Shown here: piece after piece, positions 1 to 64,000 of the stretch
Layout of the letters: each line of letters starts with the position of its first letter
How positions within the stretch are numbered: position 1 is the first letter of the stretch
Assembly: GCA_025464445.1 (NCBI GenBank)
Contig: JAODLY010000037.1
Location: 1 to 64,000 of the forward strand
Origin: Rhodoglobus sp.
GTDB taxonomy: Bacteria > Actinomycetota > Actinomycetes > Actinomycetales > Microbacteriaceae
Length of the DNA stretch: 64,000 nucleotides
Reading direction: 5' to 3'
The notes under the pieces: generated by a model
What the model saw: only the letters and a program-made list of their open reading frames with translations
Told to the model about the DNA's origin: nothing
Databases searched by the model: none
Position numbers and translations under genes: made by a program

Positions 1-1110
1 ATGGCGGGCATGTACCCGCCGGCGAGGCCGGGAGGCAAGCCCCGCACGGCGACGACCGGCATGTTCGAGACGCTCGTGCAGGATGCCCGCACCGCGAGCG
101 CCGACACCCTCGTGGATGTCGGCGAGCACAGGGCGTTCTACAACCTCCCGGTATACAAGCGGGTGATCATCATGCTCGGCGGGCCGTTCATGAACCTCGT
201 GATCGCGCTCGTGCTGTTCACCGTGCTGTTGTGCGGTTTCGGCGTCGCCCAGGCCAGCACCACCGTCGGCAGCGTTTCGCAGTGCGTGGTTGCGGCCACG
301 AGTACAAGCCAGGACTGCAAACCGGGGGATGCCGCGGCGCCCGGCCTCACCGCGGGCCTCAAGCCCGGCGATCGGCTCGTGAGCATGAACGGCGAGGCCA
401 TCACCTCGTGGGACCAGGCCACGGCCATCATCCGGGCATCGGCGGGCAAAGACCTCGCGATCGTCGTCGACCGTGCAGGTTCGCAGCTCACGCTCAACTC
501 GGTGCCGCTGCTGACCGAGCGGTATGTGACGGACGCGAACGGCACAGTACTCAAAGACTCGAGCGGAATTTCCGAGACCCAGAAAGTCGGATTCCTCGGT
601 ATCGGGCCGGCCAGCGAGGTCGTCCAACAGCCGCTGACGGCCGTGCTTCCGGCGGTCGGCGACAACATCGGGCGGGTTGCGAACCTCATCCTGCACCTGC
701 CGCAGCGCATGGTGGACATCGTCAATGCCGCGTTCGGCCCCGGGGAGCGCGATCCCAACGGGCCGATAAGTGTCGTCGGGGTCGGCCGCATCGCCGGCGA
801 GATCACGAGCCTCAACACCGTACCGGTGCTGGAACGGGCATCTGCACTCGTCGGCCTCGTCGCATCGCTCAACATCGCGCTCTTCGTCTTCAACCTCATC
901 CCGCTCATGCCGCTTGACGGCGGCCACATCGCGGGTGCGCTCATCGAGGGCATCCGCCGCTTCTTCGCGAAACTCTTCAAGCGCAGGGATCCGGGCCCGA
1001 TCGACACGGCGAAGATCATCCCGCTCACCTTCGCCGTCGTCATAGTGCTTGGCGCGATGAGCGCACTGTTGATCTATGCGGATATCGTGAAGCCGATCAC
1101 TATCCTCTGA
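1..1110 (+). CDS. M50 site-2 metalloprotease, 3' part (RseP/Rip1-like)
   Basis: C-terminal 369 residues of an intramembrane zinc protease that cleaves membrane-anchored regulators such as anti-sigma factors. The open frame runs off the left edge and the HExxH zinc motif normally found in the first helix is not in the window, so the true start lies upstream. Visible parts are a membrane segment after GGPFMN (about residues 60-85), a PDZ domain around GLKPGDRLVSMNG (about 105-175), and near the C-terminus the motif FNLIPLMPLDGGH, which supplies the third zinc ligand Asp, followed by a last membrane helix. It is directly followed by ispG; the order dxr-rip1-ispG is standard in actinobacteria (Rip1 = Rv2869c in Mycobacterium tuberculosis), which supports the assignment. 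Confidence 0.92.
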   Translation: MAGMYPPARPGGKPRTATTGMFETLVQDARTASADTLVDVGEHRAFYNLPVYKRVIIMLGGPFMNLVIALVLFTVLLCGFGVAQASTTVGSVSQCVVAATSTSQDCKPGDAAAPGLTAGLKPGDRLVSMNGEAITSWDQATAIIRASAGKDLAIVVDRAGSQLTLNSVPLLTERYVTDANGTVLKDSSGISETQKVGFLGIGPASEVVQQPLTAVLPAVGDNIGRVANLILHLPQRMVDIVNAAFGPGERDPNGPISVVGVGRIAGEITSLNTVPVLERASALVGLVASLNIALFVFNLIPLMPLDGGHIAGALIEGIRRFFAKLFKRRDPGPIDTAKIIPLTFAVVIVLGAMSALLIYADIVKPITIL

Positions 1111-1135
1111 CCGAGGATTGGCCAGCAACCCGCCG

Positions 1136-1141
1136 TAAGCT
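1136..1141 (+). promoter_or_regulatory. -10 element TAAGCT for leaderless ispG
   Basis: TAAGCT ends 7 nt before the GTG at 1148, which puts the start codon at the expected transcription start. No convincing -35 is visible. The hexamer lies in the 37-nt gap after the protease gene, so ispG may also be read through from upstream. Confidence 0.45.
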
Positions 1142-1147
1142 TTGAGG

Positions 1148-2296
1148 GTGCCAGCAATCAATCTCGGGATGCCCAAGGCTCCCGATGTCCTCGCTCCGCG
1201 ACGCAAGACCCGCCAGATCCACGTCGGCAAGGTGGGGGTGGGCAGCGACTCGCAGGTGAGCGTGCAGTCGATGACGACGACGCAGACCACGAACATCGAC
1301 GCGACCCTGCAGCAGATCGCCGAGCTGACGGCATCCGGATGCGACATCGTGCGAGTGGCAGTGCCGCACCAGGACGACGCCGATGTGCTGCACATCATCG
1401 CGGCAAAGAGTCAGATCCCCGTCATCGCCGACATCCATTTCCAGCCGCGCTACGTGTTCACGGCCATCGATGCCGGGGTCGGCGCGGTGCGGGTGAATCC
1501 TGGCAACATCCGCAAGTTCGACGACCAGGTCGGCGCGATCGCGAAGGCCGCGAAGGCCGCGGGCGTCTCGATCCGGATCGGCGTCAACGCGGGTTCACTC
1601 GAGCCGAGTCTGCTCCAAAAATACGGTCGTGCAACTCCAGAGGCCCTCGTCGAGAGCGCGGTCTGGGAGGCCGGCCTGTTCGAGGAGCACGACTTTCACG
1701 ACTTCAAGATCTCGGTAAAGCACAACGACCCCATAGTGATGGTGAAGGCTTACCGGTTGCTCGCAGAGCGCGGTGACTGGCCGCTGCACCTCGGAGTGAC
1801 CGAAGCCGGCCCCGAGTTCCAGGGCACCATCAAAAGCGCGACGGCGTTCGGCATCCTGCTCTCCGAGGGAATCGGCGACACGATCCGGGTGTCACTCTCC
1901 GCGCCGCCGGTGCAGGAGGTCAAGGTGGGCCTGCAGATCCTCCAGTCGCTCAACCTGCGCGAGCGCAAGCTCGAGATCGTCTCCTGCCCCAGTTGCGGCC
2001 GTGCCCAGGTCGATGTGTACCAGCTCGCCAACGACGTGACTGCCGGCCTCGAGAAGATGACTGTGCCGCTGCGCGTGGCGGTGATGGGATGCGTAGTCAA
2101 CGGCCCGGGGGAGGCGCGTGAAGCCGACCTTGGCGTGGCGAGTGGCAACGGGCGGGGCCAGATATTCGTCAAGGGCGAGGTCATCAAGACAGTGCCGGAG
2201 AGCGAGATCGTTGCGACCCTCATCGAAGAAGCGAACCGTCTCGCGGCCGAAATGCCGCCGGGTGCTGTCGGGGCGCCGCAGGTAGTCACAGCCTGA
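1148..2296 (+). CDS. ispG: 4-hydroxy-3-methylbut-2-enyl diphosphate synthase
   Basis: IspG/GcpE (382 aa) converts 2-C-methyl-D-erythritol 2,4-cyclodiphosphate to HMBPP, the penultimate step of the MEP isoprenoid pathway, using a [4Fe-4S] cluster. The N-terminal TIM-barrel core begins around VSVQSMTTT. The C-terminal cluster-binding region shows [11 protein letters not shown] and [12 protein letters not shown], whose cysteines are the usual cluster ligands. I chose the GTG at 1148 ([10 protein letters not shown]) over an in-frame TTG at 1142 because TAAGCT sits exactly 7 nt upstream and the TTG has no ribosome-binding site. Length is normal for the family. Confidence 0.96.
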
Positions 2297-2476
2297 ATTC
2301 CGCCCCAATGGGTGGATCCGCAACATCTTGATGGCGCTTTCTCCACAAAGTGACACAAATTCGTTCTACAATTGCTACACGACGAAGACCGATGTCGTAG
2401 CGTCACGAAGCCGGATCCGTACCCTGGTTCTCAGTGAAGTAGCGGTGACTTGGTGGCCAACCCAGGGGGAGTTGGC

Positions 2477-2638
2477 ATGGCAGCAGCGATGGCGTTCCTG
2501 CTCAGCGGCCGTGTGCCCTCAGCGCCACCCGGCACCATTGGCGTAGGCGTCCAGCGATGCCAGTACCAGATTTCCGTCTCGGTAACCACGCTTGCAGTGC
2601 ATCACGGATCCGCACTGCAAGCCTTCGAGACGGGATAG
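2477..2638 (+). CDS. Possible small ORF, 53 aa, unknown
   Basis: An ATG preceded by AGGGGGAG with 5-nt spacing opens a 53-codon frame beginning MAAAMAFLLSGRV. The protein is unlike any family I recognise. Its 3' half coincides with the stem-loop at 2574-2633, so the apparent frame may be a by-product of an RNA element. If translated it could act as a leader peptide. Low confidence. Confidence 0.18.
   Translation: MAAAMAFLLSGRVPSAPPGTIGVGVQRCQYQISVSVTTLAVHHGSALQAFETG
2574..2633 (+). other. Nested two-tier stem-loop
   Basis: Outer arms CCGTCTCG (2574-2581) and CGAGACGG (2626-2633) are perfect complements. Inside them GCTTGCAGTGC (2590-2600) and GCACTGCAAGC (2612-2622) form a perfect 11-bp stem closing an 11-nt loop. 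This nesting is more than expected by chance even in GC-rich DNA. It may be part of the ispG 3' end or of an independent small RNA. Confidence 0.5.
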
Positions 2639-2640
2639 GT

Positions 2641-2680
2641 CCCGCGAGCGCCTCAAGCCCCCCTTGAGAGCGCTCGCGGG
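2641..2680 (+). terminator. Terminator-like GC-rich hairpin
   Basis: CCCGCGAGCGCCTCAAG (2641-2657) pairs with CTTGAGAGCGCTCGCGGG (2663-2680) around a CCCCC loop, with one bulge. No U-tract follows, as is common for actinobacterial terminators. It lies upstream of the proposed proS -10, so it probably ends transcription entering from the ispG side. Confidence 0.55.
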
Positions 2681-2726
2681 CCACCTCACCTGCGCCGGGC
2701 CGCCGTGGCATCCCCGGAGCCGCCGG

Positions 2727-2732
2727 TAGCAT
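2727..2732 (+). promoter_or_regulatory. -10 element TAGCAT for leaderless proS
   Basis: TAGCAT is 8 nt upstream of the proS GTG (2740), and no Shine-Dalgarno sequence precedes that GTG. Confidence 0.4.
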
Positions 2733-2739
2733 TGAAGCC

Positions 2740-4506
2740 GTGTCCACTCGCCTCTCCCAGCTATTCGTCCGCACACTCCGTGAGGATCCCGTCGACGCGG
2801 AGGTGACCAGCCATCGCCTGCTCGTGCGGGCCGGGTACATCCGGCGCCAGGCTCCGGGAGTCTTCGCGTGGCTGCCCCTCGGGCTGAAGGTCCGCAGGAA
2901 GATCGAGAACATCATCCGCGAAGAGCTCGAGGCTTTCGGGGCGCAGGAAGTGCTGTTCCCGGGGCTGCTGCCCCGCGAGCCATACGAGGTCACGGGCCGC
3001 TGGACCGAATACGGCGACGGGATCTTCCGCCTGAAGGATCGCAAGGGTGGCGATTACCTGCTCGCCCCGACCCACGAAGAGGTCTTCACGCTGCTCGTGA
3101 AAGACCTGTACTCCAGCTACAAGGACCTTCCCCTCAGCCTCTACCAAATCCAGGACAAGTACCGCGATGAAGCGCGTCCCCGTGCTGGGCTGCTGCGCGG
3201 TCGCGAGTTTTCAATGAAAGACAGTTACTCGTTCGACTACACCGACGCCGGGCTGGATCTCTCGTACCAGCAGCACCGCGACGCCTACGAGCGCATTTTC
3301 GCCCGACTGGGCCTGGACTACGTCATCGTCCAAGCGGATGCCGGCGCGATGGGCGGCTCGAAGAGCGAGGAGTTCCTGCACCCGACTCCCGTCGGGGAAG
3401 ACACGTTCGTGCGCTCAACGGGTGGATACGCCGCCAATGTCGAGGCATTCACCACTGCGGCCCCACCCGCGAGGTCGTTCGAGAAGCTCACCCCCTCCGA
3501 AGTGCTCGACACCCCGGACACCCCGACGATCGCGACGCTCGTCGCCCTCGCGAACGAGAAGCACCCCCGCCCGGACGGCCGGGCATGGACTGCCGCTGAC
3601 TCGCTCAAGAACATCGTGCTCGCGCTCACGGCGCTCGACGGCACGCGTGAGCTTGTCGTCGTGGGATTGCCGGGGGACAGGGATGTCGATCTCAAGCGCG
3701 CCGAAGTGGCGTTCGCGCCCGCGGCTGTCGAGGCCGCAACCGAGGCCGATTTCGCCAAAGTCCCCGGCCTCGTCAAGGGCTACATCGGACCGTGGTCGGC
3801 CGCCGGTGCCGTGCTCGGGGAGAAGGGGAGCACGGGCATCCGGTACCTGCTCGACCCCAGGGTCTCGGAGGGTTCCGGCTGGATCACGGGCGCGAACGAG
3901 CACGGCAGGCACGTCTTCGGGCTCGTCGCTGGCCGCGATTTCGTCGCTGACGGCGTCGTCGAAGTCGGGGAAGTGCTCGCGGGCGACCCCGCTCCAGACG
4001 GTTCCGGCCCCGTCGAACTGGCGCGGGGCATGGAGATCGGCCACGTATTCCAACTCGGTCGCAAGTACGCCGAAGCGCTCGGGCTCAGGGTGCTCGACGA
4101 GAACGGAAAGCTCGTCACCGTCACGATGGGCTCCTACGGCATCGGAGTGACGCGAATCATGGCAGTGATCGCCGAAGCGAACAACGACGAGAAGGGCCTC
4201 ATCTGGCCGAAGAATGTCGCGCCCTTCGACGTGCACGTCATCGCCGCGGGCAAGGACGAGACCATCAACGCGGTCGCGGACACCCTTGTCGGTTCACTCG
4301 AAGACGCCGGGTTCGACGTGCTGTACGACGACCGGCCCAAGGTCTCACCCGGCGTGAAGTTCGGCGACGCCGAGCTTCTCGGTGTGCCCATGATCGTGAT
4401 CGTGGGCCGGGATGCCGCTGAGGGCAGGGTCGAGCTCTGGGATCGCCGTTCGGGGGAGCGCGCCAGCTCGGCGCTCGATGAGGTCGCGGAGAAGCTCAGG
4501 TCCTGA
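2740..4506 (+). CDS. proS: Prolyl-tRNA synthetase
   Basis: Class II aminoacyl-tRNA synthetase (588 aa) that charges tRNA-Pro. Motif 2 is seen in [22 protein letters not shown] and motif 3 in [13 protein letters not shown]. Between them lies a bacterial-type insertion (about residues 225-400) corresponding to the YbaK-like editing domain, which clears Ala-tRNA-Pro. The C-terminal anticodon-binding domain contains FDVLYDDR and [10 protein letters not shown]. Length fits the bacterial editing form. It begins at GTG with a TAGCAT hexamer 8 nt upstream and is convergent with the gene at 4521-5351, leaving only 14 nt between the stops. Confidence 0.97.
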
Positions 4507-4520
4507 CCGCGTAGTGGCAG

Positions 4521-5351
4521 TCAGCCCGCGAGGCCCAGGTCGGTGGCGAACTCGCCACGGATCCTGTCGCGGATCGCGACCAGCTCCGGATGCTGCCAGA
4601 AGAACTCGAGTTTCTGAGCGACCACCGAGTCGCCGCCGGGCTGGTCTTCGAGCACGAAGGTCATGAAACTCTCCGCGATGTCTTCGACGACGTTCGTGGC
4701 GGCGTAGTCGCTCACGAAATCGTCCTGGTGGGCGAGGTAGAAGGCGTATGCGACATCTGCGTCCGCGTTGTCCACGGCGGGTGCACCGGTGTACGCCGAC
4801 CAGAACTGCTCGTCGAATGCCCACAGGTAGGAGTCGTCGTGGGCGCAACCCTCGGAGAGATCGAGGGTCGCGCATGAGTGCGCCGCCTGGTCCATCTGGG
4901 TGCCATCGAGAGTCAGGATGTGGGCGTATTCGTGCACGAGGGTCGCGATGAGGTCGGCGTCGTTCTTGCTGGTGGCGAGGTTCGCCGCGAGGATCCAATA
5001 GTGCGGATCATCGTCCTGGTACACGTAGGCCAGCGTGTCGCTCTTCGGGGCGTCGCCCACGCGGTACTGGGTCATGACCGATGAGGCGAAGTCGGGTGTG
5101 GTCACGCGAACGAATGTGTCCCAGACGTGTTGCGTGAGGCCATCGGGACGGGGATCCAGGGTGCTGTCGTCGAGCACGGAGTAAAGCTTCACCGTGCCGA
5201 AATCGTCGTCCTTTTCGGTTGCGGGGCCGCCACTGGCTGCGCCTTGGGAGCTGGCCGCTGACCCCACGAATCCCCACAGCGCGAGCCCGCCGAAGGCGAC
5301 GCCGACCACGGCAACGAGGGAGAGGATGACGATGAGAATGCGCTTGCCCAT
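4521..5351 (-). CDS. Secreted or membrane-anchored HExxH protein, unknown
   Basis: 276 aa, unnamed. The N-terminus has a Lys/Arg pair and then one long hydrophobic segment (about residues 4-27), so it is a signal anchor or signal peptide with an extracytoplasmic domain. The motif LVHEYAHILTL (HExxH) in mid-protein is a classical zinc-peptidase signature. A later DIAESF could supply a third Glu ligand, as in gluzincins. Two cysteines between these motifs (SCATLDLSEGC) may form a disulfide. The start is ATG 5351, because TACTGT on the minus strand ends 7 nt upstream. It sits between proS and nusA, where many actinobacteria carry rimP. Peptidase activity is an inference. Confidence 0.75.
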   Translation of the reverse strand: MGKRILIVILSLVAVVGVAFGGLALWGFVGSAASSQGAASGGPATEKDDDFGTVKLYSVLDDSTLDPRPDGLTQHVWDTFVRVTTPDFASSVMTQYRVGDAPKSDTLAYVYQDDDPHYWILAANLATSKNDADLIATLVHEYAHILTLDGTQMDQAAHSCATLDLSEGCAHDDSYLWAFDEQFWSAYTGAPAVDNADADVAYAFYLAHQDDFVSDYAATNVVEDIAESFMTFVLEDQPGGDSVVAQKLEFFWQHPELVAIRDRIRGEFATDLGLAG

Positions 5352-5357
5352 GCAGCC

Positions 5358-5363
5358 ACAGTA
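5358..5363 (-). promoter_or_regulatory. -10 element TACTGT, leaderless promoter
   Basis: Read on the minus strand, TACTGT is 7 nt upstream of ATG 5351 and helps choose that start over an upstream in-frame ATG (MPRPYCGC...). Confidence 0.45.
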
Positions 5364-5475
5364 GGGCCGGGGCATCGGGTCGTCGCATCCGGTACCGTAG
5401 AGGCACGACGTTGCGCGGGGTCGTGCGCGCCCGTTTGTATCTGCTCAGCCAAGAACCCAATATCGGAGGCCCTCA

Positions 5476-6495
5476 GTGGACATCGACCTGAGCGTGCTGC
5501 GCCTCATGGAGCGCGAGCGCGAAATCCCCTTCGAAGAACTCGTGCAGATCATCGAGCAGGCGATCCTGACGGCCTACCTCAAGCACACCGGTGACGGTGA
5601 GCACAAGCCCGGCGAGCCCAAGCCCGACCACAGTGCTGCGCCGAAAGCACGGGTCGACCTCGACCGCAAAACGGGCAAGGTGTCGATATTCGTCCCCGAA
5701 CTCGACGACGAGGGCGCTGTCATCGGCGAGGCGCTTGAAGACTCCCAGGACTTCGGGCGCATCGCAGCGTTCGCCGCCAAGCAGGTCATCAACCAGCGCC
5801 TTCGGGACATCGGCGATGACAAGGTGCTCGGCGAGTTCAAGGGTAGAGAGGGTGACATCGTCGCCGGCATCATCCAGCAGGGCCCAAACCCGCGGATGAT
5901 CCACGTCGACCTCGGCACGATCGAGGCGATCCTGCCGCCGGAGGAACAGGTGCCGGGCGAGGATTATGCCCACGGCAACCGCATCCGCGTCTACGTCACC
6001 TCGGTCAGCAAGGGTCTCAAGGGGCCGCAGATCACCGTGAGCCGCACCCATCCTTCGCTCGTGCGCAAGCTCTTCGCACTCGAGGTTCCCGAGATCGCCA
6101 GCGGCATTGTCGAGATCACCTCGATCGCCCGTGAGGCGGGACATCGAACAAAGATGGCCGTGCGCGCGATGGAGCCGGGCGTCAACGCCAAAGGCGCGTG
6201 CATCGGTGAGCTGGGCCAGCGCGTGCGCGCGGTCACCGCGGAGCTCAACAACGAGAAGATCGACATCGTCGACTACTCGGAGAACCTCGCCACATTCGTC
6301 GCGAACGCGTTGTCACCCGCGAAGGTCACCAGCTCGTACATCATCGATGAGGCGACGAAGGCTGTGCGGGCGCTCGTGCCCGACTACCAGCTCTCACTCG
6401 CGATCGGCAAGGAGGGCCAGAACGCCCGCCTGGCCGCGAAGCTGACGGGCGCGCGGATAGATATCCAGCCCGACTCAATCCTTGATGACGACTAA
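5476..6495 (+). CDS. nusA: Transcription termination/antitermination factor NusA
   Basis: NusA (339 aa) binds RNA polymerase and nascent RNA and modulates pausing, termination and antitermination. The order is an N-terminal polymerase-binding domain (about 1-110), an S1 domain (about 115-185), then two KH domains; the second contains [20 protein letters not shown] near the C-terminus. It lacks the acidic repeats of E. coli NusA, as is normal for actinobacteria. GTG 5476 is preceded by GGAGG at 5465-5469. It starts the nusA-ylxR-infB series. No rimP precedes it in this window. Confidence 0.96.
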
Positions 6496-6591
6496 TCCCC
6501 TACTGAGCCGCATCCAGATCGCTTCGCGGCCCGGCTGACTGCTCAGCGGGGGCCCACTCGTGGTTTCCGCGACGGATGCGCGGTTTCCACG

Positions 6592-6625
6592 CTCGCCCAC
6601 AGCGGAACCCCGCCTCACGGGCGAG
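6592..6625 (+). promoter_or_regulatory. Hairpin overlapping the ylxR ribosome-binding site
   Basis: CTCGCCC (6592-6598) pairs with GGGCGAG (6619-6625). The 3' arm ends in the first bases of the GAGGGGG Shine-Dalgarno sequence (6623-6629) of ylxR. A chance origin is possible at this GC content. Confidence 0.3.
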
Positions 6626-6633
6626 GGGGTAAC

Positions 6634-6912
6634 ATGGAGCACGTAAGAACTTGCATCGGTTGCCGCACGCGCGCGGAGACATCCACCCTTTTGAGGGTTG
6701 TCGCGCAGGGTGGCGAGGTGGTCCCGGATCCGTCCGCGACTCTTCCCGGTCGAGGTGCGTGGGTTCACCCCACGGTCCAGTGTGTCGAACTCGCTGCCAG
6801 GCGCAGGGCGTTCGGCCGGGCACTCAGGGTGAGCACTGCACTCGGAACTGATGCACTCTTCGAAGTGCTGGTCCCTAAAACAGGGCTAGATCCTAAAGAA
6901 CAGGCTGATTGA
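6634..6912 (+). CDS. ylxR: YlxR family RNA-binding protein (DUF448)
   Basis: 92 aa, with the family's opening RTCIGCRTRAE and central LPGRGAWVHP. YlxR homologues are small basic nucleic-acid-binding proteins; the Bacillus protein (RnpM) binds RNase P RNA. Its place between nusA and infB is nearly universal. ATG 6634 has GAGGGGG 4-10 nt upstream. The frame ends 88 nt before infB. Confidence 0.9.
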   Translation: MEHVRTCIGCRTRAETSTLLRVVAQGGEVVPDPSATLPGRGAWVHPTVQCVELAARRRAFGRALRVSTALGTDALFEVLVPKTGLDPKEQAD

Positions 6913-6968
6913 CCCATGGACAACTAATGAGCGGCTCGAAATGAGTTCCGTCCGCTAATCGTCTGTGC

Positions 6969-6996
6969 CCTGTCTGGGCGCAGACTCAGACAGGAG
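6969..6996 (+). promoter_or_regulatory. Hairpin sequestering the infB Shine-Dalgarno
   Basis: CCTGTCTG (6969-6976) and CAGACAGG (6987-6994) are perfect 8-nt complements. The 3' arm covers the first three bases of AGGAG (6992-6996), the infB ribosome-binding site. GTCTG also occurs at 6961-6965 and CAGAC at 6981-6985, which allows an alternative pairing that would free the site. Confidence 0.45.
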
Positions 6997-7000
6997 AATT

Positions 7001-9739
7001 GTGGCTGCCAAACCACGTGTACACGAAGTCGCCGCCGAACTCGGCATCGACAGCAAGATTGCCCTCGCGAAGCTCAAGGAAATGGGCGAGTTCGTCAAGG
7101 GCCCCTCATCCAGCATCGAGCCACCTGTGGCGCGCAAACTCAAAGCCGCACTCGAGGCCGACGGCATCAAGCCCGTGCCCTCGAGCGAGAAGCCGAAGGT
7201 CGCGGCTCCCGCTGCCCCGAAGCCTCCCGTGCGCGAGCCCGTCGCGGTGGCGCCGGTCGACGAGGGGGACTACGACGCTCCGGCGCCGATAGTTCCGCCG
7301 CTGACGGTCGCTGAGCGCCAGGCGCAGGCTCAGGCCCACGCGGCCGCGCCCGTCGTTGCGACTCCAGTCGCGGATGCCGCAGACGCGACCTCCACGGGCA
7401 TCCCCCGTCCCGGCTCGCCGCGCCCCGGTAACAACCCGTTCGCGTCGAACCAGGGAATGGCTCGCCCGGGCATCCCGCGCCCGGGAAACAACCCGTTCGC
7501 CTCAAACCAGGGAATGCAGCGCCCCGGCGCGGCCGGCGCAACCGGCGGCATCCCGCGTCCAGGAGCTCCCCGCCCTGGCGGACCCGGCCAGGGCACCCGC
7601 CCGCCGGCATTCGGCGCGCGTCCGGCAGGTGCAGGCAACTTCCAGCAACGTCCGGGCGGACCTCGTCCGGCAGGCGCAGGTGGATTCCGTCCGGGTGGAG
7701 CACCCGGTGCAGCCCCAGGCAACAATTTCGGCCCGAACCGTCCGCCCGCGGGCGGAGCGGGTGGTCGCGGCCGCGGTCCCGGTGGTGGAACCGCCGGCGC
7801 GTTCGGTCGCGGCGGTGGCAAGAGCAAGGCCCGCAAGTCGAAGCGCACGAAGCGCGCAGAGTTCGAGCTGAGGGAAGCCCCGTCGCTCGGCGGCGTGAGC
7901 GTTCCCCGCGGTGACGGCAAGACGATCATCCGCCTCCGTCGCGGCGCGTCGATCTCAGACCTCGCGGACAAGCTGGAGACGATCACCGGTTACTCGGTGC
8001 AGCCGGGCGCCCTCGTGACTGCCCTGTTCCACCTCGGCCAGATGGCCACGGCGACCGAGTCGCTCGACGAGGGAACCTTCGCGATCCTCGCCGGTGAGCT
8101 CAACTACAAGATCGAGATGGTCTCCCCTGAGGATGAGGATCGCGAGCTGCTCGCCGGCTTCGACCTCGACCTCGACCAGGAGCTCGAAGACGAGACGGAT
8201 GAGGATCTCGAGATCCGCCCGCCCGTCGTCACTGTCATGGGTCACGTCGACCACGGAAAGACAAAGCTGCTCGACGCGATCCGCCAGGCAAACGTCGTCG
8301 CCGGTGAGGCTGGCGGCATCACCCAGCACATTGGCGCGTACCAGGTCTGGACTGAGCACGAGGGCATCGAGCGCGCCATCACCTTCATCGACACCCCCGG
8401 CCACGAGGCGTTCACCGCCATGCGTGCCCGTGGTGCGCAGGTGACCGACCTCGCGATCCTCGTGGTCGCGGCCGATGACGGCATCATGCCGCAGACGGTG
8501 GAGGCGCTCAACCACGCCCAGGCCGCCGGCGTGCCCATCGTCGTCGCCGTGAACAAGATCGACAAGGAGGGGGCGAACCCCGCAAAGGTGCGCCAGCAGC
8601 TCACCGAGTTCGGCCTCGTCGCGGAAGAGTACGGCGGAGAGACGATGTTCATCGACGTCTCCGCGCTCAACAACGTCGGCATCGACAAGCTGCTCGACGC
8701 TGTGCTGCTCACGGCGGACGCCGGTCTCGACCTGCGGTCCAACCCGAACAAGGATGCCCGTGGTGTCGCCATCGAGGCGAAGCTCGACAAGGGGCGCGGC
8801 GCGGTCGCGACCGTGCTCATCCAGTCGGGCACGCTGCGGGTCGGAGACGCCATCGTCGCCGGAACGGCGTACGGACGCGTCCGCGCGATGATGGACGAGA
8901 ACGGCGAGCCCGTCGAAGAGGCGTACCCATCTCGTCCCGTGCAGGTGCAGGGCCTGTCGACGGTCCCCAGGGCCGGCGACACCTTCATCGTCACCGAGGA
9001 AGACCGCACAGCTCGCCAGATCGCTGAGAAGCGTGAGGCAGTGGAGCGCAACGCCCTGCTGGCGAAGGCCCGCAAGCGCATCAGCCTCGAGGACTTCACC
9101 AAGGCCCTCGAAGACGGCAAGGTCGAGTCGCTCAACCTCATCATCAAGGGTGACGTGTCCGGTGCCGTCGAGGCGCTCGAAGACTCGCTGCTCAAGATCG
9201 AGGTCGATGACTCGGTGCAGCTGCGCATCATCCACCGCGGTGTCGGTGCTGTCACGGAGAGCGACGTCAACCTCGCGACCATCGACAATGCCATCATCAT
9301 CGGGTTCAACGTGCGACCGGACACGAAGGCTCGCGAGCGTGCTGCCCGCGAAGGTGTCGACGTGCGGTTCTATTCGGTCATCTACGCCGCGATCGAGGAC
9401 GTCGAGAACTCCCTCAAGGGAATGCTCAAGCCCGAGTTCGAAGAGGTGCAGTCCGGTGTCGCCGAGATCCGCGAGATCTTCCGTTCTTCCAAGATCGGGA
9501 ACATCGCCGGTGTCATCGTGCGGTCGGGAATCATCACGCGAAACGCGAAGGCACGCGTCATCCGCGACGGTGTCGTGGTCGGGGACAACCTGGCCATCGA
9601 TTCGCTGCGGCGCTTCAAGGATGACGTCACCGAGGTTCGCACGGACTTCGAGGCCGGCATCGGGCTCGGCAAGTTCAACGACATCCAGATCGGTGACGAG
9701 ATCGAGACGATCGAGCTCAAGGAGAAGCCCCGGGTCTAG
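7001..9739 (+). CDS. infB: Translation initiation factor IF-2
   Basis: IF-2 (912 aa) brings fMet-tRNA to the 30S subunit and promotes subunit joining with GTP. Residues 1-52 form an IF2-N domain ([13 protein letters not shown]). About 130-290 is a Pro/Gly/Arg-rich low-complexity linker that includes a 19-residue tandem duplication. A second IF2-N-like segment follows, then the G domain with GHVDHGKT (about 414), DTPGHEAF and NKID, and the C-terminal beta-barrel domains. I start at GTG 7001 (MAAKPRVHE) because AGGAG sits 5 nt upstream; an in-frame ATG at 6965 lies inside the leader hairpin region. Confidence 0.96.
7418..7516 (+). repeat. Tandem 57-nt repeat inside infB
   Basis: Two copies encoding [14 protein letters not shown] (7418-7459 and 7475-7516) with a period of 57 nt (19 codons). 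They differ at silent positions, so this is an older duplication within the flexible linker of IF-2. Confidence 0.8.
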
Positions 9740-9745
9740 CGTCGT

Positions 9746-9848
9746 GCTGCGGGTCGGGGTGTTCGCCCCGGCCCGCATCCGGCGGCCCCGCGAGCTCGGT
9801 CGCTGCCAGGCCCAACCTGCGGCCGGGACGAACACCCCGACCCGCAGC
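9746..9848. terminator. Long 30-bp inverted repeat between infB and rbfA
   Basis: The left arm at 9746-9776 (starting GCTGCGGGTCGGGGTGTTCG) and the right arm at 9819-9848 (ending CGAACACCCCGACCCGCAGC) are complementary over about 30 bp with one mismatch and one bulged C. They enclose about 42 nt. It begins right after the infB stop and probably acts as a terminator, attenuator or 3'-stabilising structure. The perfect outer 20 bp are unusually long. Confidence 0.6.
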
Positions 9849-9897
9849 CGGGACAAGAGCCCGCTTGCACGAATAGCGTAGGCAAGGGAGAGACAGC

Positions 9898-10362
9898 ATG
9901 GTGGATGCAGCGAGGGCCGCGAAGATGGCGGACCGCATCAAAGTGATCGTCGCGAAAACGCTCGAGCGGGGGGTCAAAGACCCGCGGCTGGGCTTCGTGA
10001 CAATCACCGACGTCAAGGTCACCGGGGACCTGCAGCACGCCTCGATCTTCTACACCGTGTATGGCACGGACGAGGAGCGTTCGGAGACAGCAGCCGCCCT
10101 GAAGTCGGCCACGGGCATGCTCCGCAGCGAGGTGGGCAAGAACATCACAGCCCGGCTCACGCCCAGCCTCGAGTTCATTGCCGACGGCATCCCGGAGAAC
10201 GCCGCCCTCATCGACTCGCTTCTCACGGAGGCCGCCGCGCGCGATGCCGAGGTCGAGAACCTCAAGAAGACCGCGCAGTACGCCGGCGACGAGGATCCCT
10301 ACGTCAAGCCGAGGGTCATCGAAGCCGACGAGGACGACGAGGAAGAGCCGGAAGGCAACTAG
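9898..10362 (+). CDS. rbfA: Ribosome-binding factor A
   Basis: RbfA (154 aa) is a KH-type factor for 30S maturation and 16S 5'-end processing. It has the family core VKDPRLGFVTITDVKVTGDLQ and the following FYTVYG strand, and ends in an acidic tail rich in Asp/Glu. ATG 9898 has a GGAGAG site upstream. It normally precedes truB, but here about 6 kb of other genes intervene. Confidence 0.95.
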   Translation: MVDAARAAKMADRIKVIVAKTLERGVKDPRLGFVTITDVKVTGDLQHASIFYTVYGTDEERSETAAALKSATGMLRSEVGKNITARLTPSLEFIADGIPENAALIDSLLTEAAARDAEVENLKKTAQYAGDEDPYVKPRVIEADEDDEEEPEGN

Positions 10363-10365
10363 GCT
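10360..10365 (+). promoter_or_regulatory. -10 element TAGGCT over the rbfA stop codon
   Basis: The TAG stop of rbfA is the start of TAGGCT, which is 7 nt upstream of GTG 10372. The downstream gene thus probably has its own leaderless transcript. Confidence 0.45.
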
Positions 10366-10371
10366 CGTCGC

Positions 10372-10644
10372 GTGCTCTACGTGACCATGTACTACACGGC
10401 CGATGGCGTCGACCGCGCGCAGCTCGTGGAGGTCTATCCCCGTCATCGGGCGTACCTCGACGAGTTCGCGAAGGGCGGCCAGGTGCAGTCGATCGGCGCC
10501 TTCCTGAACCCCGGCGATGTCGGCTCGATGGCAGTCTTCCGATCCCGCGAAGCAGCGGAGTCTTTCATCGAGAAGGACCCGTTCGTGGTCGAGGGCCTCG
10601 TCGGCAGGCACGAACTGCGCGAATGGGAACCGCTCGAGTACTAG
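10372..10644 (+). CDS. YciI-like (YCII domain) protein
   Basis: 90 aa, with a ferredoxin-like fold of the YCII family. Visible are the family His in PRHRAYLDEFAKGGQV, the strand SMAVFRSREAAESFIEKDPFV, and the C-terminal REWEPLEY. Members are thought to be small enzymes or substrate-binding modules related to muconolactone isomerase; no reaction can be assigned here. It starts at GTG, apparently leaderless, and is convergent with the glycosylase gene with 5 nt between stops. Confidence 0.85.
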   Translation: MLYVTMYYTADGVDRAQLVEVYPRHRAYLDEFAKGGQVQSIGAFLNPGDVGSMAVFRSREAAESFIEKDPFVVEGLVGRHELREWEPLEY

Positions 10645-10649
10645 CCGGC

Positions 10650-11510
10650 CTACTTCAGCAGCCGCGACAGCACCCGGTCTGCAAGGGGTTTTCCGCCGGT
10701 CTGGCAGGTAGGGCAGTACTGCAGCGTCGAGTCCGCGAAGATCACCTGCCTGATCCGGTCCCCGCACACCGGGCAGAGCTCGCCGTTGCGCCCGTGCACC
10801 TGCAGGTTTAGCTTCTTCTCCTTTTTCAATTCGGATGCCGCCAGCCCGTCCGCGCGCGCGATGGCGCCGCGCAGTGTGTCCTGCATCGCCGCATAGAGCC
10901 GCGACACCTCGTTGGCGCTCATCGCCGCGGGCTTGTACGGGGACATCTTCGCCGCGTGCAGGATCTCGTCGGAGTAGGCGTTGCCGATCCCGGCGATCAT
11001 CGACTGGTTGCGCAGTACGCCTTTGATCTGCGCCCGGCCCTGCGCGGCGAGAATCGCGGCGAACCGCTCTTCGGTGAACGCGTCGTCGAGCGGGTCCGGG
11101 CCCAGTCGCGCGATGCCCGGCACGTCGAGGGGGTTGCGCACGAGGTAGATCGCGAGGCTCTTCTTGGTCCCAGCCTCAGTGATGTTCAGGCCCGAGCCAT
11201 CGTCGAGCACGAGCCGCGCCGCGAGTGGGCCGCTGCCCGGTCGCACCGAGGCGACGGGTGCGGCATCCCGCCAGCGGATCCAGCCGGCCCGCGCCAGGTG
11301 CATGACGAGGTGCAGGTCGCCGATCGTCAGGTCGAGAAACTTGCCGTGCCGTTCGACGCGGTCGATCGTCTTGCCCGCGACCGCCGAAACCGGTGGATCG
11401 AAAGTCTTGAGGGCGGCGAAAGACAGCACGTCGAGCCGGTCCACGGTGCGTCCGCCCAAGCGCGCGCGGAGATCGGTCACGAGGGCGTGGACTTCGGGCA
11501 GCTCCGGCAC
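10650..11510 (-). CDS. Fpg/Nei family DNA glycosylase/AP lyase
   Basis: 286 aa base-excision repair enzyme. After the initiating GTG it reads PELPEV, where Pro1 is the catalytic nucleophile and Glu2 the acid, so the start at 11510 is fixed by chemistry even though the frame extends upstream. The middle carries the helix-two-turn-helix DNA-binding segment (around IKGVLRNQSMIAGIGNAYSDE, with Asn). The C-terminus has a zinc finger CPVCGDRIRQVIF...YCPTCQTGG. It resembles the actinobacterial Nei2/Fpg2 subgroup more than classical MutM. MutY lies just upstream on the same strand, so two oxidative-damage glycosylases are neighbours. Confidence 0.92.
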   Translation of the reverse strand: MPELPEVHALVTDLRARLGGRTVDRLDVLSFAALKTFDPPVSAVAGKTIDRVERHGKFLDLTIGDLHLVMHLARAGWIRWRDAAPVASVRPGSGPLAARLVLDDGSGLNITEAGTKKSLAIYLVRNPLDVPGIARLGPDPLDDAFTEERFAAILAAQGRAQIKGVLRNQSMIAGIGNAYSDEILHAAKMSPYKPAAMSANEVSRLYAAMQDTLRGAIARADGLAASELKKEKKLNLQVHGRNGELCPVCGDRIRQVIFADSTLQYCPTCQTGGKPLADRVLSRLLK

Positions 11511-11827
11511 CGTACAAGTGTGCCTCGGGGCCGCAGCATCCGTCGAGTCGCGCGGGGGTCTGCGCCGCCCGTGCCCGTACTGCGGGCCGCCGCCCGGTGC
11601 CGCCGCCCACCCTGCGCTGCCGGGTGCCGCCGCCGCGGCGTCAGCGAGGTCGTCGCCGCGCCGGCAGCGAGGTCGTCGAAAAGCCAGTTTTTGTGATCGC
11701 GGCGTGGATCTCGCGCAAATACTGGCTTTTCGACGGGGCCTTTGCGGGTCGACCGCCGTCGCAGCCCGCGCCCGCCGCCGTACCGTGCCGCCGCCGCGGG
11801 TGGGGCGGCGTCGGCGGAAGGTCACGC
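11511..11827. other. Intergenic region between fpg-like gene and mutY
   Basis: 317 nt, no gene. It contains GCC/CGC-rich low-complexity DNA, a 13-bp direct repeat AGCGAGGTCGTCG (11643-11655 and 11666-11678), and a 20-bp inverted repeat (11674-11735) in an otherwise GC-poor patch. Long open frames cross it on both strands but have no start signal and no family match. Confidence 0.6.
11674..11735. repeat. Interspersed palindromic element, copy A
   Basis: CGTCGAAAAGCCAGTTTTTG (11674-11693) is repeated inverted at 11716-11735 with one mismatch, around a 22-nt spacer. The arm resembles the arm of the element at 20395-20454 (shared core CCAGTTTTTG and flanking GTCGA...GA), so the two look like members of one family. 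The A/T run stands out from the local base composition. Confidence 0.6.
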
Positions 11828-12694
11828 CTAGCCCGGCAGCTCGTAGCCGTCGTCACCCGACACGACGAGGCCGTCGGCGAGCAACCCCGCGAGAGCGCGC
11901 GAGAGCTGCGCGGCATCCGGCCACACCGTCGCGAGCTCGGCTGCTGACACCGGGATGTCGCTCGCCCGCAGCTCGGCAAGGAGGAGGCCGCGCACCTGCC
12001 GGTCCGAGCCCTCGTATTGCTTCTGCGCGGGAGCACGCACCCCGAGGTATGGCGGGTAGCCGTCCAGCCGCCAGCGGCAGAGGTGGGCGATCGGGCAGGC
12101 GGCGCAACGCGGGGCGCGAGCCGTGCACACGAGGGCGCCGAGCTCCATCGCGGCGGCGTTGAAGAGCCGGGCATCCTCGGCGTCTTCGGGCAGGAGCGCC
12201 TCCATGGCAGCGAGGTCGCGGCGGGTCGAGGGAACGCCGGGGGAGGCCTGGCCGTCGACAGCCCGCGCGATGACCCTGCGCACGTTCGTGTCGACGACGG
12301 GATGCCGCCGGCCGTACGCGAAGACAGCGACGGCGCGCGCGGTGTACTCCCCGACACCGGGCAGGGCGAGTAGTGCTGGGACGTCGGGCGGCACCACCCC
12401 GCCGTGCAGCTCGGTGATGGCGACAGCCGCCGCATGCAGGTTGAGCGCGCGTCGCGGGTAGCCGAGCCGCTCCCACGCGCGTACAGCGTCGCCGGCGGGG
12501 GCGGCCGCGAGCGCCGCGGGCGTCGGCCAGCGCGCGAGCCACTCCTCGAGCCGCGGGATCACTCGCACGACGGGCGTCTGCTGCAGCATGATCTCGCTCA
12601 CGAGGATGCCCCACGCACCGAAGCCCTCGCCTCGCCACGGCAGGTCGCGGCGATTGGCGAGGAACCACTCGTTCACTGTCGGCGCGATGCTCAT
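11828..12694 (-). CDS. mutY: A/G-specific adenine DNA glycosylase MutY
   Basis: MutY (288 aa) removes adenine mispaired with 8-oxoguanine. Visible are the catalytic Glu in SEIMLQQTPV, the helix-hairpin-helix LPGVGEYTARAV with the catalytic Asp in VVDTNVRRV, and a [4Fe-4S] loop with spacing C-x6-C-x2-C-x5-C (CTARAPRCAACPIAHLC). The C-terminal NUDIX-like domain of E. coli MutY is absent; only about 60 residues follow the cluster, typical of actinobacterial short forms. ATG 12694 has TAGGTT 7 nt upstream. It is divergent from the kinase-like gene at 12718. Confidence 0.95.
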   Translation of the reverse strand: MSIAPTVNEWFLANRRDLPWRGEGFGAWGILVSEIMLQQTPVVRVIPRLEEWLARWPTPAALAAAPAGDAVRAWERLGYPRRALNLHAAAVAITELHGGVVPPDVPALLALPGVGEYTARAVAVFAYGRRHPVVDTNVRRVIARAVDGQASPGVPSTRRDLAAMEALLPEDAEDARLFNAAAMELGALVCTARAPRCAACPIAHLCRWRLDGYPPYLGVRAPAQKQYEGSDRQVRGLLLAELRASDIPVSAAELATVWPDAAQLSRALAGLLADGLVVSGDDGYELPG

Positions 12695-12700
12695 CGTCCC

Positions 12701-12710
12701 AACCTAGACT
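12701..12710. promoter_or_regulatory. Overlapping divergent -10 elements
   Basis: On the plus strand TAGACT (12705-12710) is 8 nt before ATG 12718. On the minus strand TAGGTT (12706 down to 12701) is 7 nt before ATG 12694. The two hexamers share two base pairs, so both leaderless promoters fit in 23 bp and RNA polymerase could occupy only one at a time. Confidence 0.5.
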
Positions 12711-12717
12711 TGCGGGC

Positions 12718-13311
12718 ATGGCGAGCTGGACACCACAGGAACGCGACGTGCTCGACGGCCTCGCCGACGAGTTCCTGCACAACTACGGCAAAGGCCGCAC
12801 CCTGTTCGCCGTCGATGGCGTCGACGGCGCAGCGCCATTCGCGGATGCCCTGGCCGAACGCATGGGGCGCGGCGGCCACGCGGTCTTCCGGGCCTCGATG
12901 GACAGGTTCCAGAAGCCGCGCGCGCAGCGCAATGCCAGGGGTGTGGATTCCGCCGAGGCCCACTATCACGACACGTTCGACTACGAGCTGTTCCGTCGTG
13001 TGCTCGTGCAGCCGTTCAAGCTCGGCGGCAGCACGGGCTTCGTGACCGCCGCCTTCGACGCTGAGCGCGACGCCCAGATCGAGATGGACTGGAAGACCGG
13101 CCCGCAGGATGCCACGCTCATCGTCGACGGCGCGTTCCTCAACCGCCCAGAGCTCAGGGGCCTCTGGAACTTCTCCGTCTGGCTGGAGGTCGCGGATGCC
13201 GCCGAGCAGGCGCCCTATATCGCCGAGGCGAGGCCACGCGAGCACGCTAGCGCCATCATGGACATCTCGGACCCGGGGCATCCCCGCAGGCTGTTCGCCG
13301 ACAGCTGCTAG
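12718..13311 (+). CDS. Uridine-kinase-like protein with degenerate P-loop
   Basis: 197 aa. Overall pattern of actinobacterial uridine-kinase-like NTPases: an N-terminal helix, strand TLFAVDGVDG, a helix, then FRASMDRFQKPR (substrate-side segment), HYHDTFDYELFRRVL, and later LIVDGAFLNRPEL and FSVWLEV. The Walker A site, expected as GxxGxGK(S/T), reads GVDGAAPF at residues 34-41 (12817-12840), so the Lys and Ser/Thr that bind phosphate are missing. It may be a non-kinase relative or a decayed enzyme. The frame is otherwise intact. Leaderless ATG. Confidence 0.75.
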   Translation: MASWTPQERDVLDGLADEFLHNYGKGRTLFAVDGVDGAAPFADALAERMGRGGHAVFRASMDRFQKPRAQRNARGVDSAEAHYHDTFDYELFRRVLVQPFKLGGSTGFVTAAFDAERDAQIEMDWKTGPQDATLIVDGAFLNRPELRGLWNFSVWLEVADAAEQAPYIAEARPREHASAIMDISDPGHPRRLFADSC

Positions 13312-13320
13312 AAGCTGCCG

Positions 13321-14307
13321 CTAGAACCGCGCGACGACTTCGTCGGCGGTGAGGAAGTTGCCGGAGGCTTCGACCTCGTGCACGAGTTCGACGAGCCTCG
13401 CATTCACTGGCGCGGAGCGCTCGACACTCTCGGCCGCCCGCACGATCGAGCCGTTGAGGTAGTCGATCTCCGTGGCCTGCCCGCGGCGAATGCTCTGCAG
13501 CGTCGAGCCCGGATTCGGCTGTTTGCCGATCCTGGCGGACATGAGCAGCGGAAGGAGCTGCCCCAGCCAGAGCGGCAACAGGGCGAACAGGCGCAACCCT
13601 CGCGGCCCGAGGCCCTGGAGTTTCTCGAATCGCACCCGGTTGGCGCGCCCGATCCGCACGTTCTCGCGCATGCCCAGGGTCATGATGCGGCGAAGCGCGC
13701 CGTTGGCTATGACCTCCTGAGCGCTCAATCCGGTGATCGCGGGCAGGGCGTTTATCTGGTTGATCACCAATTTCGTCCACTGCGCGCCGGTGAAATTCTG
13801 CACGAGCTCGGTCGGCAGCGCGTCGTTGAGGGTGCGCGCCACGTAACGTGCAGGGAGGTCGTCTTCGCCTTCGACCCCCACGTAGAGCGGGCCGGCGGTG
13901 GTCACGGTGATCTCGCCGGGGGAGAGGTAGGAGGAGGCGAAGGTCGCGAGCCCGCCCACGATGTCGGAACGGGGCGAGGCGGAGCGGGCGTTGGCTATGC
14001 CGTCCAAACCGTTCTGGATGACGAGCACGGGCACGCCGCGCAGCAGACGCTGGTTCTCCCGGATGGCGGCGACGGCATCCTGGGCTTTCGTCGCGACGAT
14101 CACGAGCTCGGGACCGTGCGTCAGTTGCTCATTCGCATCGACGCGAGCCGTGTATTCGCCCCAGGCGCCGGATAGCCGGATGCCGCGCTCCCTGATGGCC
14201 TCGAGGTGCGGCCCGCGGGCTGTCACCTCGACCTCGTGGCCGCCCCTGGCCAGGAGTGCGGCAATGGCGCCGCCGACCGCACCTGCCCCGACGACGCCTA
14301 CCCGCAT
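13321..14307 (-). CDS. Ketopantoate reductase family protein (PanE/ApbA)
   Basis: 328 aa. The N-terminal Rossmann fold opens with VGVVGAGAVGGAIAALLARGGHEV, typical for NADPH binding, followed by VIVATKAQD and VLVIQNGLDG. The C-terminal helical domain contains WTKLVINQINALPAITG, where the Lys matches the catalytic Lys of ketopantoate reductases. It would reduce 2-dehydropantoate to pantoate for CoA synthesis, but several paralogues of this fold have other substrates. It follows the MFS gene by 2 nt, so it may be co-transcribed; TAGTAT 7 nt upstream also suggests a separate leaderless start. Confidence 0.85.
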   Translation of the reverse strand: MRVGVVGAGAVGGAIAALLARGGHEVEVTARGPHLEAIRERGIRLSGAWGEYTARVDANEQLTHGPELVIVATKAQDAVAAIRENQRLLRGVPVLVIQNGLDGIANARSASPRSDIVGGLATFASSYLSPGEITVTTAGPLYVGVEGEDDLPARYVARTLNDALPTELVQNFTGAQWTKLVINQINALPAITGLSAQEVIANGALRRIMTLGMRENVRIGRANRVRFEKLQGLGPRGLRLFALLPLWLGQLLPLLMSARIGKQPNPGSTLQSIRRGQATEIDYLNGSIVRAAESVERSAPVNARLVELVHEVEASGNFLTADEVVARF

Positions 14308-14309
14308 GC

Positions 14310-15767
14310 TCAGATACTATGGGCGCTCGCCGCCTCGGTCGGGGACGCAGCCTTTATGGATGTCGTAGCGCGCCCCGCAGGCAGGGCGAAGGCGATGAGT
14401 GCGGAGAGCGCGAGCACGCCGGCGCCGGTGAAGATCGCGGGGATCGCAGCGCCCACGTAGCCGGTCGGGGTGAGGGTGCCGTCGGCCCCGACGAAGACCG
14501 CGGTGAGCACGGCGATGCCGAGTGCGACGCCGATCTCACGAAGCGTGGAGTTGGTGCCGCTCGCTTTCGCGTGGTCGGCGGATTTCATCGTCGCGAGCAC
14601 GGCGGTGGACAGCGGCGCGAAGACCAGGCCCATGCCAACACCGGCGAAGATGAACGCGGGTAGCAGCGTGGTGTACGCGACATCGGCCGACATCGTCGCG
14701 GCGAGCCAGAAGATGCCGATCGTCTGGAACGACAGGCCGGCGATGATGAGCAACCTCGTGCCGACCCTGGGCGCGACGAGGCCGGCGAGCGGCGCGATGA
14801 CCATGGGGGCGAGCGTCCACGGCATCGTCGCGACGCCGGCGCCGAGCGGGGTGTACCCCTGCACGACCTGCAGGAACTGGATGAGGATGAATATCGAGCC
14901 GAACACGCCGAAGCTGAAGGCCAGCCCGACGATGTTGGCGACCGAGAAGCTGCGGTCACGGAACAGGCGAAGCGGCAGCAGGGGTGACGCCGTGCGGCTC
15001 TCCCACCAGATGAACGCAGCGATGAGCACCGCGCCCGCGATGAGCGCCCCGTCGACCTCGACGCTGTCCCAGCCCGCGTCGTTGCCGCGCACGATACCGA
15101 AGACCAGCCCGAGCACGCCCAGGCCGACGAGCAGCACGCCGACGACATCGGCACGTGCCTTCGCGCCGAAGGTGTTCGGAAGGGCGAGCAGGGCAAGGGG
15201 GATGGCGACGATGCCGACGGGCACGTTCAACCAGAAGATAGCCTCCCAGTTCCAGCCTTCGACGACAGCACCTCCCACGAGCGGACCGAGGGCGACGCCG
15301 AGCCCCGTGATGCCGCCCCAGATGCCGATGGCGAGCGCACGGAAGCGGTCTTCGACAGATCCGACGAGCAGCGTGAGCGAGAGGGGCATGACCGCCGCTG
15401 CGCCCAGGCCCTGCACGGCACGGCTGGCGATGAGCATCCATGGCTCCGTGCTGAGGGCGGAGAACACGGATGCCGCAGTGAACACGACGATGCCGATGAC
15501 GAACACGTTGCGGCGCCCAAAACGGTCGCCGAGGGCCGCCGCCATGAGGATGAATGTCGCGAAGCTCAGGGTGAACGCGTTGACGAACCACTGCAGCTCT
15601 TCGACGCTCGCGCCCAGGTCGAGGCGGATCGACGGCAGGGCATTTGTCATCACCAGGTTGTCCAGTGTCGCCATGAACATGGGCAGGGAGGCCGCGATTA
15701 TCGCAAGCCAGACCGGGATTCGGCGGCGCGTTCGTGTCGGAACGGGGGTTTCCAGCAGGGCTGACAT
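14310..15767 (-). CDS. MFS drug transporter, DHA2 (EmrB/QacA-like) family
   Basis: 485 aa with about 14 hydrophobic helices, the count of the DHA2 family of proton-driven multidrug exporters. The loop after helix 2 shows GDRFGRRNVFVIG (motif A) and helix 5 carries GPLVGGAVVE (motif C, GP..GG). It is divergent from a TetR gene with a clear palindrome between, the standard layout of a self-regulated efflux pair. The likely promoter is TAATAT (15792-15787, minus strand) with a GAGGA ribosome-binding site close to the ATG. Substrate unknown. Confidence 0.92.
   Translation of the reverse strand: MSALLETPVPTRTRRRIPVWLAIIAASLPMFMATLDNLVMTNALPSIRLDLGASVEELQWFVNAFTLSFATFILMAAALGDRFGRRNVFVIGIVVFTAASVFSALSTEPWMLIASRAVQGLGAAAVMPLSLTLLVGSVEDRFRALAIGIWGGITGLGVALGPLVGGAVVEGWNWEAIFWLNVPVGIVAIPLALLALPNTFGAKARADVVGVLLVGLGVLGLVFGIVRGNDAGWDSVEVDGALIAGAVLIAAFIWWESRTASPLLPLRLFRDRSFSVANIVGLAFSFGVFGSIFILIQFLQVVQGYTPLGAGVATMPWTLAPMVIAPLAGLVAPRVGTRLLIIAGLSFQTIGIFWLAATMSADVAYTTLLPAFIFAGVGMGLVFAPLSTAVLATMKSADHAKASGTNSTLREIGVALGIAVLTAVFVGADGTLTPTGYVGAAIPAIFTGAGVLALSALIAFALPAGRATTSIKAASPTEAASAHSI
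14314..14319 (-). promoter_or_regulatory. -10 element TAGTAT inside the MFS 3' end
   Basis: Minus-strand TAGTAT ends 7 nt before the ketopantoate-reductase ATG (14307). It lies within the last codons of the upstream MFS gene, so it would be an internal promoter. Confidence 0.4.
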
Positions 15768-15786
15768 GGGTTCCTCAGGAGGCTCG

Positions 15787-15839
15787 ATATTAGTTATCCA
15801 ACGATTACTTAGTCGAGATTAGTAATTGACTGATAACCT
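15787..15839. promoter_or_regulatory. TetR operator and divergent promoters
   Basis: Imperfect inverted repeat: GTTATCCAACGATTACTTA (15793-15811) and TTAGTAATTGACTGATAAC (15819-15837) match at about 14 of 19 positions, with outer GTTATC/GATAAC and inner ATTACT/AGTAAT conserved. The MFS -10 (TAATAT, 15792-15787 minus) abuts the left arm. The tetR -10 (TAACCT, 15834-15839) overlaps the right arm and lies 8 nt before GTG 15847. Binding of the TetR protein would block both promoters. Confidence 0.65.
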
Positions 15840-15846
15840 GTCAAGT

Positions 15847-16470
15847 GTGAACGAGCACCATTTGCAGCACATCGTGCATCACCCCAGGATGAAGGCCGAA
15901 GACCGCAGGGAACTCATCCTTGCTGCGGCCACCAAGGCATTCGGCGACTACGGGTATTTCGGCACGACAACCGACAAGGTTGCGAAAGCTGCGGGAGTGA
16001 GCCAGCCGTATGTGGTTCGCATGTTCGGCACCAAGGAACAACTGTTCCTCGAGGTGATGCGGCGTGCTGTCGACAGGTTGCTCGCGGTGTTCCGCGCCGA
16101 ACTCGCCGCCGGAACCCATGATCTTGGCCCGAGATTCGGCAGGGCGTATATCGACCTGCTCACCGACAGGGGGCTGCTGCTCTCGCTCATGCACGCCTTC
16201 GTGCTCGGCAGCGACCCGGTCGTGGGGCGGGAAGCGCGCTCGGGATTTCTTGAGGTGTACAGCTTCCTGCGGGACGAAGCGGGGTTCGATGCCGACGAGG
16301 TGCACACGTTCCTCGCCAACGGCATGCTCATCAACACCATGGTGGGATTGCGGATGAGCGACGAATTCGAGACGAATCCCCTGGCCGCCGAGTGCCTCAT
16401 CACGGCACTCCCCGAGAAACTCGACAGGGTGCTCGAACTGGGCAGGGTGCAGCGGGCGGAAGCGCGGTGA
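15847..16470 (+). CDS. TetR family transcriptional regulator
   Basis: 207 aa. The N-terminal helix-turn-helix spans about residues 20-65 (RRELILAAATKAFGDYGYFG, then TTDKVAKAAGVSQPYVVRMFGTKEQLF), and the C-terminal ligand-binding domain is variable. It is expected to repress the divergent MFS exporter and itself. I choose GTG 15847, apparently leaderless; an upstream in-frame TTG at 15826 lies inside the operator. The stop overlaps the GTG of truB (GTGA), so truB translation is coupled to this regulator. Confidence 0.9.
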   Translation: MNEHHLQHIVHHPRMKAEDRRELILAAATKAFGDYGYFGTTTDKVAKAAGVSQPYVVRMFGTKEQLFLEVMRRAVDRLLAVFRAELAAGTHDLGPRFGRAYIDLLTDRGLLLSLMHAFVLGSDPVVGREARSGFLEVYSFLRDEAGFDADEVHTFLANGMLINTMVGLRMSDEFETNPLAAECLITALPEKLDRVLELGRVQRAEAR

Positions 16471-17375
16471 CGCGGGCTCCGTCCAACACCGCCAGCGGCA
16501 TCCTGCTCGTGGACAAGCCGCAGGATCTCACGAGCCACGACGTCGTGGCTCGTGTGCGCAAGTTGGTCGGCACCCGCAAGGTCGGCCACGCCGGCACGCT
16601 CGACCCGATGGCTACCGGCCTGCTCGTGCTCGGGGTGAACAGTGCCACCCGCCTTCTCACCTGGATCGTGGGCCTCGACAAGGTGTACACGGCGACGATC
16701 CGGCTCGGCGCGGCATCCGGTACCGACGATGCGCAGGGCGAATTGGGCGAGCGAGCGGATGCCGCGATGCTCGCCTCGGCCACCGACGAGGCGATCGCGG
16801 CGGGCGTCGCGGCGCTCACCGGCCCCATCCTGCAGCGCCCGAGTTCCGTGAGTGCCATCAAGGTGGACGGTCGCCGCGCATACTCCCTTGCCCGCGAGGG
16901 CGTCGAGGTCGTGCTGGAGCCGCGCCCCGTGACCATCCGCTCGTTCGAAGTGCTCGCCATCCGTCGTGGTGAGTGGATCGACATCGACGTCGTCGTCGAG
17001 TGCTCCTCCGGCACGTACATCCGCGCGCTTGCCCGCGATCTCGGCGAATCGCTCGGTGTCGGCGGCCACCTCAGCGCGCTGCGCCGCACGAGGATAGGCC
17101 CGTTCGCCGTCGAGGATGCCGCGGCGCTCGATGAGGCGATCCCCGGCGCGCTGCTGCCGAGCGCCGTGGTCGCAACGAGCCTCTTCGCCCGCGCCGACCT
17201 CACAGCGGCCGAGGCCACCGACCTCGGGAACGGCAAGCGCATCCCGATCGCGGCGACGGCCGCTGGGCCAGTGGCGGCCATCGCGCCCGATGGCAGGCTT
17301 GTCGGCCTCATCGAGGTCGTCGACGGCAGGGCGAAGGTGCTCGTGAACTTCCCCGCTGACGAGGTGCAGGAATGA
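16467..17375 (+). CDS. truB: tRNA pseudouridine(55) synthase
   Basis: TruB (302 aa) makes the T-loop pseudouridine at position 55 of tRNAs. The opening GILLVDKPQDLTSHDVV and the catalytic Asp in GHAGTLDPMATGLLVLG are diagnostic, and SGTYIRALARDLG is the third family motif. GTG 16467 overlaps the tetR stop by 4 nt, so the long in-frame extension upstream is not used. It is followed by small membrane-protein genes and ribF, keeping the usual truB-ribF neighbourhood, but rbfA has been displaced. Confidence 0.95.
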   Translation: MTRAPSNTASGILLVDKPQDLTSHDVVARVRKLVGTRKVGHAGTLDPMATGLLVLGVNSATRLLTWIVGLDKVYTATIRLGAASGTDDAQGELGERADAAMLASATDEAIAAGVAALTGPILQRPSSVSAIKVDGRRAYSLAREGVEVVLEPRPVTIRSFEVLAIRRGEWIDIDVVVECSSGTYIRALARDLGESLGVGGHLSALRRTRIGPFAVEDAAALDEAIPGALLPSAVVATSLFARADLTAAEATDLGNGKRIPIAATAAGPVAAIAPDGRLVGLIEVVDGRAKVLVNFPADEVQE

Positions 17376-17740
17376 TCGAGTGGTTCACTGCCGTCCAGGT
17401 CGGCGTGGCGGTCATTGCCGGCCTGTTCTGCTTCGTGCTCGGCCTTGCCGGGCGCATCCCGAATGACTACACGCTCGGGGCCACGGCGCTCGTCGAGTTG
17501 CTGCTCGTCGTTCAACTCGTGATCTCCCTTGCGGCGCCGGCTGTCGGAAACCACGCGAGCGGCAGCCTGCTCGAGTTCTGGGTCTACCTCGTCTCCGCGC
17601 TGCTCGTGCCGGCCGCCGCGGTGTTCTGGGCGCTCGTCGACAGGAGCCGCTGGAGCACTGTGGTGCTCGCAGTGGCGTGCTTCGCGATAGCGGTGATGGT
17701 GTACCGAATGGGACAGATCTGGTTCGTCCAGGCCGATTGA
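17372..17740 (+). CDS. Small membrane protein, unknown
   Basis: 122 aa, four predicted membrane helices (about residues 5-25, 32-54, 66-88, 94-114) with short loops. ATG 17372 overlaps the truB stop (ATGA). The family is common beside truB in Microbacteriaceae in my recollection, but no function is known to me. Confidence 0.8.
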   Translation: MIEWFTAVQVGVAVIAGLFCFVLGLAGRIPNDYTLGATALVELLLVVQLVISLAAPAVGNHASGSLLEFWVYLVSALLVPAAAVFWALVDRSRWSTVVLAVACFAIAVMVYRMGQIWFVQAD

Positions 17741-17750
17741 ATCTCTCGCC

Positions 17751-17756
17751 TAGGCT
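17751..17756 (+). promoter_or_regulatory. -10 element TAGGCT
   Basis: TAGGCT lies 6 nt before GTG 17762 (9 nt before ATG 17765), in the 21-nt gap between two membrane-protein genes. Confidence 0.35.
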
Positions 17757-17761
17757 GTTGT

Positions 17762-18184
17762 GTGATGGCTAATACTGGTTCTTCACGGGCGGTCGGGGTC
17801 GGCCGCGTGCTCATCGCCGTGTATGCGGTGCTTGCCCTCGGGGCAACTGCCCGTTCGGTAGTGCAGGTCGCAACGAAGTTCGATGCCGCCCCTGTCGCTT
17901 ACCTGCTTTCCGGGCTTGCGGGTCTCGTCTACATCCTCGCGACCGTCGCGCTCCTAGGTCGAGGCGACGCCTGGTACCGGGTCGCCTGGGTCACGATCGC
18001 CTTCGAGTTCGTCGGTGTGCTCACTGTCGGGTCGCTCAGCCTCTTCGATGCCGCCCTGTTCCCCGCCGATACCGTCTGGTCGTACTACGGCCGCGGCTAC
18101 GTGTTCATCCCGCTCGTGCTGCCGGTGCTCGGCATGCTGTGGTTGTACAGGAACCGGCCGTCACGGGTCGCGGCGGCTGCCTGA
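17762..18184 (+). CDS. Small membrane protein, unknown
   Basis: 140 aa with four hydrophobic helices; the sequence runs GRVLIAVYAVLALGATARS, then segments around YLLSGLAGLVYILATVALLG and WVTIAFEFVGVLTVGSLSLF, and ends in a short basic tail. Actinobacterial proteins of this type lie beside ribF. Start is GTG 17762 if leaderless, or the adjacent ATG 17765. Function unknown. Confidence 0.78.
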   Translation: MMANTGSSRAVGVGRVLIAVYAVLALGATARSVVQVATKFDAAPVAYLLSGLAGLVYILATVALLGRGDAWYRVAWVTIAFEFVGVLTVGSLSLFDAALFPADTVWSYYGRGYVFIPLVLPVLGMLWLYRNRPSRVAAAA

Positions 18185-18186
18185 CG

Positions 18187-19125
18187 ATGCTCGTCTTCGA
18201 ATCTCTTACCGAAGTACCGGCCGACTTCGGCCCCAGCGCCGTCACTATCGGCAAATTCGACGGCGTGCACGCCGGCCATCGAGCGGTCATCCGCCGGCTG
18301 CTGGAGGTAGCGGGGGAGCGCGGCCTGGTTTCCGCCGCGCTCACCTTCGACCGCAATCCACTCAGCACCCTCGACCCCGAGCATTGCCCCGACCCGCTCG
18401 TGAGCAATGCGCAGAAGCTCGAGCTGCTGGCATCCACCGGCATTGACGCTGCCCTCATGGTGAAGTTCGACCGGGCGTTCAGCGAACTACCGCCCGAAGA
18501 CTTCGTGCGCTCGATACTCGTCGACGCGCTGCACGCGAAGATCGTGCTCGTCGGCTCCGACTTCCGGTTCGGCGCCCGCGGCGCGGGCACGGTCACGACA
18601 CTCCGGCAATTCGGGAGTGACCTGGGCTTCGAGGTGCTCGTGGTCGGGGATGTCACGCCCGACGGCCAGCGCAGGGCGTCATCCACCTGGATCCGGGAGT
18701 TGCTCGCCGAGGGCCGGGTCGTCGAGGCGGCGGAACTGCTCGGCAGCCTGCCGAGCGTCAGGGCGATGGTCGTGCACGGCGAGCAGCGCGGGCGAACCCT
18801 CGGCTACCCCACAGCAAACCTGTCGCCTGACGTGGAGGGCTACGTTCCCGCCGACGGCGTGTACGCCGCATGGCTCACCGTCGACGGCACGAGGTACCCG
18901 GCTGCCGTTTCGATCGGCAACAACCCGACGTTCGAGGGGGTGCCCGATAAGCAGGTAGAGGCGCACGTGATCGATGAGACGCTCGACCTCTATGACAGGG
19001 TCGTCGAGCTCTCCTTCGTCGAATTCATCCGTGGCATGCGCAAGTTCGAGAGCGCCGACGCGCTCGCCGAGCAGATGGGTGCCGACGAGCGCTGGATCCG
19101 CGACATCCTGGGCGTGCGCAAGTGA
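18187..19125 (+). CDS. ribF: Bifunctional riboflavin kinase/FAD synthetase
   Basis: RibF (312 aa) phosphorylates riboflavin to FMN and adenylylates FMN to FAD. The N-terminal nucleotidyltransferase half has TIGKFDGVHAGHRAVI (GxxDGxHxGH) and later SSTWIRELLAEG (ISSTxIR-like). The C-terminal kinase half has RGRTLGYPTANL, with the GxPTAN Mg-ATP site, and AAVSIGNNPTF. ATG 18187 is 2 nt after the preceding stop. The stop overlaps the following MFS start. Confidence 0.95.
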   Translation: MLVFESLTEVPADFGPSAVTIGKFDGVHAGHRAVIRRLLEVAGERGLVSAALTFDRNPLSTLDPEHCPDPLVSNAQKLELLASTGIDAALMVKFDRAFSELPPEDFVRSILVDALHAKIVLVGSDFRFGARGAGTVTTLRQFGSDLGFEVLVVGDVTPDGQRRASSTWIRELLAEGRVVEAAELLGSLPSVRAMVVHGEQRGRTLGYPTANLSPDVEGYVPADGVYAAWLTVDGTRYPAAVSIGNNPTFEGVPDKQVEAHVIDETLDLYDRVVELSFVEFIRGMRKFESADALAEQMGADERWIRDILGVRK

Positions 19126-20342
19126 GCCAGACCGGGCCGAGGTCGCTGTGGGCTGGGCGCACGGCCGCCGTTCTCGGCATCCTGCTCATCGCGCTGAACC
19201 TCCGCACCGCAGTCGCGGCGATCTCCCCGATCGTCGCGCTCGTGTCAAAGGACATCCCGCTCGACAGCGTCGGTCTCGGGGTGCTCGGCACCCTGCCGCC
19301 CATCGCATTCGCGGCATCCGGGCTCGTGGCGCCGCTTGTCGCGCGCCGCATCGGGCTCGAGACGACGCTCGTGCTCGCTTGTCTGGCGATGGTCGTCGGG
19401 CCGCTCGTGAGGGCCGCAGCGCCCAACTATTTGACCTTGCTGGCGGGAAGCGCCGTCACCCTCGCGGGCATGGGTTTCAGCAACATCATGCTGCCGCCCG
19501 CCGTGAAGAAGTACTTCCCTGACCGCATCGGCCAGCTCACCGCCGCATACGCGACGCTCATGTCGATAAGCATTTCGGTGCCCCCGCTCATCGCGACCCC
19601 CGTCGGCGCGGCTTACGGATGGCGCGTGTCTGTCGGGTCGTGGGCGCTGCTGGCCGCCTGCGCGCTCGTGCCGTGGATGGTTGTACGGGTGCATGCGGGC
19701 AGGGTGGCCGCACGGGAGCGCGCAGAGAACCTCGTTCCGGAACCGCGCGCCGACCTGCTGAACAAGATGCGCCACTCGCGTACGGCTATCGCGATATCGG
19801 TAGCGTTCGCGGTGACAGCGCTCAATATGTATTCGTTCTTCGCGTGGCTGCCAGAGCTGCTCAAAGAGAGGGCGGGCTCGTCGGCTGCGGATTCGGGTTC
19901 GCTGCTCTTCCTCTTCGGGATCGTCGGCCTTCCGCTCGCCCTTGTGACGCCGATTCTTGCCGCGAGGGTGCGCAATGTCGGGTCCGTCGTGGGCGCCGGC
20001 GTCGTGCTGTTCGTCGCAGGCTATCTCGGCCTGCTGGTCGTGCCCACGATTCTCACCTGGTTGTGGGTGCTGCTCACGGGGACGGGCTCCATAATCTTCC
20101 CGCTCTGCCTTGCCCTCATCGGGTTGCGCACGAGGGGTCCGGATGGCGCTGTCGCCCTGAGCGGGTTCGTCCAGGGGATCGGCTACGCGGCGGCGGCACT
20201 CGGCCCGCTGCTCTTCGGCATCCTGCACGACGCAACGGGAGGCTGGACGGTGCCCCTGCTCTTCCTGGTTGCCACGAGCCTCGTGGCGATCGTGCCCGCA
20301 TTCCTGCTCAGGCGGCCGACATTCGTCGAAGACGAACTCTAG
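19122..20342 (+). CDS. MFS transporter, CynX/NimT type
   Basis: 406 aa, 12 hydrophobic helices. N-terminal LIALNLRTAVAAISPIVALV and the loop LVARRIGLETTL resemble the cyanate/2-nitroimidazole transporter (CynX/NimT) subgroup. GTG 19122 overlaps the ribF stop (GTGA). Substrate cannot be read from sequence. It ends in a convergent arrangement with the ROK kinase gene, with a palindromic repeat between. Confidence 0.88.
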   Translation: MSQTGPRSLWAGRTAAVLGILLIALNLRTAVAAISPIVALVSKDIPLDSVGLGVLGTLPPIAFAASGLVAPLVARRIGLETTLVLACLAMVVGPLVRAAAPNYLTLLAGSAVTLAGMGFSNIMLPPAVKKYFPDRIGQLTAAYATLMSISISVPPLIATPVGAAYGWRVSVGSWALLAACALVPWMVVRVHAGRVAARERAENLVPEPRADLLNKMRHSRTAIAISVAFAVTALNMYSFFAWLPELLKERAGSSAADSGSLLFLFGIVGLPLALVTPILAARVRNVGSVVGAGVVLFVAGYLGLLVVPTILTWLWVLLTGTGSIIFPLCLALIGLRTRGPDGAVALSGFVQGIGYAAAALGPLLFGILHDATGGWTVPLLFLVATSLVAIVPAFLLRRPTFVEDEL

Positions 20343-20394
20343 GCGACGCGCGCCGCCGTCGCCGCCGCGCGGATTCGACGGTGTCGAAATTGAG

Positions 20395-20454
20395 GTCGAG
20401 ACTCCAGTTTTTGCGAACAGGCCTCCGACAACTCGCAACAAGTGGATTCTCGGC
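20395..20454. repeat. Interspersed palindromic element, copy B
   Basis: A 22-nt arm at 20395-20416 (containing CTCCAGTTTTTGCGA) is repeated inverted at 20433-20454 (containing TCGCAACAAGTGGA) with 18 of 22 positions complementary and a 16-nt spacer. Its left arm matches 18 of 22 positions of copy A at 11674. It sits between two convergent genes and could also serve as a bidirectional terminator. Confidence 0.55.
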
Positions 20455-20528
20455 GCCCACAACGACGCCGGAGGGAGCGGCGAACGGCGAACGGCGGCCG
20501 GCGCCGGACGGGCCGAACGCTCCGAGCT

Positions 20529-21461
20529 CTAGGCCACGACGTGCTCGCGGTGGATGAGTGCCGCCGCCCCGATGAGCGGCCCCTCACCCGACAACCCGGA
20601 GGGGATCACGCGCACCTTCGCCACGAACGGGAAGGGGGCGCGCTTCGCAATCGCCTCGCGCACGAAGTCGAAGATGTCTGGGGTCACGTGCGAGAAGCCG
20701 CCGCCGATCGCGACGACCTCGAGATCGACGAGTGCTGTGGCGGAGGCTATGGCCTGCCCGATCGCCGTCCCCGAACGCCTGACCGCCGCTATGGCTATCG
20801 CATCCCCCGCCGCGTACCCTGCCGCGAGGTCTTCTCCCGTCGCACCTGTCCAGCCCTGGCTGCGGGCCCAGGCCACGGTATTCGGCCCGGATGCCACGGC
20901 CTCGACGCATCCCGTTCCACCGCACAGGCACGGCTCGTCGAAGCCGCCCACCTCGACATGGCCGATGTGGCCGGCGTTACCCGTCGGGCCGGCTACCGCC
21001 ATGCCGCCGAGGATCAACCCGCCGCCGATGCCGGTGGACACGACCATGCCCATGAGGTTGTTCTCACCCCGTGCCGCGCCGACCCAATGTTCGGCGATGG
21101 TGATGCACTCGCCGTCCATGCGCAGGCTCACGGGCAGTCCGGGCACGAGGTCGGCGACCTGTTGGCGTAGCGGGTAGTCGCGCCAGGCGGGGAGGTTGAG
21201 GGGGGAGACGAGCCCATCGGCGACGCTGATCGGCCCCGCGCTGCCGATTCCGGCCCCGACGAGAGTCGCGTCATCCGGAAGCGTCGCAAGAGCCTGGACT
21301 ACGACGCTGTGCGCGCTCGCGGCCAGCTGCCCACTCGTTGACTCCCGGCCCGTTGGCGCGCGAAATCGGCTGCCGGGGAGCAGGGCGCCGTTCGGGTCGA
21401 CGAGAGCGGCCTCGATCTTCGTGCCGCCAAGGTCTACCCCGAGGGCGTAGCTGCCGCTCAC
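20529..21461 (-). CDS. ROK family sugar kinase (glucokinase-like)
   Basis: 310 aa. The N-terminal phosphate loop is LGVDLGGTKIEAALVD. The ROK zinc motif is complete: GHIGHVEVGG followed by CLCGGTGCVEAVASG. Catalytic Asp lies in LRMDGECITIAEH (the D/N-D of ROK kinases). It would phosphorylate a hexose such as glucose or N-acetylmannosamine; glucokinase is the best guess because no DNA-binding domain is present. GTG 21461 overlaps the preceding membrane-protein gene by 4 nt, which excludes the long upstream extension of the frame. Confidence 0.92.
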   Translation of the reverse strand: MSGSYALGVDLGGTKIEAALVDPNGALLPGSRFRAPTGRESTSGQLAASAHSVVVQALATLPDDATLVGAGIGSAGPISVADGLVSPLNLPAWRDYPLRQQVADLVPGLPVSLRMDGECITIAEHWVGAARGENNLMGMVVSTGIGGGLILGGMAVAGPTGNAGHIGHVEVGGFDEPCLCGGTGCVEAVASGPNTVAWARSQGWTGATGEDLAAGYAAGDAIAIAAVRRSGTAIGQAIASATALVDLEVVAIGGGFSHVTPDIFDFVREAIAKRAPFPFVAKVRVIPSGLSGEGPLIGAAALIHREHVVA

Positions 21462-21841
21462 GGGACGGTGAGCCCCGCCACCCACGAGCCCAGGTAGAAC
21501 AGGCCGACAGTCACGATGATCGCGGCGAGCGGCCAGTAGAAGCCGTAGCGCTTGCGCACCATGTTCACCACGAAGAAGCCGAGTCCGAGGAAAAAGGCGA
21601 GAACCGCGACGGCCATGAGGCCGTAGACCACAATCGAGAGCACAGTCGAGTTGCAGGTGAGGCCCTGGTACGGCCCCGCACCGCATCCGGTGTTGAGCGC
21701 GCCGTACTGCACTGCCGAGAGCAGCACGCCGAGGCCCAGTGACAGGGAGATGACCAGCAGGACGACACCCGCAACGATGTCGAGCACCACGAGCACCACG
21801 TTGCGTTTCTTCGGCAGCGCTGCCGGGCTCGAACTCGTCAT
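21458..21841 (-). CDS. Small membrane protein (DUF6264-like)
   Basis: 127 aa with three hydrophobic helices (about residues 14-38, 60-85, 95-118) and two cysteines in the loop after helix 1 (TGCGAGPYQGLTC) that could form an extracytoplasmic disulfide. ATG 21841 has TAGGCT 7 nt upstream. It is translationally coupled to the ROK kinase. The DUF name is from memory; function unknown. Confidence 0.75.
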   Translation of the reverse strand: MTSSSPAALPKKRNVVLVVLDIVAGVVLLVISLSLGLGVLLSAVQYGALNTGCGAGPYQGLTCNSTVLSIVVYGLMAVAVLAFFLGLGFFVVNMVRKRYGFYWPLAAIIVTVGLFYLGSWVAGLTVP

Positions 21842-21847
21842 GGGCAC

Positions 21848-21853
21848 AGCCTA
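21848..21853 (-). promoter_or_regulatory. -10 element TAGGCT (minus strand)
   Basis: Ends 7 nt before ATG 21841 and so selects it over the in-frame GTG at 21847. It would drive the membrane-protein/ROK-kinase pair. Confidence 0.45.
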
Positions 21854-21929
21854 TTCGCCACGCGGCGGCCTCATGGTCACGACGATCCGGCGCCCAGCGA
21901 GTCACGGGCACGTCGTCAGGTGCGAGACG

Positions 21930-21935
21930 TACAGT
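21930..21935 (+). promoter_or_regulatory. -10 element TACAGT
   Basis: Ends 7 nt before GTG 21942, which decides the start of the SRPBCC gene in favour of a leaderless transcript. Confidence 0.45.
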
Positions 21936-21941
21936 GTCGGC

Positions 21942-22427
21942 GTGGGCGAATCCTGGCTGGTCTTCGAGTGCGACTTCGAGTTCCCGCGCGTCATCGTGTG
22001 GGATGCCCTGCTAGACCCCGACCTCGTGTCCGGCTGGTTCGCCGAGGCACACATCACGCCCGAGGTCGGCGGGGAGTACAACCTGCGCTGGGCGCACCGC
22101 CAGGGCCAGCCCCTCACACCGGGCCGCATCTCCGTCATGCACCCGCTCGAGAGGCTCGATGTCGACACGACCGACGCCGGGCGCATCCGGTTCGAGCTCA
22201 CCGAGTTACCGGTCGGCAGCAGGGGCACGAGCACGCGACTGCGCGTCACTGTCGACGCCTCAGGCGACGTCGTACTCGACGCGCGAGCGAAGGCCGACTG
22301 GCTCACCAACCTCGACCAGCTCGAAGACCTGCTGCGCGGGCATCCCGTCGATTGGGCGAACTGGGACAGGGACAGGCACGACGCCTGGATCCGTCATCTC
22401 GGTGAGGCGGAGAACTCCACGGCATGA
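21942..22427 (+). CDS. SRPBCC/AHSA1 domain protein
   Basis: 161 aa START-like fold. It opens with a beta strand ending FECDFEFPRVIVWDALLDPDLVSGWFAEA, typical of activator-of-Hsp90-like (AHSA1) proteins, followed by EVGGEYNLRW and a long C-terminal helix (KADWLTNLDQLEDLL). These proteins bind hydrophobic ligands in a cavity; the ligand is unknown. An ATG at 21873 is in frame, but GTG 21942 fits both the domain boundary and the TACAGT promoter. Confidence 0.75.
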   Translation: MGESWLVFECDFEFPRVIVWDALLDPDLVSGWFAEAHITPEVGGEYNLRWAHRQGQPLTPGRISVMHPLERLDVDTTDAGRIRFELTELPVGSRGTSTRLRVTVDASGDVVLDARAKADWLTNLDQLEDLLRGHPVDWANWDRDRHDAWIRHLGEAENSTA

Positions 22428-22434
22428 CCCGGAC

Positions 22435-22440
22435 TACCCT
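22435..22440 (+). promoter_or_regulatory. -10 element TACCCT
   Basis: Ends 7 nt before ATG 22447, in the 19-nt gap after the SRPBCC gene. Confidence 0.4.
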
Positions 22441-22446
22441 TCCGGC

Positions 22447-22800
22447 ATGACGCACATGATTTCACTGCTCGTGCAGGCCGCAGCAGAGCCGGACGGCATC
22501 AATCCCTGGGGCATGCTTGGCTGCGCGCTCACCTACGCCGCTGCGATGTTCGCCGCCGTCGACGCCATCGCCGATCAGCTGCTACGCAAGGGTGAGGCAG
22601 AGGGCCCCAGGGCCGTTCACGCCCTGCGGCTCAAGATGGGATCGAAGCTCGCCGCGGCGGCGATAGCAGTGCTGACCGCGGCGATCGTGCTCATCATCGA
22701 CAACAACTGGGCGGCTTTCGCGGTCTTGTCCGTGCTGTTCGCCGCCATCGTCGCCTGGGTGTATTACGTGTACCGCCAGGGGTCGAGCGCGCCCAGGTAG
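22447..22800 (+). CDS. Small membrane protein, unknown
   Basis: 117 aa. One hydrophobic segment around WGMLGCALTYAAAMFAAVDAI and two more near the C-terminus (KLAAAAIAVLTAAIVLII, AFAVLSVLFAAIVAWVYYVY), separated by a charged linker. Start ATG 22447 appears leaderless. No family recognised. It is the last gene before the nucleoside island. Confidence 0.75.
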   Translation: MTHMISLLVQAAAEPDGINPWGMLGCALTYAAAMFAAVDAIADQLLRKGEAEGPRAVHALRLKMGSKLAAAAIAVLTAAIVLIIDNNWAAFAVLSVLFAAIVAWVYYVYRQGSSAPR

Positions 22801-22895
22801 GGGCGTTCCACCAGCCGGCTCGGTTCTCGACGGACCGATTGCCGCGGTGCGCCCGCCGGCCGTCCACGCGGCTGAGCGCTCGATAGCGCGGAAAC

Positions 22896-22909
22896 TGCTC
22901 GTATGAGCA
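22896..22909. promoter_or_regulatory. Operator 1, TGCTCGTATGAGCA (probable SorC site)
   Basis: Near-perfect palindrome, 13 of 14 bases identical to the site at 33854-33867 upstream of the SorC-family regulator gene; both are followed by GACG or GACGG. It ends 5 nt before the -35 of the kinase-operon promoter, a position more typical of activation than of blocking. Confidence 0.6.
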
Positions 22910-22914
22910 GACGA

Positions 22915-22944
22915 TTGACGCGAAGAATCCGCACTCGATAGCGT
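22915..22944 (+). promoter_or_regulatory. Promoter of the kinase-aldolase-gntR-hydrolase operon
   Basis: -35 TTGACG (22915-22920), 18-nt spacer, -10 TAGCGT (22939-22944). This is the best-formed promoter in the window. Transcription should begin near 22951, giving a 31-nt leader to ATG 22982. Confidence 0.6.
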
Positions 22945-22947
22945 GCG

Positions 22948-22962
22948 CTTGTACATACTTGT
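22948..22962. promoter_or_regulatory. Possible GntR operator at the transcription start
   Basis: CTTGTACATACTTGT covers the predicted transcription start. Its core GTACATAC has the GT-N4-AC form of GntR-family sites. A GntR/UTRA gene is the third gene of this operon, so autoregulated repression is plausible. Confidence 0.35.
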
Positions 22963-22981
22963 TCAGGTACACGAGCGGACA

Positions 22982-23908
22982 ATGAAGATCGCTATTGCTG
23001 GTGGATACGGCGTCGGAATGACGATGCGTCTCGCACGTGCGCCGCGCGCCGGGGAGACGGTTTCTGGCGGCGTCCTGGCTATCGGCCCCGGCGGCAAGGG
23101 ATCGAACCAGGCAATCGCCGCGGCCAGGCTCGGTGCCAGTGCATCCCTCCTGACGGCGGTCGGCGCCGACGAGCAGGCCAGCCGGGCACGCGCCCTCTGG
23201 GCCTCGGAGGGTGTCGCCACCGGCCATGTCGTGACGACTGCCACCCCGACGATGACCGGCTTCATCCTGGTCGAGCCCGATGGCGAGAACCGCATCGCGA
23301 TCGCGCCGGGTGCGCTCGACGAGCTCGAGCCCGTGCATGTCGAGGCCTTTCGGGATGAGATCGCGAGCGCGGACATCCTGCTCGTCTCCCTGGAGATCCC
23401 CCTGGTTGCGGCCACCGCGGCCCTACGCATCGCGCGGGAGACGGGAACACCGGCGATCCTGAACCCGGCTCCAGCGGTGCGCATTGCCGATGAGGTCCTC
23501 GCGCTCGCGAGCATCCTCACGCCCAATCTCGGCGAAGCGCTCATCCTGCTCGGTGACCGCCCGGATGCCCCGGCCGACCCCGAGCGACTGGCCCGCGCCC
23601 TCGCCGATCGGTCGGGCGCGGCCGTTGTCATAACCCTCGGGGCATCCGGTTGCTTTGTCGTGGATGGGGACAACGCGTACCTGGTCCCCGCCGTCGATGC
23701 CGGTCCCGTCGTCGACACGGTCGGTGCCGGGGACGCCTTTTCCGCCGCCCTCGCTGTTGCGCTCGGCGGGGGCAGCTCACTCGAGGATGCGGTGCGTTTC
23801 GCGTCGTGCGCGGGGGCACTTGCCGTCACCATTCCCGAGGTCGTTCCGGCCCTGCCCCGGCTGGCCGATGTCGAGCGGCTGCTGCAGGCGATGGGATCGC
23901 ATGCCTGA
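22982..23908 (+). CDS. PfkB family carbohydrate kinase (ribokinase-like)
   Basis: 308 aa. Sugar-side signature GPGGKGSNQAIAAARLGA near the N-terminus and the catalytic DTVGAGDAFSAALAVAL near the C-terminus, with the ATP-side TPNLGEALILLG between. Likely phosphorylates ribose or deoxyribose released from nucleosides. It overlaps the downstream deoC-like gene by 8 nt, so a kinase feeding a 5-phosphate to an aldolase is a natural pair (deoxyribokinase is a reasonable guess). Start ATG 22982 (MKIAIAGGYGVG); the upstream in-frame ATG at 22943 lies in the promoter. Confidence 0.88.
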   Translation: MKIAIAGGYGVGMTMRLARAPRAGETVSGGVLAIGPGGKGSNQAIAAARLGASASLLTAVGADEQASRARALWASEGVATGHVVTTATPTMTGFILVEPDGENRIAIAPGALDELEPVHVEAFRDEIASADILLVSLEIPLVAATAALRIARETGTPAILNPAPAVRIADEVLALASILTPNLGEALILLGDRPDAPADPERLARALADRSGAAVVITLGASGCFVVDGDNAYLVPAVDAGPVVDTVGAGDAFSAALAVALGGGSSLEDAVRFASCAGALAVTIPEVVPALPRLADVERLLQAMGSHA

Positions 23909-24590
23909 GCCCCTCTCCGCGGCGGGCCTCGCGCCGTTCATCCAGCACACCCTCATCGAGACGGGCGTTACCAGGCAGCGCATGATCCGGCACGCGCGGG
24001 AATGCATCGAATACGGCTTCGACGCCGCGATGGTTCCCGGCTCATGGGTCGCGCTCGTCGCGGGGGAGCTGCGCGGCACCGGCATCGGCATCGCTTCAGC
24101 CATCGATTTTCCGACGGTTGGTGTCATGACTTCGGCGGGCAAGGCCGCGGAGGCCGTCGAGCTCGTGCGCCTGGGCGCGACCCAGATCGACATCGGAGTG
24201 CAGGTCGGCTGGCTCAAGAGCGGCATGATCGACGAGTTCCAGGAAGACATCGCCGGCGTCGTGCGCGCCAGCGGCGTGCCGATCAAGGTCATGCTCGAGC
24301 TGCCCCTGCTCACCATGGATGAGCGCGAACTGGCGGTGTCCCTCGCGGTCGCCGCAGGCGCCTCCTACCTGAAGAACGCGAGCAGCGGCGCGATCGAGAC
24401 CGCGAACCCGGAGAGCATCGCCTGGCTTGTGGCGCGTGCGCCCGCCGGTGTGCTGGTCAAGGCATCCGGTTCCATCAAGTCCGCGGAACAGGCCATCTCC
24501 CTCATCGAGGCCGGTGCGTCGCTTCTGGGGACGAGCGCCGGCATCGAGATCGTCACGGGCGCGGCCAGCGAGATGACGCGGGCCTACTGA
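23901..24590 (+). CDS. DeoC/LacD-type class I aldolase
   Basis: 229 aa TIM barrel of the deoxyribose-phosphate aldolase family. Three active-site positions are recognisable: Asp in QIDIGVQVG, the Schiff-base Lys in SYLKNASSG (DeoC: FIKTSTG), and the second Lys in VLVKASGSIKS (DeoC: KPAGGIR). It is more divergent than the DeoC at 34871 but not degenerate. Proposed reaction is cleavage of 2-deoxyribose-5-phosphate or a related sugar phosphate. Tight coupling to the PfkB kinase before it and the gntR gene after it (TGATG overlap). Confidence 0.8.
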   Translation: MPEPLSAAGLAPFIQHTLIETGVTRQRMIRHARECIEYGFDAAMVPGSWVALVAGELRGTGIGIASAIDFPTVGVMTSAGKAAEAVELVRLGATQIDIGVQVGWLKSGMIDEFQEDIAGVVRASGVPIKVMLELPLLTMDERELAVSLAVAAGASYLKNASSGAIETANPESIAWLVARAPAGVLVKASGSIKSAEQAISLIEAGASLLGTSAGIEIVTGAASEMTRAY

Positions 24591-25360
24591 TGATGGAGAT
24601 GTTCACACTCGGCTCAGACGCCAGTTCCACCCTCGACCGCGATTCCTCGGAGTTCCTGCACTCGCAGATCTCCGACGCGATCCGGATGACCATCGCCTCG
24701 GGTGAATGGCCGCCGCGTCACCGGCTGAAGCCCGAGCCAGAGCTCGCGATCGATCTCGGGGTGAGTCGTGGCACGCTGCGGCGCGCACTCGCGACGCTTA
24801 TCGAAGAGGGACTGCTCAAGCAGTCGCGGGGCAGGGGAACCTTCGTAACCGAGGCGCTCATCGAGCCAGCTGTCGCGCAGAAGCTGAGCACGCTGTCCGA
24901 AGACTTCGCCAGCCAGGGTGTGAACCTCAGCACCTCGGTGATCTCGGTCGACACGGGGGAGCCGCCGTCGGTGGTGGCATCACTGCTGCGGGTGCCGCAC
25001 GGCACAGCCGTACTCAGGCTGACGAGGTCGCGTGCAACCGCTGAACTGCCGATAGCCCTGCTCCGCAACTACGTGCGGCTCGATCTCGCGCCGGGCATCG
25101 AGGGGGTCGATTTCTCCACGACCACGCTCTTCGGCGCACTCGAGGGCAGCTACGGGCTCAAGATCGGCAGCGCCCGCCGCACCTTCAGTGCAGTCGCCGC
25201 CGCCGGCGAGGTCTCTCGTGCCCTCGGCGTCGCCGATGGCACGCCCGTGCAGTATCTCGAACAGTTGACGTTCCTGTCCGACGGTCGTCCCGTCGAGTAC
25301 TCGGACGTCTGGATCAACAGCGCCGAACTACGCGTTGTCACCCTGCTGGCCCGCCGATAG
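24590..25360 (+). CDS. GntR family regulator with UTRA domain
   Basis: 256 aa. The winged helix spans about residues 22-90 (FLHSQISDAIRMTIASGEWP, KPEPELAIDLGVSRGTLRRALATLIEEGLL, GRGTFV). The C-terminal UTRA effector domain (about 100-250) places it in the HutC subfamily, which usually binds sugar phosphates or amino sugars. Being inside the operon, it probably represses the promoter at 22915-22944 and responds to a pathway intermediate such as a pentose phosphate. Confidence 0.9.
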   Translation: MMEMFTLGSDASSTLDRDSSEFLHSQISDAIRMTIASGEWPPRHRLKPEPELAIDLGVSRGTLRRALATLIEEGLLKQSRGRGTFVTEALIEPAVAQKLSTLSEDFASQGVNLSTSVISVDTGEPPSVVASLLRVPHGTAVLRLTRSRATAELPIALLRNYVRLDLAPGIEGVDFSTTTLFGALEGSYGLKIGSARRTFSAVAAAGEVSRALGVADGTPVQYLEQLTFLSDGRPVEYSDVWINSAELRVVTLLARR

Positions 25361-25371
25361 AAAGAGGAAAA

Positions 25372-26322
25372 GTGACCAGGCTGATTATCGATTGCGACAC
25401 GGGAACCGACGATGCCGTCGCGATCATGGCCGCCGTGACGCACCCCGACCTCGATCTGCTCGCGGTCACGACCGTGAACGGCAACGTGCCGCTGTCGAAC
25501 ACGACCGAGAATTCACTCAGGGTGCTCGACCACCTGGGTTCGACAGTGCCCGTGTATGCCGGTTCGCCCCGGCCGATGGTGCGTGCCGATTTTCCCGTCC
25601 CGCGCGACGTGCTCAACGGCGACAAGCCGCAGTTCCAGATCCCATACCTCGACCTGCCCCCTTCGGTGACGCCGGTGCGTGAGCAGGGCGCTGTCGCCTT
25701 CCTCATCGACTACTACATGGACGATGCGAACACCGACACCGTGCTCGTGGCGACCGGCCCGCTCACCAATGTCGCCCTCGCGCTCGCCGCAGAGCCGCGG
25801 TTGGCGCAGCGGATACCCCAACTCGTGCTCATGGGGGGTGCGAGGGGCTGGGGCAACGTCACAGCGGTCGCCGAGTTCAACATCTGGGTGGACCCCGAGG
25901 CCGCCGAATCGGTGCTCTCCGCCGGCATCCGTGATGTCGTCATGGTGCCGCTGGATGCGACCCACAGTGCCCAGGTGAGCCTCGAAGACTGCGACGCTTT
26001 CGACGCGATCGGAACACCGGCGGCCACGGCATCGGCGTCGATCATCAGGCATCGCATCGTGAACTATCCGGATGCAGCCGACGCCGTGCGCCTGACCGCC
26101 CCCGTACATGATGCGATCTGCGTCGCCTTCCTCACCAACCCGGAGGTACTCGAGGAATTCGACAGCTATCCGGTACGGGTCGAGACGGCGGGCACCCACA
26201 CCGTCGGCGAGACGGTGATCGACATGCGCCCGTGGTCGGAGGAACCGCGAAACGCGCGGGTCGCACTGCGCGCGAACGCGCAGGTTTTCGTCAAGTTCCT
26301 CTCAGATGCGTTCTCGTCTTGA
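25372..26322 (+). CDS. Nucleoside hydrolase (IUNH family) 1
   Basis: 316 aa. Calcium-binding and ribose-binding motif near the N-terminus IIDCDTGTDDAVAIMAAV (DxDxGxDD), LMGGA in the middle, EFNIWVDPEAAE for ribose contacts, and the catalytic-region His in APVHDAICVAF. It hydrolyses the N-glycosidic bond of nucleosides to base plus ribose. Start GTG 25372 has a strong AGAGGAAA site. Base specificity is not visible. It ends 224 nt before the ECF transporter genes. Confidence 0.92.
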   Translation: MTRLIIDCDTGTDDAVAIMAAVTHPDLDLLAVTTVNGNVPLSNTTENSLRVLDHLGSTVPVYAGSPRPMVRADFPVPRDVLNGDKPQFQIPYLDLPPSVTPVREQGAVAFLIDYYMDDANTDTVLVATGPLTNVALALAAEPRLAQRIPQLVLMGGARGWGNVTAVAEFNIWVDPEAAESVLSAGIRDVVMVPLDATHSAQVSLEDCDAFDAIGTPAATASASIIRHRIVNYPDAADAVRLTAPVHDAICVAFLTNPEVLEEFDSYPVRVETAGTHTVGETVIDMRPWSEEPRNARVALRANAQVFVKFLSDAFSS

Positions 26323-26546
26323 CCATGTGTTGCGGCGACGAGCATCCTGTGACGCGGGCGATGCCCGCCAGATCCCCGTCCGGCTGGCGGTGACCTCATG
26401 ACACCCATCGAGGTCATCATCACGCGGCCTGACGGTCGGCTCCACGAGAGCACGGGAGGCCGCCCAACATAGACCGACGGCATTCCAGATCCAGGCCGGC
26501 AGCGTTGCCGGTCCATATCCATCACCATCTGAAAGGCAACAACACA
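26323..26546 (+). promoter_or_regulatory. Structured leader upstream of the ECF transporter
   Basis: 224 nt without a gene. Several stems can be drawn: GCGGGC/GCCCGC (26354-26359 with 26363-26368), CCGCCAG/CTGGCGG (26365-26371 with 26384-26390), TGACCTC/GAGGTCA (26391-26397 with 26410-26416), GCGGCCT/AGGCCGC (26424-26430 with 26457-26463) and CCGGCA/TGCCGG (26496-26501 with 26506-26511). The first two share 26365-26368 and so exclude each other, as in an attenuator. A weak TTGACC -35 lies at 26319-26324. No known riboswitch class is recognised. Confidence 0.4.
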
Positions 26547-27263
26547 ATGTCATCTGCCCCCGTTGCATCCGCCCCGATGAAGAGCCGGATAAATCGCAAT
26601 AACCTCCCCACGACCCTCATCGTGACGCTCATCCCCGTCTGCGTGGCGCTCAATATCGTCGGTGGCTACATCGCCTCGGCGCTTCGGCTGCCGGTCTACC
26701 TGGACATGATCGGAACGGCGATCTCGGCAATCGTGCTCGGTCCGTGGTGGGGCGCGCTCGTCGGCGTCCTGACCAATGGCGGGTCCGCTCTCATCAGCGG
26801 CCCGGTCAGCCTCCCGTTCGCGCTCGTCAACGTCGTCGGCGCGCTCCTCTGGGGCTACGGCGTGCGCTCCTGGAAGATGGGCCGCACGATCCCGCGGTTC
26901 TTCCTCCTCAACGTGATCGTCGCCGTGGCGTGCACCATCGTGGCCGCTCCGATCATCGTCCTCGTCTTCGGCGGCGCTACCGGCAACGGAGCGGATGCGC
27001 TCACCGGAACGTTCCTGGCGGTCGGGCAGAACCTGGTCGGCTCCGTGTTTTCGTCGAACATCCTGACGTCATTGGCGGACAAGATCATCGGCGGATTCGT
27101 GGCGTTGGCCATCATCGAGGCGTTACCGAAATCCTTGACGGCGAACATCGACATCGTCAAGGCGACACCGCTCAAGGGCATCCTGCTCGCCGTCGCGGGC
27201 ATCGTCATCGGCGTGCTGATCATCGTGATCTTCCTCGCCATCAACGCGGGCTCCGGAGCCTGA
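26547..27263 (+). CDS. ECF transporter substrate-binding S component
   Basis: 238 aa integral membrane protein with six hydrophobic helices. The N-terminal ALRLPVYLDMIGTAISAIVLG and GALVGVLTNGGSALIS resemble ECF S components; such proteins bind one small nutrient with high affinity. Its substrate is not given by sequence, but the genes on both sides make a nucleoside the strongest candidate. ATG 26547 is preceded by GAAAGG. It is followed by a hairpin and then the two ATPases and the T component, so the whole transporter is encoded together (group I layout). Confidence 0.82.
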   Translation: MSSAPVASAPMKSRINRNNLPTTLIVTLIPVCVALNIVGGYIASALRLPVYLDMIGTAISAIVLGPWWGALVGVLTNGGSALISGPVSLPFALVNVVGALLWGYGVRSWKMGRTIPRFFLLNVIVAVACTIVAAPIIVLVFGGATGNGADALTGTFLAVGQNLVGSVFSSNILTSLADKIIGGFVALAIIEALPKSLTANIDIVKATPLKGILLAVAGIVIGVLIIVIFLAINAGSGA

Positions 27264-27279
27264 CGAACCACAACTGACG

Positions 27280-27315
27280 CCGGGGATGACACGCGACACC
27301 GCGCGTCATCCCCGG
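27280..27315 (+). terminator. Intercistronic hairpin between S and A genes
   Basis: CCGGGGATGAC (27280-27290) pairs perfectly with GTCATCCCCGG (27305-27315) and the stem can extend inward. The ATPase ribosome-binding site AAGGAGAG follows at once. It may partly terminate transcription or protect the S-component mRNA, making more S protein than ATPase. Confidence 0.6.
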
Positions 27316-27328
27316 TCCAAGGAGAGCA

Positions 27329-28195
27329 ATGCCTGAGCCAATCATTATTTTCGACGACGTCACGTACACCTACCCGGGAACGGAGGAGCCAGCGCTCCAC
27401 TCGATCTCGTTCCAGATCGAGCCAGGCGAATACGTCGCGATTCTCGGCCTCAACGGGGCGGGCAAGACCACCACCGGCTTGTGCGTCAACGGGGTCGTGC
27501 CCACGATGCTCGGCGGCGAGCTGACCGGCAAGGTCACCGTCGGCGGGCTCGACGTGGCCGATTACCCGGTGCGTGAGATGTCGAAACTTGTCGGGATGGT
27601 CTTCGACAACCCCGAATTCCAGATGAGCCAGATGTCCGCGGCCGAGGAGGTCGCCCTAGGCCTGGAGAATGCCGGCGTCCCATATGAGGAGATGATGCGG
27701 ATCATCCCCGAAACCCTCGAACTCGTCGGCCTGGCCGGCTTCGAGGAGCGCTCGCCCCTCGCCCTGTCGGGCGGGCAGCAGCAGCGCCTCGCCATCGCGG
27801 CCGTGCTCGCGATGAAGCCGCAGATCCTGATCATGGACGAGCCAACCTCGAACCTCGACCCGATCGGCAAGCAGGAGGTGTTCGACATGGCGGCCAAGCT
27901 CAACCGCGAGCGCGGGATGACCGTGATCGTGATCGAGCACGAAGTCGAAGTCATGGCGCGCTACGCCGACCGGGTGATCGTGCTCGAGGCCGGGCGGATC
28001 GTCATGAACGGAACCCCGCAGGAGATCTTCGGACGAGTCGATGAACTCGCCGCCCTCAAGCTGCGGGTTCCGGCGGCTGCCGAACTCGCGAAGGTGCTCG
28101 GCTCGGAGTACGGCCTCTGGAAGGGACCGGCCCCCATCACCACCGAACCCGCCGTCAAGGCGATCAACGAACTGCTGGGAGCGAACCGTGGCTGA
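27329..28195 (+). CDS. ECF transporter ATPase A1 (EcfA/CbiO type)
   Basis: 288 aa ABC ATPase with all motifs: Walker A GLNGAGKTT, Q-loop VFDNPEFQM, signature LSGGQQQR, Walker B ILIMDEPTSNLD and switch His in IVIEHEVE. The C-terminal extension of about 60 residues is typical of ECF ATPases. It pairs with the A2 ATPase whose gene overlaps it by 8 nt. Strong ribosome-binding site AAGGAGAG before ATG 27329. Confidence 0.93.
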   Translation: MPEPIIIFDDVTYTYPGTEEPALHSISFQIEPGEYVAILGLNGAGKTTTGLCVNGVVPTMLGGELTGKVTVGGLDVADYPVREMSKLVGMVFDNPEFQMSQMSAAEEVALGLENAGVPYEEMMRIIPETLELVGLAGFEERSPLALSGGQQQRLAIAAVLAMKPQILIMDEPTSNLDPIGKQEVFDMAAKLNRERGMTVIVIEHEVEVMARYADRVIVLEAGRIVMNGTPQEIFGRVDELAALKLRVPAAAELAKVLGSEYGLWKGPAPITTEPAVKAINELLGANRG

Positions 28196-29075
28196 GACCA
28201 TCCAGGGCCAGGGCGGCCTCGCCATCGATGTCCGCCAGGCGCGCTACGTCTATCCGAGCGGCAACGTCGTCGCCCTCGGCGGTGTCGACCTCGCGGTCGA
28301 GCACGGCGAGATCATCGGGATCATCGGCCAGAACGGGTCGGGCAAGACGACGCTCACCAAGCTCTTCAACGGCCTGCTCAAGCCCACGTCAGGCTCGGTG
28401 ATCATCAACGGCATCGACACCGCCAAGCGCACTGTGCAGCAGATGGCGCCGCACGTCGGATATGTCTTCCAGAATCCGAACCACCAACTCTTCGCGCGCA
28501 CCGTGCAGATGGAACTGGAGTTCGGTCCGAGGAACATCGGTGTTCCGGAGGACCAGATTGCCGAGCGGGTCGCGGAGGCCGTCGAATTCTTCGGGCTGCA
28601 GGAGTTCGTTGAAGAGCATCCCTACCGCGTCAGCTTTCCGGTGCGCAAGCTCGTCGGCATCGCGTCGATCGTCGCCATGCGACCACCGATCATCATCTTC
28701 GACGAACCGTCGACCGGCCAGGACCACAACACCACCCACATCATCAACGGGCTCATGCGCCGCCTGCGCGAGCAGGGCACCACGGTGGTCTGCGTTTCCC
28801 ACGACATGCCGCTGCTGGCCGACGTCGTGGAGCGGGTGATCGTGATGAAGAGCACCGAGATCATTGCGGACGCCTCGCCTCGCGAAGTGTTCGCGGACAA
28901 GGCGCTCATGGCCAGGACGAACCTCCAGGCCCCGCAGGTAACCGAGATCGCCCTCGAAACGGTGGTTCCTCTCGGCGGGCCTGTTGCCTTGACCACCGAG
29001 GAACTCGCCGCAGACATTGCGAGCCGGGCCGGCAGCAAATCGAAAACGTCGCGCTCCTCCGCGACCGTGCGCTGA
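28188..29075 (+). CDS. ECF transporter ATPase A2 with degenerate signature
   Basis: 295 aa. Walker A GQNGSGKTT, Q-loop VFQNPNHQLF, Walker B IIIFDEPSTGQD and switch His VSHDMP are intact. At residues 148-155 the ABC signature LSGGQxxR is replaced by VSFPVRKL, so the ATP site formed by A1's Walker A and A2's signature is probably weak or inactive, while the opposite site keeps all residues. The C-terminal tail is Ser/Ala/Lys-rich. GTG 28188 overlaps the A1 gene. Confidence 0.9.
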   Translation: MAETIQGQGGLAIDVRQARYVYPSGNVVALGGVDLAVEHGEIIGIIGQNGSGKTTLTKLFNGLLKPTSGSVIINGIDTAKRTVQQMAPHVGYVFQNPNHQLFARTVQMELEFGPRNIGVPEDQIAERVAEAVEFFGLQEFVEEHPYRVSFPVRKLVGIASIVAMRPPIIIFDEPSTGQDHNTTHIINGLMRRLREQGTTVVCVSHDMPLLADVVERVIVMKSTEIIADASPREVFADKALMARTNLQAPQVTEIALETVVPLGGPVALTTEELAADIASRAGSKSKTSRSSATVR

Positions 29076-29089
29076 GAGAAGGACACGAC

Positions 29090-29983
29090 ATGTCGATGCA
29101 AGCAGCACTGCCTATCGCGATGATCCCGGGAAACTCGATCATCCACCGCATCAACCCCCTCGCCAAGCTGGTGTGGGTCGTGGGATACGTCGTTCTCGCG
29201 TTCTCGACGCAGAACATCATCATCCTGTACTCGATGGCCGCGTTCGCCCTGCTCCTGGCACCGATCGCGGGCGTGACGAGGCCATTGCTGAAGGGCGCGC
29301 TCATCCTCGTTCCGGTGGGCTCGTCTCTCCTGGCCCTGCAGATCATCGCCCCGGCGGTCGAGCGCCCCTGGACAATCGTCGACCAGCTCGGACCGCTGTC
29401 GCTCTACGGCGACGGCGTCTACTACGGCTTCGTGCTGCTCGGCCGGATCGTGGCATCCCTGCTGCTCGCCCTCATCATGGTGATGACGACCCACCCGAGC
29501 GATCTCTTCACCTCGTTCGCCAAGTTGAAGGTGCCGTACACCCTCAATTTCATGCTCGCGATGACGCTGCAACTCATCCCCGTGTTCCAGCGCGAGGTCG
29601 GCATCATCATGAGCGCACAGAAGTCGAGGGGCATGAAGGGGAGCGGTTTCTCGGCGGTGCTGCCGAGCTTCGTGCCCGTATTCGTGGGAGCTATCGAGCG
29701 CGTGCAGCAGCTGTCGATCTCCCTCGAGTCCAGGGGGTTCGGCTCCAACGGCATCAAGACCAGCTACCGCCAGGTCAAGGGTCGTCCGAGCGACTGGGTT
29801 ATCGGCATTATCGGCGTGCTTGTCGTGGCTTACCTCTCGACGATCTCGATCATGAGGGGCACTTGGAGCCTCGCGACGGAGATCACCTTCTCGCCGCTCT
29901 TCGTGCTCGTTACGTTCCTGGTCGCGGCGTCGCTGTTCGCGTGCGTCGTGCTCGCCGCGGTGTTGTTCTCATTCAAGAAATAG
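29090..29983 (+). CDS. ECF transporter transmembrane T component
   Basis: 297 aa EcfT. N-terminal membrane helices begin near residue 28, followed by the cytoplasmic coupling-helix region with two x-R-G motifs (KSRGMKG and ESRGFGSNG) that insert into the two ATPases, then C-terminal helices. IPGNSIIHRINPLAKLVW at the N-terminus is a family hallmark. It sits 14 nt after A2 and completes the transporter. A short GCCGG/CCGGC hairpin (29983-29996) follows the stop. Confidence 0.92.
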   Translation: MSMQAALPIAMIPGNSIIHRINPLAKLVWVVGYVVLAFSTQNIIILYSMAAFALLLAPIAGVTRPLLKGALILVPVGSSLLALQIIAPAVERPWTIVDQLGPLSLYGDGVYYGFVLLGRIVASLLLALIMVMTTHPSDLFTSFAKLKVPYTLNFMLAMTLQLIPVFQREVGIIMSAQKSRGMKGSGFSAVLPSFVPVFVGAIERVQQLSISLESRGFGSNGIKTSYRQVKGRPSDWVIGIIGVLVVAYLSTISIMRGTWSLATEITFSPLFVLVTFLVAASLFACVVLAAVLFSFKK

Positions 29984-30022
29984 CCGGCCTTCCGGCCTGC
30001 GCACTACAGAAAGTGATTCACC

Positions 30023-30805
30023 ATGCCCACGCTTGACCAAGCAGAACGCCAGCACCACATCCAGGTCGCCCCCGGTGAGGTCGGTCGTTATGTCTTCCTG
30101 CCGGGGGACCCAGGTCGCTGCGAACCCATCGCCCGGTTATTCGATGACGCGAGGCTGGTCGCGAAGAACCGCGAGTACGAGACCTGGACGGGCACGCTCG
30201 ACGGCGAGACCGTTTCGGTGACCTCCACCGGCATCGGGTGCCCATCCGCCGCGATAGCGATGGAGGAGCTGGTCAAGGTCGGCGCAGACACGTTCGTTCG
30301 GGTTGGCACCTCCGGGGCCATGCAGCCCGAGATCCAGCCCGGCGACCTCGGCGTTATCAACGCGGCGATCAGGGACGAGGGCACAACCCTGCACTATCTC
30401 CCCGTGGAATTCCCGGCCGTAGCCGACCTCGATGTCACGAGGGCACTCGCGATCGGTGCGAGATCTCTCGGCAAGACCGTGCACATCGGCGTATCCCAGT
30501 CGAAGGACTCATTCTTCGGCCAGCACGAGCCCGGGCGTATGCCCGTCGCCCGCCGCCTCCAGGAGCGGTGGGCGGCGTGGATGGCAGGCGGTGCGATCTG
30601 CTCGGAGATGGAGGCGGCGGCCCTCTACATCGTCGCGGCAACCCTGCGCGTGCGCGCGGGCGGAATCATGATGATCATGGGCCACCACGACCAATCGCCC
30701 ATGACCGAGGCCGAGATCGAACGCGGATCGCTGGACAACCTGCTGCCTGCCGCTATCGCAGGCATGCGAGAACTCATCGCTCGTGACAGGGAGGCCCTCG
30801 CGTGA
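30023..30805 (+). CDS. Nucleoside phosphorylase 1 (uridine-phosphorylase-like)
   Basis: 260 aa, nucleoside phosphorylase I (hexameric PNP/Udp) fold. PGDPGR near the N-terminus binds phosphate, VRVGTSGAMQP matches the Udp signature (RIGTTGAIQP in E. coli), and SEMEAAAL gives the ribose-binding Met-Glu. In the base pocket, GQHEPGR (Gln167) parallels the uracil-binding Gln of E. coli Udp. It would release base and (deoxy)ribose-1-phosphate. Followed by a close paralogue with a 4-nt overlap. Confidence 0.9.
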   Translation: MPTLDQAERQHHIQVAPGEVGRYVFLPGDPGRCEPIARLFDDARLVAKNREYETWTGTLDGETVSVTSTGIGCPSAAIAMEELVKVGADTFVRVGTSGAMQPEIQPGDLGVINAAIRDEGTTLHYLPVEFPAVADLDVTRALAIGARSLGKTVHIGVSQSKDSFFGQHEPGRMPVARRLQERWAAWMAGGAICSEMEAAALYIVAATLRVRAGGIMMIMGHHDQSPMTEAEIERGSLDNLLPAAIAGMRELIARDREALA

Positions 30806-31563
30806 GCGTTCATGACGCGGACGCCCAGTACCACATCCAGTTGCGGGAGGGCGATGTCGGCCGCTATGTGCTGCTGCCAGGCGACCCCGGCCGCTGTGAG
30901 CCGATCGCCGCATTGTTCGACGACTCGGTGCACGTCGCCTCCAATCGGGAGTACACCACCTGGACGGGTTCCCTGGATGGCGTGAAGGTGAGCGTGGTGT
31001 CGACGGGTATCGGATCGCCTTCGACGGCGATTGCCGTCGAAGAACTGATGAAGCTGGGCGCTGACACGTTCATCCGGGTCGGTACATCGGGAGCAATGCA
31101 GCCGGGGACCCCGTCTGGCCAGCTCGCCGTGGTGACGGCTGCCATCCGCGATGAGGGCACGACGAGCCATTACCTGCCCATCGAATTCCCCGCGGTCGCG
31201 CACCCCCAGGTGGTGGATGCCCTCGCCGAGGCCGCACGCACGCTCGGGGCGTCATACCGGCTGGGCGTCTCGCAGACGAAGGACTCGTTCTACGGCGAGG
31301 TGGAACCCGACAGGATGCCCATGCCGGATCGGCTTCACGACCGTTGGAGCGCATTCATCGCGGGTGGGGCGATCTGCTCGGAGATGGAGGCGGCAGCGCT
31401 CTTCGTGCTCGGCTCCATCCACCGCGTGCGCACAGGTGGAATCATGCACATGTGGTCGGAGGGCGGCGACGCGGATGAGGACCGCCGCACGCTGCTGCGC
31501 ACCTCGGTTGAGGCACTGCGGGTACTCATCCGTCAGGATGCGCAGGGCCGGCAATGGCCCTGA
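30802..31563 (+). CDS. Nucleoside phosphorylase 2 (paralogue)
   Basis: 253 aa, aligns with phosphorylase 1 over its whole length (PGDPGRCEPIA, VGTSGAMQP, ICSEMEAAALF). The base-pocket segment is GEVEPDR instead of GQHEPGR, placing Glu166 where the uracil-binding Gln stands, and the C-terminal loop differs (MWSEGGDADED versus MGHHDQSPMT). These changes suggest a different base preference, possibly purines. GTG overlaps the stop of the first copy. Confidence 0.88.
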   Translation: MSVHDADAQYHIQLREGDVGRYVLLPGDPGRCEPIAALFDDSVHVASNREYTTWTGSLDGVKVSVVSTGIGSPSTAIAVEELMKLGADTFIRVGTSGAMQPGTPSGQLAVVTAAIRDEGTTSHYLPIEFPAVAHPQVVDALAEAARTLGASYRLGVSQTKDSFYGEVEPDRMPMPDRLHDRWSAFIAGGAICSEMEAAALFVLGSIHRVRTGGIMHMWSEGGDADEDRRTLLRTSVEALRVLIRQDAQGRQWP

Positions 31564-32870
31564 GTGCGGATGTCGCCCGGCTTGCCGCGGCGATGCCCGA
31601 ATACGCCACCCGAATGTCTTCGCACCAGCGCAGGAATTTCCTGCTGCTGATGCTCGACGGGGCGACGTTCTCGTTCGCGATCTCACTGCTTTCCGAGACG
31701 ACGATCCTGCCGGCGTTCGTGCAGGCACTCACGGGAAGCTCAGTGCTCGTCGGTCTCGTCGCGGCGACCTACGCGATCGGCCATTACCTGCCGCAGCTGC
31801 TCGGCGCCCACTTGGGGCGCGGGCGGGCGCGGCGCAAGCCGCTGCTGCTGGCGATCGTGATCTCTGAGCGTGTCGGGATCCTCGCCATCGCGATCACCGC
31901 CCAGTTGATCGGTGTGGTCGACTCCGGCACCGTCGTGCTCCTGTTCTTTCTTGCTTTCTGCGTTTACGCGGTCACGACCGGTCTCATCGGGCCGGTCTAC
32001 GGCGATTTCGTGGCGAAGGCCCTCACGCGGGGCCGAGGATGGTTCTACGGGATCACCCAGCTCTTCGGGGGCGTGCTCGGCTTCAGCGCGGCTCTCGTGG
32101 CCGAATCGATCATCAAGTCCCACCCGTTCCCTGGGGGGATCCAACTGTGCTTCTGGATATGCTTCGCCCTCTCCTTCCTCTCGATCGTGTTCGTCGCGAG
32201 CCTGAAAGAGGAGCCGTACCCCAACGTCGAGGCGCGCCCCTCGCTCCTGGCGACGTTCGCCGAGATTCCCGCGATCCTGAGGGGCGACAGGTCCTACGCG
32301 CGTTACCTCGTAGCCCGTTCGGTGCTCGCACTGGCAACGCTTGGCGTTGGCTTCGTCGCCGTCAATGGGATCGCGACGGTGCTGCGCCCGTCGGATGCCG
32401 CACTGCTCGCAGCGGTCTTCATCCTCTCGCAGGCCGTGCTCGGCTTCGCCGTCGGCCTCGCCGGTAACTACCTGGGCTTCAAGGTCGTCGTCATTCTCGG
32501 GGGGATACTGCTGGCGGCCGGCATGGCCGGCGCCATGATCGCCGACTCGGTGCCCGCCTACCTGCTGGTGTTCGTCGCGCTGGGCGGAGCCAACGCGGTG
32601 ACGATCATCGCCGACCCGAACATGTCGATCGAGTTCGCTCCGCCGGATCGCACGAGCCTGTACCTCGGCACGACCTCGACACTGCTCGCGCCGTTCTTCG
32701 TGCTGGGGCCGCTGATCGCGGGCGTCGCCGCCGGTGCGCTGGGCTATCCGGTCGTCTTCGCGGCCGCGGGCGTGCTGGCCATCGCTGGGGTGCTGCTGGC
32801 GCTCAGGGTGAAGGAACCGCGCCGGATCGAGATCGTGGAGGCCTACGGTCAACCGGGGGCGCTCCCGTGA
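31554..32870 (+). CDS. MFS transporter in the nucleoside operon
   Basis: 438 aa with 12 hydrophobic helices; a short N-terminal cytoplasmic stretch, then LLLMLDGATFSFAISLLSE, and a loop with LGRGRARRKPLLL. The middle loop is about 35 residues. It overlaps the preceding phosphorylase by 10 nt and the next hydrolase by 4 nt, so it is an integral operon member; it could export a free base or import a second nucleoside. No subgroup recognised. Confidence 0.85.
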   Translation: MALSADVARLAAAMPEYATRMSSHQRRNFLLLMLDGATFSFAISLLSETTILPAFVQALTGSSVLVGLVAATYAIGHYLPQLLGAHLGRGRARRKPLLLAIVISERVGILAIAITAQLIGVVDSGTVVLLFFLAFCVYAVTTGLIGPVYGDFVAKALTRGRGWFYGITQLFGGVLGFSAALVAESIIKSHPFPGGIQLCFWICFALSFLSIVFVASLKEEPYPNVEARPSLLATFAEIPAILRGDRSYARYLVARSVLALATLGVGFVAVNGIATVLRPSDAALLAAVFILSQAVLGFAVGLAGNYLGFKVVVILGGILLAAGMAGAMIADSVPAYLLVFVALGGANAVTIIADPNMSIEFAPPDRTSLYLGTTSTLLAPFFVLGPLIAGVAAGALGYPVVFAAAGVLAIAGVLLALRVKEPRRIEIVEAYGQPGALP

Positions 32871-33820
32871 GTGGCGACATGACCCGTCGCATGATCATCG
32901 ATACCGACACGGCTGCTGACGACAGCTTTGCCCTCCTGGTCGGGCTGCTGCATCCGCGGGCCAGCATCGAGGCCATCACGATCGTCTCGGGGAATGTCGA
33001 TTTCGACCAGCAGGTGCAGAACGCGCTCATCACCGTCGAGGCGGCCGGCCGGTCGGGGGAGGTGCCCGTTCATCTCGGTGCGCGGGTGCCGATGGCGCGC
33101 CCATGGTACGCGGCGAGTGCCCACGGGGATGGCAAGGGAAACCATGACTTCCCGGCGCCGGCGCAGCTGCCGAGCGACGAGGGCGCCGCCGAGGCGATAG
33201 CGCGCATCGTCCGCGAGAACCCCGGGGAGATCGACATCCTCGCGATCGGACCGCTGACCAATATCGCGACGGCGGTGCTGCTCGACCGAGAGCTCGCGTC
33301 CAACGTGCGGCAGCTGTGGATCATGGGCGGCTGCGACAACTCGGTCGGCAACGTGACGGCGGCGGCGGAATACAACTTCTACGTCGATCCTGAGGCTGCG
33401 GACATCGTGCTGCGTGCGGGATTCGACGTGACAATCGTCACGTGGACGATCACCCTCGCGCAGGCGCTCTGGACGCGTGACCAGCTCGACGAGATCCGCT
33501 CCATCGGCACGTCGCTGTCCGACTTCTTCACCATCCTGGACACCCCGAACCTCGAGTACAACGAGGGGGTCGCCATCATGGGCAGCACTCACCCCGACTC
33601 GCTCACCGCGATGTTGCTGGTGCAGCCGGAGCTCATCCTGCGCTCGTCGAGGCAGTTCGTCGCCGTCGAGCACGTCAGCGACCTGACCCGCGGTTACTCC
33701 CTTTTCGACCGCCGCGCGGCCAGGAATGCGCCGAATGCGACGGTCATCGATGAGATCGACGCCACCGGCTTCTTCGAGGCATACAAGGCACTCCTCACCA
33801 GCGGCAGGCACACCGGCTGA
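32867..33820 (+). CDS. Nucleoside hydrolase (IUNH family) 2
   Basis: 317 aa. N-terminal MIIDTDTAADDSFALLVG is a DxDxxxDD variant lacking the usual Gly, followed by GPLTNIATAVLL, IMGGC, EYNFYVDPEAAD and a C-terminal STHPDSLTA with His-Pro-Asp. It belongs to a different branch from hydrolase 1. Predicted to split nucleosides to base and ribose. Last gene before the SorC promoter region. Confidence 0.88.
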   Translation: MSGDMTRRMIIDTDTAADDSFALLVGLLHPRASIEAITIVSGNVDFDQQVQNALITVEAAGRSGEVPVHLGARVPMARPWYAASAHGDGKGNHDFPAPAQLPSDEGAAEAIARIVRENPGEIDILAIGPLTNIATAVLLDRELASNVRQLWIMGGCDNSVGNVTAAAEYNFYVDPEAADIVLRAGFDVTIVTWTITLAQALWTRDQLDEIRSIGTSLSDFFTILDTPNLEYNEGVAIMGSTHPDSLTAMLLVQPELILRSSRQFVAVEHVSDLTRGYSLFDRRAARNAPNATVIDEIDATGFFEAYKALLTSGRHTG

Positions 33821-33853
33821 GGCGCGCGCGTGTGCGAGCGGCGAGCCAGAGTA

Positions 33854-33867
33854 TGCTCATATGAGCA
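33854..33867. promoter_or_regulatory. Operator 2, TGCTCATATGAGCA (SorC site)
   Basis: Perfect 14-bp palindrome, 16 nt upstream of the -35 of the sorC promoter. It differs at one base from the site at 22896. A second small palindrome ACATATGT lies at 33877-33884. Confidence 0.65.
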
Positions 33868-33883
33868 GACGGCGCCACATATG

Positions 33884-33912
33884 TTGCGAGCGGCGCGGAT
33901 GAAACCTAGCGT
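33884..33912 (+). promoter_or_regulatory. Promoter of the sorC-deoC-aldh operon
   Basis: -35 TTGCGA (33884-33889), 17-nt spacer, -10 TAGCGT (33907-33912), the same -10 as the first island promoter. The leader carries GGAGG before ATG 33930. Confidence 0.55.
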
Positions 33913-33929
33913 GGGGTCGGAGGTGCGCG

Positions 33930-34874
33930 ATGAATGAATCAACTGAACTGCTCTCGGTTCGAGTGGCCGAGCTCTATTACGAAGAGAGCAAGACCCAGGA
34001 TGAGATCGGCGCGCTGCTGGGCGTTACCAGGTGGAAGGTCGGTCGCCTGCTCGCCTATGCCCGCGATGAGGGCATCGTGCGCATCGAGATCGTGCATCCG
34101 AGGGCCAGGCGACTCGCGGTCGAGCGCGAACTCCGAGAACGTTTCGGCCTGCAGGATGCGGTCGTCGTGCCGGTTCCGATCGTGGCCAGCGAACTCGGGG
34201 GTCGAGTCTCACAGGCAGCCGCCGACTTCCTCGCCGCGATGCGGCCGGTTCCCCGTGTGCTCGGGGTCAGCTGGGGCCGCACGCTCAGCGATGTGGCCGA
34301 GCACCTCGCGATGGGCTGGGCGGTCGGCGTGAAGGTCGTGCAGATCAATGGGGGCGTCAGCCTCAACCGCCGGCCGGGCACCGCGGCGAACACGGCCGTG
34401 ATGATCGCCCATAAGGCCAGCGGACAAGCGATGCTGCTGCCTAGCCCCGCGATCCTCGAACGCATCGAGACCAAGCTCGCGATCGAGTCGGATCGCACTG
34501 TCGCGAGCGTCCTCGGACTCGCCGCCGAGGCGTCCGCCTATCTCTACAGCGCAGGGGTGGCGGACAGGAGTTCGGTGCTTGTCGATAGCGGGTACCTGAC
34601 CTCGGCAGACGTGGACGAACTGGTGCGCAAAGGAGCGGTCGGGGACGTCGTGGGCCGATACATCGACGCCAACGGGAACATCGTCGACCCTGGCCTCAAT
34701 GAGCGTACGGTTGGTTTAGGGCTCGATGAACTAAGGACCGCGCAGACCTCGATCTTCGTCGTGGCTGGCGAACACAAGCATGACGTGGCCCGCGCGGTCG
34801 TCACGAGCGGTCTCTGCACGGTGATAGTGACCGATGAGGCCACGGCGCAGAGCCTCCTGGAGGAAATTTCATGA
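33930..34874 (+). CDS. SorC family sugar-responsive transcriptional regulator
   Basis: 314 aa. N-terminal helix-turn-helix (VAELYYEESKTQDEIGALLG followed by VTRWKVGRLLAYARDEGIV) and the large C-terminal sugar-phosphate-binding domain with LGVSWGRTLSDVAEHL. SorC/DeoR-like regulators sense phosphorylated sugars; B. subtilis DeoR, which belongs to this family, binds deoxyribose-5-phosphate. Its neighbours deoC and rbsK make that effector likely here. It probably acts on the palindromes at 22896 and 33854. Stop overlaps the deoC ATG. Confidence 0.9.
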   Translation: MNESTELLSVRVAELYYEESKTQDEIGALLGVTRWKVGRLLAYARDEGIVRIEIVHPRARRLAVERELRERFGLQDAVVVPVPIVASELGGRVSQAAADFLAAMRPVPRVLGVSWGRTLSDVAEHLAMGWAVGVKVVQINGGVSLNRRPGTAANTAVMIAHKASGQAMLLPSPAILERIETKLAIESDRTVASVLGLAAEASAYLYSAGVADRSSVLVDSGYLTSADVDELVRKGAVGDVVGRYIDANGNIVDPGLNERTVGLGLDELRTAQTSIFVVAGEHKHDVARAVVTSGLCTVIVTDEATAQSLLEEIS

Positions 34875-35884
34875 CACTCGAATCTGCCCAGGCACTCGCA
34901 CCCGCGGAGCGGGCCGTCGGGCTCATCGGATCCGACCTCACCGAGAAGAGTCTCAGGCTGCATCTCGAGGGCCTTCCCGGCGTCGATGCCGTCGGGCTCG
35001 AACAGCGGGCGGCTGGTCTCGGCACACGCTCCATCAAAACCACATCGAAGGCGCGCGCCCTCGACACGATAATCAGGCTCATCGACCTCACGACTCTCGA
35101 GGGCGCAGACACCCCTGGCAAGGTGCGCTCGCTCGTCGCCAAGGCAATGAACCCCGATCCGTCAGACCCATCCACGCCTCGGGTTGCTGCCGTTTGCGTG
35201 TATGGCGACATGGTGCCCTACGCGGTCGAAGCACTCGGCGCCTCCCACGGCGACCCGGCGAAGGGGCTCATCAGCGTCGCCGCGGTCGCGACGGCGTTCC
35301 CGAGCGGGCGGGCATCCCTGCACGTCAAGCTCGCGGACACGGCCGACGCCGTCGCCAATGGTGCTGACGAGATCGACATGGTGATCGACCGCGGCGCCTT
35401 CCTTGCAGGCAACTACGGCCTGGTCTTCGACCAGATCGTGGCGGTCAAGGATGCCTGCCGCCGCGAAGACGGCAGCTACGCCCACCTCAAGGTCATCCTC
35501 GAGACCGGCGAGCTGAACACCTATGACAACGTGCGCAGGGCGTCATGGCTGGCCATCCTCGCGGGCGGCGACTTCATCAAGACGTCCACGGGCAAGGTTG
35601 CGCCGGCGGCGACGCTGCCTGTGACCCTGCTCATGCTCGAAGTGGTGCGCGACTGGCACCGCCTCACGGGCGAGCGCATCGGCGTGAAGCCGGCCGGCGG
35701 CATCCGCAGCTCAAAGGACGCGATCAAGTACCTCGTGACCGTGGCGGAGACGGCGGGGGAGGAGTGGCTCGATCCGCACCTGTTCCGTTTCGGTGCGTCA
35801 TCCCTGCTCAACGACGTGTTGCTGCAACGCCAGAAACTCACCACCGGCCGCTACTCGGGCCCCGACTACGTGACGATTGACTGA
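34871..35884 (+). CDS. deoC: Deoxyribose-phosphate aldolase
   Basis: 337 aa DeoC of the longer type (as in eukaryotic DERA, with about 70 extra N-terminal residues). Active-site positions: Asp in EIDMVIDRG, Schiff-base Lys in DFIKTSTGKV, second Lys in GVKPAGGIRSS. Cleaves 2-deoxyribose-5-phosphate to glyceraldehyde-3-phosphate and acetaldehyde. The following aldehyde dehydrogenase, 2 nt downstream, would remove the acetaldehyde. Confidence 0.95.
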   Translation: MTLESAQALAPAERAVGLIGSDLTEKSLRLHLEGLPGVDAVGLEQRAAGLGTRSIKTTSKARALDTIIRLIDLTTLEGADTPGKVRSLVAKAMNPDPSDPSTPRVAAVCVYGDMVPYAVEALGASHGDPAKGLISVAAVATAFPSGRASLHVKLADTADAVANGADEIDMVIDRGAFLAGNYGLVFDQIVAVKDACRREDGSYAHLKVILETGELNTYDNVRRASWLAILAGGDFIKTSTGKVAPAATLPVTLLMLEVVRDWHRLTGERIGVKPAGGIRSSKDAIKYLVTVAETAGEEWLDPHLFRFGASSLLNDVLLQRQKLTTGRYSGPDYVTID

Positions 35885-35886
35885 AC

Positions 35887-37365
35887 ATGACTGAGATCTC
35901 GACCAGCCCCACGCACAGCTTCCTGGACTACGCGCCCGCGCCGGAGTCGAAGTCGATCCTGCACCTGAAGAAGAGCTACGGGCTCTTCATCGGCGGTGAG
36001 TTCGTCAAGGGCAGCGGCAAGCCGTTCCTGACCGTCTCGCCGTCCACCGAGGAGACGATCGCCGAGATCGCCAATGCGAGCGCGAAAGACGTGGATGCCG
36101 CGGTCGCCGCAGCCCGAAAGGCGTACGACAGCACCTGGAGGAAGCTCTCCGGCGCCGACCGCGGCAAGTACCTGTTCCGCATCGCGCGGCTCGTGCAGGA
36201 GCGCGCCCGTGAACTGGCCGTCGCGGAGAGCCTCGACAACGGCAAACCGATAAAGGAGTCACGCGACGTCGACGTGCCCCTCGTGGCCGCCTGGTTCTTC
36301 TACTACGCCGGCTGGGCCGACAAGCTCGACTACGCCGGTCTCGGCCCCAACCCGAAGGCTCTCGGGGTGGCGGCCCAGGTCATCCCGTGGAACTTCCCGC
36401 TGCTCATGCTCGCCTGGAAGATCGCCCCTGCGCTCGCCGCGGGCAACACTGTCGTGATCAAGCCCGCCGAGACCACGCCCCTGTCTGCACTGATTTTCGC
36501 GGAGATCCTGCAGCAGGCCGACCTGCCTGCCGGCGTCGTGAATATCATCACGGGCGCCGGGGACACCGGGGAGGCGCTCGTCAACCACCCCGACGTCAAC
36601 AAGGTCGCCTTCACCGGCTCGACGGCCGTCGGCCGGGCGATCGCGAAGTCGACAGCCGGCAGCGGCAAGAAGCTCACCCTCGAGCTGGGCGGCAAGGCGG
36701 CAAACATCGTCTTCGACGACGCCCCCATCGACCAGGCCGTCGAGGGCATAGTCAACGGGATCTTCTTCAACCAGGGCCACGTCTGCTGCGCCGGCTCGCG
36801 GCTGCTCGTGCAGGAGAACGTGCACGAGGAGGTCGTCGAGCGCCTCAAGACGAGGCTCGCGACGCTGCGGCTGGGCGACCCGCTCGACAAGAACACCGAT
36901 ATCGGGGCGATCAACTCGCGCGAACAGCTCGACCGCATCCGCACCCTGAGCGACATCGGCGAGAAGGAGGGCGCAGAGCGCTGGACGGCGCCCTGCGTCA
37001 TCCCGGACAAAGGCTTCTGGTTCGCGCCGACGATCTTCGACAACGTCTCGACGAGCTCGACGATCGCGCGTGAGGAGATCTTCGGCCCCGTGCTGAGTGT
37101 GCTCACCTTCCGCACCCCCGCCGAGGCGATCGCGAAGGCCAACAACACGCCATACGGCCTGTCGGCAGGCATCTGGAGCGACAAGGGTTCGAAGATCCTC
37201 GCCGTGGCAGATGAGCTGCGTGCCGGCGTGATCTGGGCGAACACATTCAACCGCTTCGACCCCGCAAGCCCGTTCGGTGGCTACAAGGAGTCGGGCTACG
37301 GGCGCGAAGGCGGCAGGCACGGGCTCGCGGCCTACCTGTCGAGCGCAGGATGGGGTGCGAAATGA
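35887..37365 (+). CDS. NAD(P)-dependent aldehyde dehydrogenase
   Basis: 492 aa. Cofactor-binding VIPWNFPLLMLAWKIAPALAAGN and FTGSTAVGR, general base Glu in LELGGKAANIVF, and catalytic Cys in NQGHVCCAGSR; the substrate-exit motif EEIFGPVLSV is near the C-terminus. Probably oxidises acetaldehyde from DeoC to acetate. Its stop overlaps the start of a second, shortened ALDH gene; together they resemble the two halves of ALDH16 enzymes. Confidence 0.94.
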   Translation: MTEISTSPTHSFLDYAPAPESKSILHLKKSYGLFIGGEFVKGSGKPFLTVSPSTEETIAEIANASAKDVDAAVAAARKAYDSTWRKLSGADRGKYLFRIARLVQERARELAVAESLDNGKPIKESRDVDVPLVAAWFFYYAGWADKLDYAGLGPNPKALGVAAQVIPWNFPLLMLAWKIAPALAAGNTVVIKPAETTPLSALIFAEILQQADLPAGVVNIITGAGDTGEALVNHPDVNKVAFTGSTAVGRAIAKSTAGSGKKLTLELGGKAANIVFDDAPIDQAVEGIVNGIFFNQGHVCCAGSRLLVQENVHEEVVERLKTRLATLRLGDPLDKNTDIGAINSREQLDRIRTLSDIGEKEGAERWTAPCVIPDKGFWFAPTIFDNVSTSSTIAREEIFGPVLSVLTFRTPAEAIAKANNTPYGLSAGIWSDKGSKILAVADELRAGVIWANTFNRFDPASPFGGYKESGYGREGGRHGLAAYLSSAGWGAK

Positions 37366-38219
37366 CAAGGCTGGCGGTCCCCAAGACCTACAAGCTCTAC
37401 ATCGGCGGCAAGTTCCCGCGCAGTGAGAGCGGGCGCACCTACGAGGTGCTCTCGAAGAAGGGTGTTTTCCTCGCCAACGCATCCCTGGCAAGCCGCAAGG
37501 ATGCCCGTGACGCGGTAGTGGCTGCGCGCGCCGCCCTCGGCGGATGGTCGGGAGCCACGGGTTACAACCGCGGCCAGGTGCTGTACCGCATCGCCGAGTT
37601 GCTCGAGGGGCGCAGGGACCAGTTCGTCGAGGAAGTGATCGCGACGGAGGGTGTCTCCAAGGCCGCAGCGACGAGCCAGGTCGACATCGCCATCGACGCC
37701 TGGGTCTGGTACGCCGGCTGGGCCGACAAGTACGTGCAGGTCGCGGGCAACGGCAACCCGGTGAGCGGGCCGTACTTCAACCTCTCGACCCCTGAGCCGA
37801 CAGGCGTGGTCGCAATCGTCGCCCCGCAGCAGGGCAATTCGCTCCTCGGGCTCGTGAGCGTCATCGCGCCGGCGATACTCACGGGCAACACCGTCGTGGT
37901 CATCGCATCCGAGGCCGCGCCCCTCGCTGCGGTGAGCCTCGCCGAGGTTCTCGCAACGAGCGACGTCCCCGGCGGCGTGGTCAACATCCTCACCGGCTCG
38001 CCCGCGGAGATCGCCCCATGGCTCGCCGGCCACGCCGACGTGAACGCGCTCGACCTCGCCGGCGCCCAGTCCCTCGACTGGGTCGACCTGCAGGTTGTCG
38101 CAGCAGACACCCTCAAGCGCGTGCTCGCGCCGGAGAGCGGCGCGCCAGCGCCCTCACTGGAGCGGATCGTCGCGTTCACAGAGACCAAGACCGTCTGGCA
38201 CACCAAGTCGCTGCTCTGA
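37362..38219 (+). CDS. Truncated ALDH-like protein, no catalytic domain
   Basis: 285 aa, about 60 percent of a normal ALDH. The N-terminal part (KTYKLYIGGKFPRSESGRT through WVWYAGWADKY) and the cofactor-fold region (GVVAIVAPQQGNSLLGL) align with ALDH, but the sequence ends soon after NILTGSPAEIA; the domain with the catalytic Cys and Glu is missing. The reading frame is intact and tightly coupled on both sides (ATGA overlaps), so this is a maintained protein, not decay. It probably binds the active ALDH encoded just upstream as a structural partner. Confidence 0.82.
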   Translation: MTRLAVPKTYKLYIGGKFPRSESGRTYEVLSKKGVFLANASLASRKDARDAVVAARAALGGWSGATGYNRGQVLYRIAELLEGRRDQFVEEVIATEGVSKAAATSQVDIAIDAWVWYAGWADKYVQVAGNGNPVSGPYFNLSTPEPTGVVAIVAPQQGNSLLGLVSVIAPAILTGNTVVVIASEAAPLAAVSLAEVLATSDVPGGVVNILTGSPAEIAPWLAGHADVNALDLAGAQSLDWVDLQVVAADTLKRVLAPESGAPAPSLERIVAFTETKTVWHTKSLL

Positions 38220-39133
38220 TGGCAGCCGCAGCCGTCGTCGTCGTGGGAAGTGCAAACGTCGACCAGGTATTCCGGGTGGCCCGCATTCCCTCGCCCGGCG
38301 AGACGGTGCTCTCGAGCGGATTCACCATCGCTCTGGGCGGCAAGGGCCAGAACCAGGCAGTCGCTGCCGCGCGCGCCGGGGCGGCGACGACCTTCATCGC
38401 TGCGGTCGGCACCGATGCTTTTGGTGCGGCGATGCGCGACGGTCTCGCGACGGACGGCATCGACGCGACGCTGCTGCGCACCGTGGATGGGCCCAGTGGC
38501 ACTGCGCTCATCGCCGTCGACGATTCGGGCGAGAACACGATAATCGTCGAGCCAGGGGCCAACGCCGCGCTGGAAGGGCTGACCGCCTCCGACCGGGAGG
38601 CCATCGCCGCTGCCGCCGTGCTCGTCATGCAACTCGAGATCCCCCTCGCCACGGTCGCCGAAGCCGCGGATGCCGCAGCAGCGACCCCAACGACCGTGCT
38701 GCTGAATGCCGCCCCGATCCGCGACCTGCCAGATGCCCTCATCGCCGCGCTCGACATCCTGGTCGTGAACGAGCACGAGGCCGCCCACCTCGAGGCGTCC
38801 CGTCCCGGTGTCACGCTGCTGGACCTCGTGCCCGTGGTCGTCGTGACCCGCGGCGCCCGCGGCGCCCTGTTGCAGGTGCGAGGCAGTGCTGATGTGCTGG
38901 TTGCCGCGCCATCCGTGAGGGCAGTCGATGCGACGGGCGCGGGCGACACCTTCTGCGGCGCGCTCGCGGCGGCCCTGGCGGCCGGGCAGCCGATCGAGTC
39001 GGCGGTGCGCTTTGCGGTGGTCGCGGCATCCCTCTCGGTAGAGACGGCTGGGGCGGTTCCATCCATTCCGGGGAAGGCCGCGATTGACGCTCGCGTCACC
39101 GCTGAGCTCGACCTGGAAACGGGTAACCGGTGA
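38219..39133 (+). CDS. rbsK: Ribokinase
   Basis: 304 aa. N-terminal VVVVGSANVDQVFRVARIPSPGET is a classic ribokinase opening, then LGGKGQNQAVAAARAGA and the catalytic DATGAGDTFCGALAAAL. VVNEHEAAHLE matches the N-x-x-E motif. Phosphorylates ribose (or deoxyribose) at C5. ATG 38219 overlaps the ALDH-like stop. It ends the island's second operon and is only moderately similar to the PfkB kinase at 22982. Confidence 0.9.
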   Translation: MAAAAVVVVGSANVDQVFRVARIPSPGETVLSSGFTIALGGKGQNQAVAAARAGAATTFIAAVGTDAFGAAMRDGLATDGIDATLLRTVDGPSGTALIAVDDSGENTIIVEPGANAALEGLTASDREAIAAAAVLVMQLEIPLATVAEAADAAAATPTTVLLNAAPIRDLPDALIAALDILVVNEHEAAHLEASRPGVTLLDLVPVVVVTRGARGALLQVRGSADVLVAAPSVRAVDATGAGDTFCGALAAALAAGQPIESAVRFAVVAASLSVETAGAVPSIPGKAAIDARVTAELDLETGNR

Positions 39134-39189
39134 CCGCGGTGCCGACCGATTCGCTGGCAACGCCAAGCACATAGGCGCATTATGGAAGC

Positions 39190-39759
39190 ATGAACCAACC
39201 CGAAAGCATCGCGTTTCTTGGTGACAGCATCACGGCGGGAGGCGACTGGGCGGAGTGGTTCCCCGACCGCGAAGTGCACAACTTCGGTGTCGCCGGCGAT
39301 ACCACCGATGACCTCGTCGCGCGCCTCGATGAGATCGTCGAGGCGTCCCCGGCAACACTCGTCCTGCTGATCGGAACGAATGACCTGGGCACTCGCCTCT
39401 CGGTCGAGCATCTCGTGCGCAACGTCGAATTCATGCTCGTGACCCTGCGCAGGGATCTGCCGGGTTCGCGCATGCTCGTGCAGTCGGTAATGCCGAGGGG
39501 CAAGGAGTTCGCCGATCAGCTGCAGGATGCCAACCGTCACCTCCGGCAATTCGCGCCGAGCGTGAACGCCCAGTACCTCGACCTCTGGCCGGCCCTCGCC
39601 GACGATGCCGGCGAGATCCGGCATGAGTTCTCCGACGACAAGCTCCACCTCAGCCCCGCGGGCTACCAGGCGTGGCTGAGCGAGCTGCGTCCGGCGATCG
39701 AGCGTCTCGAGGACGCGCCGCCGATGAGCCGGCCGATCCAGGCCATCGGCAGGAACTGA
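39190..39759 (+). CDS. SGNH/GDSL hydrolase
   Basis: 189 aa. All four SGNH blocks are visible: Ser in FLGDSITAGGDW, Gly in NFGVAGDT, Asn in LIGTNDLG, and Asp/His in DDKLHLSPAGY. An esterase or acetylhydrolase of the platelet-activating-factor type; no signal peptide, so cytoplasmic. CATTAT lies 7 nt before the ATG and GGAAG just before it. The 56-nt gap separates it from the island, and its link to nucleosides is unclear. Confidence 0.9.
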   Translation: MNQPESIAFLGDSITAGGDWAEWFPDREVHNFGVAGDTTDDLVARLDEIVEASPATLVLLIGTNDLGTRLSVEHLVRNVEFMLVTLRRDLPGSRMLVQSVMPRGKEFADQLQDANRHLRQFAPSVNAQYLDLWPALADDAGEIRHEFSDDKLHLSPAGYQAWLSELRPAIERLEDAPPMSRPIQAIGRN

Positions 39760-39775
39760 GCTCCCGTCGGAGCAG

Positions 39776-41107
39776 CTAGAGCGCCGCGACGAGCGCGCTG
39801 TAGAACTCGATACCGCGCAGGTACGTCGCCACGTGCATCCGCTCGTTCACCGCGTGCAGGGTGTCGCGCTGCGGCTTGGACATCTCGAATGGCGTGAAGC
39901 GGTAGACGTGATCGCTGATGGCGGTCAGCTGCCTGCTGTCGGTCGCACCGGTTTGCACGTACGGCGTCACTACAGTGCCGGGGTGGGTGCGCTCGATGGT
40001 CGCGGCGAGCAGCTCCCAGGCGGTTCCGCGCGCCGGCGAAATGGGTGACGGCTCGTTCGCGTTGACGACCTCGAGCGTCACTCTGGCGTCCCCGATCGCC
40101 CTGCGCAGGTGCTCCACGGATGCCGCGACGCTCGAGCCGACAGCGACCCGCATGCTCAGCGTGGCCGTCGCACGCTCGGCCAGCGCATTGGCGGCCATGC
40201 CCGCCTCGAGCATCGTGACCGCCGCCGTCGTGCGCGTCATGGCGGACGTCTCGTCCGACAGGCGCTTGAACGTCGCGAGCAGCAGCGGCCGGAACAGTCG
40301 CGCGTTGCGAAAGGCGAAGCCGTAGCCGCCCTTCGCGTGGCGGCCGAGCACCCCGAACATGCCGATCATCGCGGGGTTGAGGCCTGCCGGGAACGGACTC
40401 GCCCCGATCCGCACCACAGCCCGCGACAGCCGCGTCGTCGCCGTGACCTTCGGCGGGGTCGACGCGTGTCCGCCGGCCTGTTCGACGACGAGCCGCACGA
40501 CTGTCGTGCCCTTCTCGCTCACGCCGATCGCCGCGACCGGCGCGGTCACGCCGGGGAACGCGCCCCGCACGATCGCGCCACCCTCGTCGAGCACGAGTGC
40601 CGGCCGGATGCCCCGGCTCGCGAGCAGCGCGGCGACGGCCTTCGCCCCTGTGCCGTTCGTCTCCTCATCGTGGCCGAAGCTCAGGTAGATGTCGTGCACC
40701 GGCGCGTGGCCGACGCCCAGCTGCGCCTCCACGGCTTCGAGGATTGCCGCGACGGCACCCTTGTCATCGAGCGTGCCCCTGCCCCAGACGAGTTGCTCCT
40801 CGCCTTCGCCGGTCAGTTCGGCGGCGAACGGCGGGTGATCCCAGCCCGCAGCTTCCGCCGGCACGACGTCGTAGTGGGCCATGAGCACGCTGGGCGCCCC
40901 AGGTGAGCCGCCGGGCCAGCGGAACAGCATCGTGTGCCCAGCGATCAGTTGCATCTCGAGGGTGGAGTGAACCAGCGGGTACAGCCTGGCGACGGTCTCG
41001 ATGAAGTCGTCGAAGTGCTCCCACTTCGTCGTGTCGGTTTCCAGGCGTGAGACCGTGGGTATCCGCAGCAGTTCGCGCAGGTTCGCGACGGCGCGAGCTG
41101 TGGTCAT
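39776..41107 (-). CDS. M20 family metallopeptidase
   Basis: 443 aa. Dinuclear zinc site: His in MAHYDVVPA, bridging Asp in GRGTLDDKG, Glu pair in HDEETNGTG (general base and ligand); the dimerisation lid domain follows (VVEQAGGHASTPP). Closest in layout to carboxypeptidase PM20D1/CPS-type enzymes that hydrolyse N-acyl amino acids or dipeptides. No signal peptide. ATG 41107 with TACAGT 7 nt upstream; the open frame extends much further upstream but without family similarity. Confidence 0.9.
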   Translation of the reverse strand: MTTARAVANLRELLRIPTVSRLETDTTKWEHFDDFIETVARLYPLVHSTLEMQLIAGHTMLFRWPGGSPGAPSVLMAHYDVVPAEAAGWDHPPFAAELTGEGEEQLVWGRGTLDDKGAVAAILEAVEAQLGVGHAPVHDIYLSFGHDEETNGTGAKAVAALLASRGIRPALVLDEGGAIVRGAFPGVTAPVAAIGVSEKGTTVVRLVVEQAGGHASTPPKVTATTRLSRAVVRIGASPFPAGLNPAMIGMFGVLGRHAKGGYGFAFRNARLFRPLLLATFKRLSDETSAMTRTTAAVTMLEAGMAANALAERATATLSMRVAVGSSVAASVEHLRRAIGDARVTLEVVNANEPSPISPARGTAWELLAATIERTHPGTVVTPYVQTGATDSRQLTAISDHVYRFTPFEMSKPQRDTLHAVNERMHVATYLRGIEFYSALVAAL

Positions 41108-41113
41108 GGTCCG

Positions 41114-41119
41114 ACTGTA
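41114..41119 (-). promoter_or_regulatory. -10 element TACAGT (minus strand)
   Basis: Ends 7 nt before the M20 peptidase ATG at 41107, in the 60-nt divergent region with the DUF2207 gene. Confidence 0.45.
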
Positions 41120-41167
41120 TCCCGTAGTTTTGTCACTGCACTCACCCACCCGAAGGAGCCCGGCCAG

Positions 41168-43006
41168 ATGAAGCGCATTCTGCAATCGCTCGTACTGGCC
41201 TCGATCGCCCTCATGTCGATAGTCGGCTTCGGGGCCGCGGCATCCGCCGCCCCGCAGGCACCAGCGGGCCCAGGCATCGTCACGGCGGGAGTGGACGACT
41301 TCTCGTTCGCGAGCTTCGACGCCGACTACTACTTCGACACCGACGCGGACGGTAGGTCGACGCTCACCACTGTCGAGACATTCGTCGCGAGCTTTCCCGC
41401 GATCGACCAGAACCACGGGATGAAACGGGCGATTCCGGCGGACTACCAGGGCGTGCCGACAGATGTCTCGGTGCAGTCGGTAACCGACGGCCAGGGCAAC
41501 GCCCGCCAGTTCAGCGTGGCGACCGACGACAACGGGTTCGTCGTCGTCACGAGTGCCGCAGCTGGCTACGTGCACGGCGACCAGGCATACGTCTTCACCT
41601 ATACCCAACACAACGTGACCCGCTACTTCCCGGACACCAATGACGACGAGCTGTACTGGGACACCGTCGGCACCGGCTGGGCACAGGACTTCGGCCCGGT
41701 CACAGTGCGTTTCCATGTGCCCACGGCCCTCGCGGGCTCGCTCACCGGAAGCAATGCCTGCTACCAGGGCTATGAGGGCAGCAACACCCCGTGCCAGCTC
41801 ACCGAGGCCGCCGAAGACGGCGGCACTGTCTTCACGGCCTCCGTCGAGAGCCTGCTTGCCTACCAGAACGTCACGGTCGCGCTCGGGTTCCCGCCACACA
41901 CCTTCACAGCACGGGATGACTCATACGTCGCGTCCCCCGCCGGTGGCTTGCAGATCCTGAGCGTGCTCGCCGCTCTCGCGGCCCTCGTGCTGGCGATCAT
42001 CCTGCGCGCGACCTCGCTCGCGGACGGCAAGGGCAGGCCCACGATCATCGCCGAGTACACGCCGCCGAAGGCGCTCGACGTCGTGACCGCGGCGGTCATC
42101 CTCAAGCGCACGACGAGGGCTGCCGCCGCCGAGTTCGTCGACCTCGCCGTCAAGCGCAGGATTCGCATCATCGAGACGGAGAAGCAGGGCTGGTTTTCCC
42201 GCGGCACCACCTACCTGCTCGAACTCGTGGACTCCGCTGGGCTCGCCGGCTCCGCGCTGAAGTTCGCGACCGCGTTGTTCGGCTACGAGCTCGTGCCGGG
42301 CACCGGCTACCTGATGAGCGGCAAAGACATCCAGTTGAGCCAGCAGGTGCGGGCGATAATCCAAGCTGAGGTCTCCGGCGGTGCCGCGAAAGGCCTGCGC
42401 AAGAAGCCCAGGTCCGGCCCATCGCTGCTCGTGGCCCTCATCGCGATCCTGGGAGGAGTCGGCACCTTCGTATTCGGCTTCAACCTGATCGGTGATTCCC
42501 GTGGGGGCGTGCTGCCGTTCGTGTTGCTCATCCCTGCGGCTGTTGCCGCATTCATCGTCTTCAGGCTCGTCTTCCGCTCGCCCCTGTCTGACAAGGGTGC
42601 GGAACTGCGCGACCATCTGAAGGGGCTCGAGCTGTACATCCGGCTCGCCGAGGCCGACAGGCTGCGGATGCTGCAGGGCCCGACCGGCGCAGAGCGGGAT
42701 GCCGTCTCGACGAGCGACCCTCGGCAGGTGCTCGACATCTACGAGAAGCTGCTGCCATACGCCGTGCTCTTCTCCCTCGAGCGGCAGTGGGCTGTCGAGC
42801 TCGGAAAGTACTACACCGAGCAATCGCCCGACTGGTACTCCGGCTCCGGCGCCTTCAACGCCGCCATCTTCGCCTCGGGCATCAGCAGCCTGTCGACATC
42901 GGCTTCGACCTCGTACTCCGGCAGTTCGTCGAGCAGCTCGAGCGGCGGCTCAGGCGGCGGGTCGTCGGGTGGTGGCGGCGGTGGCGGCGGCGGTGGTGGG
43001 GTTTAG
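41168..43006 (+). CDS. DUF2207 membrane protein with poly-Gly tail, copy 1
   Basis: 612 aa. Signal peptide (residues 1-28, ending ASAAPQA), extracytoplasmic DUF2207 domain (about 35-250) rich in aromatic residues, a membrane helix near 265-285, a cytoplasmic middle domain, a helix pair near 420-460, and a C-terminal tail of Ser and Gly ending in a long Gly run. GAAGGAG precedes the ATG. A paralogue of the same length and layout lies at 53679. Function unknown; Gly-rich tails often mediate surface or self-association. Confidence 0.85.
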   Translation: MKRILQSLVLASIALMSIVGFGAAASAAPQAPAGPGIVTAGVDDFSFASFDADYYFDTDADGRSTLTTVETFVASFPAIDQNHGMKRAIPADYQGVPTDVSVQSVTDGQGNARQFSVATDDNGFVVVTSAAAGYVHGDQAYVFTYTQHNVTRYFPDTNDDELYWDTVGTGWAQDFGPVTVRFHVPTALAGSLTGSNACYQGYEGSNTPCQLTEAAEDGGTVFTASVESLLAYQNVTVALGFPPHTFTARDDSYVASPAGGLQILSVLAALAALVLAIILRATSLADGKGRPTIIAEYTPPKALDVVTAAVILKRTTRAAAAEFVDLAVKRRIRIIETEKQGWFSRGTTYLLELVDSAGLAGSALKFATALFGYELVPGTGYLMSGKDIQLSQQVRAIIQAEVSGGAAKGLRKKPRSGPSLLVALIAILGGVGTFVFGFNLIGDSRGGVLPFVLLIPAAVAAFIVFRLVFRSPLSDKGAELRDHLKGLELYIRLAEADRLRMLQGPTGAERDAVSTSDPRQVLDIYEKLLPYAVLFSLERQWAVELGKYYTEQSPDWYSGSGAFNAAIFASGISSLSTSASTSYSGSSSSSSSGGSGGGSSGGGGGGGGGGGV

Positions 43007-43011
43007 CCGCG

Positions 43012-43386
43012 TCAGCTCGCCATGACGAGGTAGCCGATCAGGCTCGCTACGGCCAGCAGGATGAGCCCCCAGAGGGGCGCCGGCCAGCTGCGCCGTGCCC
43101 GAGCGAGGCGCACGAGGAAGATGATCGTGGTCACGCCGAACGCGACGCTGCTGCCCACGAGGGCGATGGCGAAGCCGACATCGATGCTGCCCCTTGCCGA
43201 GGCGGGTACCGTCGCGGCGGCATCGACGCCATACAGGTAGAGGGCGTAGACGGCGAGGAAGCCGATGAGCAGCTCCGCGATGAAGATCACGAGGCCGATG
43301 AGGGCGTCGAGCCCACGCTCAGAACCGTCGAGCTTGCGTCGGCCAGACAGCAGTGTCGCGCCCGCGAAGTTCTGGTTGAGGGACAT
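43012..43386 (-). CDS. Small membrane protein, unknown
   Basis: 124 aa with three hydrophobic helices (about residues 28-50, 68-90, 102-122). Common in Microbacteriaceae as a DUF6121-like protein, from memory only. ATG 43386 has TAAGCT 7 nt upstream on the minus strand. Its stop lies 5 nt from the convergent DUF2207 stop. Confidence 0.72.
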   Translation of the reverse strand: MSLNQNFAGATLLSGRRKLDGSERGLDALIGLVIFIAELLIGFLAVYALYLYGVDAAATVPASARGSIDVGFAIALVGSSVAFGVTTIIFLVRLARARRSWPAPLWGLILLAVASLIGYLVMAS

Positions 43387-43392
43387 GGGCTC

Positions 43393-43398
43393 AGCTTA
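43393..43398 (-). promoter_or_regulatory. -10 element TAAGCT (minus strand)
   Basis: Ends 7 nt before ATG 43386, in the 17-nt gap after the upstream gene. Confidence 0.4.
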
Positions 43399-43403
43399 CG
43401 GCG

Positions 43404-44123
43404 CTACTTCGCGGCCCCCGCCGCCCAGTCGACGACCACCTCGTTCGGTTCTGCGCCGAGTTTCGCGTGCAATCGCGCCCCCGGGAAGACGAGGGGCAGC
43501 GCGCTCGCCGGCACGGCATTGCCGACCTGGATCTGGTACGGGGTGTCGACGCCTTCGGCGACAGTCAGGGTCAGGGCGTGCACCGGATCGCCCTTGGAGT
43601 TGAGCACGCCGATCTTCTCGTCGGCAACGAGCACGACGACTATCGGCTTGCCATTCGCGAGGATCTCGGCCGCACTGCCTTTACCCGTCGACTCCGGCAG
43701 CCGAACCTCAGGCGGCTCCGTCGCGAAATCGATCGCGACGCGGGAGTGGTCTGCGGGGTCCACGCGCACGGCCACGACGATTCCGGGCTGCGACAGCTGC
43801 GGGATGCTTACCTCCTGCACGCGTTGCGACACAGTCGCCTGGTAAGGCTTCTGCCCGTCGAGCATGACATTGAGCGTGAATGTGCAGTTGCGCTCGGTCA
43901 GGCCGTTCATTATCGAGATAGTTGTTCCGGATGCCTGGATGCCGAGCAGTTCGCCTCGCGCGAGTGTGCCGTTCGCGATGAGTTCGGTGTCAACGCCTCC
44001 CGTAATCTGCCGGAATCCCTGTGCCAGGTCGTCGAAGAAGCCCATTGCAGTGCCCTCTCTCGGGGCATCGGCAGTCGCGATGCCACCGGCCACAGCGTAC
44101 TGGGGCGACGGCTGGACGTACAT
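43404..44123 (-). CDS. Unknown soluble protein
   Basis: 239 aa with no signal peptide or membrane segment. Predicted mostly beta, with repeated segments of the type ELIANGTLARGELLGI and AAEILANGKPIVVVL, suggesting a duplicated domain. Two starts are possible: ATG 44123 (AAGGAAG site) and ATG 44045 (GAGAGAGG site, MGFFDDLAQGF), the latter giving 213 aa. No family recognised. Confidence 0.7.
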   Translation of the reverse strand: MYVQPSPQYAVAGGIATADAPREGTAMGFFDDLAQGFRQITGGVDTELIANGTLARGELLGIQASGTTISIMNGLTERNCTFTLNVMLDGQKPYQATVSQRVQEVSIPQLSQPGIVVAVRVDPADHSRVAIDFATEPPEVRLPESTGKGSAAEILANGKPIVVVLVADEKIGVLNSKGDPVHALTLTVAEGVDTPYQIQVGNAVPASALPLVFPGARLHAKLGAEPNEVVVDWAAGAAK

Positions 44124-44128
44124 AGACT
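44123..44128 (+). promoter_or_regulatory. -10 element TAGACT
   Basis: Begins on the start codon of the divergent gene and ends 8 nt before ATG 44136. Confidence 0.35.
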
Positions 44129-44135
44129 TCCTTTG

Positions 44136-44507
44136 ATGAGTGCCAGCTACCCCACCCGTTCCCGCCGCACGGCACTTGCCCCCGGCATCCTCGCGGCCAT
44201 CGCCCTTTTGGTGGGGGTGGCGCTGATCGCCTCCGACGGCTTCACGGTCATCCGCTATGTCGTGTCGATCCTCGCGCTCATCGTGGCGTGGTTCGCGTGG
44301 CAGGCGCGGCAGTGGTGGTGGATCGTGGGTCTCGTGCCGATCGCCGTGCTGTGGAATCCGGTGTTCCCCATCGATCTTGGCCAGCCGGACCTGTGGCTGG
44401 GCCTGCAGTACGTCGCCGTGCTCGTCTTCCTGGCCGCCGGTATCCTCATCAAGGTGGCAGACACGGACGGGGGAAAGACCCCGGCCAAGGGCGCAAAACG
44501 GCGCTGA
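44136..44507 (+). CDS. Small membrane protein (DUF6804-like)
   Basis: 123 aa, four hydrophobic segments (LAPGILAAIALLVGVALIA, VIRYVVSILALIVAWFAW, WWWIVGLVPIAVLWNPVFP, LQYVAVLVFLAAGIL) and a basic tail. The WNP motif after the third helix is typical of a family I recall as DUF6804. Starts 12 nt from the divergent gene at 44123. Function unknown. Confidence 0.72.
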   Translation: MSASYPTRSRRTALAPGILAAIALLVGVALIASDGFTVIRYVVSILALIVAWFAWQARQWWWIVGLVPIAVLWNPVFPIDLGQPDLWLGLQYVAVLVFLAAGILIKVADTDGGKTPAKGAKRR

Positions 44508-44693
44508 AGGCCGCGAGGCACGCGATGTCGGCGGTTTCGGCGTAGGATGAGCACAACATCGGCAGAGCCCACCAGCCGCATCGCGACTGGGTCTGGTTTC
44601 CTCTCGCAGGTGCCGTCGCCCCGGTCCACCACCTGGGTGACTTCTATCCCGCATACCCGTGCCAGGCCGCAGCGGCCGACACTAGGAGACTAA

Positions 44694-46892
44694 GTGGCAA
44701 CATCCGGGCAGGCCGAATCCGGCCAGCGCAAGCGGCAGCGACCGGCACGTCAGCAGGGCGCGAGCCAGCGGCAGGCGGGCAACCAACGCCGCAAGGTGCG
44801 CCCCGGCGACGATATCGGCGTAATCCCGGTGCTCGCGCGTGCCGCTCGCGAGGTCGAGACAGCCGTTCAAAAGGGTCCGCTCAAGCCGGCGAACCGTGCC
44901 CGTTTCCAGGTGGCTGCGCTCCTGCTGCGTGAGGAGCGCACGCGCGTCAAGGGCGACAAGAGCCTGACCGAGGCTGAGCGCGCCAACGAGCAGAAGCGGC
45001 TCGACGGGCTAGCGGGCATCCTGGCGAAGACTGCCGCCCGCGACACCAGCCTCATCGCCATGCTCGCCGACGACGCGCCGGTCACCGCGGCAGCGAGGGC
45101 GCTGCGCCGCGACCTGCTGATCGCCGCCGGGGTGGAGCTCAGCCCCGACGAACTCATCATCACTACCGAACCGAAGCCGATCGACAAGCAGGTCGAGAAG
45201 CAGGTGGTTCCTGCGTCCGTGCGGGCGATGCAGATGTCGAACCCGTTCCTCGCACCCGATTTCAGCGCGGTGGCGCACAAGCCCGCGACGATCAACCGGC
45301 TCGGCAACTGGGAGCTCATCGAACCCCTGTTCCGCTCGTTCGAGTACGGCGCAGGCGGGGGAGCCGCCACCATGGACCTCCCCGAAGCGACATCCCTGCG
45401 CACCCAGGGCGACCTCGAGATGATGCGCCACCAGGCGCGGTTCGTCGAGGAGGTCAAGAAGGGCCATCGCACATTCCTGCTCGCAGACGAACCCGGGTTG
45501 GGCAAGACCGCGCAGGCGCTGCTCGCGGCGCACGTCTCCAACTCGTACCCGCTGCTTGTCGTCGTGCCCAACGTCGTCAAGACGAACTGGGCGCGCGAGG
45601 TCGAGCTGTGGACGCCGGGGCGCACGGCGACAGTCGTCCACGGTGATGGCAACGATGTCGACGCGTTCAGCGATGTCGTGATCGTGAACTACGAGATCCT
45701 CGACAGGCATGTCGGCTGGCTCGGCCGGTTCGGGTTCAAGGGCATGGTCGTCGACGAGGCGCACTTCATCAAGAACCTCAAGTCCGAACGCTCAAAGCAT
45801 GTGCTCGCGCTGTCGAAGAGCATCAGGGCCGCCTATCCCAAGGCGCTCATGATGGCGCTCACCGGAACGCCGCTCATCAACTCCATCGAGGACTTCCGCG
45901 CGATCTGGCAGTTTCTGGGCTGGATCGACGACAAGAAACCGCTGCCCCAGCTCATGGACAAGCTCGAGGAGACCGGCCTGACGCCCGCCGACTTCGGCTT
46001 CTTCGCCGAGGCGAGGCGCGCAGTCGTCGACATGGGCATCGTGCGGCGAAAGAAGGTGGATGTCGCGGCAGATATCCCCGCGAGGCGCGTCGCCGACATC
46101 CCCGTCGAACTCGACGACGATCTCGGTCGTTCGATAAGGGCAGCGGAGGCGGCACTCACGGCCAGGCTCGTGGAGCGGTTCAACCGGGTGCGCGGGCTCA
46201 AGCCCGACGCGAGCGACAACGAGCTCATCCGCGTGGTCGCCCACGCGGAGCTCGAGGAGTCGAAGGGTGCGACGACCGGGGAGAATGTCTTCACCATGGT
46301 CCGCAGGATCGGGCAGGCGAAGGCGACTCTTGCCGCCGATTACACCTCCCAGTTGGCAAGATCCGTGGGAAAGGTCGTCTTCTTCGCTAAGCACATCGAC
46401 GTCATGGATGTGGCGGAGGAGCACTTCGCCCGGGTGGGGCTCAAGTCCGTCTCGATCCGCGGCGACCAGTCGGCGAAGGCCCGGCAGAACGCGATCGACT
46501 CGTTCGAGTCCGATCCGGATGTCGCGATCGTCGTGGCATCCCTCACCGCCGCCGGCGTCGGGCTCAACCTGCAGGCCGCGTCGAACGTCGTGCTCGCCGA
46601 ACTGAGCTGGACGAGCGCCGAACAGACCCAGGCGATCGACCGCGTGCACCGCATCGGCCAGGAGCTGCCCGTCACGGCCTGGCGCATAATCGCCGCCCAC
46701 ACCATCGACGCCCGCATCGCCGAGTTGATCGACAGCAAGGCCGGCCTCGCCGCCCGCGCACTCGACGGCTCTGACGTGGACGTCGCGGCGGAGTCGAACA
46801 TCCAGCTCGAGGCGCTCTCCAGCCTGCTGCGCGACGCCCTCGCGGAGGGTGGCAACCGGTACAGCGATCGTGCTCTCGCAGGGTCGGAGTGA
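44694..46892 (+). CDS. SNF2-family DEAD/H-box helicase-like ATPase
   Basis: 732 aa. A basic Gln/Arg-rich N-terminus (1-50) and a helical region precede the SNF2 ATPase: motif I ADEPGLGKTAQALL (about 263-275), motif II VVDEAHFIKN (about 352), motif III MALTGTPLINS, and in the C-terminal lobe VASLTAAGVGLNLQAA and QAIDRVHRIGQ. Such proteins translocate on double-stranded DNA and remodel bound proteins. GTG 44694 with AGGAG upstream; a likely -10 TAGGAT is at 44543-44548. The stop overlaps the Stealth gene. Confidence 0.9.
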   Translation: MATSGQAESGQRKRQRPARQQGASQRQAGNQRRKVRPGDDIGVIPVLARAAREVETAVQKGPLKPANRARFQVAALLLREERTRVKGDKSLTEAERANEQKRLDGLAGILAKTAARDTSLIAMLADDAPVTAAARALRRDLLIAAGVELSPDELIITTEPKPIDKQVEKQVVPASVRAMQMSNPFLAPDFSAVAHKPATINRLGNWELIEPLFRSFEYGAGGGAATMDLPEATSLRTQGDLEMMRHQARFVEEVKKGHRTFLLADEPGLGKTAQALLAAHVSNSYPLLVVVPNVVKTNWAREVELWTPGRTATVVHGDGNDVDAFSDVVIVNYEILDRHVGWLGRFGFKGMVVDEAHFIKNLKSERSKHVLALSKSIRAAYPKALMMALTGTPLINSIEDFRAIWQFLGWIDDKKPLPQLMDKLEETGLTPADFGFFAEARRAVVDMGIVRRKKVDVAADIPARRVADIPVELDDDLGRSIRAAEAALTARLVERFNRVRGLKPDASDNELIRVVAHAELEESKGATTGENVFTMVRRIGQAKATLAADYTSQLARSVGKVVFFAKHIDVMDVAEEHFARVGLKSVSIRGDQSAKARQNAIDSFESDPDVAIVVASLTAAGVGLNLQAASNVVLAELSWTSAEQTQAIDRVHRIGQELPVTAWRIIAAHTIDARIAELIDSKAGLAARALDGSDVDVAAESNIQLEALSSLLRDALAEGGNRYSDRALAGSE

Positions 46893-48502
46893 CCGTCGAC
46901 CTGAAAATCGTCGGCCCAGCGGCACACCCGCGCCTCAACGCTCGCGCAGATGTCGTCATCCGCAAGGGGCGCTTCGCCCTTGTCAACGACCTGCTGTCGC
47001 CGCGGGATGCCACGGCGGCAGATCTCGTAGCCATCCACGATGCGCTCGACGCCGCGGGAATCGAGCACCTCCTTGTGCGCCGCGACGACGACCGCGCGGT
47101 CATCGCCGTGGACCGCTCGGCGGCTCCCGCAGTCGAGGCCGCGCTGGTCACGGCGTTCGCGCGCGAGCCGTTCTACTCCAGGGCCGGTTCTGAGGAGGCC
47201 CTGCTCGTAGCAGATGGCGCCATCTCAATCTCGCGCCGGCCAACAGTGCTGCGCCTCTACCGTCCACGATTCTCCAGCGCTGGCAGCCTGCGCTACGGGG
47301 CGTCAACAGCGGTGCGGCTCGAGTTCTGGGAGTTCGGTCCCGAACAGATAGTCGCGCCCGCCGAGAATGCGCTCATGCGCAGGCGGCTGCCGCGCGCTGA
47401 GGCGATAGAAGACAGTGTCGACATGTACGGCCGCAGCTGGAACACGCTCGCCGGCATGTTCGACACGCTCGCGAGCGATGTGACATTCGACATAGACCTC
47501 GTGTTCTCCTGGGTGGACGGCACGTCGTCGGAGTTCCAGCGGGCCCGCGCCCAGCGCATGAAAACCTACGTGGTGGGCGACGGCGACGACTCCGAGGCCA
47601 GGTACCGCCAGATCGACGAACTCAAGTACGCCATGCGCAGCGTCAGGCTGTTCGCCCCGTGGGTGCGGCGCATATTCATCGTCACCGACTCGCCGCGCCC
47701 CGCCTGGCTCGCCGAGCATCCCGCGGTCACTCTCGTGCGCAGCGAGGAGTTCTTCGCGGACCCCGGCGTGCTTCCCACCCACAACTCGCACGCCGTAGAG
47801 AGCCAGCTGCATCACATCGACGGGCTCAGCGAGCACTTCATCTACTCGAACGACGACATGTTCTTCGGCCGACCGGTGCGACCCGAGATGTTCTTCTCGC
47901 CCGGCGGCATCACGAAGTTCATCGAGGCGACGACCCGCATCGGCCTCGGCGAGCCCGATCCGAGCCGCAGCGGGTTCGAGAACGCCGCACGAGTCAACCG
48001 TGCGCTGCTGCGTGAGCGGTTCGGGCGGGTCACGACGCGCCACCTCGAGCATGCGGCCACCCCGCTGCGACGCAGCGTCATGGCCGAGCTCGAACGTGAG
48101 TTTCCCAGGGACTTCGCCCGCACCGCCGCGAGCGCGTTCCGGTCGAGTTCGGATATCTCCGTCACCAACTCGCTCTACCACTACTACGCGCTCATGACCG
48201 GGCGCGCGGTCGTGCAGGAGAGGGCGAGGGTCAAGTACATCGAGACGACCCTCGCGAGTGCGCAGGTGGAGATGGACAGCCTGTTGCGAGACCGTGACTA
48301 CGACTTCTTCTGCCTCAACGACGGCAGCAGACCCGAGATCTCGGTCGGCAGGCGCACGAAAACCGTCAGGACGTTTCTCGAACGCTACTTCGGCATCCCT
48401 GCCCCCTGGGAATCGGACGGGAAGCAGTCGGCTCCGGGCCCGGCTAGACGGGCAGCGGAATCGGCATCGTCATCGGGGGCTCCGGAGACACCCGCGGGTT
48501 GA
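46889..48502 (+). CDS. Stealth family polysaccharide phosphotransferase
   Basis: 537 aa. After a non-family N-terminal region of about 185 residues come the Stealth conserved regions: CR1 FDIDLVFSWVDG, CR2 YRQIDELKYAMRSVRLFAPW with RRIFIVTDSPRPAWL, CR3 FIYSNDDMFFGRPV and CR4 near DRDYDFFCLNDG. Members transfer sugar-1-phosphate to build phosphodiester-linked cell-surface polysaccharides such as capsule. Coupled to the helicase gene by a GTGA overlap. The 3' end overlaps the convergent phosphoesterase gene by 59 nt. Confidence 0.9.
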   Translation: MTVDLKIVGPAAHPRLNARADVVIRKGRFALVNDLLSPRDATAADLVAIHDALDAAGIEHLLVRRDDDRAVIAVDRSAAPAVEAALVTAFAREPFYSRAGSEEALLVADGAISISRRPTVLRLYRPRFSSAGSLRYGASTAVRLEFWEFGPEQIVAPAENALMRRRLPRAEAIEDSVDMYGRSWNTLAGMFDTLASDVTFDIDLVFSWVDGTSSEFQRARAQRMKTYVVGDGDDSEARYRQIDELKYAMRSVRLFAPWVRRIFIVTDSPRPAWLAEHPAVTLVRSEEFFADPGVLPTHNSHAVESQLHHIDGLSEHFIYSNDDMFFGRPVRPEMFFSPGGITKFIEATTRIGLGEPDPSRSGFENAARVNRALLRERFGRVTTRHLEHAATPLRRSVMAELEREFPRDFARTAASAFRSSSDISVTNSLYHYYALMTGRAVVQERARVKYIETTLASAQVEMDSLLRDRDYDFFCLNDGSRPEISVGRRTKTVRTFLERYFGIPAPWESDGKQSAPGPARRAAESASSSGAPETPAG

Positions 48503-49382
48503 GCCGGCCTTCGATGCGGATGCCGGATTGCTCGAGCCGCCGCTGCGTTTCGGCAGCGTCGATGTAGTCGAGTGCCCCGTAGTGCCCGACGGGCACCACG
48601 GAGTGCAGCACCGTCGTTCCATACACGTGCACGAGATTGAATGCCCGTGCGCCGTCGCGACCGCGGGTGCCGCCCGCAGGCACGTTGAGATCCTGCGTGT
48701 AGCAGGTCGCCGAGGCGACAGATACCGGGATGCCCGCGAATGTGCCGGTCGAGCTGTAGTGCAGGTGCCCGGCGATGATGCTGCGCACGTCGCTGCCGAA
48801 CAGCACTTCGGCGAGCCCGCCCTGGTCGCGCAACTCGACGGAGACGGCGAGATCGAGCACGCTGGGCAGCGGCGGATGGTGCATCGCGAGGATGGTGCCG
48901 TGCGGCGCGCGCACCGACAGCTCCTCGGCGAGCCAGTCGAGCTGGGCCTCGGTCACCTCTCCCCAGTGCTCGCCCGGCACCGTCGAATCGAGGGTTATCA
49001 CCCGCAAGCCGTTGACGTCGTAGACACGGTCGATGGTGCGCGCGCTCGCGCGTTCGGCGAGAAGGCCCTCCCGGAACGAGCCGCGGTCGTCGTGGTTGCC
49101 CATCACCCAGATCACCTCGGCGCCGAGCCTGGCCGCGACCGGCTCCACCATGCGCCGCAGGCGATCGTAGGCATCCGGTTCGCCCTTGTCGGCGAGATCG
49201 CCGGTGAAGACGATCGCCTCCGGCCTGCCATTGGAGCCCTCGAGTTCTGCGAGCAGCTCGGCGAGATGTGCCGCGGAGTCGACCGAGTCGTAGAGCTTGC
49301 CTCCCGCCGCGAGCAGGTGCGTATCGCTCAGGTGGAGAAGAAAGTGGTCCGGTCGGGGATACTCGGCCGTTCGGATGCTCAC
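48444..49382 (-). CDS. Calcineurin-like metallophosphoesterase (CpdA-like)
   Basis: 312 aa. Metal-binding motifs in order: LSDTHLLA (DxH), FTGDLADKG (GDxxD), VMGNHDDR (GNHD), AMHHPPLP and AGHLHYSS (GHxH). The arrangement matches class III cyclic-nucleotide phosphodiesterases (CpdA/Rv0805). The C-terminus is Pro-rich. GTG 49382; a palindrome CACTA/TAGTG lies upstream at 49420-49433. Its last 59 nt overlap the Stealth gene on the other strand. Confidence 0.9.
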   Translation of the reverse strand: MSIRTAEYPRPDHFLLHLSDTHLLAAGGKLYDSVDSAAHLAELLAELEGSNGRPEAIVFTGDLADKGEPDAYDRLRRMVEPVAARLGAEVIWVMGNHDDRGSFREGLLAERASARTIDRVYDVNGLRVITLDSTVPGEHWGEVTEAQLDWLAEELSVRAPHGTILAMHHPPLPSVLDLAVSVELRDQGGLAEVLFGSDVRSIIAGHLHYSSTGTFAGIPVSVASATCYTQDLNVPAGGTRGRDGARAFNLVHVYGTTVLHSVVPVGHYGALDYIDAAETQRRLEQSGIRIEGRLNPRVSPEPPMTMPIPLPV

Positions 49383-49494
49383 GGGCTGCCATTCGGGGTC
49401 GAAACAATCGATGCAAACGCACTAACTGTAGTGAAGTGGAGCAGCTTCAAGGCTATTGGGACCCGATGTTAAGCGGCGATTCCCAGAATGGGTG

Positions 49495-50871
49495 TCACGC
49501 GGTGGCACTGCGCGCGGAGAGCCGTTCGATCGCCGCAACCGGGATTCGCAACCAACCAGGACGGTTGCGTGCCTCGTACACGGTCTCGTAGAGCGCCTTG
49601 TCGATCTCGAATGCGTCGACGAGCGCGCGATTCTCGGCCAGATCACAACCGGATGCCTCGCTGTAGCCGCGTTCGAATGCTGCGCGCGCTCGCGCTGCCC
49701 AGCTGTGCGCCCGCTCGGCGTCGTAGTCGGATCCTGCGGCCCCGGCCACGCTCAGCGAGCCGGCCACGTAGTCGAATGACCGCAGCATCCCGGCAACGTC
49801 CCGAATCGGGCTGTCGAGCCTGCTGCGCTCGCGCATCGGTCGCAGCGGCTCTCCCTCGAAGTCGACGAGCACCCAGCCGCGGGCGGGAACGGACAGCACC
49901 TGCCCGAGGTGCAGGTCGCCATGGATGCGCTGCTGTGCGGGCCAGCTGACTGTCGCGGCGGTCGCGAACACGGCTTCGAGCGCTGCGGCGTGGTGGGCAA
50001 GGGCCGGGACCTCGCCGATGGCCGTCGCGAGCCGCCCGTGCATGAGGGCAATCACGGCGTCGATGTCATGCTGCGTGGTCTCGCGCGTTGCCATCGTCGC
50101 CGCAAGGGTTGCGTGGACGCCCGCCGTCGCGACCCCGAGCGCATATGCCTCCGCCGAGAAGTCGGTTCCCAGTGCGGCGGCGGCGCAGGCGACCACCCAG
50201 GCATCCTCGGCACCGGGGAGGAACTCCTGGGCGAATGCGAGGTGGCCGCGTGCCCTGCCGCTCGGCTGCCCGCGGTCATTCCACTCGGCGAGCACGTCTC
50301 CGACGGGGCGGGGCACGGCATCTGAGCCCGCCGCGGCGAGGGCCGACTGCAGCTCCACGTCCGGGTTGTCGCCGTCGTGGAGTGTGCGGAACACCTTGCA
50401 GATGATGGGGGCGCCGATGCCGCTCTCCGGCTCGAAGACTATCGACGTGTTCGACTGCTCGCCGGTCAGCACCCGGGACACACGTCGGGCAACGGGAGTC
50501 GGTTCGCCCGCGTGGTTGCCGAGCACCCAGGTCCTGTCACCGTTGACCTCGAGTTCGCCCGTGATGAGGGCGAGCAGCGCCGAGGTGTACGCCGGATCGT
50601 GCGGGCCGTCGTAGGCGAAACGCCCGTCGATGACGCCGACAAGTGACCTGTCATCGGCCAGGCGTCGCGCACGGTAGGCGAGGGGAACCTGGTAGAGCGC
50701 CGGCTTGCCCAAGGTGTGATCGATGAACAGGTGGGTGACTATTTCCACGCCCGGTTCCTCGGCGGCCAGCTGCCAGCTGCCGATTTCTTCGAGCTGGGGC
50801 AGGGCGCCCTTGTTCGCATACCAGCGCTGCAGCGAAATCCACGCCGCGATCAGCTCCGGCGGGGTTGTCAT
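49495..50871 (-). CDS. Maltokinase
   Basis: 458 aa. N-terminal cap domain (about 1-200, PPELIAAWISLQRWYANKG), then an aminoglycoside-kinase-like fold with catalytic RIHGDLHLGQVLSV and the metal Asp in WVLVDFEGEPL. Phosphorylates maltose to maltose-1-phosphate for the GlgE alpha-glucan pathway. Neither treS nor glgE is adjacent, so it stands alone here. ATG 50871 with TACGCT 6 nt upstream; the longer upstream frame has no similarity to the family. Confidence 0.9.
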   Translation of the reverse strand: MTTPPELIAAWISLQRWYANKGALPQLEEIGSWQLAAEEPGVEIVTHLFIDHTLGKPALYQVPLAYRARRLADDRSLVGVIDGRFAYDGPHDPAYTSALLALITGELEVNGDRTWVLGNHAGEPTPVARRVSRVLTGEQSNTSIVFEPESGIGAPIICKVFRTLHDGDNPDVELQSALAAAGSDAVPRPVGDVLAEWNDRGQPSGRARGHLAFAQEFLPGAEDAWVVACAAAALGTDFSAEAYALGVATAGVHATLAATMATRETTQHDIDAVIALMHGRLATAIGEVPALAHHAAALEAVFATAATVSWPAQQRIHGDLHLGQVLSVPARGWVLVDFEGEPLRPMRERSRLDSPIRDVAGMLRSFDYVAGSLSVAGAAGSDYDAERAHSWAARARAAFERGYSEASGCDLAENRALVDAFEIDKALYETVYEARNRPGWLRIPVAAIERLSARSATA

Positions 50872-50876
50872 GCCCC

Positions 50877-50882
50877 AGCGTA
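50877..50882 (-). promoter_or_regulatory. -10 element TACGCT (minus strand)
   Basis: Ends 6 nt before the maltokinase ATG at 50871. Confidence 0.35.
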
Positions 50883-50958
50883 GGCACTCGACGCCCCGCG
50901 TGGTCAAGTACCCGGCATCCGCATCGCCAACGCGCAGCCAGCGCACAGCGGTGGAGCC

Positions 50959-50964
50959 TATCGT
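50959..50964 (+). promoter_or_regulatory. -10 element TATCGT
   Basis: Ends 8 nt before ATG 50972, in the 100-nt divergent region with maltokinase. Confidence 0.4.
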
Positions 50965-50971
50965 CGTTGGC

Positions 50972-51913
50972 ATGGCCCTGCGATTCCCCTCCCTCTCCAG
51001 GGTTCCGGTGTGGGTGTGGCGCGCGCTCATGGCACATCTCGGTCCCCGCGAGCTGCGCCGGTTCAGCGCCGAGCCCATCGATGATGTCGACTACCTCTTC
51101 GACGTCGACTACGTGGGTGACGGAATCCGCAACCACCGCCTCGATGTGATCTCACCGAAGCACCATGATGGCGCGCTGCCGGTTTACGTCTATTTCCATG
51201 GCGGTGGCTGGACCTCCGGCGACAAGGCCCCCCTCACCCGATACTGCGCCGTGCAGGCCTCAGGGGGCATGGTCGTCGTCAACGTGAACTACCGCATGGC
51301 GCCGCGATTCCACATGCGCGACATGCTGCAGGATGCCAATGCGGCCGTCGCGTGGGTCGTCGCGAACGCGGAACTGTTCGGCGGCGATCCGGCGGCGATA
51401 GTGCTCGGCGGCGACTCGGCCGGCGGCCAGATCTCCGCCCTCCTTGCCGCGGCGAGCAGCAAGCCGGAGTTGGCCGAGCACTACGAGTTCACGCCGGCGC
51501 TCGCCGCGCGGGTCATTCGCGGTGTTGTGCAGCACTGCAGCGCCGTGGACTTCTCGGTGATCTTCGAGAAGGGTTTCATCCTCGGTCTCGGGTTCGTCAG
51601 GATGCTGCTGCCGGGCCGCGGCAAGGGTGTCGCGTTGCAGCCGGCGGCCAGGTACCTCTCACCGATCGAATGGCTCGGGAGGGGGTATCCGCCTGTGCTC
51701 GTGACCACCTCCCGCAAGGACTTCTTCTACAGGGCGAACCTCAACTTCATCGCGGCACTGCGTGGGCACGGCGTGCCGGTGCACGCCCTCGTGAGCGAGG
51801 AGGCCCAGCACACCTGGCAGCAGGATTCGCGGCATCCCGGCTCGCTCGAGGTGTACAACCGGCTGCAGTCGTTCGTGCGCCAGGTGACGGCAAAGGTCGC
51901 GCTCGGCACCTGA
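50972..51913 (+). CDS. Alpha/beta hydrolase, hormone-sensitive-lipase type
   Basis: 313 aa. Oxyanion-hole motif YFHGGGW and nucleophile elbow GGDSAGGQISA are diagnostic of the HSL (family IV) esterases; the acid Asp is probably in TSRKDFF and the His in EEAQHTW. A hydrophobic patch near residue 200 could be a cap helix. Ends 46 nt before a second, unrelated alpha/beta hydrolase. Substrate unknown. Confidence 0.87.
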   Translation: MALRFPSLSRVPVWVWRALMAHLGPRELRRFSAEPIDDVDYLFDVDYVGDGIRNHRLDVISPKHHDGALPVYVYFHGGGWTSGDKAPLTRYCAVQASGGMVVVNVNYRMAPRFHMRDMLQDANAAVAWVVANAELFGGDPAAIVLGGDSAGGQISALLAAASSKPELAEHYEFTPALAARVIRGVVQHCSAVDFSVIFEKGFILGLGFVRMLLPGRGKGVALQPAARYLSPIEWLGRGYPPVLVTTSRKDFFYRANLNFIAALRGHGVPVHALVSEEAQHTWQQDSRHPGSLEVYNRLQSFVRQVTAKVALGT

Positions 51914-51947
51914 CCGGCGGGGAGCATGACGACTCGCACGGCGGCGG

Positions 51948-51953
51948 TATCGT
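51948..51953 (+). promoter_or_regulatory. -10 element TATCGT
   Basis: Ends 7 nt before GTG 51960 and directly abuts another in-frame GTG (51954); it therefore favours 51960 as the start. Confidence 0.4.
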
Positions 51954-51959
51954 GTGAGC

Positions 51960-52880
51960 GTGAACGACTCTGGCGGATCGGAACCCGACGTGTCCGGCAC
52001 GGATCTCGGCGAGGCGCGGCGCCTCGACGATGCGCTGCCCGACATCGACTGGACCGTGCCGCCAGACGGTGCGGAGCGCGGGTTCGTCGACGCCCCGAGC
52101 GGCAGGCTCGCGACCCTCACGATGGGGGATCCGGCGCTGCCGCGGGTGCTGCTCGTGCCCGGCGTGACCGGTTCCAAGGAGGATTTCGCGCTCATGCTGC
52201 CTCTCCTGGCCCGAGCCGGATACCGCGTGGAGAGCTACGACATGGCCGGGCAGTACGAGTCATCCTCCGCCGGCCCCGAAAACCTCGATCCGCCGCAGCG
52301 CCACTACACGCACGAGCTGTTCGTGGCGGACCTGCTCTTCCTGATCGAGCGCGGCAGCACGCCCGTTCACGTGCTCGGCTACTCCTTCGCGGGCACTGTC
52401 GCGCAACTCGCCTACGCGGCGCGCCCCGAACTGTTCGCGAGCCTCACACTGTTGAGCGCCCCGCCGCAGCCCGGCCAGGGCTTCCGCGGCGTCAAGCGGC
52501 TGGGGCCGATCACCGACCTCACCACCGGCCGGGTGGGCGCGGCGCTCATGATCTGGGGCGTTCGGCGCAACTTCACCCATGTGCCGCCCGGAAGACTGAC
52601 GTTCGTGCGCGACAGGTTCCGCCTCACCAGGCGTTCGAGCGTCGCCGACATCATCTCGCTCATGAAGCGCGCGCCGGACCTTCGCCCAGTGCTCGGAGCC
52701 GCAGCCATGCCGAAGCTCGTGGCCGTGGGCGAGCACGACCTGTGGCCGCTGAAGTTGCACGCTGCCCTCGCCGAATCGATCGGGGCATCCATCGCCGTGT
52801 ACCGAACCGGCCACAGCCCGTGCGAGACGGCGCCGCACCAGCTCGTGCGCGACCTGCTCGCGCTCTACAAGAAAGCCTGA
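51960..52880 (+). CDS. Alpha/beta hydrolase
   Basis: 306 aa. N-terminal acidic extension of about 40 residues, then LLVPGVTGSKEDFALMLPLLARAGYRV, nucleophile elbow LGYSFAGTVAQLA, an acid in VGEHDLWPL and catalytic His in RTGHSPCETAPHQ. Typical of the broad AB-hydrolase-1 family. Start chosen by the TATCGT promoter. Its 3' end overlaps the convergent glycosyltransferase gene by 16 nt. Confidence 0.87.
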   Translation: MNDSGGSEPDVSGTDLGEARRLDDALPDIDWTVPPDGAERGFVDAPSGRLATLTMGDPALPRVLLVPGVTGSKEDFALMLPLLARAGYRVESYDMAGQYESSSAGPENLDPPQRHYTHELFVADLLFLIERGSTPVHVLGYSFAGTVAQLAYAARPELFASLTLLSAPPQPGQGFRGVKRLGPITDLTTGRVGAALMIWGVRRNFTHVPPGRLTFVRDRFRLTRRSSVADIISLMKRAPDLRPVLGAAAMPKLVAVGEHDLWPLKLHAALAESIGASIAVYRTGHSPCETAPHQLVRDLLALYKKA

Positions 52881-53629
52881 GCGCCGTGCCCCTTCTCCCA
52901 TGCCTTGTGTGCCGCACGTCGCTCGAGAAGTGAGCGCTCCCTCCAGTTGAGGGCCAGTGTCGAGAACGCCCATTCGACGCGCCTCGCCAGCCCGGAGAGC
53001 GATTCGAACGGGCGTGCCGAGACGCCCACCCGCAGGCTCCTGTCGAAGCGCGTCACCATGTCCGGTTCGAAATGGATGCTGAGATCAAGGTCGTCATGGA
53101 TCTCGCGGATTCCCCTGTGCACGCTCGTCCGCAGCCGGGACCACGCGCCGGCCCGAAGCGCGAGGTTGGATCCGAACAGGGGGTCGTGGCCGAGAAGCCA
53201 CCCGACGAACCAGATATACCCGCCGATGTAGATGTTCTCGGCGGCCCAGTGGATGAACGGCGTCGACCCGTAGAAGTCCCCGGGCCCGCTGAGCGCCGTG
53301 AGGTCGGCGTCGCGCTCGAATTCGCGCACGATGCGCTCGATCCAGTCGGTGGGGGGCACGGAGTCGGCGTCGAGGCGGCCGATGATGTCCGCGCCGCCGC
53401 GGAGGGCTTCGTCGAATCCCGCGGCCGTCGCCGGGAAGATGCCCCTGACGGCTTCGGGCACCACGCGAGCGCCGGCGGCCCTGGCGACAGCGGCCGTGTC
53501 ATCCGTGCTCGCGTTGTCGACGACGATGAGCTCGTCCGCGGGCCTTGTCTGGAGGGCGAGCGCGGCGAGGCAGCCGGCGAGCATGCCGGAGTCGTTGTAC
53601 GACGGGATCACCACACTGACGCGCGTCAT
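52865..53629 (-). CDS. Family 2 glycosyltransferase
   Basis: 254 aa GT-A fold. Opens with VSVVIPSYNDSGMLAGCLAAL and ELIVVDNASTDDT, metal-binding DADSVPP (DxD), then a hydrophobic segment near HWAAENIYIGGYIWFVGWLLG and a catalytic-region Glu/Asp in GIREIHDDLDLS. Likely adds a sugar to a lipid or polysaccharide acceptor. ATG 53629 with TAAGCT 7 nt upstream; divergent from the second DUF2207 gene. Confidence 0.9.
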   Translation of the reverse strand: MTRVSVVIPSYNDSGMLAGCLAALALQTRPADELIVVDNASTDDTAAVARAAGARVVPEAVRGIFPATAAGFDEALRGGADIIGRLDADSVPPTDWIERIVREFERDADLTALSGPGDFYGSTPFIHWAAENIYIGGYIWFVGWLLGHDPLFGSNLALRAGAWSRLRTSVHRGIREIHDDLDLSIHFEPDMVTRFDRSLRVGVSARPFESLSGLARRVEWAFSTLALNWRERSLLERRAAHKAWEKGHGAQAFL

Positions 53630-53635
53630 GCACTG

Positions 53636-53641
53636 AGCTTA
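53636..53641 (-). promoter_or_regulatory. -10 element TAAGCT (minus strand)
   Basis: Ends 7 nt before the glycosyltransferase ATG (53629). Confidence 0.4.
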
Positions 53642-53666
53642 GCCACGCCGGGGGAATGCCCTTCGA

Positions 53667-53672
53667 TAGGGT
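53667..53672 (+). promoter_or_regulatory. -10 element TAGGGT
   Basis: Ends 7 nt before GTG 53679 of the DUF2207 gene. Confidence 0.45.
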
Positions 53673-53678
53673 TGCGGC

Positions 53679-55511
53679 GTGAATCGAGCTCAAGTCCTCG
53701 GGGCGTGCGTCGCCCTCGCCGTCGGCATCGCGGCACCGGTCGCCGCTGCATCGGCTGCGTCGCCCGTCGTGCATGAAGACACGAGTGCTTTCAGTTTCGA
53801 GTCGTTCGACGCCCAGTACTACCTCGACCTGGATGCCGCGGGCCACGCAACGACGCGCGTCGTGGAGACGCTCGTTGCAGACTTCCCGCAGTTCGACCAG
53901 AACCGCGGAATCATCCGCGCCATCCCGCTCGACGACCAGGGGTACTCACTCGACATCGCCATGAACTCGGTGACAGACGAGAATGGCGATCCCGTCTACT
54001 ACGAGCGCAACGATTACGACGGTTTCGCGGAGTTCGCGCTCGGCACCGACGAGTTCGTGCACGGTCCGACGACCTACGTGCTCGACTACACGATGTCCAA
54101 CACCATCCGCCACTTCGCCGACTCCGGTGTCGACGAGTTCTACTGGGACATCAACGGCACGGGCTGGGCGCAGCGGTTCGGCACAGTGAGCGCCCACGTG
54201 CACGTGAGCGACAGGCTCGCGGCATCCCTGACGGGCGCGGCGTCGTGCTACGTCGGCGCGTACGGTGTCACGACCCCGTGCGACATCACCAACGACGGCG
54301 GCGTTTTCGCGGCATCGGCCGGCCCCGTATCCGGATACGAGACACTCACCGTCGCGATCGGCTTCGTCGGCGGCACAGTGGTGCAGCCGACGCTTCCCCG
54401 CGACAGCTGGATCGTGCAGCTCGCGCCCAAGGTGCTGCTCGGCATCGAAGGCCTGCTCGTCGCGATCGGGATCCTGATCCGCACGGTGATTTGGCGGGAT
54501 GCGCGGGGTCGCGGCACGATCATCGCCCAGTTCGTGCCGCCGAAGGGTTCGCACCTGCTGCTCGACGCCAACATCGTGAAGCGACCTGGCTCCGGACTGC
54601 AGGCACAGCTCGTCGACTTCGCCGTGCGCGGTCTCATCAACATCATCGACAACCACCCCGGCGCCCCGGTCGGCACCGACAGCACGCGGTTCTCGATCGA
54701 GCTGAAGACTGCCGATGGGGCGGACCCGCACGAACTGCGGGTGCTCGTGATGCTCTTCGGCATGTCACTGCAGCCGGGAAAGCGCGTCAACCCGGGGCAG
54801 TTCAGCGCCGCAGTAGGCGCCTCGCTCTACGGGTTGCCCGCGGCAACGGCGTCCTTCGCGATCGAGGAGGGCTATCGCGCCGTCGTGAAGGGCACTGCAC
54901 CTATGGTCATGGGCCGTCTCGCCTTCTGGACGATCGTGGCCTTCGTGCCGATCTGGATCTGGGCCACGATCTTCGACGTGCTCGATGGCACGATCATCTG
55001 GCTATCGTTCGGCACGATCGCGCTCGGGATCGCCCTCGCGATCATTCTCAGCAGGCCGAAAGTGCTCACCGACAAGGGTGCTGAGGCCCGCGACTATCTA
55101 CTCGGCCTGCGTGAGTACCTGACGATCGCGGAGGAAGACCGCATGAGGGTGCTGCAAAGCCCCTCGGGGGCGCAGCGCATCGATGTGACCGACAGGGATG
55201 CCGTCGTGAAGCTCAACGAGCGCCTGCTCGGCTACGCGGTGCTCTGGGGGGTCGAAGACCAGTGGGCGGACAAGCTGCGCTCAGAGTACGTCGGCGGCAC
55301 TCCTTCGTGGATCGAAGGGGGCAGCTTTGACGCCGGGGTGCTTCGGGGATTCACCGCGTCATCCGTTGCGTCAGTGCGGCCCATCGTCACGTCATCGTCG
55401 GGGGGCGGCGGATCGTGGTCGTCAAGCGGCGGCTCGAGTTTCTCGAGCGGATCGTCTGGGGGCGGGTTCTCCGGCGGTGGCGGCGGGGGCGGTGGCGGAG
55501 GGGGCCGCTAG
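53679..55511 (+). CDS. DUF2207 membrane protein with poly-Gly tail, copy 2
   Basis: 610 aa, same architecture as the protein at 41168: signal peptide (1-28), DUF2207 domain with FESFDAQYYLDLDAAGHA and FDQNRGIIRAIPLDDQG, membrane helix near 250-270, cytoplasmic domain, two helices near 410-455, EEDRMRVLQSPSGAQR, and a Ser/Gly tail that ends in a Gly run. It differs in start codon (GTG, leaderless) and in most positions outside these motifs, so the duplication is old. Confidence 0.85.
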   Translation: MNRAQVLGACVALAVGIAAPVAAASAASPVVHEDTSAFSFESFDAQYYLDLDAAGHATTRVVETLVADFPQFDQNRGIIRAIPLDDQGYSLDIAMNSVTDENGDPVYYERNDYDGFAEFALGTDEFVHGPTTYVLDYTMSNTIRHFADSGVDEFYWDINGTGWAQRFGTVSAHVHVSDRLAASLTGAASCYVGAYGVTTPCDITNDGGVFAASAGPVSGYETLTVAIGFVGGTVVQPTLPRDSWIVQLAPKVLLGIEGLLVAIGILIRTVIWRDARGRGTIIAQFVPPKGSHLLLDANIVKRPGSGLQAQLVDFAVRGLINIIDNHPGAPVGTDSTRFSIELKTADGADPHELRVLVMLFGMSLQPGKRVNPGQFSAAVGASLYGLPAATASFAIEEGYRAVVKGTAPMVMGRLAFWTIVAFVPIWIWATIFDVLDGTIIWLSFGTIALGIALAIILSRPKVLTDKGAEARDYLLGLREYLTIAEEDRMRVLQSPSGAQRIDVTDRDAVVKLNERLLGYAVLWGVEDQWADKLRSEYVGGTPSWIEGGSFDAGVLRGFTASSVASVRPIVTSSSGGGGSWSSSGGSSFSSGSSGGGFSGGGGGGGGGGGR

Positions 55512-55529
55512 GTGTAAGACTCTTCTTCG

Positions 55530-56681
55530 GTGGACATCATGCTCGTCGTCGCGCTAGTCATCGCACTGGCTCTTTTCTTCGACTTCACCAACGGTTTCCA
55601 TGACACGGCGAATGCCATGGCCACCCCGATCGCGACGGGCGCGCTCAAGCCCAGGGTGGCGGTCGCCATCGCGGCGGTGCTCAACCTCGTCGGCGCCTTC
55701 CTGAGCACGGAGGTGGCGCAAACCATCAGCGGCGGCCTCATCAGGGAGGGCCCAGGCGGGGTTCAGGTAACGCCGGTGCTCATCCTCGCCGGTCTCATCG
55801 GGGCGATCGTCTGGAACCTCGTCACCTGGCTGCTCGGCCTGCCGTCGTCCTCGAGCCACGCCCTGTTCGGCGGCCTCATCGGGGCCGTCATCGTGGGGGC
55901 CGGTATCGGCGCGATCGACGGGGGAGTGCTCGTATCCAAGATACTGATCCCCGCGGTGCTCGCGCCGTTCACCGCCGGCCTCATCTCCTTCATCGCGACC
56001 AAGATCGCCTACTCGATCACGAAGAAGCGCGAGCGGGACAATTTCAAGCGCGGCCAGGTGTTCACCTCCGCACTGGTGTCGCTCGCCCACGGCACGAATG
56101 ACGCACAGAAGACCATGGGCGTCATCACGCTCGCCCTCATCGCCGGGGGCTTGCAGAAAGCGGGCACCGGCCCCGAACTCTGGGTGATAGTCGTGTGCGC
56201 GGTTGCGATAGCCGTGGGAACCTACACGGGCGGGTGGCGCATCATCAAGACCATCGGTCGCGGCATCACCGACATCGAGCCGGCTCAGGGCTTCGCGGCC
56301 GAGGTCGCGACCACCGCCACGATCCTCGCGTCGACCCACCTCGGGTTCGCGCTCTCCACGACCCAGGTGGCCTCCGGCTCTGTGATCGGCACCGGTGTCG
56401 GACGCAAGGGCGCGTCGGTCAGGTGGAAAACCGCAGGGCGCATCGCCCTAGGCTGGCTCATCACCATCCCGGCATCGGCTGCCGTCGGCGCGCTCGCCGC
56501 GTTCCTCGCGGGGCTGGGCCTGTGGGGCATCATCCTTGATGTCGTGCTCGCCGCCGCCGCCATCCTCGTCATTTTCCTGCGCTCGCGCCGCAATCGGGTC
56601 GACCACAGGGACTTCCACCTGCCGCAGCCCGGCGCGTTCGTCAGGCCGAAGAAGCGTAAGAAGGCGGTGGCTGGGGGATGA
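55530..56681 (+). CDS. PiT family inorganic phosphate transporter
   Basis: 383 aa with about ten membrane helices. The duplicated PiT signatures are present: GFHDTANAMATPIATGAL in the N-terminal half and LAHGTNDAQKTMGVI in the C-terminal half. Imports phosphate with a cation. C-terminal tail basic (KKRKK). GTG 55530, 18 nt after the DUF2207 stop. Overlaps a small membrane-protein gene. No PhoU-like partner is adjacent. Confidence 0.93.
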   Translation: MDIMLVVALVIALALFFDFTNGFHDTANAMATPIATGALKPRVAVAIAAVLNLVGAFLSTEVAQTISGGLIREGPGGVQVTPVLILAGLIGAIVWNLVTWLLGLPSSSSHALFGGLIGAVIVGAGIGAIDGGVLVSKILIPAVLAPFTAGLISFIATKIAYSITKKRERDNFKRGQVFTSALVSLAHGTNDAQKTMGVITLALIAGGLQKAGTGPELWVIVVCAVAIAVGTYTGGWRIIKTIGRGITDIEPAQGFAAEVATTATILASTHLGFALSTTQVASGSVIGTGVGRKGASVRWKTAGRIALGWLITIPASAAVGALAAFLAGLGLWGIILDVVLAAAAILVIFLRSRRNRVDHRDFHLPQPGAFVRPKKRKKAVAGG

Positions 56682-56884
56682 TCAACTGGTCGGCATTCGT
56701 GGTCGTGGTCGTGGTCGCCCTCGTCGCCGCTGGCGTGCTTGTCACCCTGTTCTCGACGGCATTGCGGGTCGGAGACGGGGATGCGCCGTGGCGGCGTCCC
56801 GTTTCCGTCGGCCTCTACGTCGTGTGCGGCCTCGTCGTCGCCTTCGGGCTCTACCTGATCATCCCGGCCCTGCACGCGGGCTGA
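56678..56884 (+). CDS. Small membrane protein coupled to the PiT transporter
   Basis: 68 aa, two hydrophobic helices (WSAFVVVVVVALVAAGVLV and PVSVGLYVVCGLVVAFGLYLI) with a short charged loop. ATG overlaps the transporter stop (ATGA). Such small genes regularly follow pit genes in this family of bacteria as I recall, suggesting an accessory subunit. Confidence 0.78.
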   Translation: MINWSAFVVVVVVALVAAGVLVTLFSTALRVGDGDAPWRRPVSVGLYVVCGLVVAFGLYLIIPALHAG

Positions 56885-56890
56885 CGGGAA

Positions 56891-57514
56891 CTACTTCACG
56901 AGCGCGCGAACCGCGAACGCGGCATCCTCGGCGGCGGGCAGCGTGAGCTGCGGGATCGTCACACTCGTCGGATCGCCTTTTGAGACGCCCTGGATTGTCA
57001 CGGAGATCGCGGTGTCGAAGAGGTAGAGCGCTGAGTCGAGATGCCCGTCGTCACCGTCACCGGTGGCGAATGTCTGCAGCACGCCGCTGTACTGGGCGAG
57101 CCTGCCGTCGGCGATGGCGTTCGGGAGGGTCGCGTAGCCGTCGATCTCGGCCTGCTGGAAGGGGATGGCGGCAACCGTCACGCCGAGCTGGGTGACGGCG
57201 TCCGCTGTCGTGTAGACGCACACTCGCTGGTCGTAGGCCTCCTGCGCGGTCTGGCTTGCCGAGAGGTCGGCGTTGTACGCCAGGTTGCCCTGCAGGCCCG
57301 CGAGGGCTGTCGTTACCGCGTCACACGTCGGCAGGTGGGTGGTCCCGCCAGCGACGGGGGCAGGAGAAGTCGGCGCGCCCGTGATCACCGGGTTCGCTGC
57401 CGGCTCGCCCGCCGCGCCGCTCGTGCATCCCGCGAGCAGGATGGCGAGAATTGCGGCAGAGGATGTCGCGACGCCCAGCACCAGGCGGGGGGACGCGGCA
57501 AGACGACGATGCAT
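56891..57514 (-). CDS. Secreted lipoprotein, unknown
   Basis: 207 aa. Lipoprotein signal peptide with lipobox LLAGC (Cys at about residue 29), then a Pro/Ser/Thr-rich linker and a domain with two cysteines (LPTCDAVTTAL and RVCVYTTAD) that could pair. No named family recognised. ATG 57514 has both a GAGGA site and TAGGGT 7 nt upstream. Convergent with the small membrane protein. Confidence 0.8.
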   Translation of the reverse strand: MHRRLAASPRLVLGVATSSAAILAILLAGCTSGAAGEPAANPVITGAPTSPAPVAGGTTHLPTCDAVTTALAGLQGNLAYNADLSASQTAQEAYDQRVCVYTTADAVTQLGVTVAAIPFQQAEIDGYATLPNAIADGRLAQYSGVLQTFATGDGDDGHLDSALYLFDTAISVTIQGVSKGDPTSVTIPQLTLPAAEDAAFAVRALVK

Positions 57515-57520
57515 TCCTCG

Positions 57521-57526
57521 ACCCTA
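57521..57526 (-). promoter_or_regulatory. -10 element TAGGGT (minus strand)
   Basis: Ends 7 nt before the lipoprotein ATG (57514). GAGGA lies between, so a transcript beginning slightly upstream could also be translated with a leader. Confidence 0.4.
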
Positions 57527-57604
57527 ACAACTGTTCTTGCGCAGGCCCTGTGCGCTCGACGGCACGCGTAGAGTTGCCTCTTCGCCAGTCAAAGGAGATC
57601 GACG

Positions 57605-59191
57605 ATGACAAGCACCCCACAAGGGTCAGCATCACAAGCGCCAGACAGCGCTACCAGCGAGCGCAGCACCGACACGGCACAAGACATTGCCGGGGATGAG
57701 AACTCCCCGCGTCGTGCGTATGAGAGGGCTCTCGAGCTCACCGAGGGCACGCGGGTGGAGACCGACTCCCTCGGGTCGATGGCCATTCCCGCGAATGCCT
57801 ATTGGGGCATCCACACGGCACGAGCCCTTGAGAACTTCCCGATCACGCGGCGCGCCATCTACAACTATCCGGACCTGGTGAGGGCGCTGGCCAGGGTCAA
57901 GCAGGCCGCGGCGCGGGCGAACGCGGAGATCGGCGTGCTCGACGCAGAGAAGGCCTCGATCATCGACCGCGTGTGCCTCGAGATCGTCGACGGCTCATTG
58001 CACGCCGAATTCAGGGTCGGAGTCATCCAGGGTGGCGCGGGCACGTCGACGAACATGAACGCCAACGAGGTCATCGCCAACCGCGGCCTCGAGCTCATGG
58101 GCCACGCCAAAGGCGAGTATGGATTTCTCAGTCCGATCGACGACGTCAATCGCAGCCAGTCGACGAACGATGTTTACCCCACGGCAATCAAGCTCGCGAT
58201 GGTCATGGGCATCCAGCGGCTCCTCGCTGAACACAAGCTGCTCACGGCGGCATTCGCCGCGAAAGGGGTCGAGTTCGCCGCGATCCTGAAGATCGGGCGC
58301 ACCCAGCTGCAGGATGCCGTTCCGATGACCCTCGGCCAGGAGTTCATGGGCTTCGCCCACACCCTCGCCGAGGACTACGACAGGCTCTCGGAGACAATCC
58401 CGTGGATGAACGAGATAAACATGGGGGCGACGGCGATCGGCACCGGCATCACGGCAGACCCCAGGTATGCGGAGGCCGTGCGCAGCCATCTCGTCCAGAT
58501 CACCGGCATCGAGATGGAGACGGCACCGGACCTCATCGAGGCGACATCGGACGCCGGCATCTTCATGACCCTGAGCGGAACGCTCAAGCGCGCAGCCGTG
58601 AAACTCTCGAAGATCTGTAACGATCTTCGCCTGCTCTCGAGCGGCCCGCAGGCCGGGCTCGGCGAGATCACCCTCCCGCCGCGCCAGGCGGGCTCTTCGA
58701 TAATGCCGGGCAAGGTCAATCCGGTGATCCCCGAGGTCGTCAACCAGGTGGCCTTCAGCGTCATCGGGGCGGATGCCACGGTCACGGCGGCCGCGGAGGC
58801 CGGACAGCTTCAGCTCAACGCCTTCGAGCCCGTGATCGCCCACTCGATCCTGCAGTCACTGGCCTGGATGACGAACGCCTGCTACACCCTGCGGGTCAAC
58901 TGCGTCGACGGAATCACACCGAACATCGAGCGCCTCGCGATGCAGGTCGAGACCAGCGTCGGCGTCGTCACGGCGCTCACGCCGTACATCGGCTACGCCG
59001 CGGCAGCGACGCTCGCCCACACGGCGCTCACCACCCACGCATCCATCGCCGACCTCGTGATCGACGCCGGCCTCATGACGAAGGAGAAGGTCGAGCAGGT
59101 GCTCTCGCCGGAGCGGCTCAGCGGCATGGTGCCGCTGACCGGCCCGCTCCTGCTCCCGACGGCGCAGCCCGAGCAGCGGCCGCCAGGCTAG
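57605..59191 (+). CDS. aspA: Aspartate ammonia-lyase
   Basis: 528 aa, fumarase/aspartase superfamily. It converts aspartate to fumarate and ammonia. Family motifs: TDSLGSMAIPANAYWGIHT, STNMNANEVIANR, SQSTNDVYPTA, GRTQLQDAVPMTLGQE and the flexible catalytic loop GSSIMPGKVNPVIPE. About 48 extra N-terminal residues rich in Ser/Thr/Gln precede the usual start; the ATG has a clear AGGAGA site, so the extension appears real. The GxNxxxN-type loop favours aspartase over fumarase. Confidence 0.93.
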   Translation: MTSTPQGSASQAPDSATSERSTDTAQDIAGDENSPRRAYERALELTEGTRVETDSLGSMAIPANAYWGIHTARALENFPITRRAIYNYPDLVRALARVKQAAARANAEIGVLDAEKASIIDRVCLEIVDGSLHAEFRVGVIQGGAGTSTNMNANEVIANRGLELMGHAKGEYGFLSPIDDVNRSQSTNDVYPTAIKLAMVMGIQRLLAEHKLLTAAFAAKGVEFAAILKIGRTQLQDAVPMTLGQEFMGFAHTLAEDYDRLSETIPWMNEINMGATAIGTGITADPRYAEAVRSHLVQITGIEMETAPDLIEATSDAGIFMTLSGTLKRAAVKLSKICNDLRLLSSGPQAGLGEITLPPRQAGSSIMPGKVNPVIPEVVNQVAFSVIGADATVTAAAEAGQLQLNAFEPVIAHSILQSLAWMTNACYTLRVNCVDGITPNIERLAMQVETSVGVVTALTPYIGYAAAATLAHTALTTHASIADLVIDAGLMTKEKVEQVLSPERLSGMVPLTGPLLLPTAQPEQRPPG

Positions 59192-59208
59192 GGGTCGCGC
59201 AGGGCTGG

Positions 59209-59739
59209 CTAGATGTTCGACGCGGGCTTGTCGTCCAGGTCATCGTCGTCGGGGTCATCGACTGCATCGAGCGCGGCGTCTCTTGCCTGGCCCGCGGCGG
59301 TAACCGCCGTGTCGACGGCCGCTTCGCCGCGCTCACGCAGGTCCCCGGCGATCCTCGTGGCCTGATCCCTCACGTCGCCGGCCACCTTTGTCGCCTGCAC
59401 GCGGGCGTCGCCCGCAGCATCGGTGACCCGTGCGGCGACGTCCTTCGCCGCGGTGGTGGTCTTCGCGGCCACATCTTTCGCGGCGGCGGTGGCCCGGTCT
59501 GCGACGTCCTTCGCAACGGCGGGCGCAGCTTTGGCCGCAGCCTCGGCGCGTTCGCGGATGATCGGAGCCTGCTGTCGGGCGTACTCCTCGACGTCTTTGC
59601 GGGCCTTCGCGACCCTCGGGTCCTCCCACAGCTGAGTGACCTTGGCCTTCATGGAGTCGTAGCGGGCACGGCCGTCCCTGGTTCCGAGCACATAGCCGAC
59701 TGCGACACCGATCGCGAGCATCAGGATTCTGGGGTTCAT
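59209..59739 (-). CDS. YtxH-like membrane-anchored repeat protein
   Basis: 176 aa. One N-terminal membrane helix (LMLAIGVAVGYVLGTRDG), then a long amphipathic helical region built of 11-residue-like repeats (AAKDVADRATAAAKDVAAKT, ATKVAGDVRDQATRIAGDL), as in LEA or apolipoprotein-like proteins, and an acidic tail DDPDDDDLDD. Likely envelope- or stress-related. ATG 59739 with TAGGGT 7 nt upstream. Confidence 0.78.
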   Translation of the reverse strand: MNPRILMLAIGVAVGYVLGTRDGRARYDSMKAKVTQLWEDPRVAKARKDVEEYARQQAPIIRERAEAAAKAAPAVAKDVADRATAAAKDVAAKTTTAAKDVAARVTDAAGDARVQATKVAGDVRDQATRIAGDLRERGEAAVDTAVTAAGQARDAALDAVDDPDDDDLDDKPASNI

Positions 59740-59745
59740 GCTTCA

Positions 59746-59751
59746 ACCCTA
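59746..59751 (-). promoter_or_regulatory. -10 element TAGGGT (minus strand)
   Basis: Ends 7 nt before the YtxH-like ATG (59739). Confidence 0.45.
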
Positions 59752-59779
59752 GGCGTCGAGGCTGGGCTGCGGCAGGGGG

Positions 59780-62257
59780 TTATGACTCCGCAATTACCTC
59801 ATCCGGGCGTTTGTCGGGCCGCCAGCCGCGCCAGCTCGGCTGCCTGAGTTTGCCGGTGGGCGTCCACTCGGCGAACTCGACCTCGCCGACGAGCGTGGGG
59901 CTCACGTAGTGCGCGTCGGCGGCGTCCACTGCGGCCAGCCCGGTGAACGGGCTCGTCTTGCGCTCGAGGCGCCCGAGTTTCGCCGCGATGTCGTCGAGAT
60001 CCCTGGTGGTGAAGCCGGTGCCAACGCGCCCGACGAAGCGCAGGCCGTCTGCCTCCGGGATGCCCATCAGCAGCGACCCCACCCGGTGCGCCCTGCTCCC
60101 GGCGCCGGGTTTCCACGCACCGATCACGACCTCCTGGGTCAGGTGGTGCTTCACTTTCAGCCACGACCGTGCGCGTCGCCCGACCGAGTATGTGCTCGTC
60201 CGGCGTTTGGCTATCACGCCCTCGAGCCCGAGCTGCCTGCTTGTTGACATCGCTGCGCCCACGTCGCCCTCGAACGCCGGGGGCACCTGGATGGGCCCGA
60301 CCGAATGCACGGCACCCTCGAGTGCTTCGCGCCGCGCGGTGTACGACTGCTTCACGAGAACCTCACCCTCGTGCTCGAGCATGTCGAATGCCATGAAGTG
60401 CACGGGGGTGGTGCCCATGAGCCGCTCGACGTCGGCCTTCTTCGTCACGCCCATGCGCTTCTGCAGCAGCGCGAAGTCGGGCCGTCCCGCTTTGCTGAGT
60501 GCCACGATCTCCCCGTCGATGATCGCGTCGCCACGCACGGCGTCCGCGAGGCCGGCAAGCTCGGGGTACGAGTTCGTGATGTCGATGCCGTTGCGGCTGG
60601 CAACTCGCACCTGGCCGTGCACGACCTCGGCGATCGCCCTGATGCCGTCCCATTTCATCTCGAATGCCCATTCGTCCACGTCGCCCAGCTCGCCCTCCGT
60701 GCCGAGGGTGGCGAGCATCGGCGCGGGCAGGCTCTTCGACCTGGCCACGAGTGGCACATGCTCGACGGGGTTCACCCGCTTGCGCGAGTCCGCTTTGGCG
60801 TGGCGGGTGGGCTGCTCGCTCACATCCTTCATGAGGTGGATGAGCCAGTTGTTCTCGTCCCCGTCCCTGCCGCCGGTCTGGATGAGTGCGTACCGGTGCG
60901 AGCCGTGCTTCTCGCCGTGCAGCGTCGCGATGACCTCCTTGCCGTCTCGCCACTTCTCCAGGTCGTATGTGCCCCTGTCCCAGATCGTCACATCCCCCGC
61001 GCCGTACTGGCCCGCAGGGATGGTGCCCTCGAATGTGCCGTACTCGAGTGGGTGGTCTTCGGTCTGCACTGCGAGGTGGTTCGTCTTCGTGTCTGTCGGC
61101 ACGCCCTTGGGCAGGGCCCAGCTCACCAGCACACCGTCATGCTCCAACCGGAAGTCGTAGTGCAGGCGGGTTGCGTGGTGCTCCTGGATGACGAACGTCT
61201 GCCCGGTGGTCGTCGGCGCGACGTCGGCGGGCACGGGTTCGGGGGTGAGCGAGCCGTCGCGCATGCTGCGGTACCTGGCGAGCCGGTCATCCGCCCCGTC
61301 CGCGTGTTGGAAGCCGGCCATGCGCTCACGCGTGGGCTCGAGCGACGCGAGGTGTCCGGCCGTGAGGTCGGCGAGGGGATCACCGCTCTTCGCCACCCGC
61401 CTGATCACCTCTGTGTAGTCGAGCTGGCGCAGATCTTTGGCGGCGAGCTCTCGCCAGGTGCGGGGGGCCGCGACCATCGGGTGCGACCTGCCGCGCAGTG
61501 AATAGGGTGTGATCGTCGTCTTGTTGCCGTTGTTCTGGCTCCAGTCGACGAGCACCTTGCCATCGCGAAGCGTCTTCTTCATGTCGCTCACGATGAGGTC
61601 GGGATGATCCGCCTCGAGTGCACGCGCAAGCTCGTGTGCCACCTCCGACACCTGGTCGCTCGTCTGCCTGCCATCCAGCGCCGCATAGAGGTGGATGCCC
61701 TTGGAGCCGCTTGTCACGGGCATCGGATCCAGCCCCATGCCCTTCAGGATCTCGCGGGCGAACCGCGCGACCTCTGCGCATTCGGCGAGCCCGGCGCCCG
61801 GTCCCGGGTCGAGGTCGAGTACGAGGCGGTCGGGGTTCTTGCGCGCGCCGGTTCGGCCGAACTGCCACTGCGGCACATGGATCTCCAGCGCGGCGATCTG
61901 CCCAAGCCAGGTGAGCGTGGCGAGGTCGTTGAGCAGGGGGTAGCTGTTCACATGGTCGGAATGCTGAAGCTCTCGCCTGCGCACCCATTGCGGAGTGGAA
62001 CGTTCATCGAGGTTCTTCTGGAAGAACATCTCGCCGGGCTCTTCGGCAGTGCCGACACCGTGCACCCAGCGTTTGCGCGTTACCGGCCGGTTCGCCGCAT
62101 GCGGGATCAGCACGTCTGCGACCCTGGCGTAATAGTCGATCACGTCGCCCTTGGTGGTCCCCGTCTCCGGGTACAACACCTTCGACAGGTTGGTGAGCTT
62201 GAGGCGATGGCCGTCGATCGTGACGGTCTGCTCGTCGGATGCCTGCTGCTGCGCCAT
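59780..62257 (-). CDS. ligD: ATP-dependent DNA ligase D (NHEJ)
   Basis: 825 aa multifunctional repair enzyme in the order polymerase (about 15-300, with metal-binding LVLDLDPGPG near 147), 3'-phosphoesterase (about 350-490, IQEHHATRLHYDFRLE) and ligase (about 515-820, adenylation Lys in MKWDGIR near 534). This is the mycobacterial domain order, with all three activities present. It repairs double-strand breaks with Ku, whose gene is divergent across 104 nt containing a perfect palindrome. Start ATG 62257. Confidence 0.95.
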   Translation of the reverse strand: MAQQQASDEQTVTIDGHRLKLTNLSKVLYPETGTTKGDVIDYYARVADVLIPHAANRPVTRKRWVHGVGTAEEPGEMFFQKNLDERSTPQWVRRRELQHSDHVNSYPLLNDLATLTWLGQIAALEIHVPQWQFGRTGARKNPDRLVLDLDPGPGAGLAECAEVARFAREILKGMGLDPMPVTSGSKGIHLYAALDGRQTSDQVSEVAHELARALEADHPDLIVSDMKKTLRDGKVLVDWSQNNGNKTTITPYSLRGRSHPMVAAPRTWRELAAKDLRQLDYTEVIRRVAKSGDPLADLTAGHLASLEPTRERMAGFQHADGADDRLARYRSMRDGSLTPEPVPADVAPTTTGQTFVIQEHHATRLHYDFRLEHDGVLVSWALPKGVPTDTKTNHLAVQTEDHPLEYGTFEGTIPAGQYGAGDVTIWDRGTYDLEKWRDGKEVIATLHGEKHGSHRYALIQTGGRDGDENNWLIHLMKDVSEQPTRHAKADSRKRVNPVEHVPLVARSKSLPAPMLATLGTEGELGDVDEWAFEMKWDGIRAIAEVVHGQVRVASRNGIDITNSYPELAGLADAVRGDAIIDGEIVALSKAGRPDFALLQKRMGVTKKADVERLMGTTPVHFMAFDMLEHEGEVLVKQSYTARREALEGAVHSVGPIQVPPAFEGDVGAAMSTSRQLGLEGVIAKRRTSTYSVGRRARSWLKVKHHLTQEVVIGAWKPGAGSRAHRVGSLLMGIPEADGLRFVGRVGTGFTTRDLDDIAAKLGRLERKTSPFTGLAAVDAADAHYVSPTLVGEVEFAEWTPTGKLRQPSWRGWRPDKRPDEVIAES

Positions 62258-62305
62258 CCCCCCATCTTGCTTGGCCGCGGGGTGACATGGCTAGGCGGGA
62301 GGGTG

Positions 62306-62336
62306 TTGACTTGTGTCATGTGTACGAAGTACACAT
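62306..62336. promoter_or_regulatory. ku promoter with perfect palindromic operator
   Basis: ATGTGTAC (62318-62325), spacer GAA, GTACACAT (62329-62336) is a perfect 19-bp inverted repeat. It covers the spacer and -10 of a candidate ku promoter: -35 TTGACT (62306-62311), 18-nt spacing, -10 TACACA (62330-62335). It is not a LexA box. A dedicated repressor of NHEJ genes is likely; no regulator gene is adjacent. Confidence 0.6.
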
Positions 62337-62361
62337 CGGCAGCGGCAACCAGGGAGGCACC

Positions 62362-63213
62362 ATGCGATCGATCTGGAAGGGTGCGATCACATTCGGGCTC
62401 GTCAACGTGCCCGTGAAGGTCTACAGCGCGACCGAAGATCACGATGTCTCGCTGCACCAGGTACACGCGAAAGATGGCGGGCGCATCCGTTACAAGCGCA
62501 CCTGCGAACTGGACGGTGAGGTGGTCGAGTACGCGGATATCGCGAAAGCCTATGACGATGGCGACAAGACCGTGATCCTCACCGACGACGACATCGCACT
62601 GCTGCCCGCGGAGAAGAGTCGCGAAATCGACGTCGTCGAGTTCGTGCCGAGCGACCAGGTCGATCCGATCCGATTCGAGAAGAGCTACTACCTCGAGCCG
62701 GACTCCAAGTCGCTCAAGGCATATGCGCTGCTGCGCCGCACCCTAGAGGAGACCGACCGCACGGCGATCGTGCAATTCGCGCTGCGCCAAAAGACCAGGC
62801 TCGGGGCGCTGCGCGTGCACGGGGACGTGCTCATGCTGCAGGCGCTGCTCTGGGATGACGAGGTGCGCGAGGCGAAGTTCCCGTCCCTCGACGAGAAGGT
62901 CACAATCACCTCCAAGGAGCTGGAGATGTCGCAGGCGCTCGTCAAGAGTTTCGAGGCCGACTTCGAGCCGGGCAAGTTCACCGACGACTACCAGGAGCAG
63001 CTCAAGGAACTCATCGAGGCAAAACTCGAGAAGGGCGACGCCGTCGATACTGCGGATACCTTCGGCGAAGTCGCCGACGAGGGCGATGGCGGGGGAGAGG
63101 TGCTCGACCTCATGGAGGCGCTGCGCCGCAGCGTCGAGAAGAACCGCAAAGCCGAGCCGGCCGCCAAGAGCCCTGCGACCAAGACCACCACCAAGAAGAA
63201 GGCGACAGCCTGA
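62362..63213 (+). CDS. ku: Non-homologous end-joining protein Ku
   Basis: 283 aa homodimeric bacterial Ku. The conserved opening MRSIWKGAITFGLVNVPVKVYSATED fixes the ATG at 62362 (AGGGAGG upstream). The Ku core beta-barrel extends to about residue 230 (QVDPIRFEKSYYLEPD, RTAIVQFALR), followed by a Lys-rich tail ending TKKKATA that contacts DNA and LigD. Ku threads onto broken ends and recruits LigD. Confidence 0.95.
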   Translation: MRSIWKGAITFGLVNVPVKVYSATEDHDVSLHQVHAKDGGRIRYKRTCELDGEVVEYADIAKAYDDGDKTVILTDDDIALLPAEKSREIDVVEFVPSDQVDPIRFEKSYYLEPDSKSLKAYALLRRTLEETDRTAIVQFALRQKTRLGALRVHGDVLMLQALLWDDEVREAKFPSLDEKVTITSKELEMSQALVKSFEADFEPGKFTDDYQEQLKELIEAKLEKGDAVDTADTFGEVADEGDGGGEVLDLMEALRRSVEKNRKAEPAAKSPATKTTTKKKATA

Positions 63214-63219
63214 CCGGGA

Positions 63220-63486
63220 CTACCCGCGCCGGAGCGAACTGATCAGCTCGGCCTTACGCTTTGCGGAGTAGCCGGAGATGCCGATCTCTTTCGCCTTCTT
63301 CTTCAGTTCAGCCACCGTCCAGTCCTCGTAGTCACCCGACCTGCCGCCGCGGCGGCCGACGGCTGCCCTGCCGTCACGGGCGGCCGCATTGCTGATGCGC
63401 GCTGCCTTCTCCTTGCTGTTGCCGTCTTTGCGGAGTTCCTCATACAGCTTCGGGTCTTTCAGGCTGGAGTTGTCGCGTCCAGGCAT
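63220..63486 (-). CDS. Small SAP/Rho-N-like domain protein
   Basis: 88 aa, basic. N-terminal segment PGRDNSSLKDPKLYEELRKDGNSKEKAARISNAAA followed by a Gly/Arg patch (VGRRGGRSGD) and a C-terminal helix-extended-helix WTVAELKKKAKEIGISGYSAKRKAELISSLR, the pattern of SAP or Rho N-terminal nucleic-acid-binding domains. GGGAGG precedes ATG 63486. Convergent with ku at 6 nt. Similar small proteins (DUF7218, from memory) often accompany actinobacterial ku, hinting at a role in end joining. Confidence 0.8.
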   Translation of the reverse strand: MPGRDNSSLKDPKLYEELRKDGNSKEKAARISNAAARDGRAAVGRRGGRSGDYEDWTVAELKKKAKEIGISGYSAKRKAELISSLRRG

Positions 63487-63575
63487 TGTCGCCTCCCGAT
63501 ATAGCGGCGTCCGGACGGCGCCTTCCATTTCACGCTACGTCCGGTGACGGGCTGCCTCAAGGGGTTTGCCGCCGA

Positions 63576-64000
63576 TCAGGTCTTCCGATTGCCGCCCCGC
63601 GCTCCGAGCGGCAGGGCGATCCAGCCGAGCACGACGAGCAGGAGCGCGCCCGACCCGGCGACCACTCCCGCCGCGTGGCCGACGACCACGTCGAAGACGA
63701 GCATCGTCGTGCCGACGAGGGTGAGCCCGACGGCGGCGAGGGTGACCTTGAGCAGTCGATTCGCGATGACGACGAGTTCGCCCTTCGCCCGCCGATGGAA
63801 CAATGCCCGGTGCACGGCCACCGGCGCGAGGGCGAGTGCCGTGGCGACCGCGGCGACAGCGACGAGCGCCAGGTAGGTGCCCACCTGGTAGTCGTCCAAC
63901 TCGGTGAAGCGCTGCTGAAAGGCGAGGGTGAGCAGGAATCCGCTGAGAATCTGTGTTCCGGTCTGGATGACGCGCAACTCCTGCAGGATCTCCGACCAGT
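63576..64000 (-). CDS. DUF6328-like membrane protein (partial)
   Basis: The frame stays open to the right edge, so the N-terminus is missing; the visible part is about 141 residues. It begins WSEILQELRVIQTGTQILSGFLLTLAFQQRF, a hallmark of a four-helix family I recall as DUF6328, with helices around VGTYLALVAVAAVATALAL, LLKVTLAAVGLTLVGTTMLV and VVAGSGALLLVVLGWIALPL. Function unknown. Confidence 0.8.
   Translation of the reverse strand, partial: WSEILQELRVIQTGTQILSGFLLTLAFQQRFTELDDYQVGTYLALVAVAAVATALALAPVAVHRALFHRRAKGELVVIANRLLKVTLAAVGLTLVGTTMLVFDVVVGHAAGVVAGSGALLLVVLGWIALPLGARGGNRKT

Follow-up and report, generated by a model that had tools for sequence, protein, structure and literature searches.

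Gene content of the island

The window analyzed here comprises 64,000 nucleotides of Rhodoglobus sp. (contig JAODLY010000037.1) and contains an island of 17 genes on the + strand, extending from position 22982 to 39133 with all frames open. A previous sequence-only reading had described about 15 same-strand genes; the common strand was confirmed, while the count was raised to 17. The genes and the basis of their assignment are as follows:

22982..23908, +, PfkB1, ribokinase-type kinase (family search, alignment to solved enzyme)
23901..24590, +, DeoC1, divergent deoxyribose-phosphate aldolase (profile match, alignment to solved enzyme)
24590..25360, +, GntR/UTRA regulator (family search)
25372..26322, +, NH1, nucleoside hydrolase, nearest solved structure pyrimidine-type RihA
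26547..27263, +, EcfS, substrate-binding component (family search, fold)
27329..28195, +, EcfA, ATPase with LSGGQ (family search, motif check)
28188..29075, +, EcfA', ATPase whose signature has degenerated to VSFPVRK (family search, motif check)
29090..29983, +, EcfT, CbiQ-type transmembrane coupling subunit (family search)
30023..30805, +, UP1, uridine-phosphorylase-type (family search, alignment to solved enzyme)
30802..31563, +, UP2, uridine-phosphorylase-type, Gln of the FYGQ motif replaced by Glu (family search, alignment to solved enzyme)
31554..32870, +, MFS carrier (family search)
32867..33820, +, NH2, nucleoside hydrolase, nearest solved structure 3t8i (deposited as purine nucleosidase IunH-2)
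33930..34874, +, SorC/DeoR-type regulator (family search)
34871..35884, +, DeoC2, deoxyribose-phosphate aldolase (family search)
35887..37365, +, ALDH, aldehyde dehydrogenase, proposed first half of a split ALDH16 (family search)
37350..38219 (start uncertain), +, ALDHb, truncated ALDH-like, second half of the split ALDH16 (family search, solved-structure match)
38219..39133, +, PfkB2, ribokinase-type kinase (family search)

Intergenic gaps are widest upstream of EcfS (224 bp) and SorC (109 bp) and divide the island into three packed blocks. All families named in the earlier reading (ECF, phosphorylases, hydrolases, PfkB, DeoC, the ALDH pair, MFS, and regulators) were found, including the doubling of steps with two UP, two hydrolases, two PfkB kinases, and two DeoC. 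The number of two nucleoside phosphorylases was also correct and could be refined, both being of the uridine-phosphorylase type.

Catabolic enzymes

Against TIGR01718, UP1 and UP2 reached 267.3 and 274.6 bits, slightly below the cut-off of 280.3. DeoC1 gave no Pfam match at E 0.001 and scored 148 bits with TIGR00126 (deoC; cut-off 117.3). For NH1, the UriH model yielded 236 bits at a cut-off of 450. ALDH matched Aldedh with 541.7 bits, and the best match of ALDHb was the second domain of ALDH16 (6mvu/6mvr). Thereby, the catalytic ALDH domain and the truncated second domain that characterize ALDH16 are both present, but as two separate genes, whereas ALDH16 carries both domains on one chain.

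ECF transporter

EcfS shows a confident S-component fold as required for an ECF substrate-binding protein, with one additional C-terminal helix compared to vitamin S components. The nearest solved protein by fold is a riboflavin S component, although S components are all alike in fold. With the NCBIfam model of the CD3073 S component (NF045596), EcfS scored 121 bits, below the curated cut-off of 180; no papers on the CD3073 S component were found in the open-licence PMC literature. EcfT, encoded close to EcfS, belongs to the CbiQ family (PF02361, 116.6 bits; cut-off 25). The best matches of EcfA and EcfA' were TIGR04520 (263.9 bits) and TIGR04521 (231.9 bits), under the equivalog cut-offs of 315 and 330, respectively. 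Walker A and Walker B are present in both proteins, and the island possesses the two ECF-type ATPases of a dedicated-motor importer. LSGGQ is kept in EcfA and lost in EcfA', and none of the EcfA' proteins from 14 close loci carries it; for loci L058 and L101, this survey covered only the intact ATPase. In the characterized ATPase pair, in contrast, the solved EcfA2 (4mki) keeps LSGGQ. The absence of this signature in EcfA' is a motor variant and no defining loss.

Conservation of the island

The sequence-only reading had suggested looking for a conserved neighborhood in relatives, the lack of which would have counted as refutation; conservation was found in Microbacteriaceae and partly beyond. 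Gene order was kept in 10 of 11 loci with an EcfS of 90–94% identity, the eleventh locus ending inside EcfS. Reduced forms occur in Pontimonas, two Rhizobiaceae, and Actinopolymorpha. In the named isolate Salinibacterium soli WY-16 (locus L029), whose EcfS is 94% identical, importer, breakdown enzymes, and the two-site regulon described below are also combined in one block. The Actinopolymorpha cluster is accompanied on the opposite strand by a dihydropyrimidinase-like gene (read by eye) and an AA_synth gene.

Because gene order is conserved in relatives, the island is more than a chance assembly. That EcfS imports a vitamin, e.g. riboflavin or thiamine, and is located in a nucleoside operon by chance is very improbable.

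Neighborhoods of related S components

In a sample of EcfS relatives, which is no full census, 10 of 12 distant EcfT-linked loci had a nucleoside hydrolase within 7 kb and one of 12 had a phosphorylase; at locus L061, EcfT was present with neither enzyme nearby. As a control, neighborhoods of the biotin-ECF component BioY were inspected, and 0 of 20 contained a nucleoside hydrolase or phosphorylase. These 20 regions were hand-picked from 19 genomes, out of a set in which 57 of 60 genomes matched, and all come from the family of the host; the 12 test loci, in contrast, are spread over several Actinobacteria and Clostridia. A profile search of the control regions found no EcfT. The S superfamily is not uniformly nucleoside-linked, since no nucleoside hydrolase was located near six CD3073 members above the NCBIfam cut-off (L095–L100), which have other neighbors, nor near 14 HTH-like-fused S domains and seven other S fusions.

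The same neighborhoods bear on the alternative that the ECF system imports not the intact nucleoside but one of its breakdown products (ribose, deoxyribose, or base), or a nucleotide formed outside. The substrates of PfkB and DeoC are sugars and sugar phosphates, and nucleosides could be transported by the MFS carrier encoded in this block. Nevertheless, we consider this improbable: a nucleoside-cleaving enzyme is encoded within 7 kb in 11 of the 12 distant relatives, such enzymes would be useless if the sugar alone entered, and no counterpart of the MFS gene was found in the Actinopolymorpha cluster.

In Clostridioides difficile, queuosine is imported via QrtT, whose gene is accompanied by that of the hydrolase QueK (PMC11477304). 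Two apparent QueK-QrtT-QueL sets (L102, L107) fall into the same S superfamily as EcfS in a quick tree, 24 of whose 59 inner branches are weak, so nucleoside import by ECF systems has a precedent. Also, these sets raise the question of whether the island salvages a modified nucleoside, for example queuosine, which the ECF system would import and from which the hydrolase would free the base for tRNA. This is highly unlikely, with a small probability left for a modified nucleoside other than queuosine. The host genome, which is 99.6% complete, gave no match for TGT, by which queuosine salvage itself is ruled out, and the island has kinases, aldolases, phosphorylases, and an ALDH pair in place of a radical SAM gene.

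Regulatory elements

Three candidate binding sites were located upstream of island genes:

22896..22909, palindrome TGCTCGTATGAGCA, candidate operator 1 of SorC/DeoR, 86 bp upstream of PfkB1
22948..22958, CTTGTACATAC, possible GntR-type site before PfkB1, weak, seen by eye in relatives
33854..33867, palindrome TGCTCATATGAGCA, candidate operator 2 of SorC/DeoR, 76 bp upstream of SorC

Allowing up to one mismatch, the host genome holds only two copies of the palindrome, and both lie in the island. Among the testable loci, SorC is preceded by it in 10 of 10 and PfkB1 in 10 of 11. We propose that the common palindrome ties both island ends into one regulon. The motif at 22948..22958 may be of GntR type.

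Furthermore, a conserved element precedes EcfS:

26432..26543, +, EcfS leader element with a hairpin (26439–26451), a variable hairpin, a hairpin (26496–26511), and a purine-rich end

Comparison with Rfam gave nothing up to E 10. A model built from 11 leaders was used to scan 299 genomes of the host family. Matches of at least 34 bits were obtained in five of them, one each (G000, G041, G113, G865, and G809, the last at 34.3), while matches in 35 other genomes reached at most 26.6 bits and were taken as chance. The scan gives no support to a widespread RNA regulon. In relatives, L031 gave a weak match and L036, L037, L039, and L040 none. Among the 11 sequences, both partners varied in 5 of 11 pairs, a count matched in 10 of 500 shuffles, and the covariation score was reached by 12 of 500 shuffles; further pair types showed no excess (279 of 500 shuffles as high). 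RNAalifold kept eight pairs of the alignment. The mean z-score of the folding energy was −1.35, and −1.01 for the middle hairpin alone. These values suggest a modest RNA structure signal. The conserved leader may also be a protein operator. In L029, L030, L033, and L035, an upstream GntR-type frame extends into the element, and part of its conservation there may therefore be coding.

Nucleoside metabolism elsewhere in the host genome

The host possesses a separate classical nucleoside cluster (L071) with BPD_transp_2 permeases, PNP, a PGM/PMM mutase, adenosine and cytidine deaminase, and a pyrimidine phosphorylase. That this cluster has its own permeases counts against the proposed function, since it makes the need for an ECF nucleoside importer less evident. 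The missing phosphopentomutase, an oddity in the earlier reading, was rejected as an anomaly: no DeoB was found over the cut-off in the host (20.7 bits versus 341.2), but three PGM/PMM-family genes are encoded outside the island, one of them directly behind PNP in L071. Moreover, the hydrolase-kinase-DeoC route needs no mutase, so its absence from the island is no puzzle.

Proposed function

We interpret the island as one regulon for nucleoside uptake via an ECF transporter and breakdown for carbon and energy, with a probability of roughly 80%. The coupling of an ECF nucleoside importer to catabolism, already suggested earlier, is well supported by context, namely the neighborhood, the S-family association with its control, and the operator. 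Gene content, EcfS fold, conservation, the S-family association, and the common palindrome were observed directly, whereas the substrate, the flux, and the sites and ligands of the regulators are inferred.

An extracellular nucleoside or deoxynucleoside would be captured by EcfS and driven inward by the EcfAA'T motor, one ATPase site of which is degenerate. NH1 and NH2 would split nucleosides into base and (deoxy)ribose, which PfkB1 and PfkB2 would convert to the 5-phosphate. Alternatively, UP1 and UP2 could cut phosphorolytically to the 1-phosphate, to be isomerized by a mutase encoded outside the island. DeoC1 and DeoC2 would cleave deoxyribose-5-phosphate to glyceraldehyde-3-phosphate and acetaldehyde, and the split ALDH16 pair (ALDH and ALDHb) would oxidize the latter, acetate being the presumed end product by pathway logic. 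The SorC/DeoR regulator, with probably a pentose phosphate as ligand, would control both island ends via the common palindrome, and GntR may contribute local control.

If true, some members of an S-component family still labeled putative by NCBI would gain a substrate class, and ECF transport would be widened to carbon supply. A more far-reaching scenario is doubtful: an ECF family with one degenerate ATPase site using nucleosides as food instead of as a micronutrient, transferred between Actinobacteria and Rhizobiales, and controlled by a new nucleoside-sensing RNA leader together with DeoR, one S branch having turned into a membrane-anchored DNA-binding regulator.

Comparison with known systems

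According to PMC7329351, ECF transporters serve the uptake of vitamins and further micronutrients. The vitamin systems (RibU, ThiT, FolT, BioY, PanT) share the S fold, a CbiQ-type EcfT, and two ABC ATPases with the island, which differs by its catabolic neighbors, the EcfA' without LSGGQ, and the extra C-terminal helix of EcfS. No report of a nucleoside-catabolic ECF system was apparent from titles and the beginnings of abstracts among the matches listed in the open-licence PMC literature. The earlier view of such a locus as unusual is weakened by QrtT, a precedent for nucleoside import by an ECF system. QueK-QrtT-QueL of C. difficile likewise combines genes for an S component and a nucleoside hydrolase with a nucleoside substrate (PMC11477304). 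In the similar sets L102 and L107, the S gene lacks adjoining EcfA, EcfA', and EcfT and is followed by a radical SAM gene, whereas the island has a dedicated motor, kinases, and aldolases, in a host without TGT.

In the island, a SorC/DeoR-type regulator is followed by DeoC2 and then ALDH, which resembles the deo operon (DeoR, DeoC, ALDH); differences are the palindrome linking them to the ECF set and the ALDH16 split over two genes. Classical nucleoside clusters use a BMP/Nup-type ABC importer. Those such as L071 share nucleoside hydrolase, phosphorylases, and pentose breakdown with the island and differ in their BPD_transp_2 permeases, PNP, mutase, deaminases, and pyrimidine phosphorylase. 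The uridine operon of Corynebacterium glutamicum encodes a ribokinase, a uridine carrier, and the hydrolase UriH. It has the hydrolase-kinase route in common with the island, in which the ECF importer, phosphorylases, and aldolases are additional.

Gene content and layout of the island

Nucleoside import by the ECF system is the best explanation of the island at 22982-39133 (probability roughly 80%). The gene neighbourhood stands up to checking: it is conserved, and its genes appear to be regulated together. The island comprises 17 genes, all on a single strand, in three packed blocks (NH, nucleoside hydrolase; UP, uridine-phosphorylase-type gene; EcfS, EcfA/EcfA' and EcfT, the S component, two ATPases and CbiQ-type transmembrane subunit of the importer):

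Block 1: PfkB1-DeoC1-GntR-NH1
Block 2: EcfS-EcfA-EcfA'-EcfT-UP1-UP2-MFS-NH2
Block 3: SorC/DeoR-DeoC2-ALDH-ALDHb-PfkB2

Family searches bore out every gene family named in the sequence-only reading. By comparison with solved structures, PfkB1 aligns with ribokinases, DeoC1 with deoxyribose-phosphate aldolases, NH1 with RihA, and NH2 with 3t8i, a structure whose deposited name is purine nucleosidase IunH-2; ALDHb aligns with ALDH16, in its second domain. The catalytic lysines of the aldolases and the catalytic aspartate cluster of the hydrolases are retained in these alignments. The best solved relative of both UP1 and UP2 is uridine phosphorylase 3qpb. The two differ at one position of the FYGQ motif, where Gln, presumably contacting uracil, is found in UP1 in 14 of 14 relatives checked and is replaced by Glu in all 13 relatives possessing UP2.

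Further genes were noted in and around such islands:

L033:12156-12950, a third gene of uridine-phosphorylase type, 43% to UP1, lying between NH2 and SorC in this one relative
Window 39190-39759, same strand, GDSL-type lipase/acylhydrolase gene, 57 bp past PfkB2; no relative in the DNA of the compared loci, which mostly ends short of that position
L037:8078-9864 (Mesorhizobium), PhyH-type dioxygenase and AraC regulator ahead of the ECF block, perhaps an added step on nucleosides

The host carries a separate nucleoside cluster, L071:

Enzymes: PNP, PGM/PMM mutase, adenosine deaminase, a third NH, pyrimidine/thymidine phosphorylase, cytidine deaminase
Transport: PTS IIA, PTS IIB, two BPD_transp_2 permeases

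The lack of a phosphopentomutase in the island, previously regarded as an oddity, is accounted for by the PGM/PMM mutase of this cluster. The presence of the cluster also means that the ECF system adds a second way in, which may have a higher affinity or serve another subset of nucleosides.

Regulatory elements

The palindrome TGCTCATATGAGCA lies 76 bp upstream of SorC, and a copy differing at one position lies 86 bp upstream of PfkB1. These are the only host genome sites with up to one mismatch, and four others have two; at up to two mismatches, the window holds 2 sites against 0.10 expected by chance. At this threshold the palindrome precedes SorC in 10 of 10 SorC-bearing loci, window included. 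It also precedes PfkB1 in 10 of 11 testable loci (exception L035; three mismatches in L027). In Pontimonas it is found 100 bp upstream of the PfkB1 frame, in a stretch examined that has no SorC gene. Owing to this recurrence, both island ends look like one SorC/DeoR regulon, and SorC would bind the palindromes as predicted operators.

Eleven loci, counting the window, share a conserved leader upstream of EcfS, and L031 has a weak match to it. It consists of two short hairpins with a variable hairpin between them, gives strong matches only at island-bearing loci and has no matching Rfam family; it may be either an RNA element or an operator.

The ECF motor

EcfA has an intact LSGGQ signature, and EcfA' reads VSFPVRK at the same place, unlike solved EcfA2 4mki, which keeps LSGGQ in the alignment. 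The same pairing occurs in 14 of 14 close loci, and the second ATPase is degenerate in 10 of 12 distant EcfT-linked loci, the comparison covering only the intact ATPase in L058 and L101. The degenerate signature predicts one weak site among the motor's two ATP sites, a mark common to the subfamily.

Relatives of EcfS

A tree built from 62 S domains with a quick method places the window EcfS together with its 15 close relatives and 14 fused S domains that carry an extra N-terminal domain (support 99); other EcfT-linked, nucleoside-linked S genes form deeper branches, which are less well supported. Beyond the close group, an EcfT gene adjoins 12 S genes; NH lies within 7 kb in 10 of them and a uridine-phosphorylase-type gene in one (L103), and L061 has neither within that distance. 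With identical profiles, NH, UP, PfkB and DeoC were found in 0 of 20 neighbourhoods of the biotin S component BioY. For scale, four whole genomes of 3.2 to 8.0 Mb contain 2 to 6 hydrolase-family genes each.

Two groups count against a simple nucleoside reading of the whole family, since NH is not found near them. Six S proteins exceed the cut-off (180 bits) of the CD3073 family NF045596, with nucleoside genes near 0 of 6 (neighbours read out for five). Next to those of L095, L096 and L098-L100 lies a conserved small protein carrying the motif SHCILN...QLPCPE; true CD3073 therefore probably has a substrate different from that of the island EcfS. The second group holds the nearest EcfS relatives that are not part of the island; in these, the S domain follows a soluble domain at the N-terminus:

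Fused S domains: L041-L046, L048-L051, L053-L055, L057 (e.g. L048:9652-10656, L041:9647-10570; L046 cut at the 5' end)

These 14 form one clade (support 97) and are located away from EcfT (nearby in 0/14), with NH nearby in 0/14 and a UP-type gene in one (L044). The N-terminal domain resembles a DNA-binding HTH: L048 matches HTH_31 at 18.2 bits, below the cut-off of 27, and the L043 N-terminus and L049 gave no hit. The fused proteins may be regulators anchored in the membrane, with a sensor of S type.

Elsewhere (L065, L066, L106, L108, L110-L112) the S domain forms part of long proteins. By eye, those of L106 and L108 resemble HD-GYP signalling proteins, that of L065 resembles a fusion of ion channel, S domain and ROK kinase, and the S genes of L109 and L113 come directly after a channel-like frame.

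Comparison with known systems

Our search of open-licence PMC literature found no dedicated catabolic nucleoside ECF system with an asymmetric motor. Four stand-alone S genes adjoining NH form a single clade. In two of these loci, L102 and L107, the next gene shows weak similarity, at 50.6 and 48.3 bits, to TIGR01210, a radical SAM model with a cut-off of 212. This arrangement is that of the queuosine operon described in PMC11477304, and by this analogy the two S genes would be QrtT. The ECF architecture itself is familiar, and queuosine provides an earlier case of a nucleoside as substrate.
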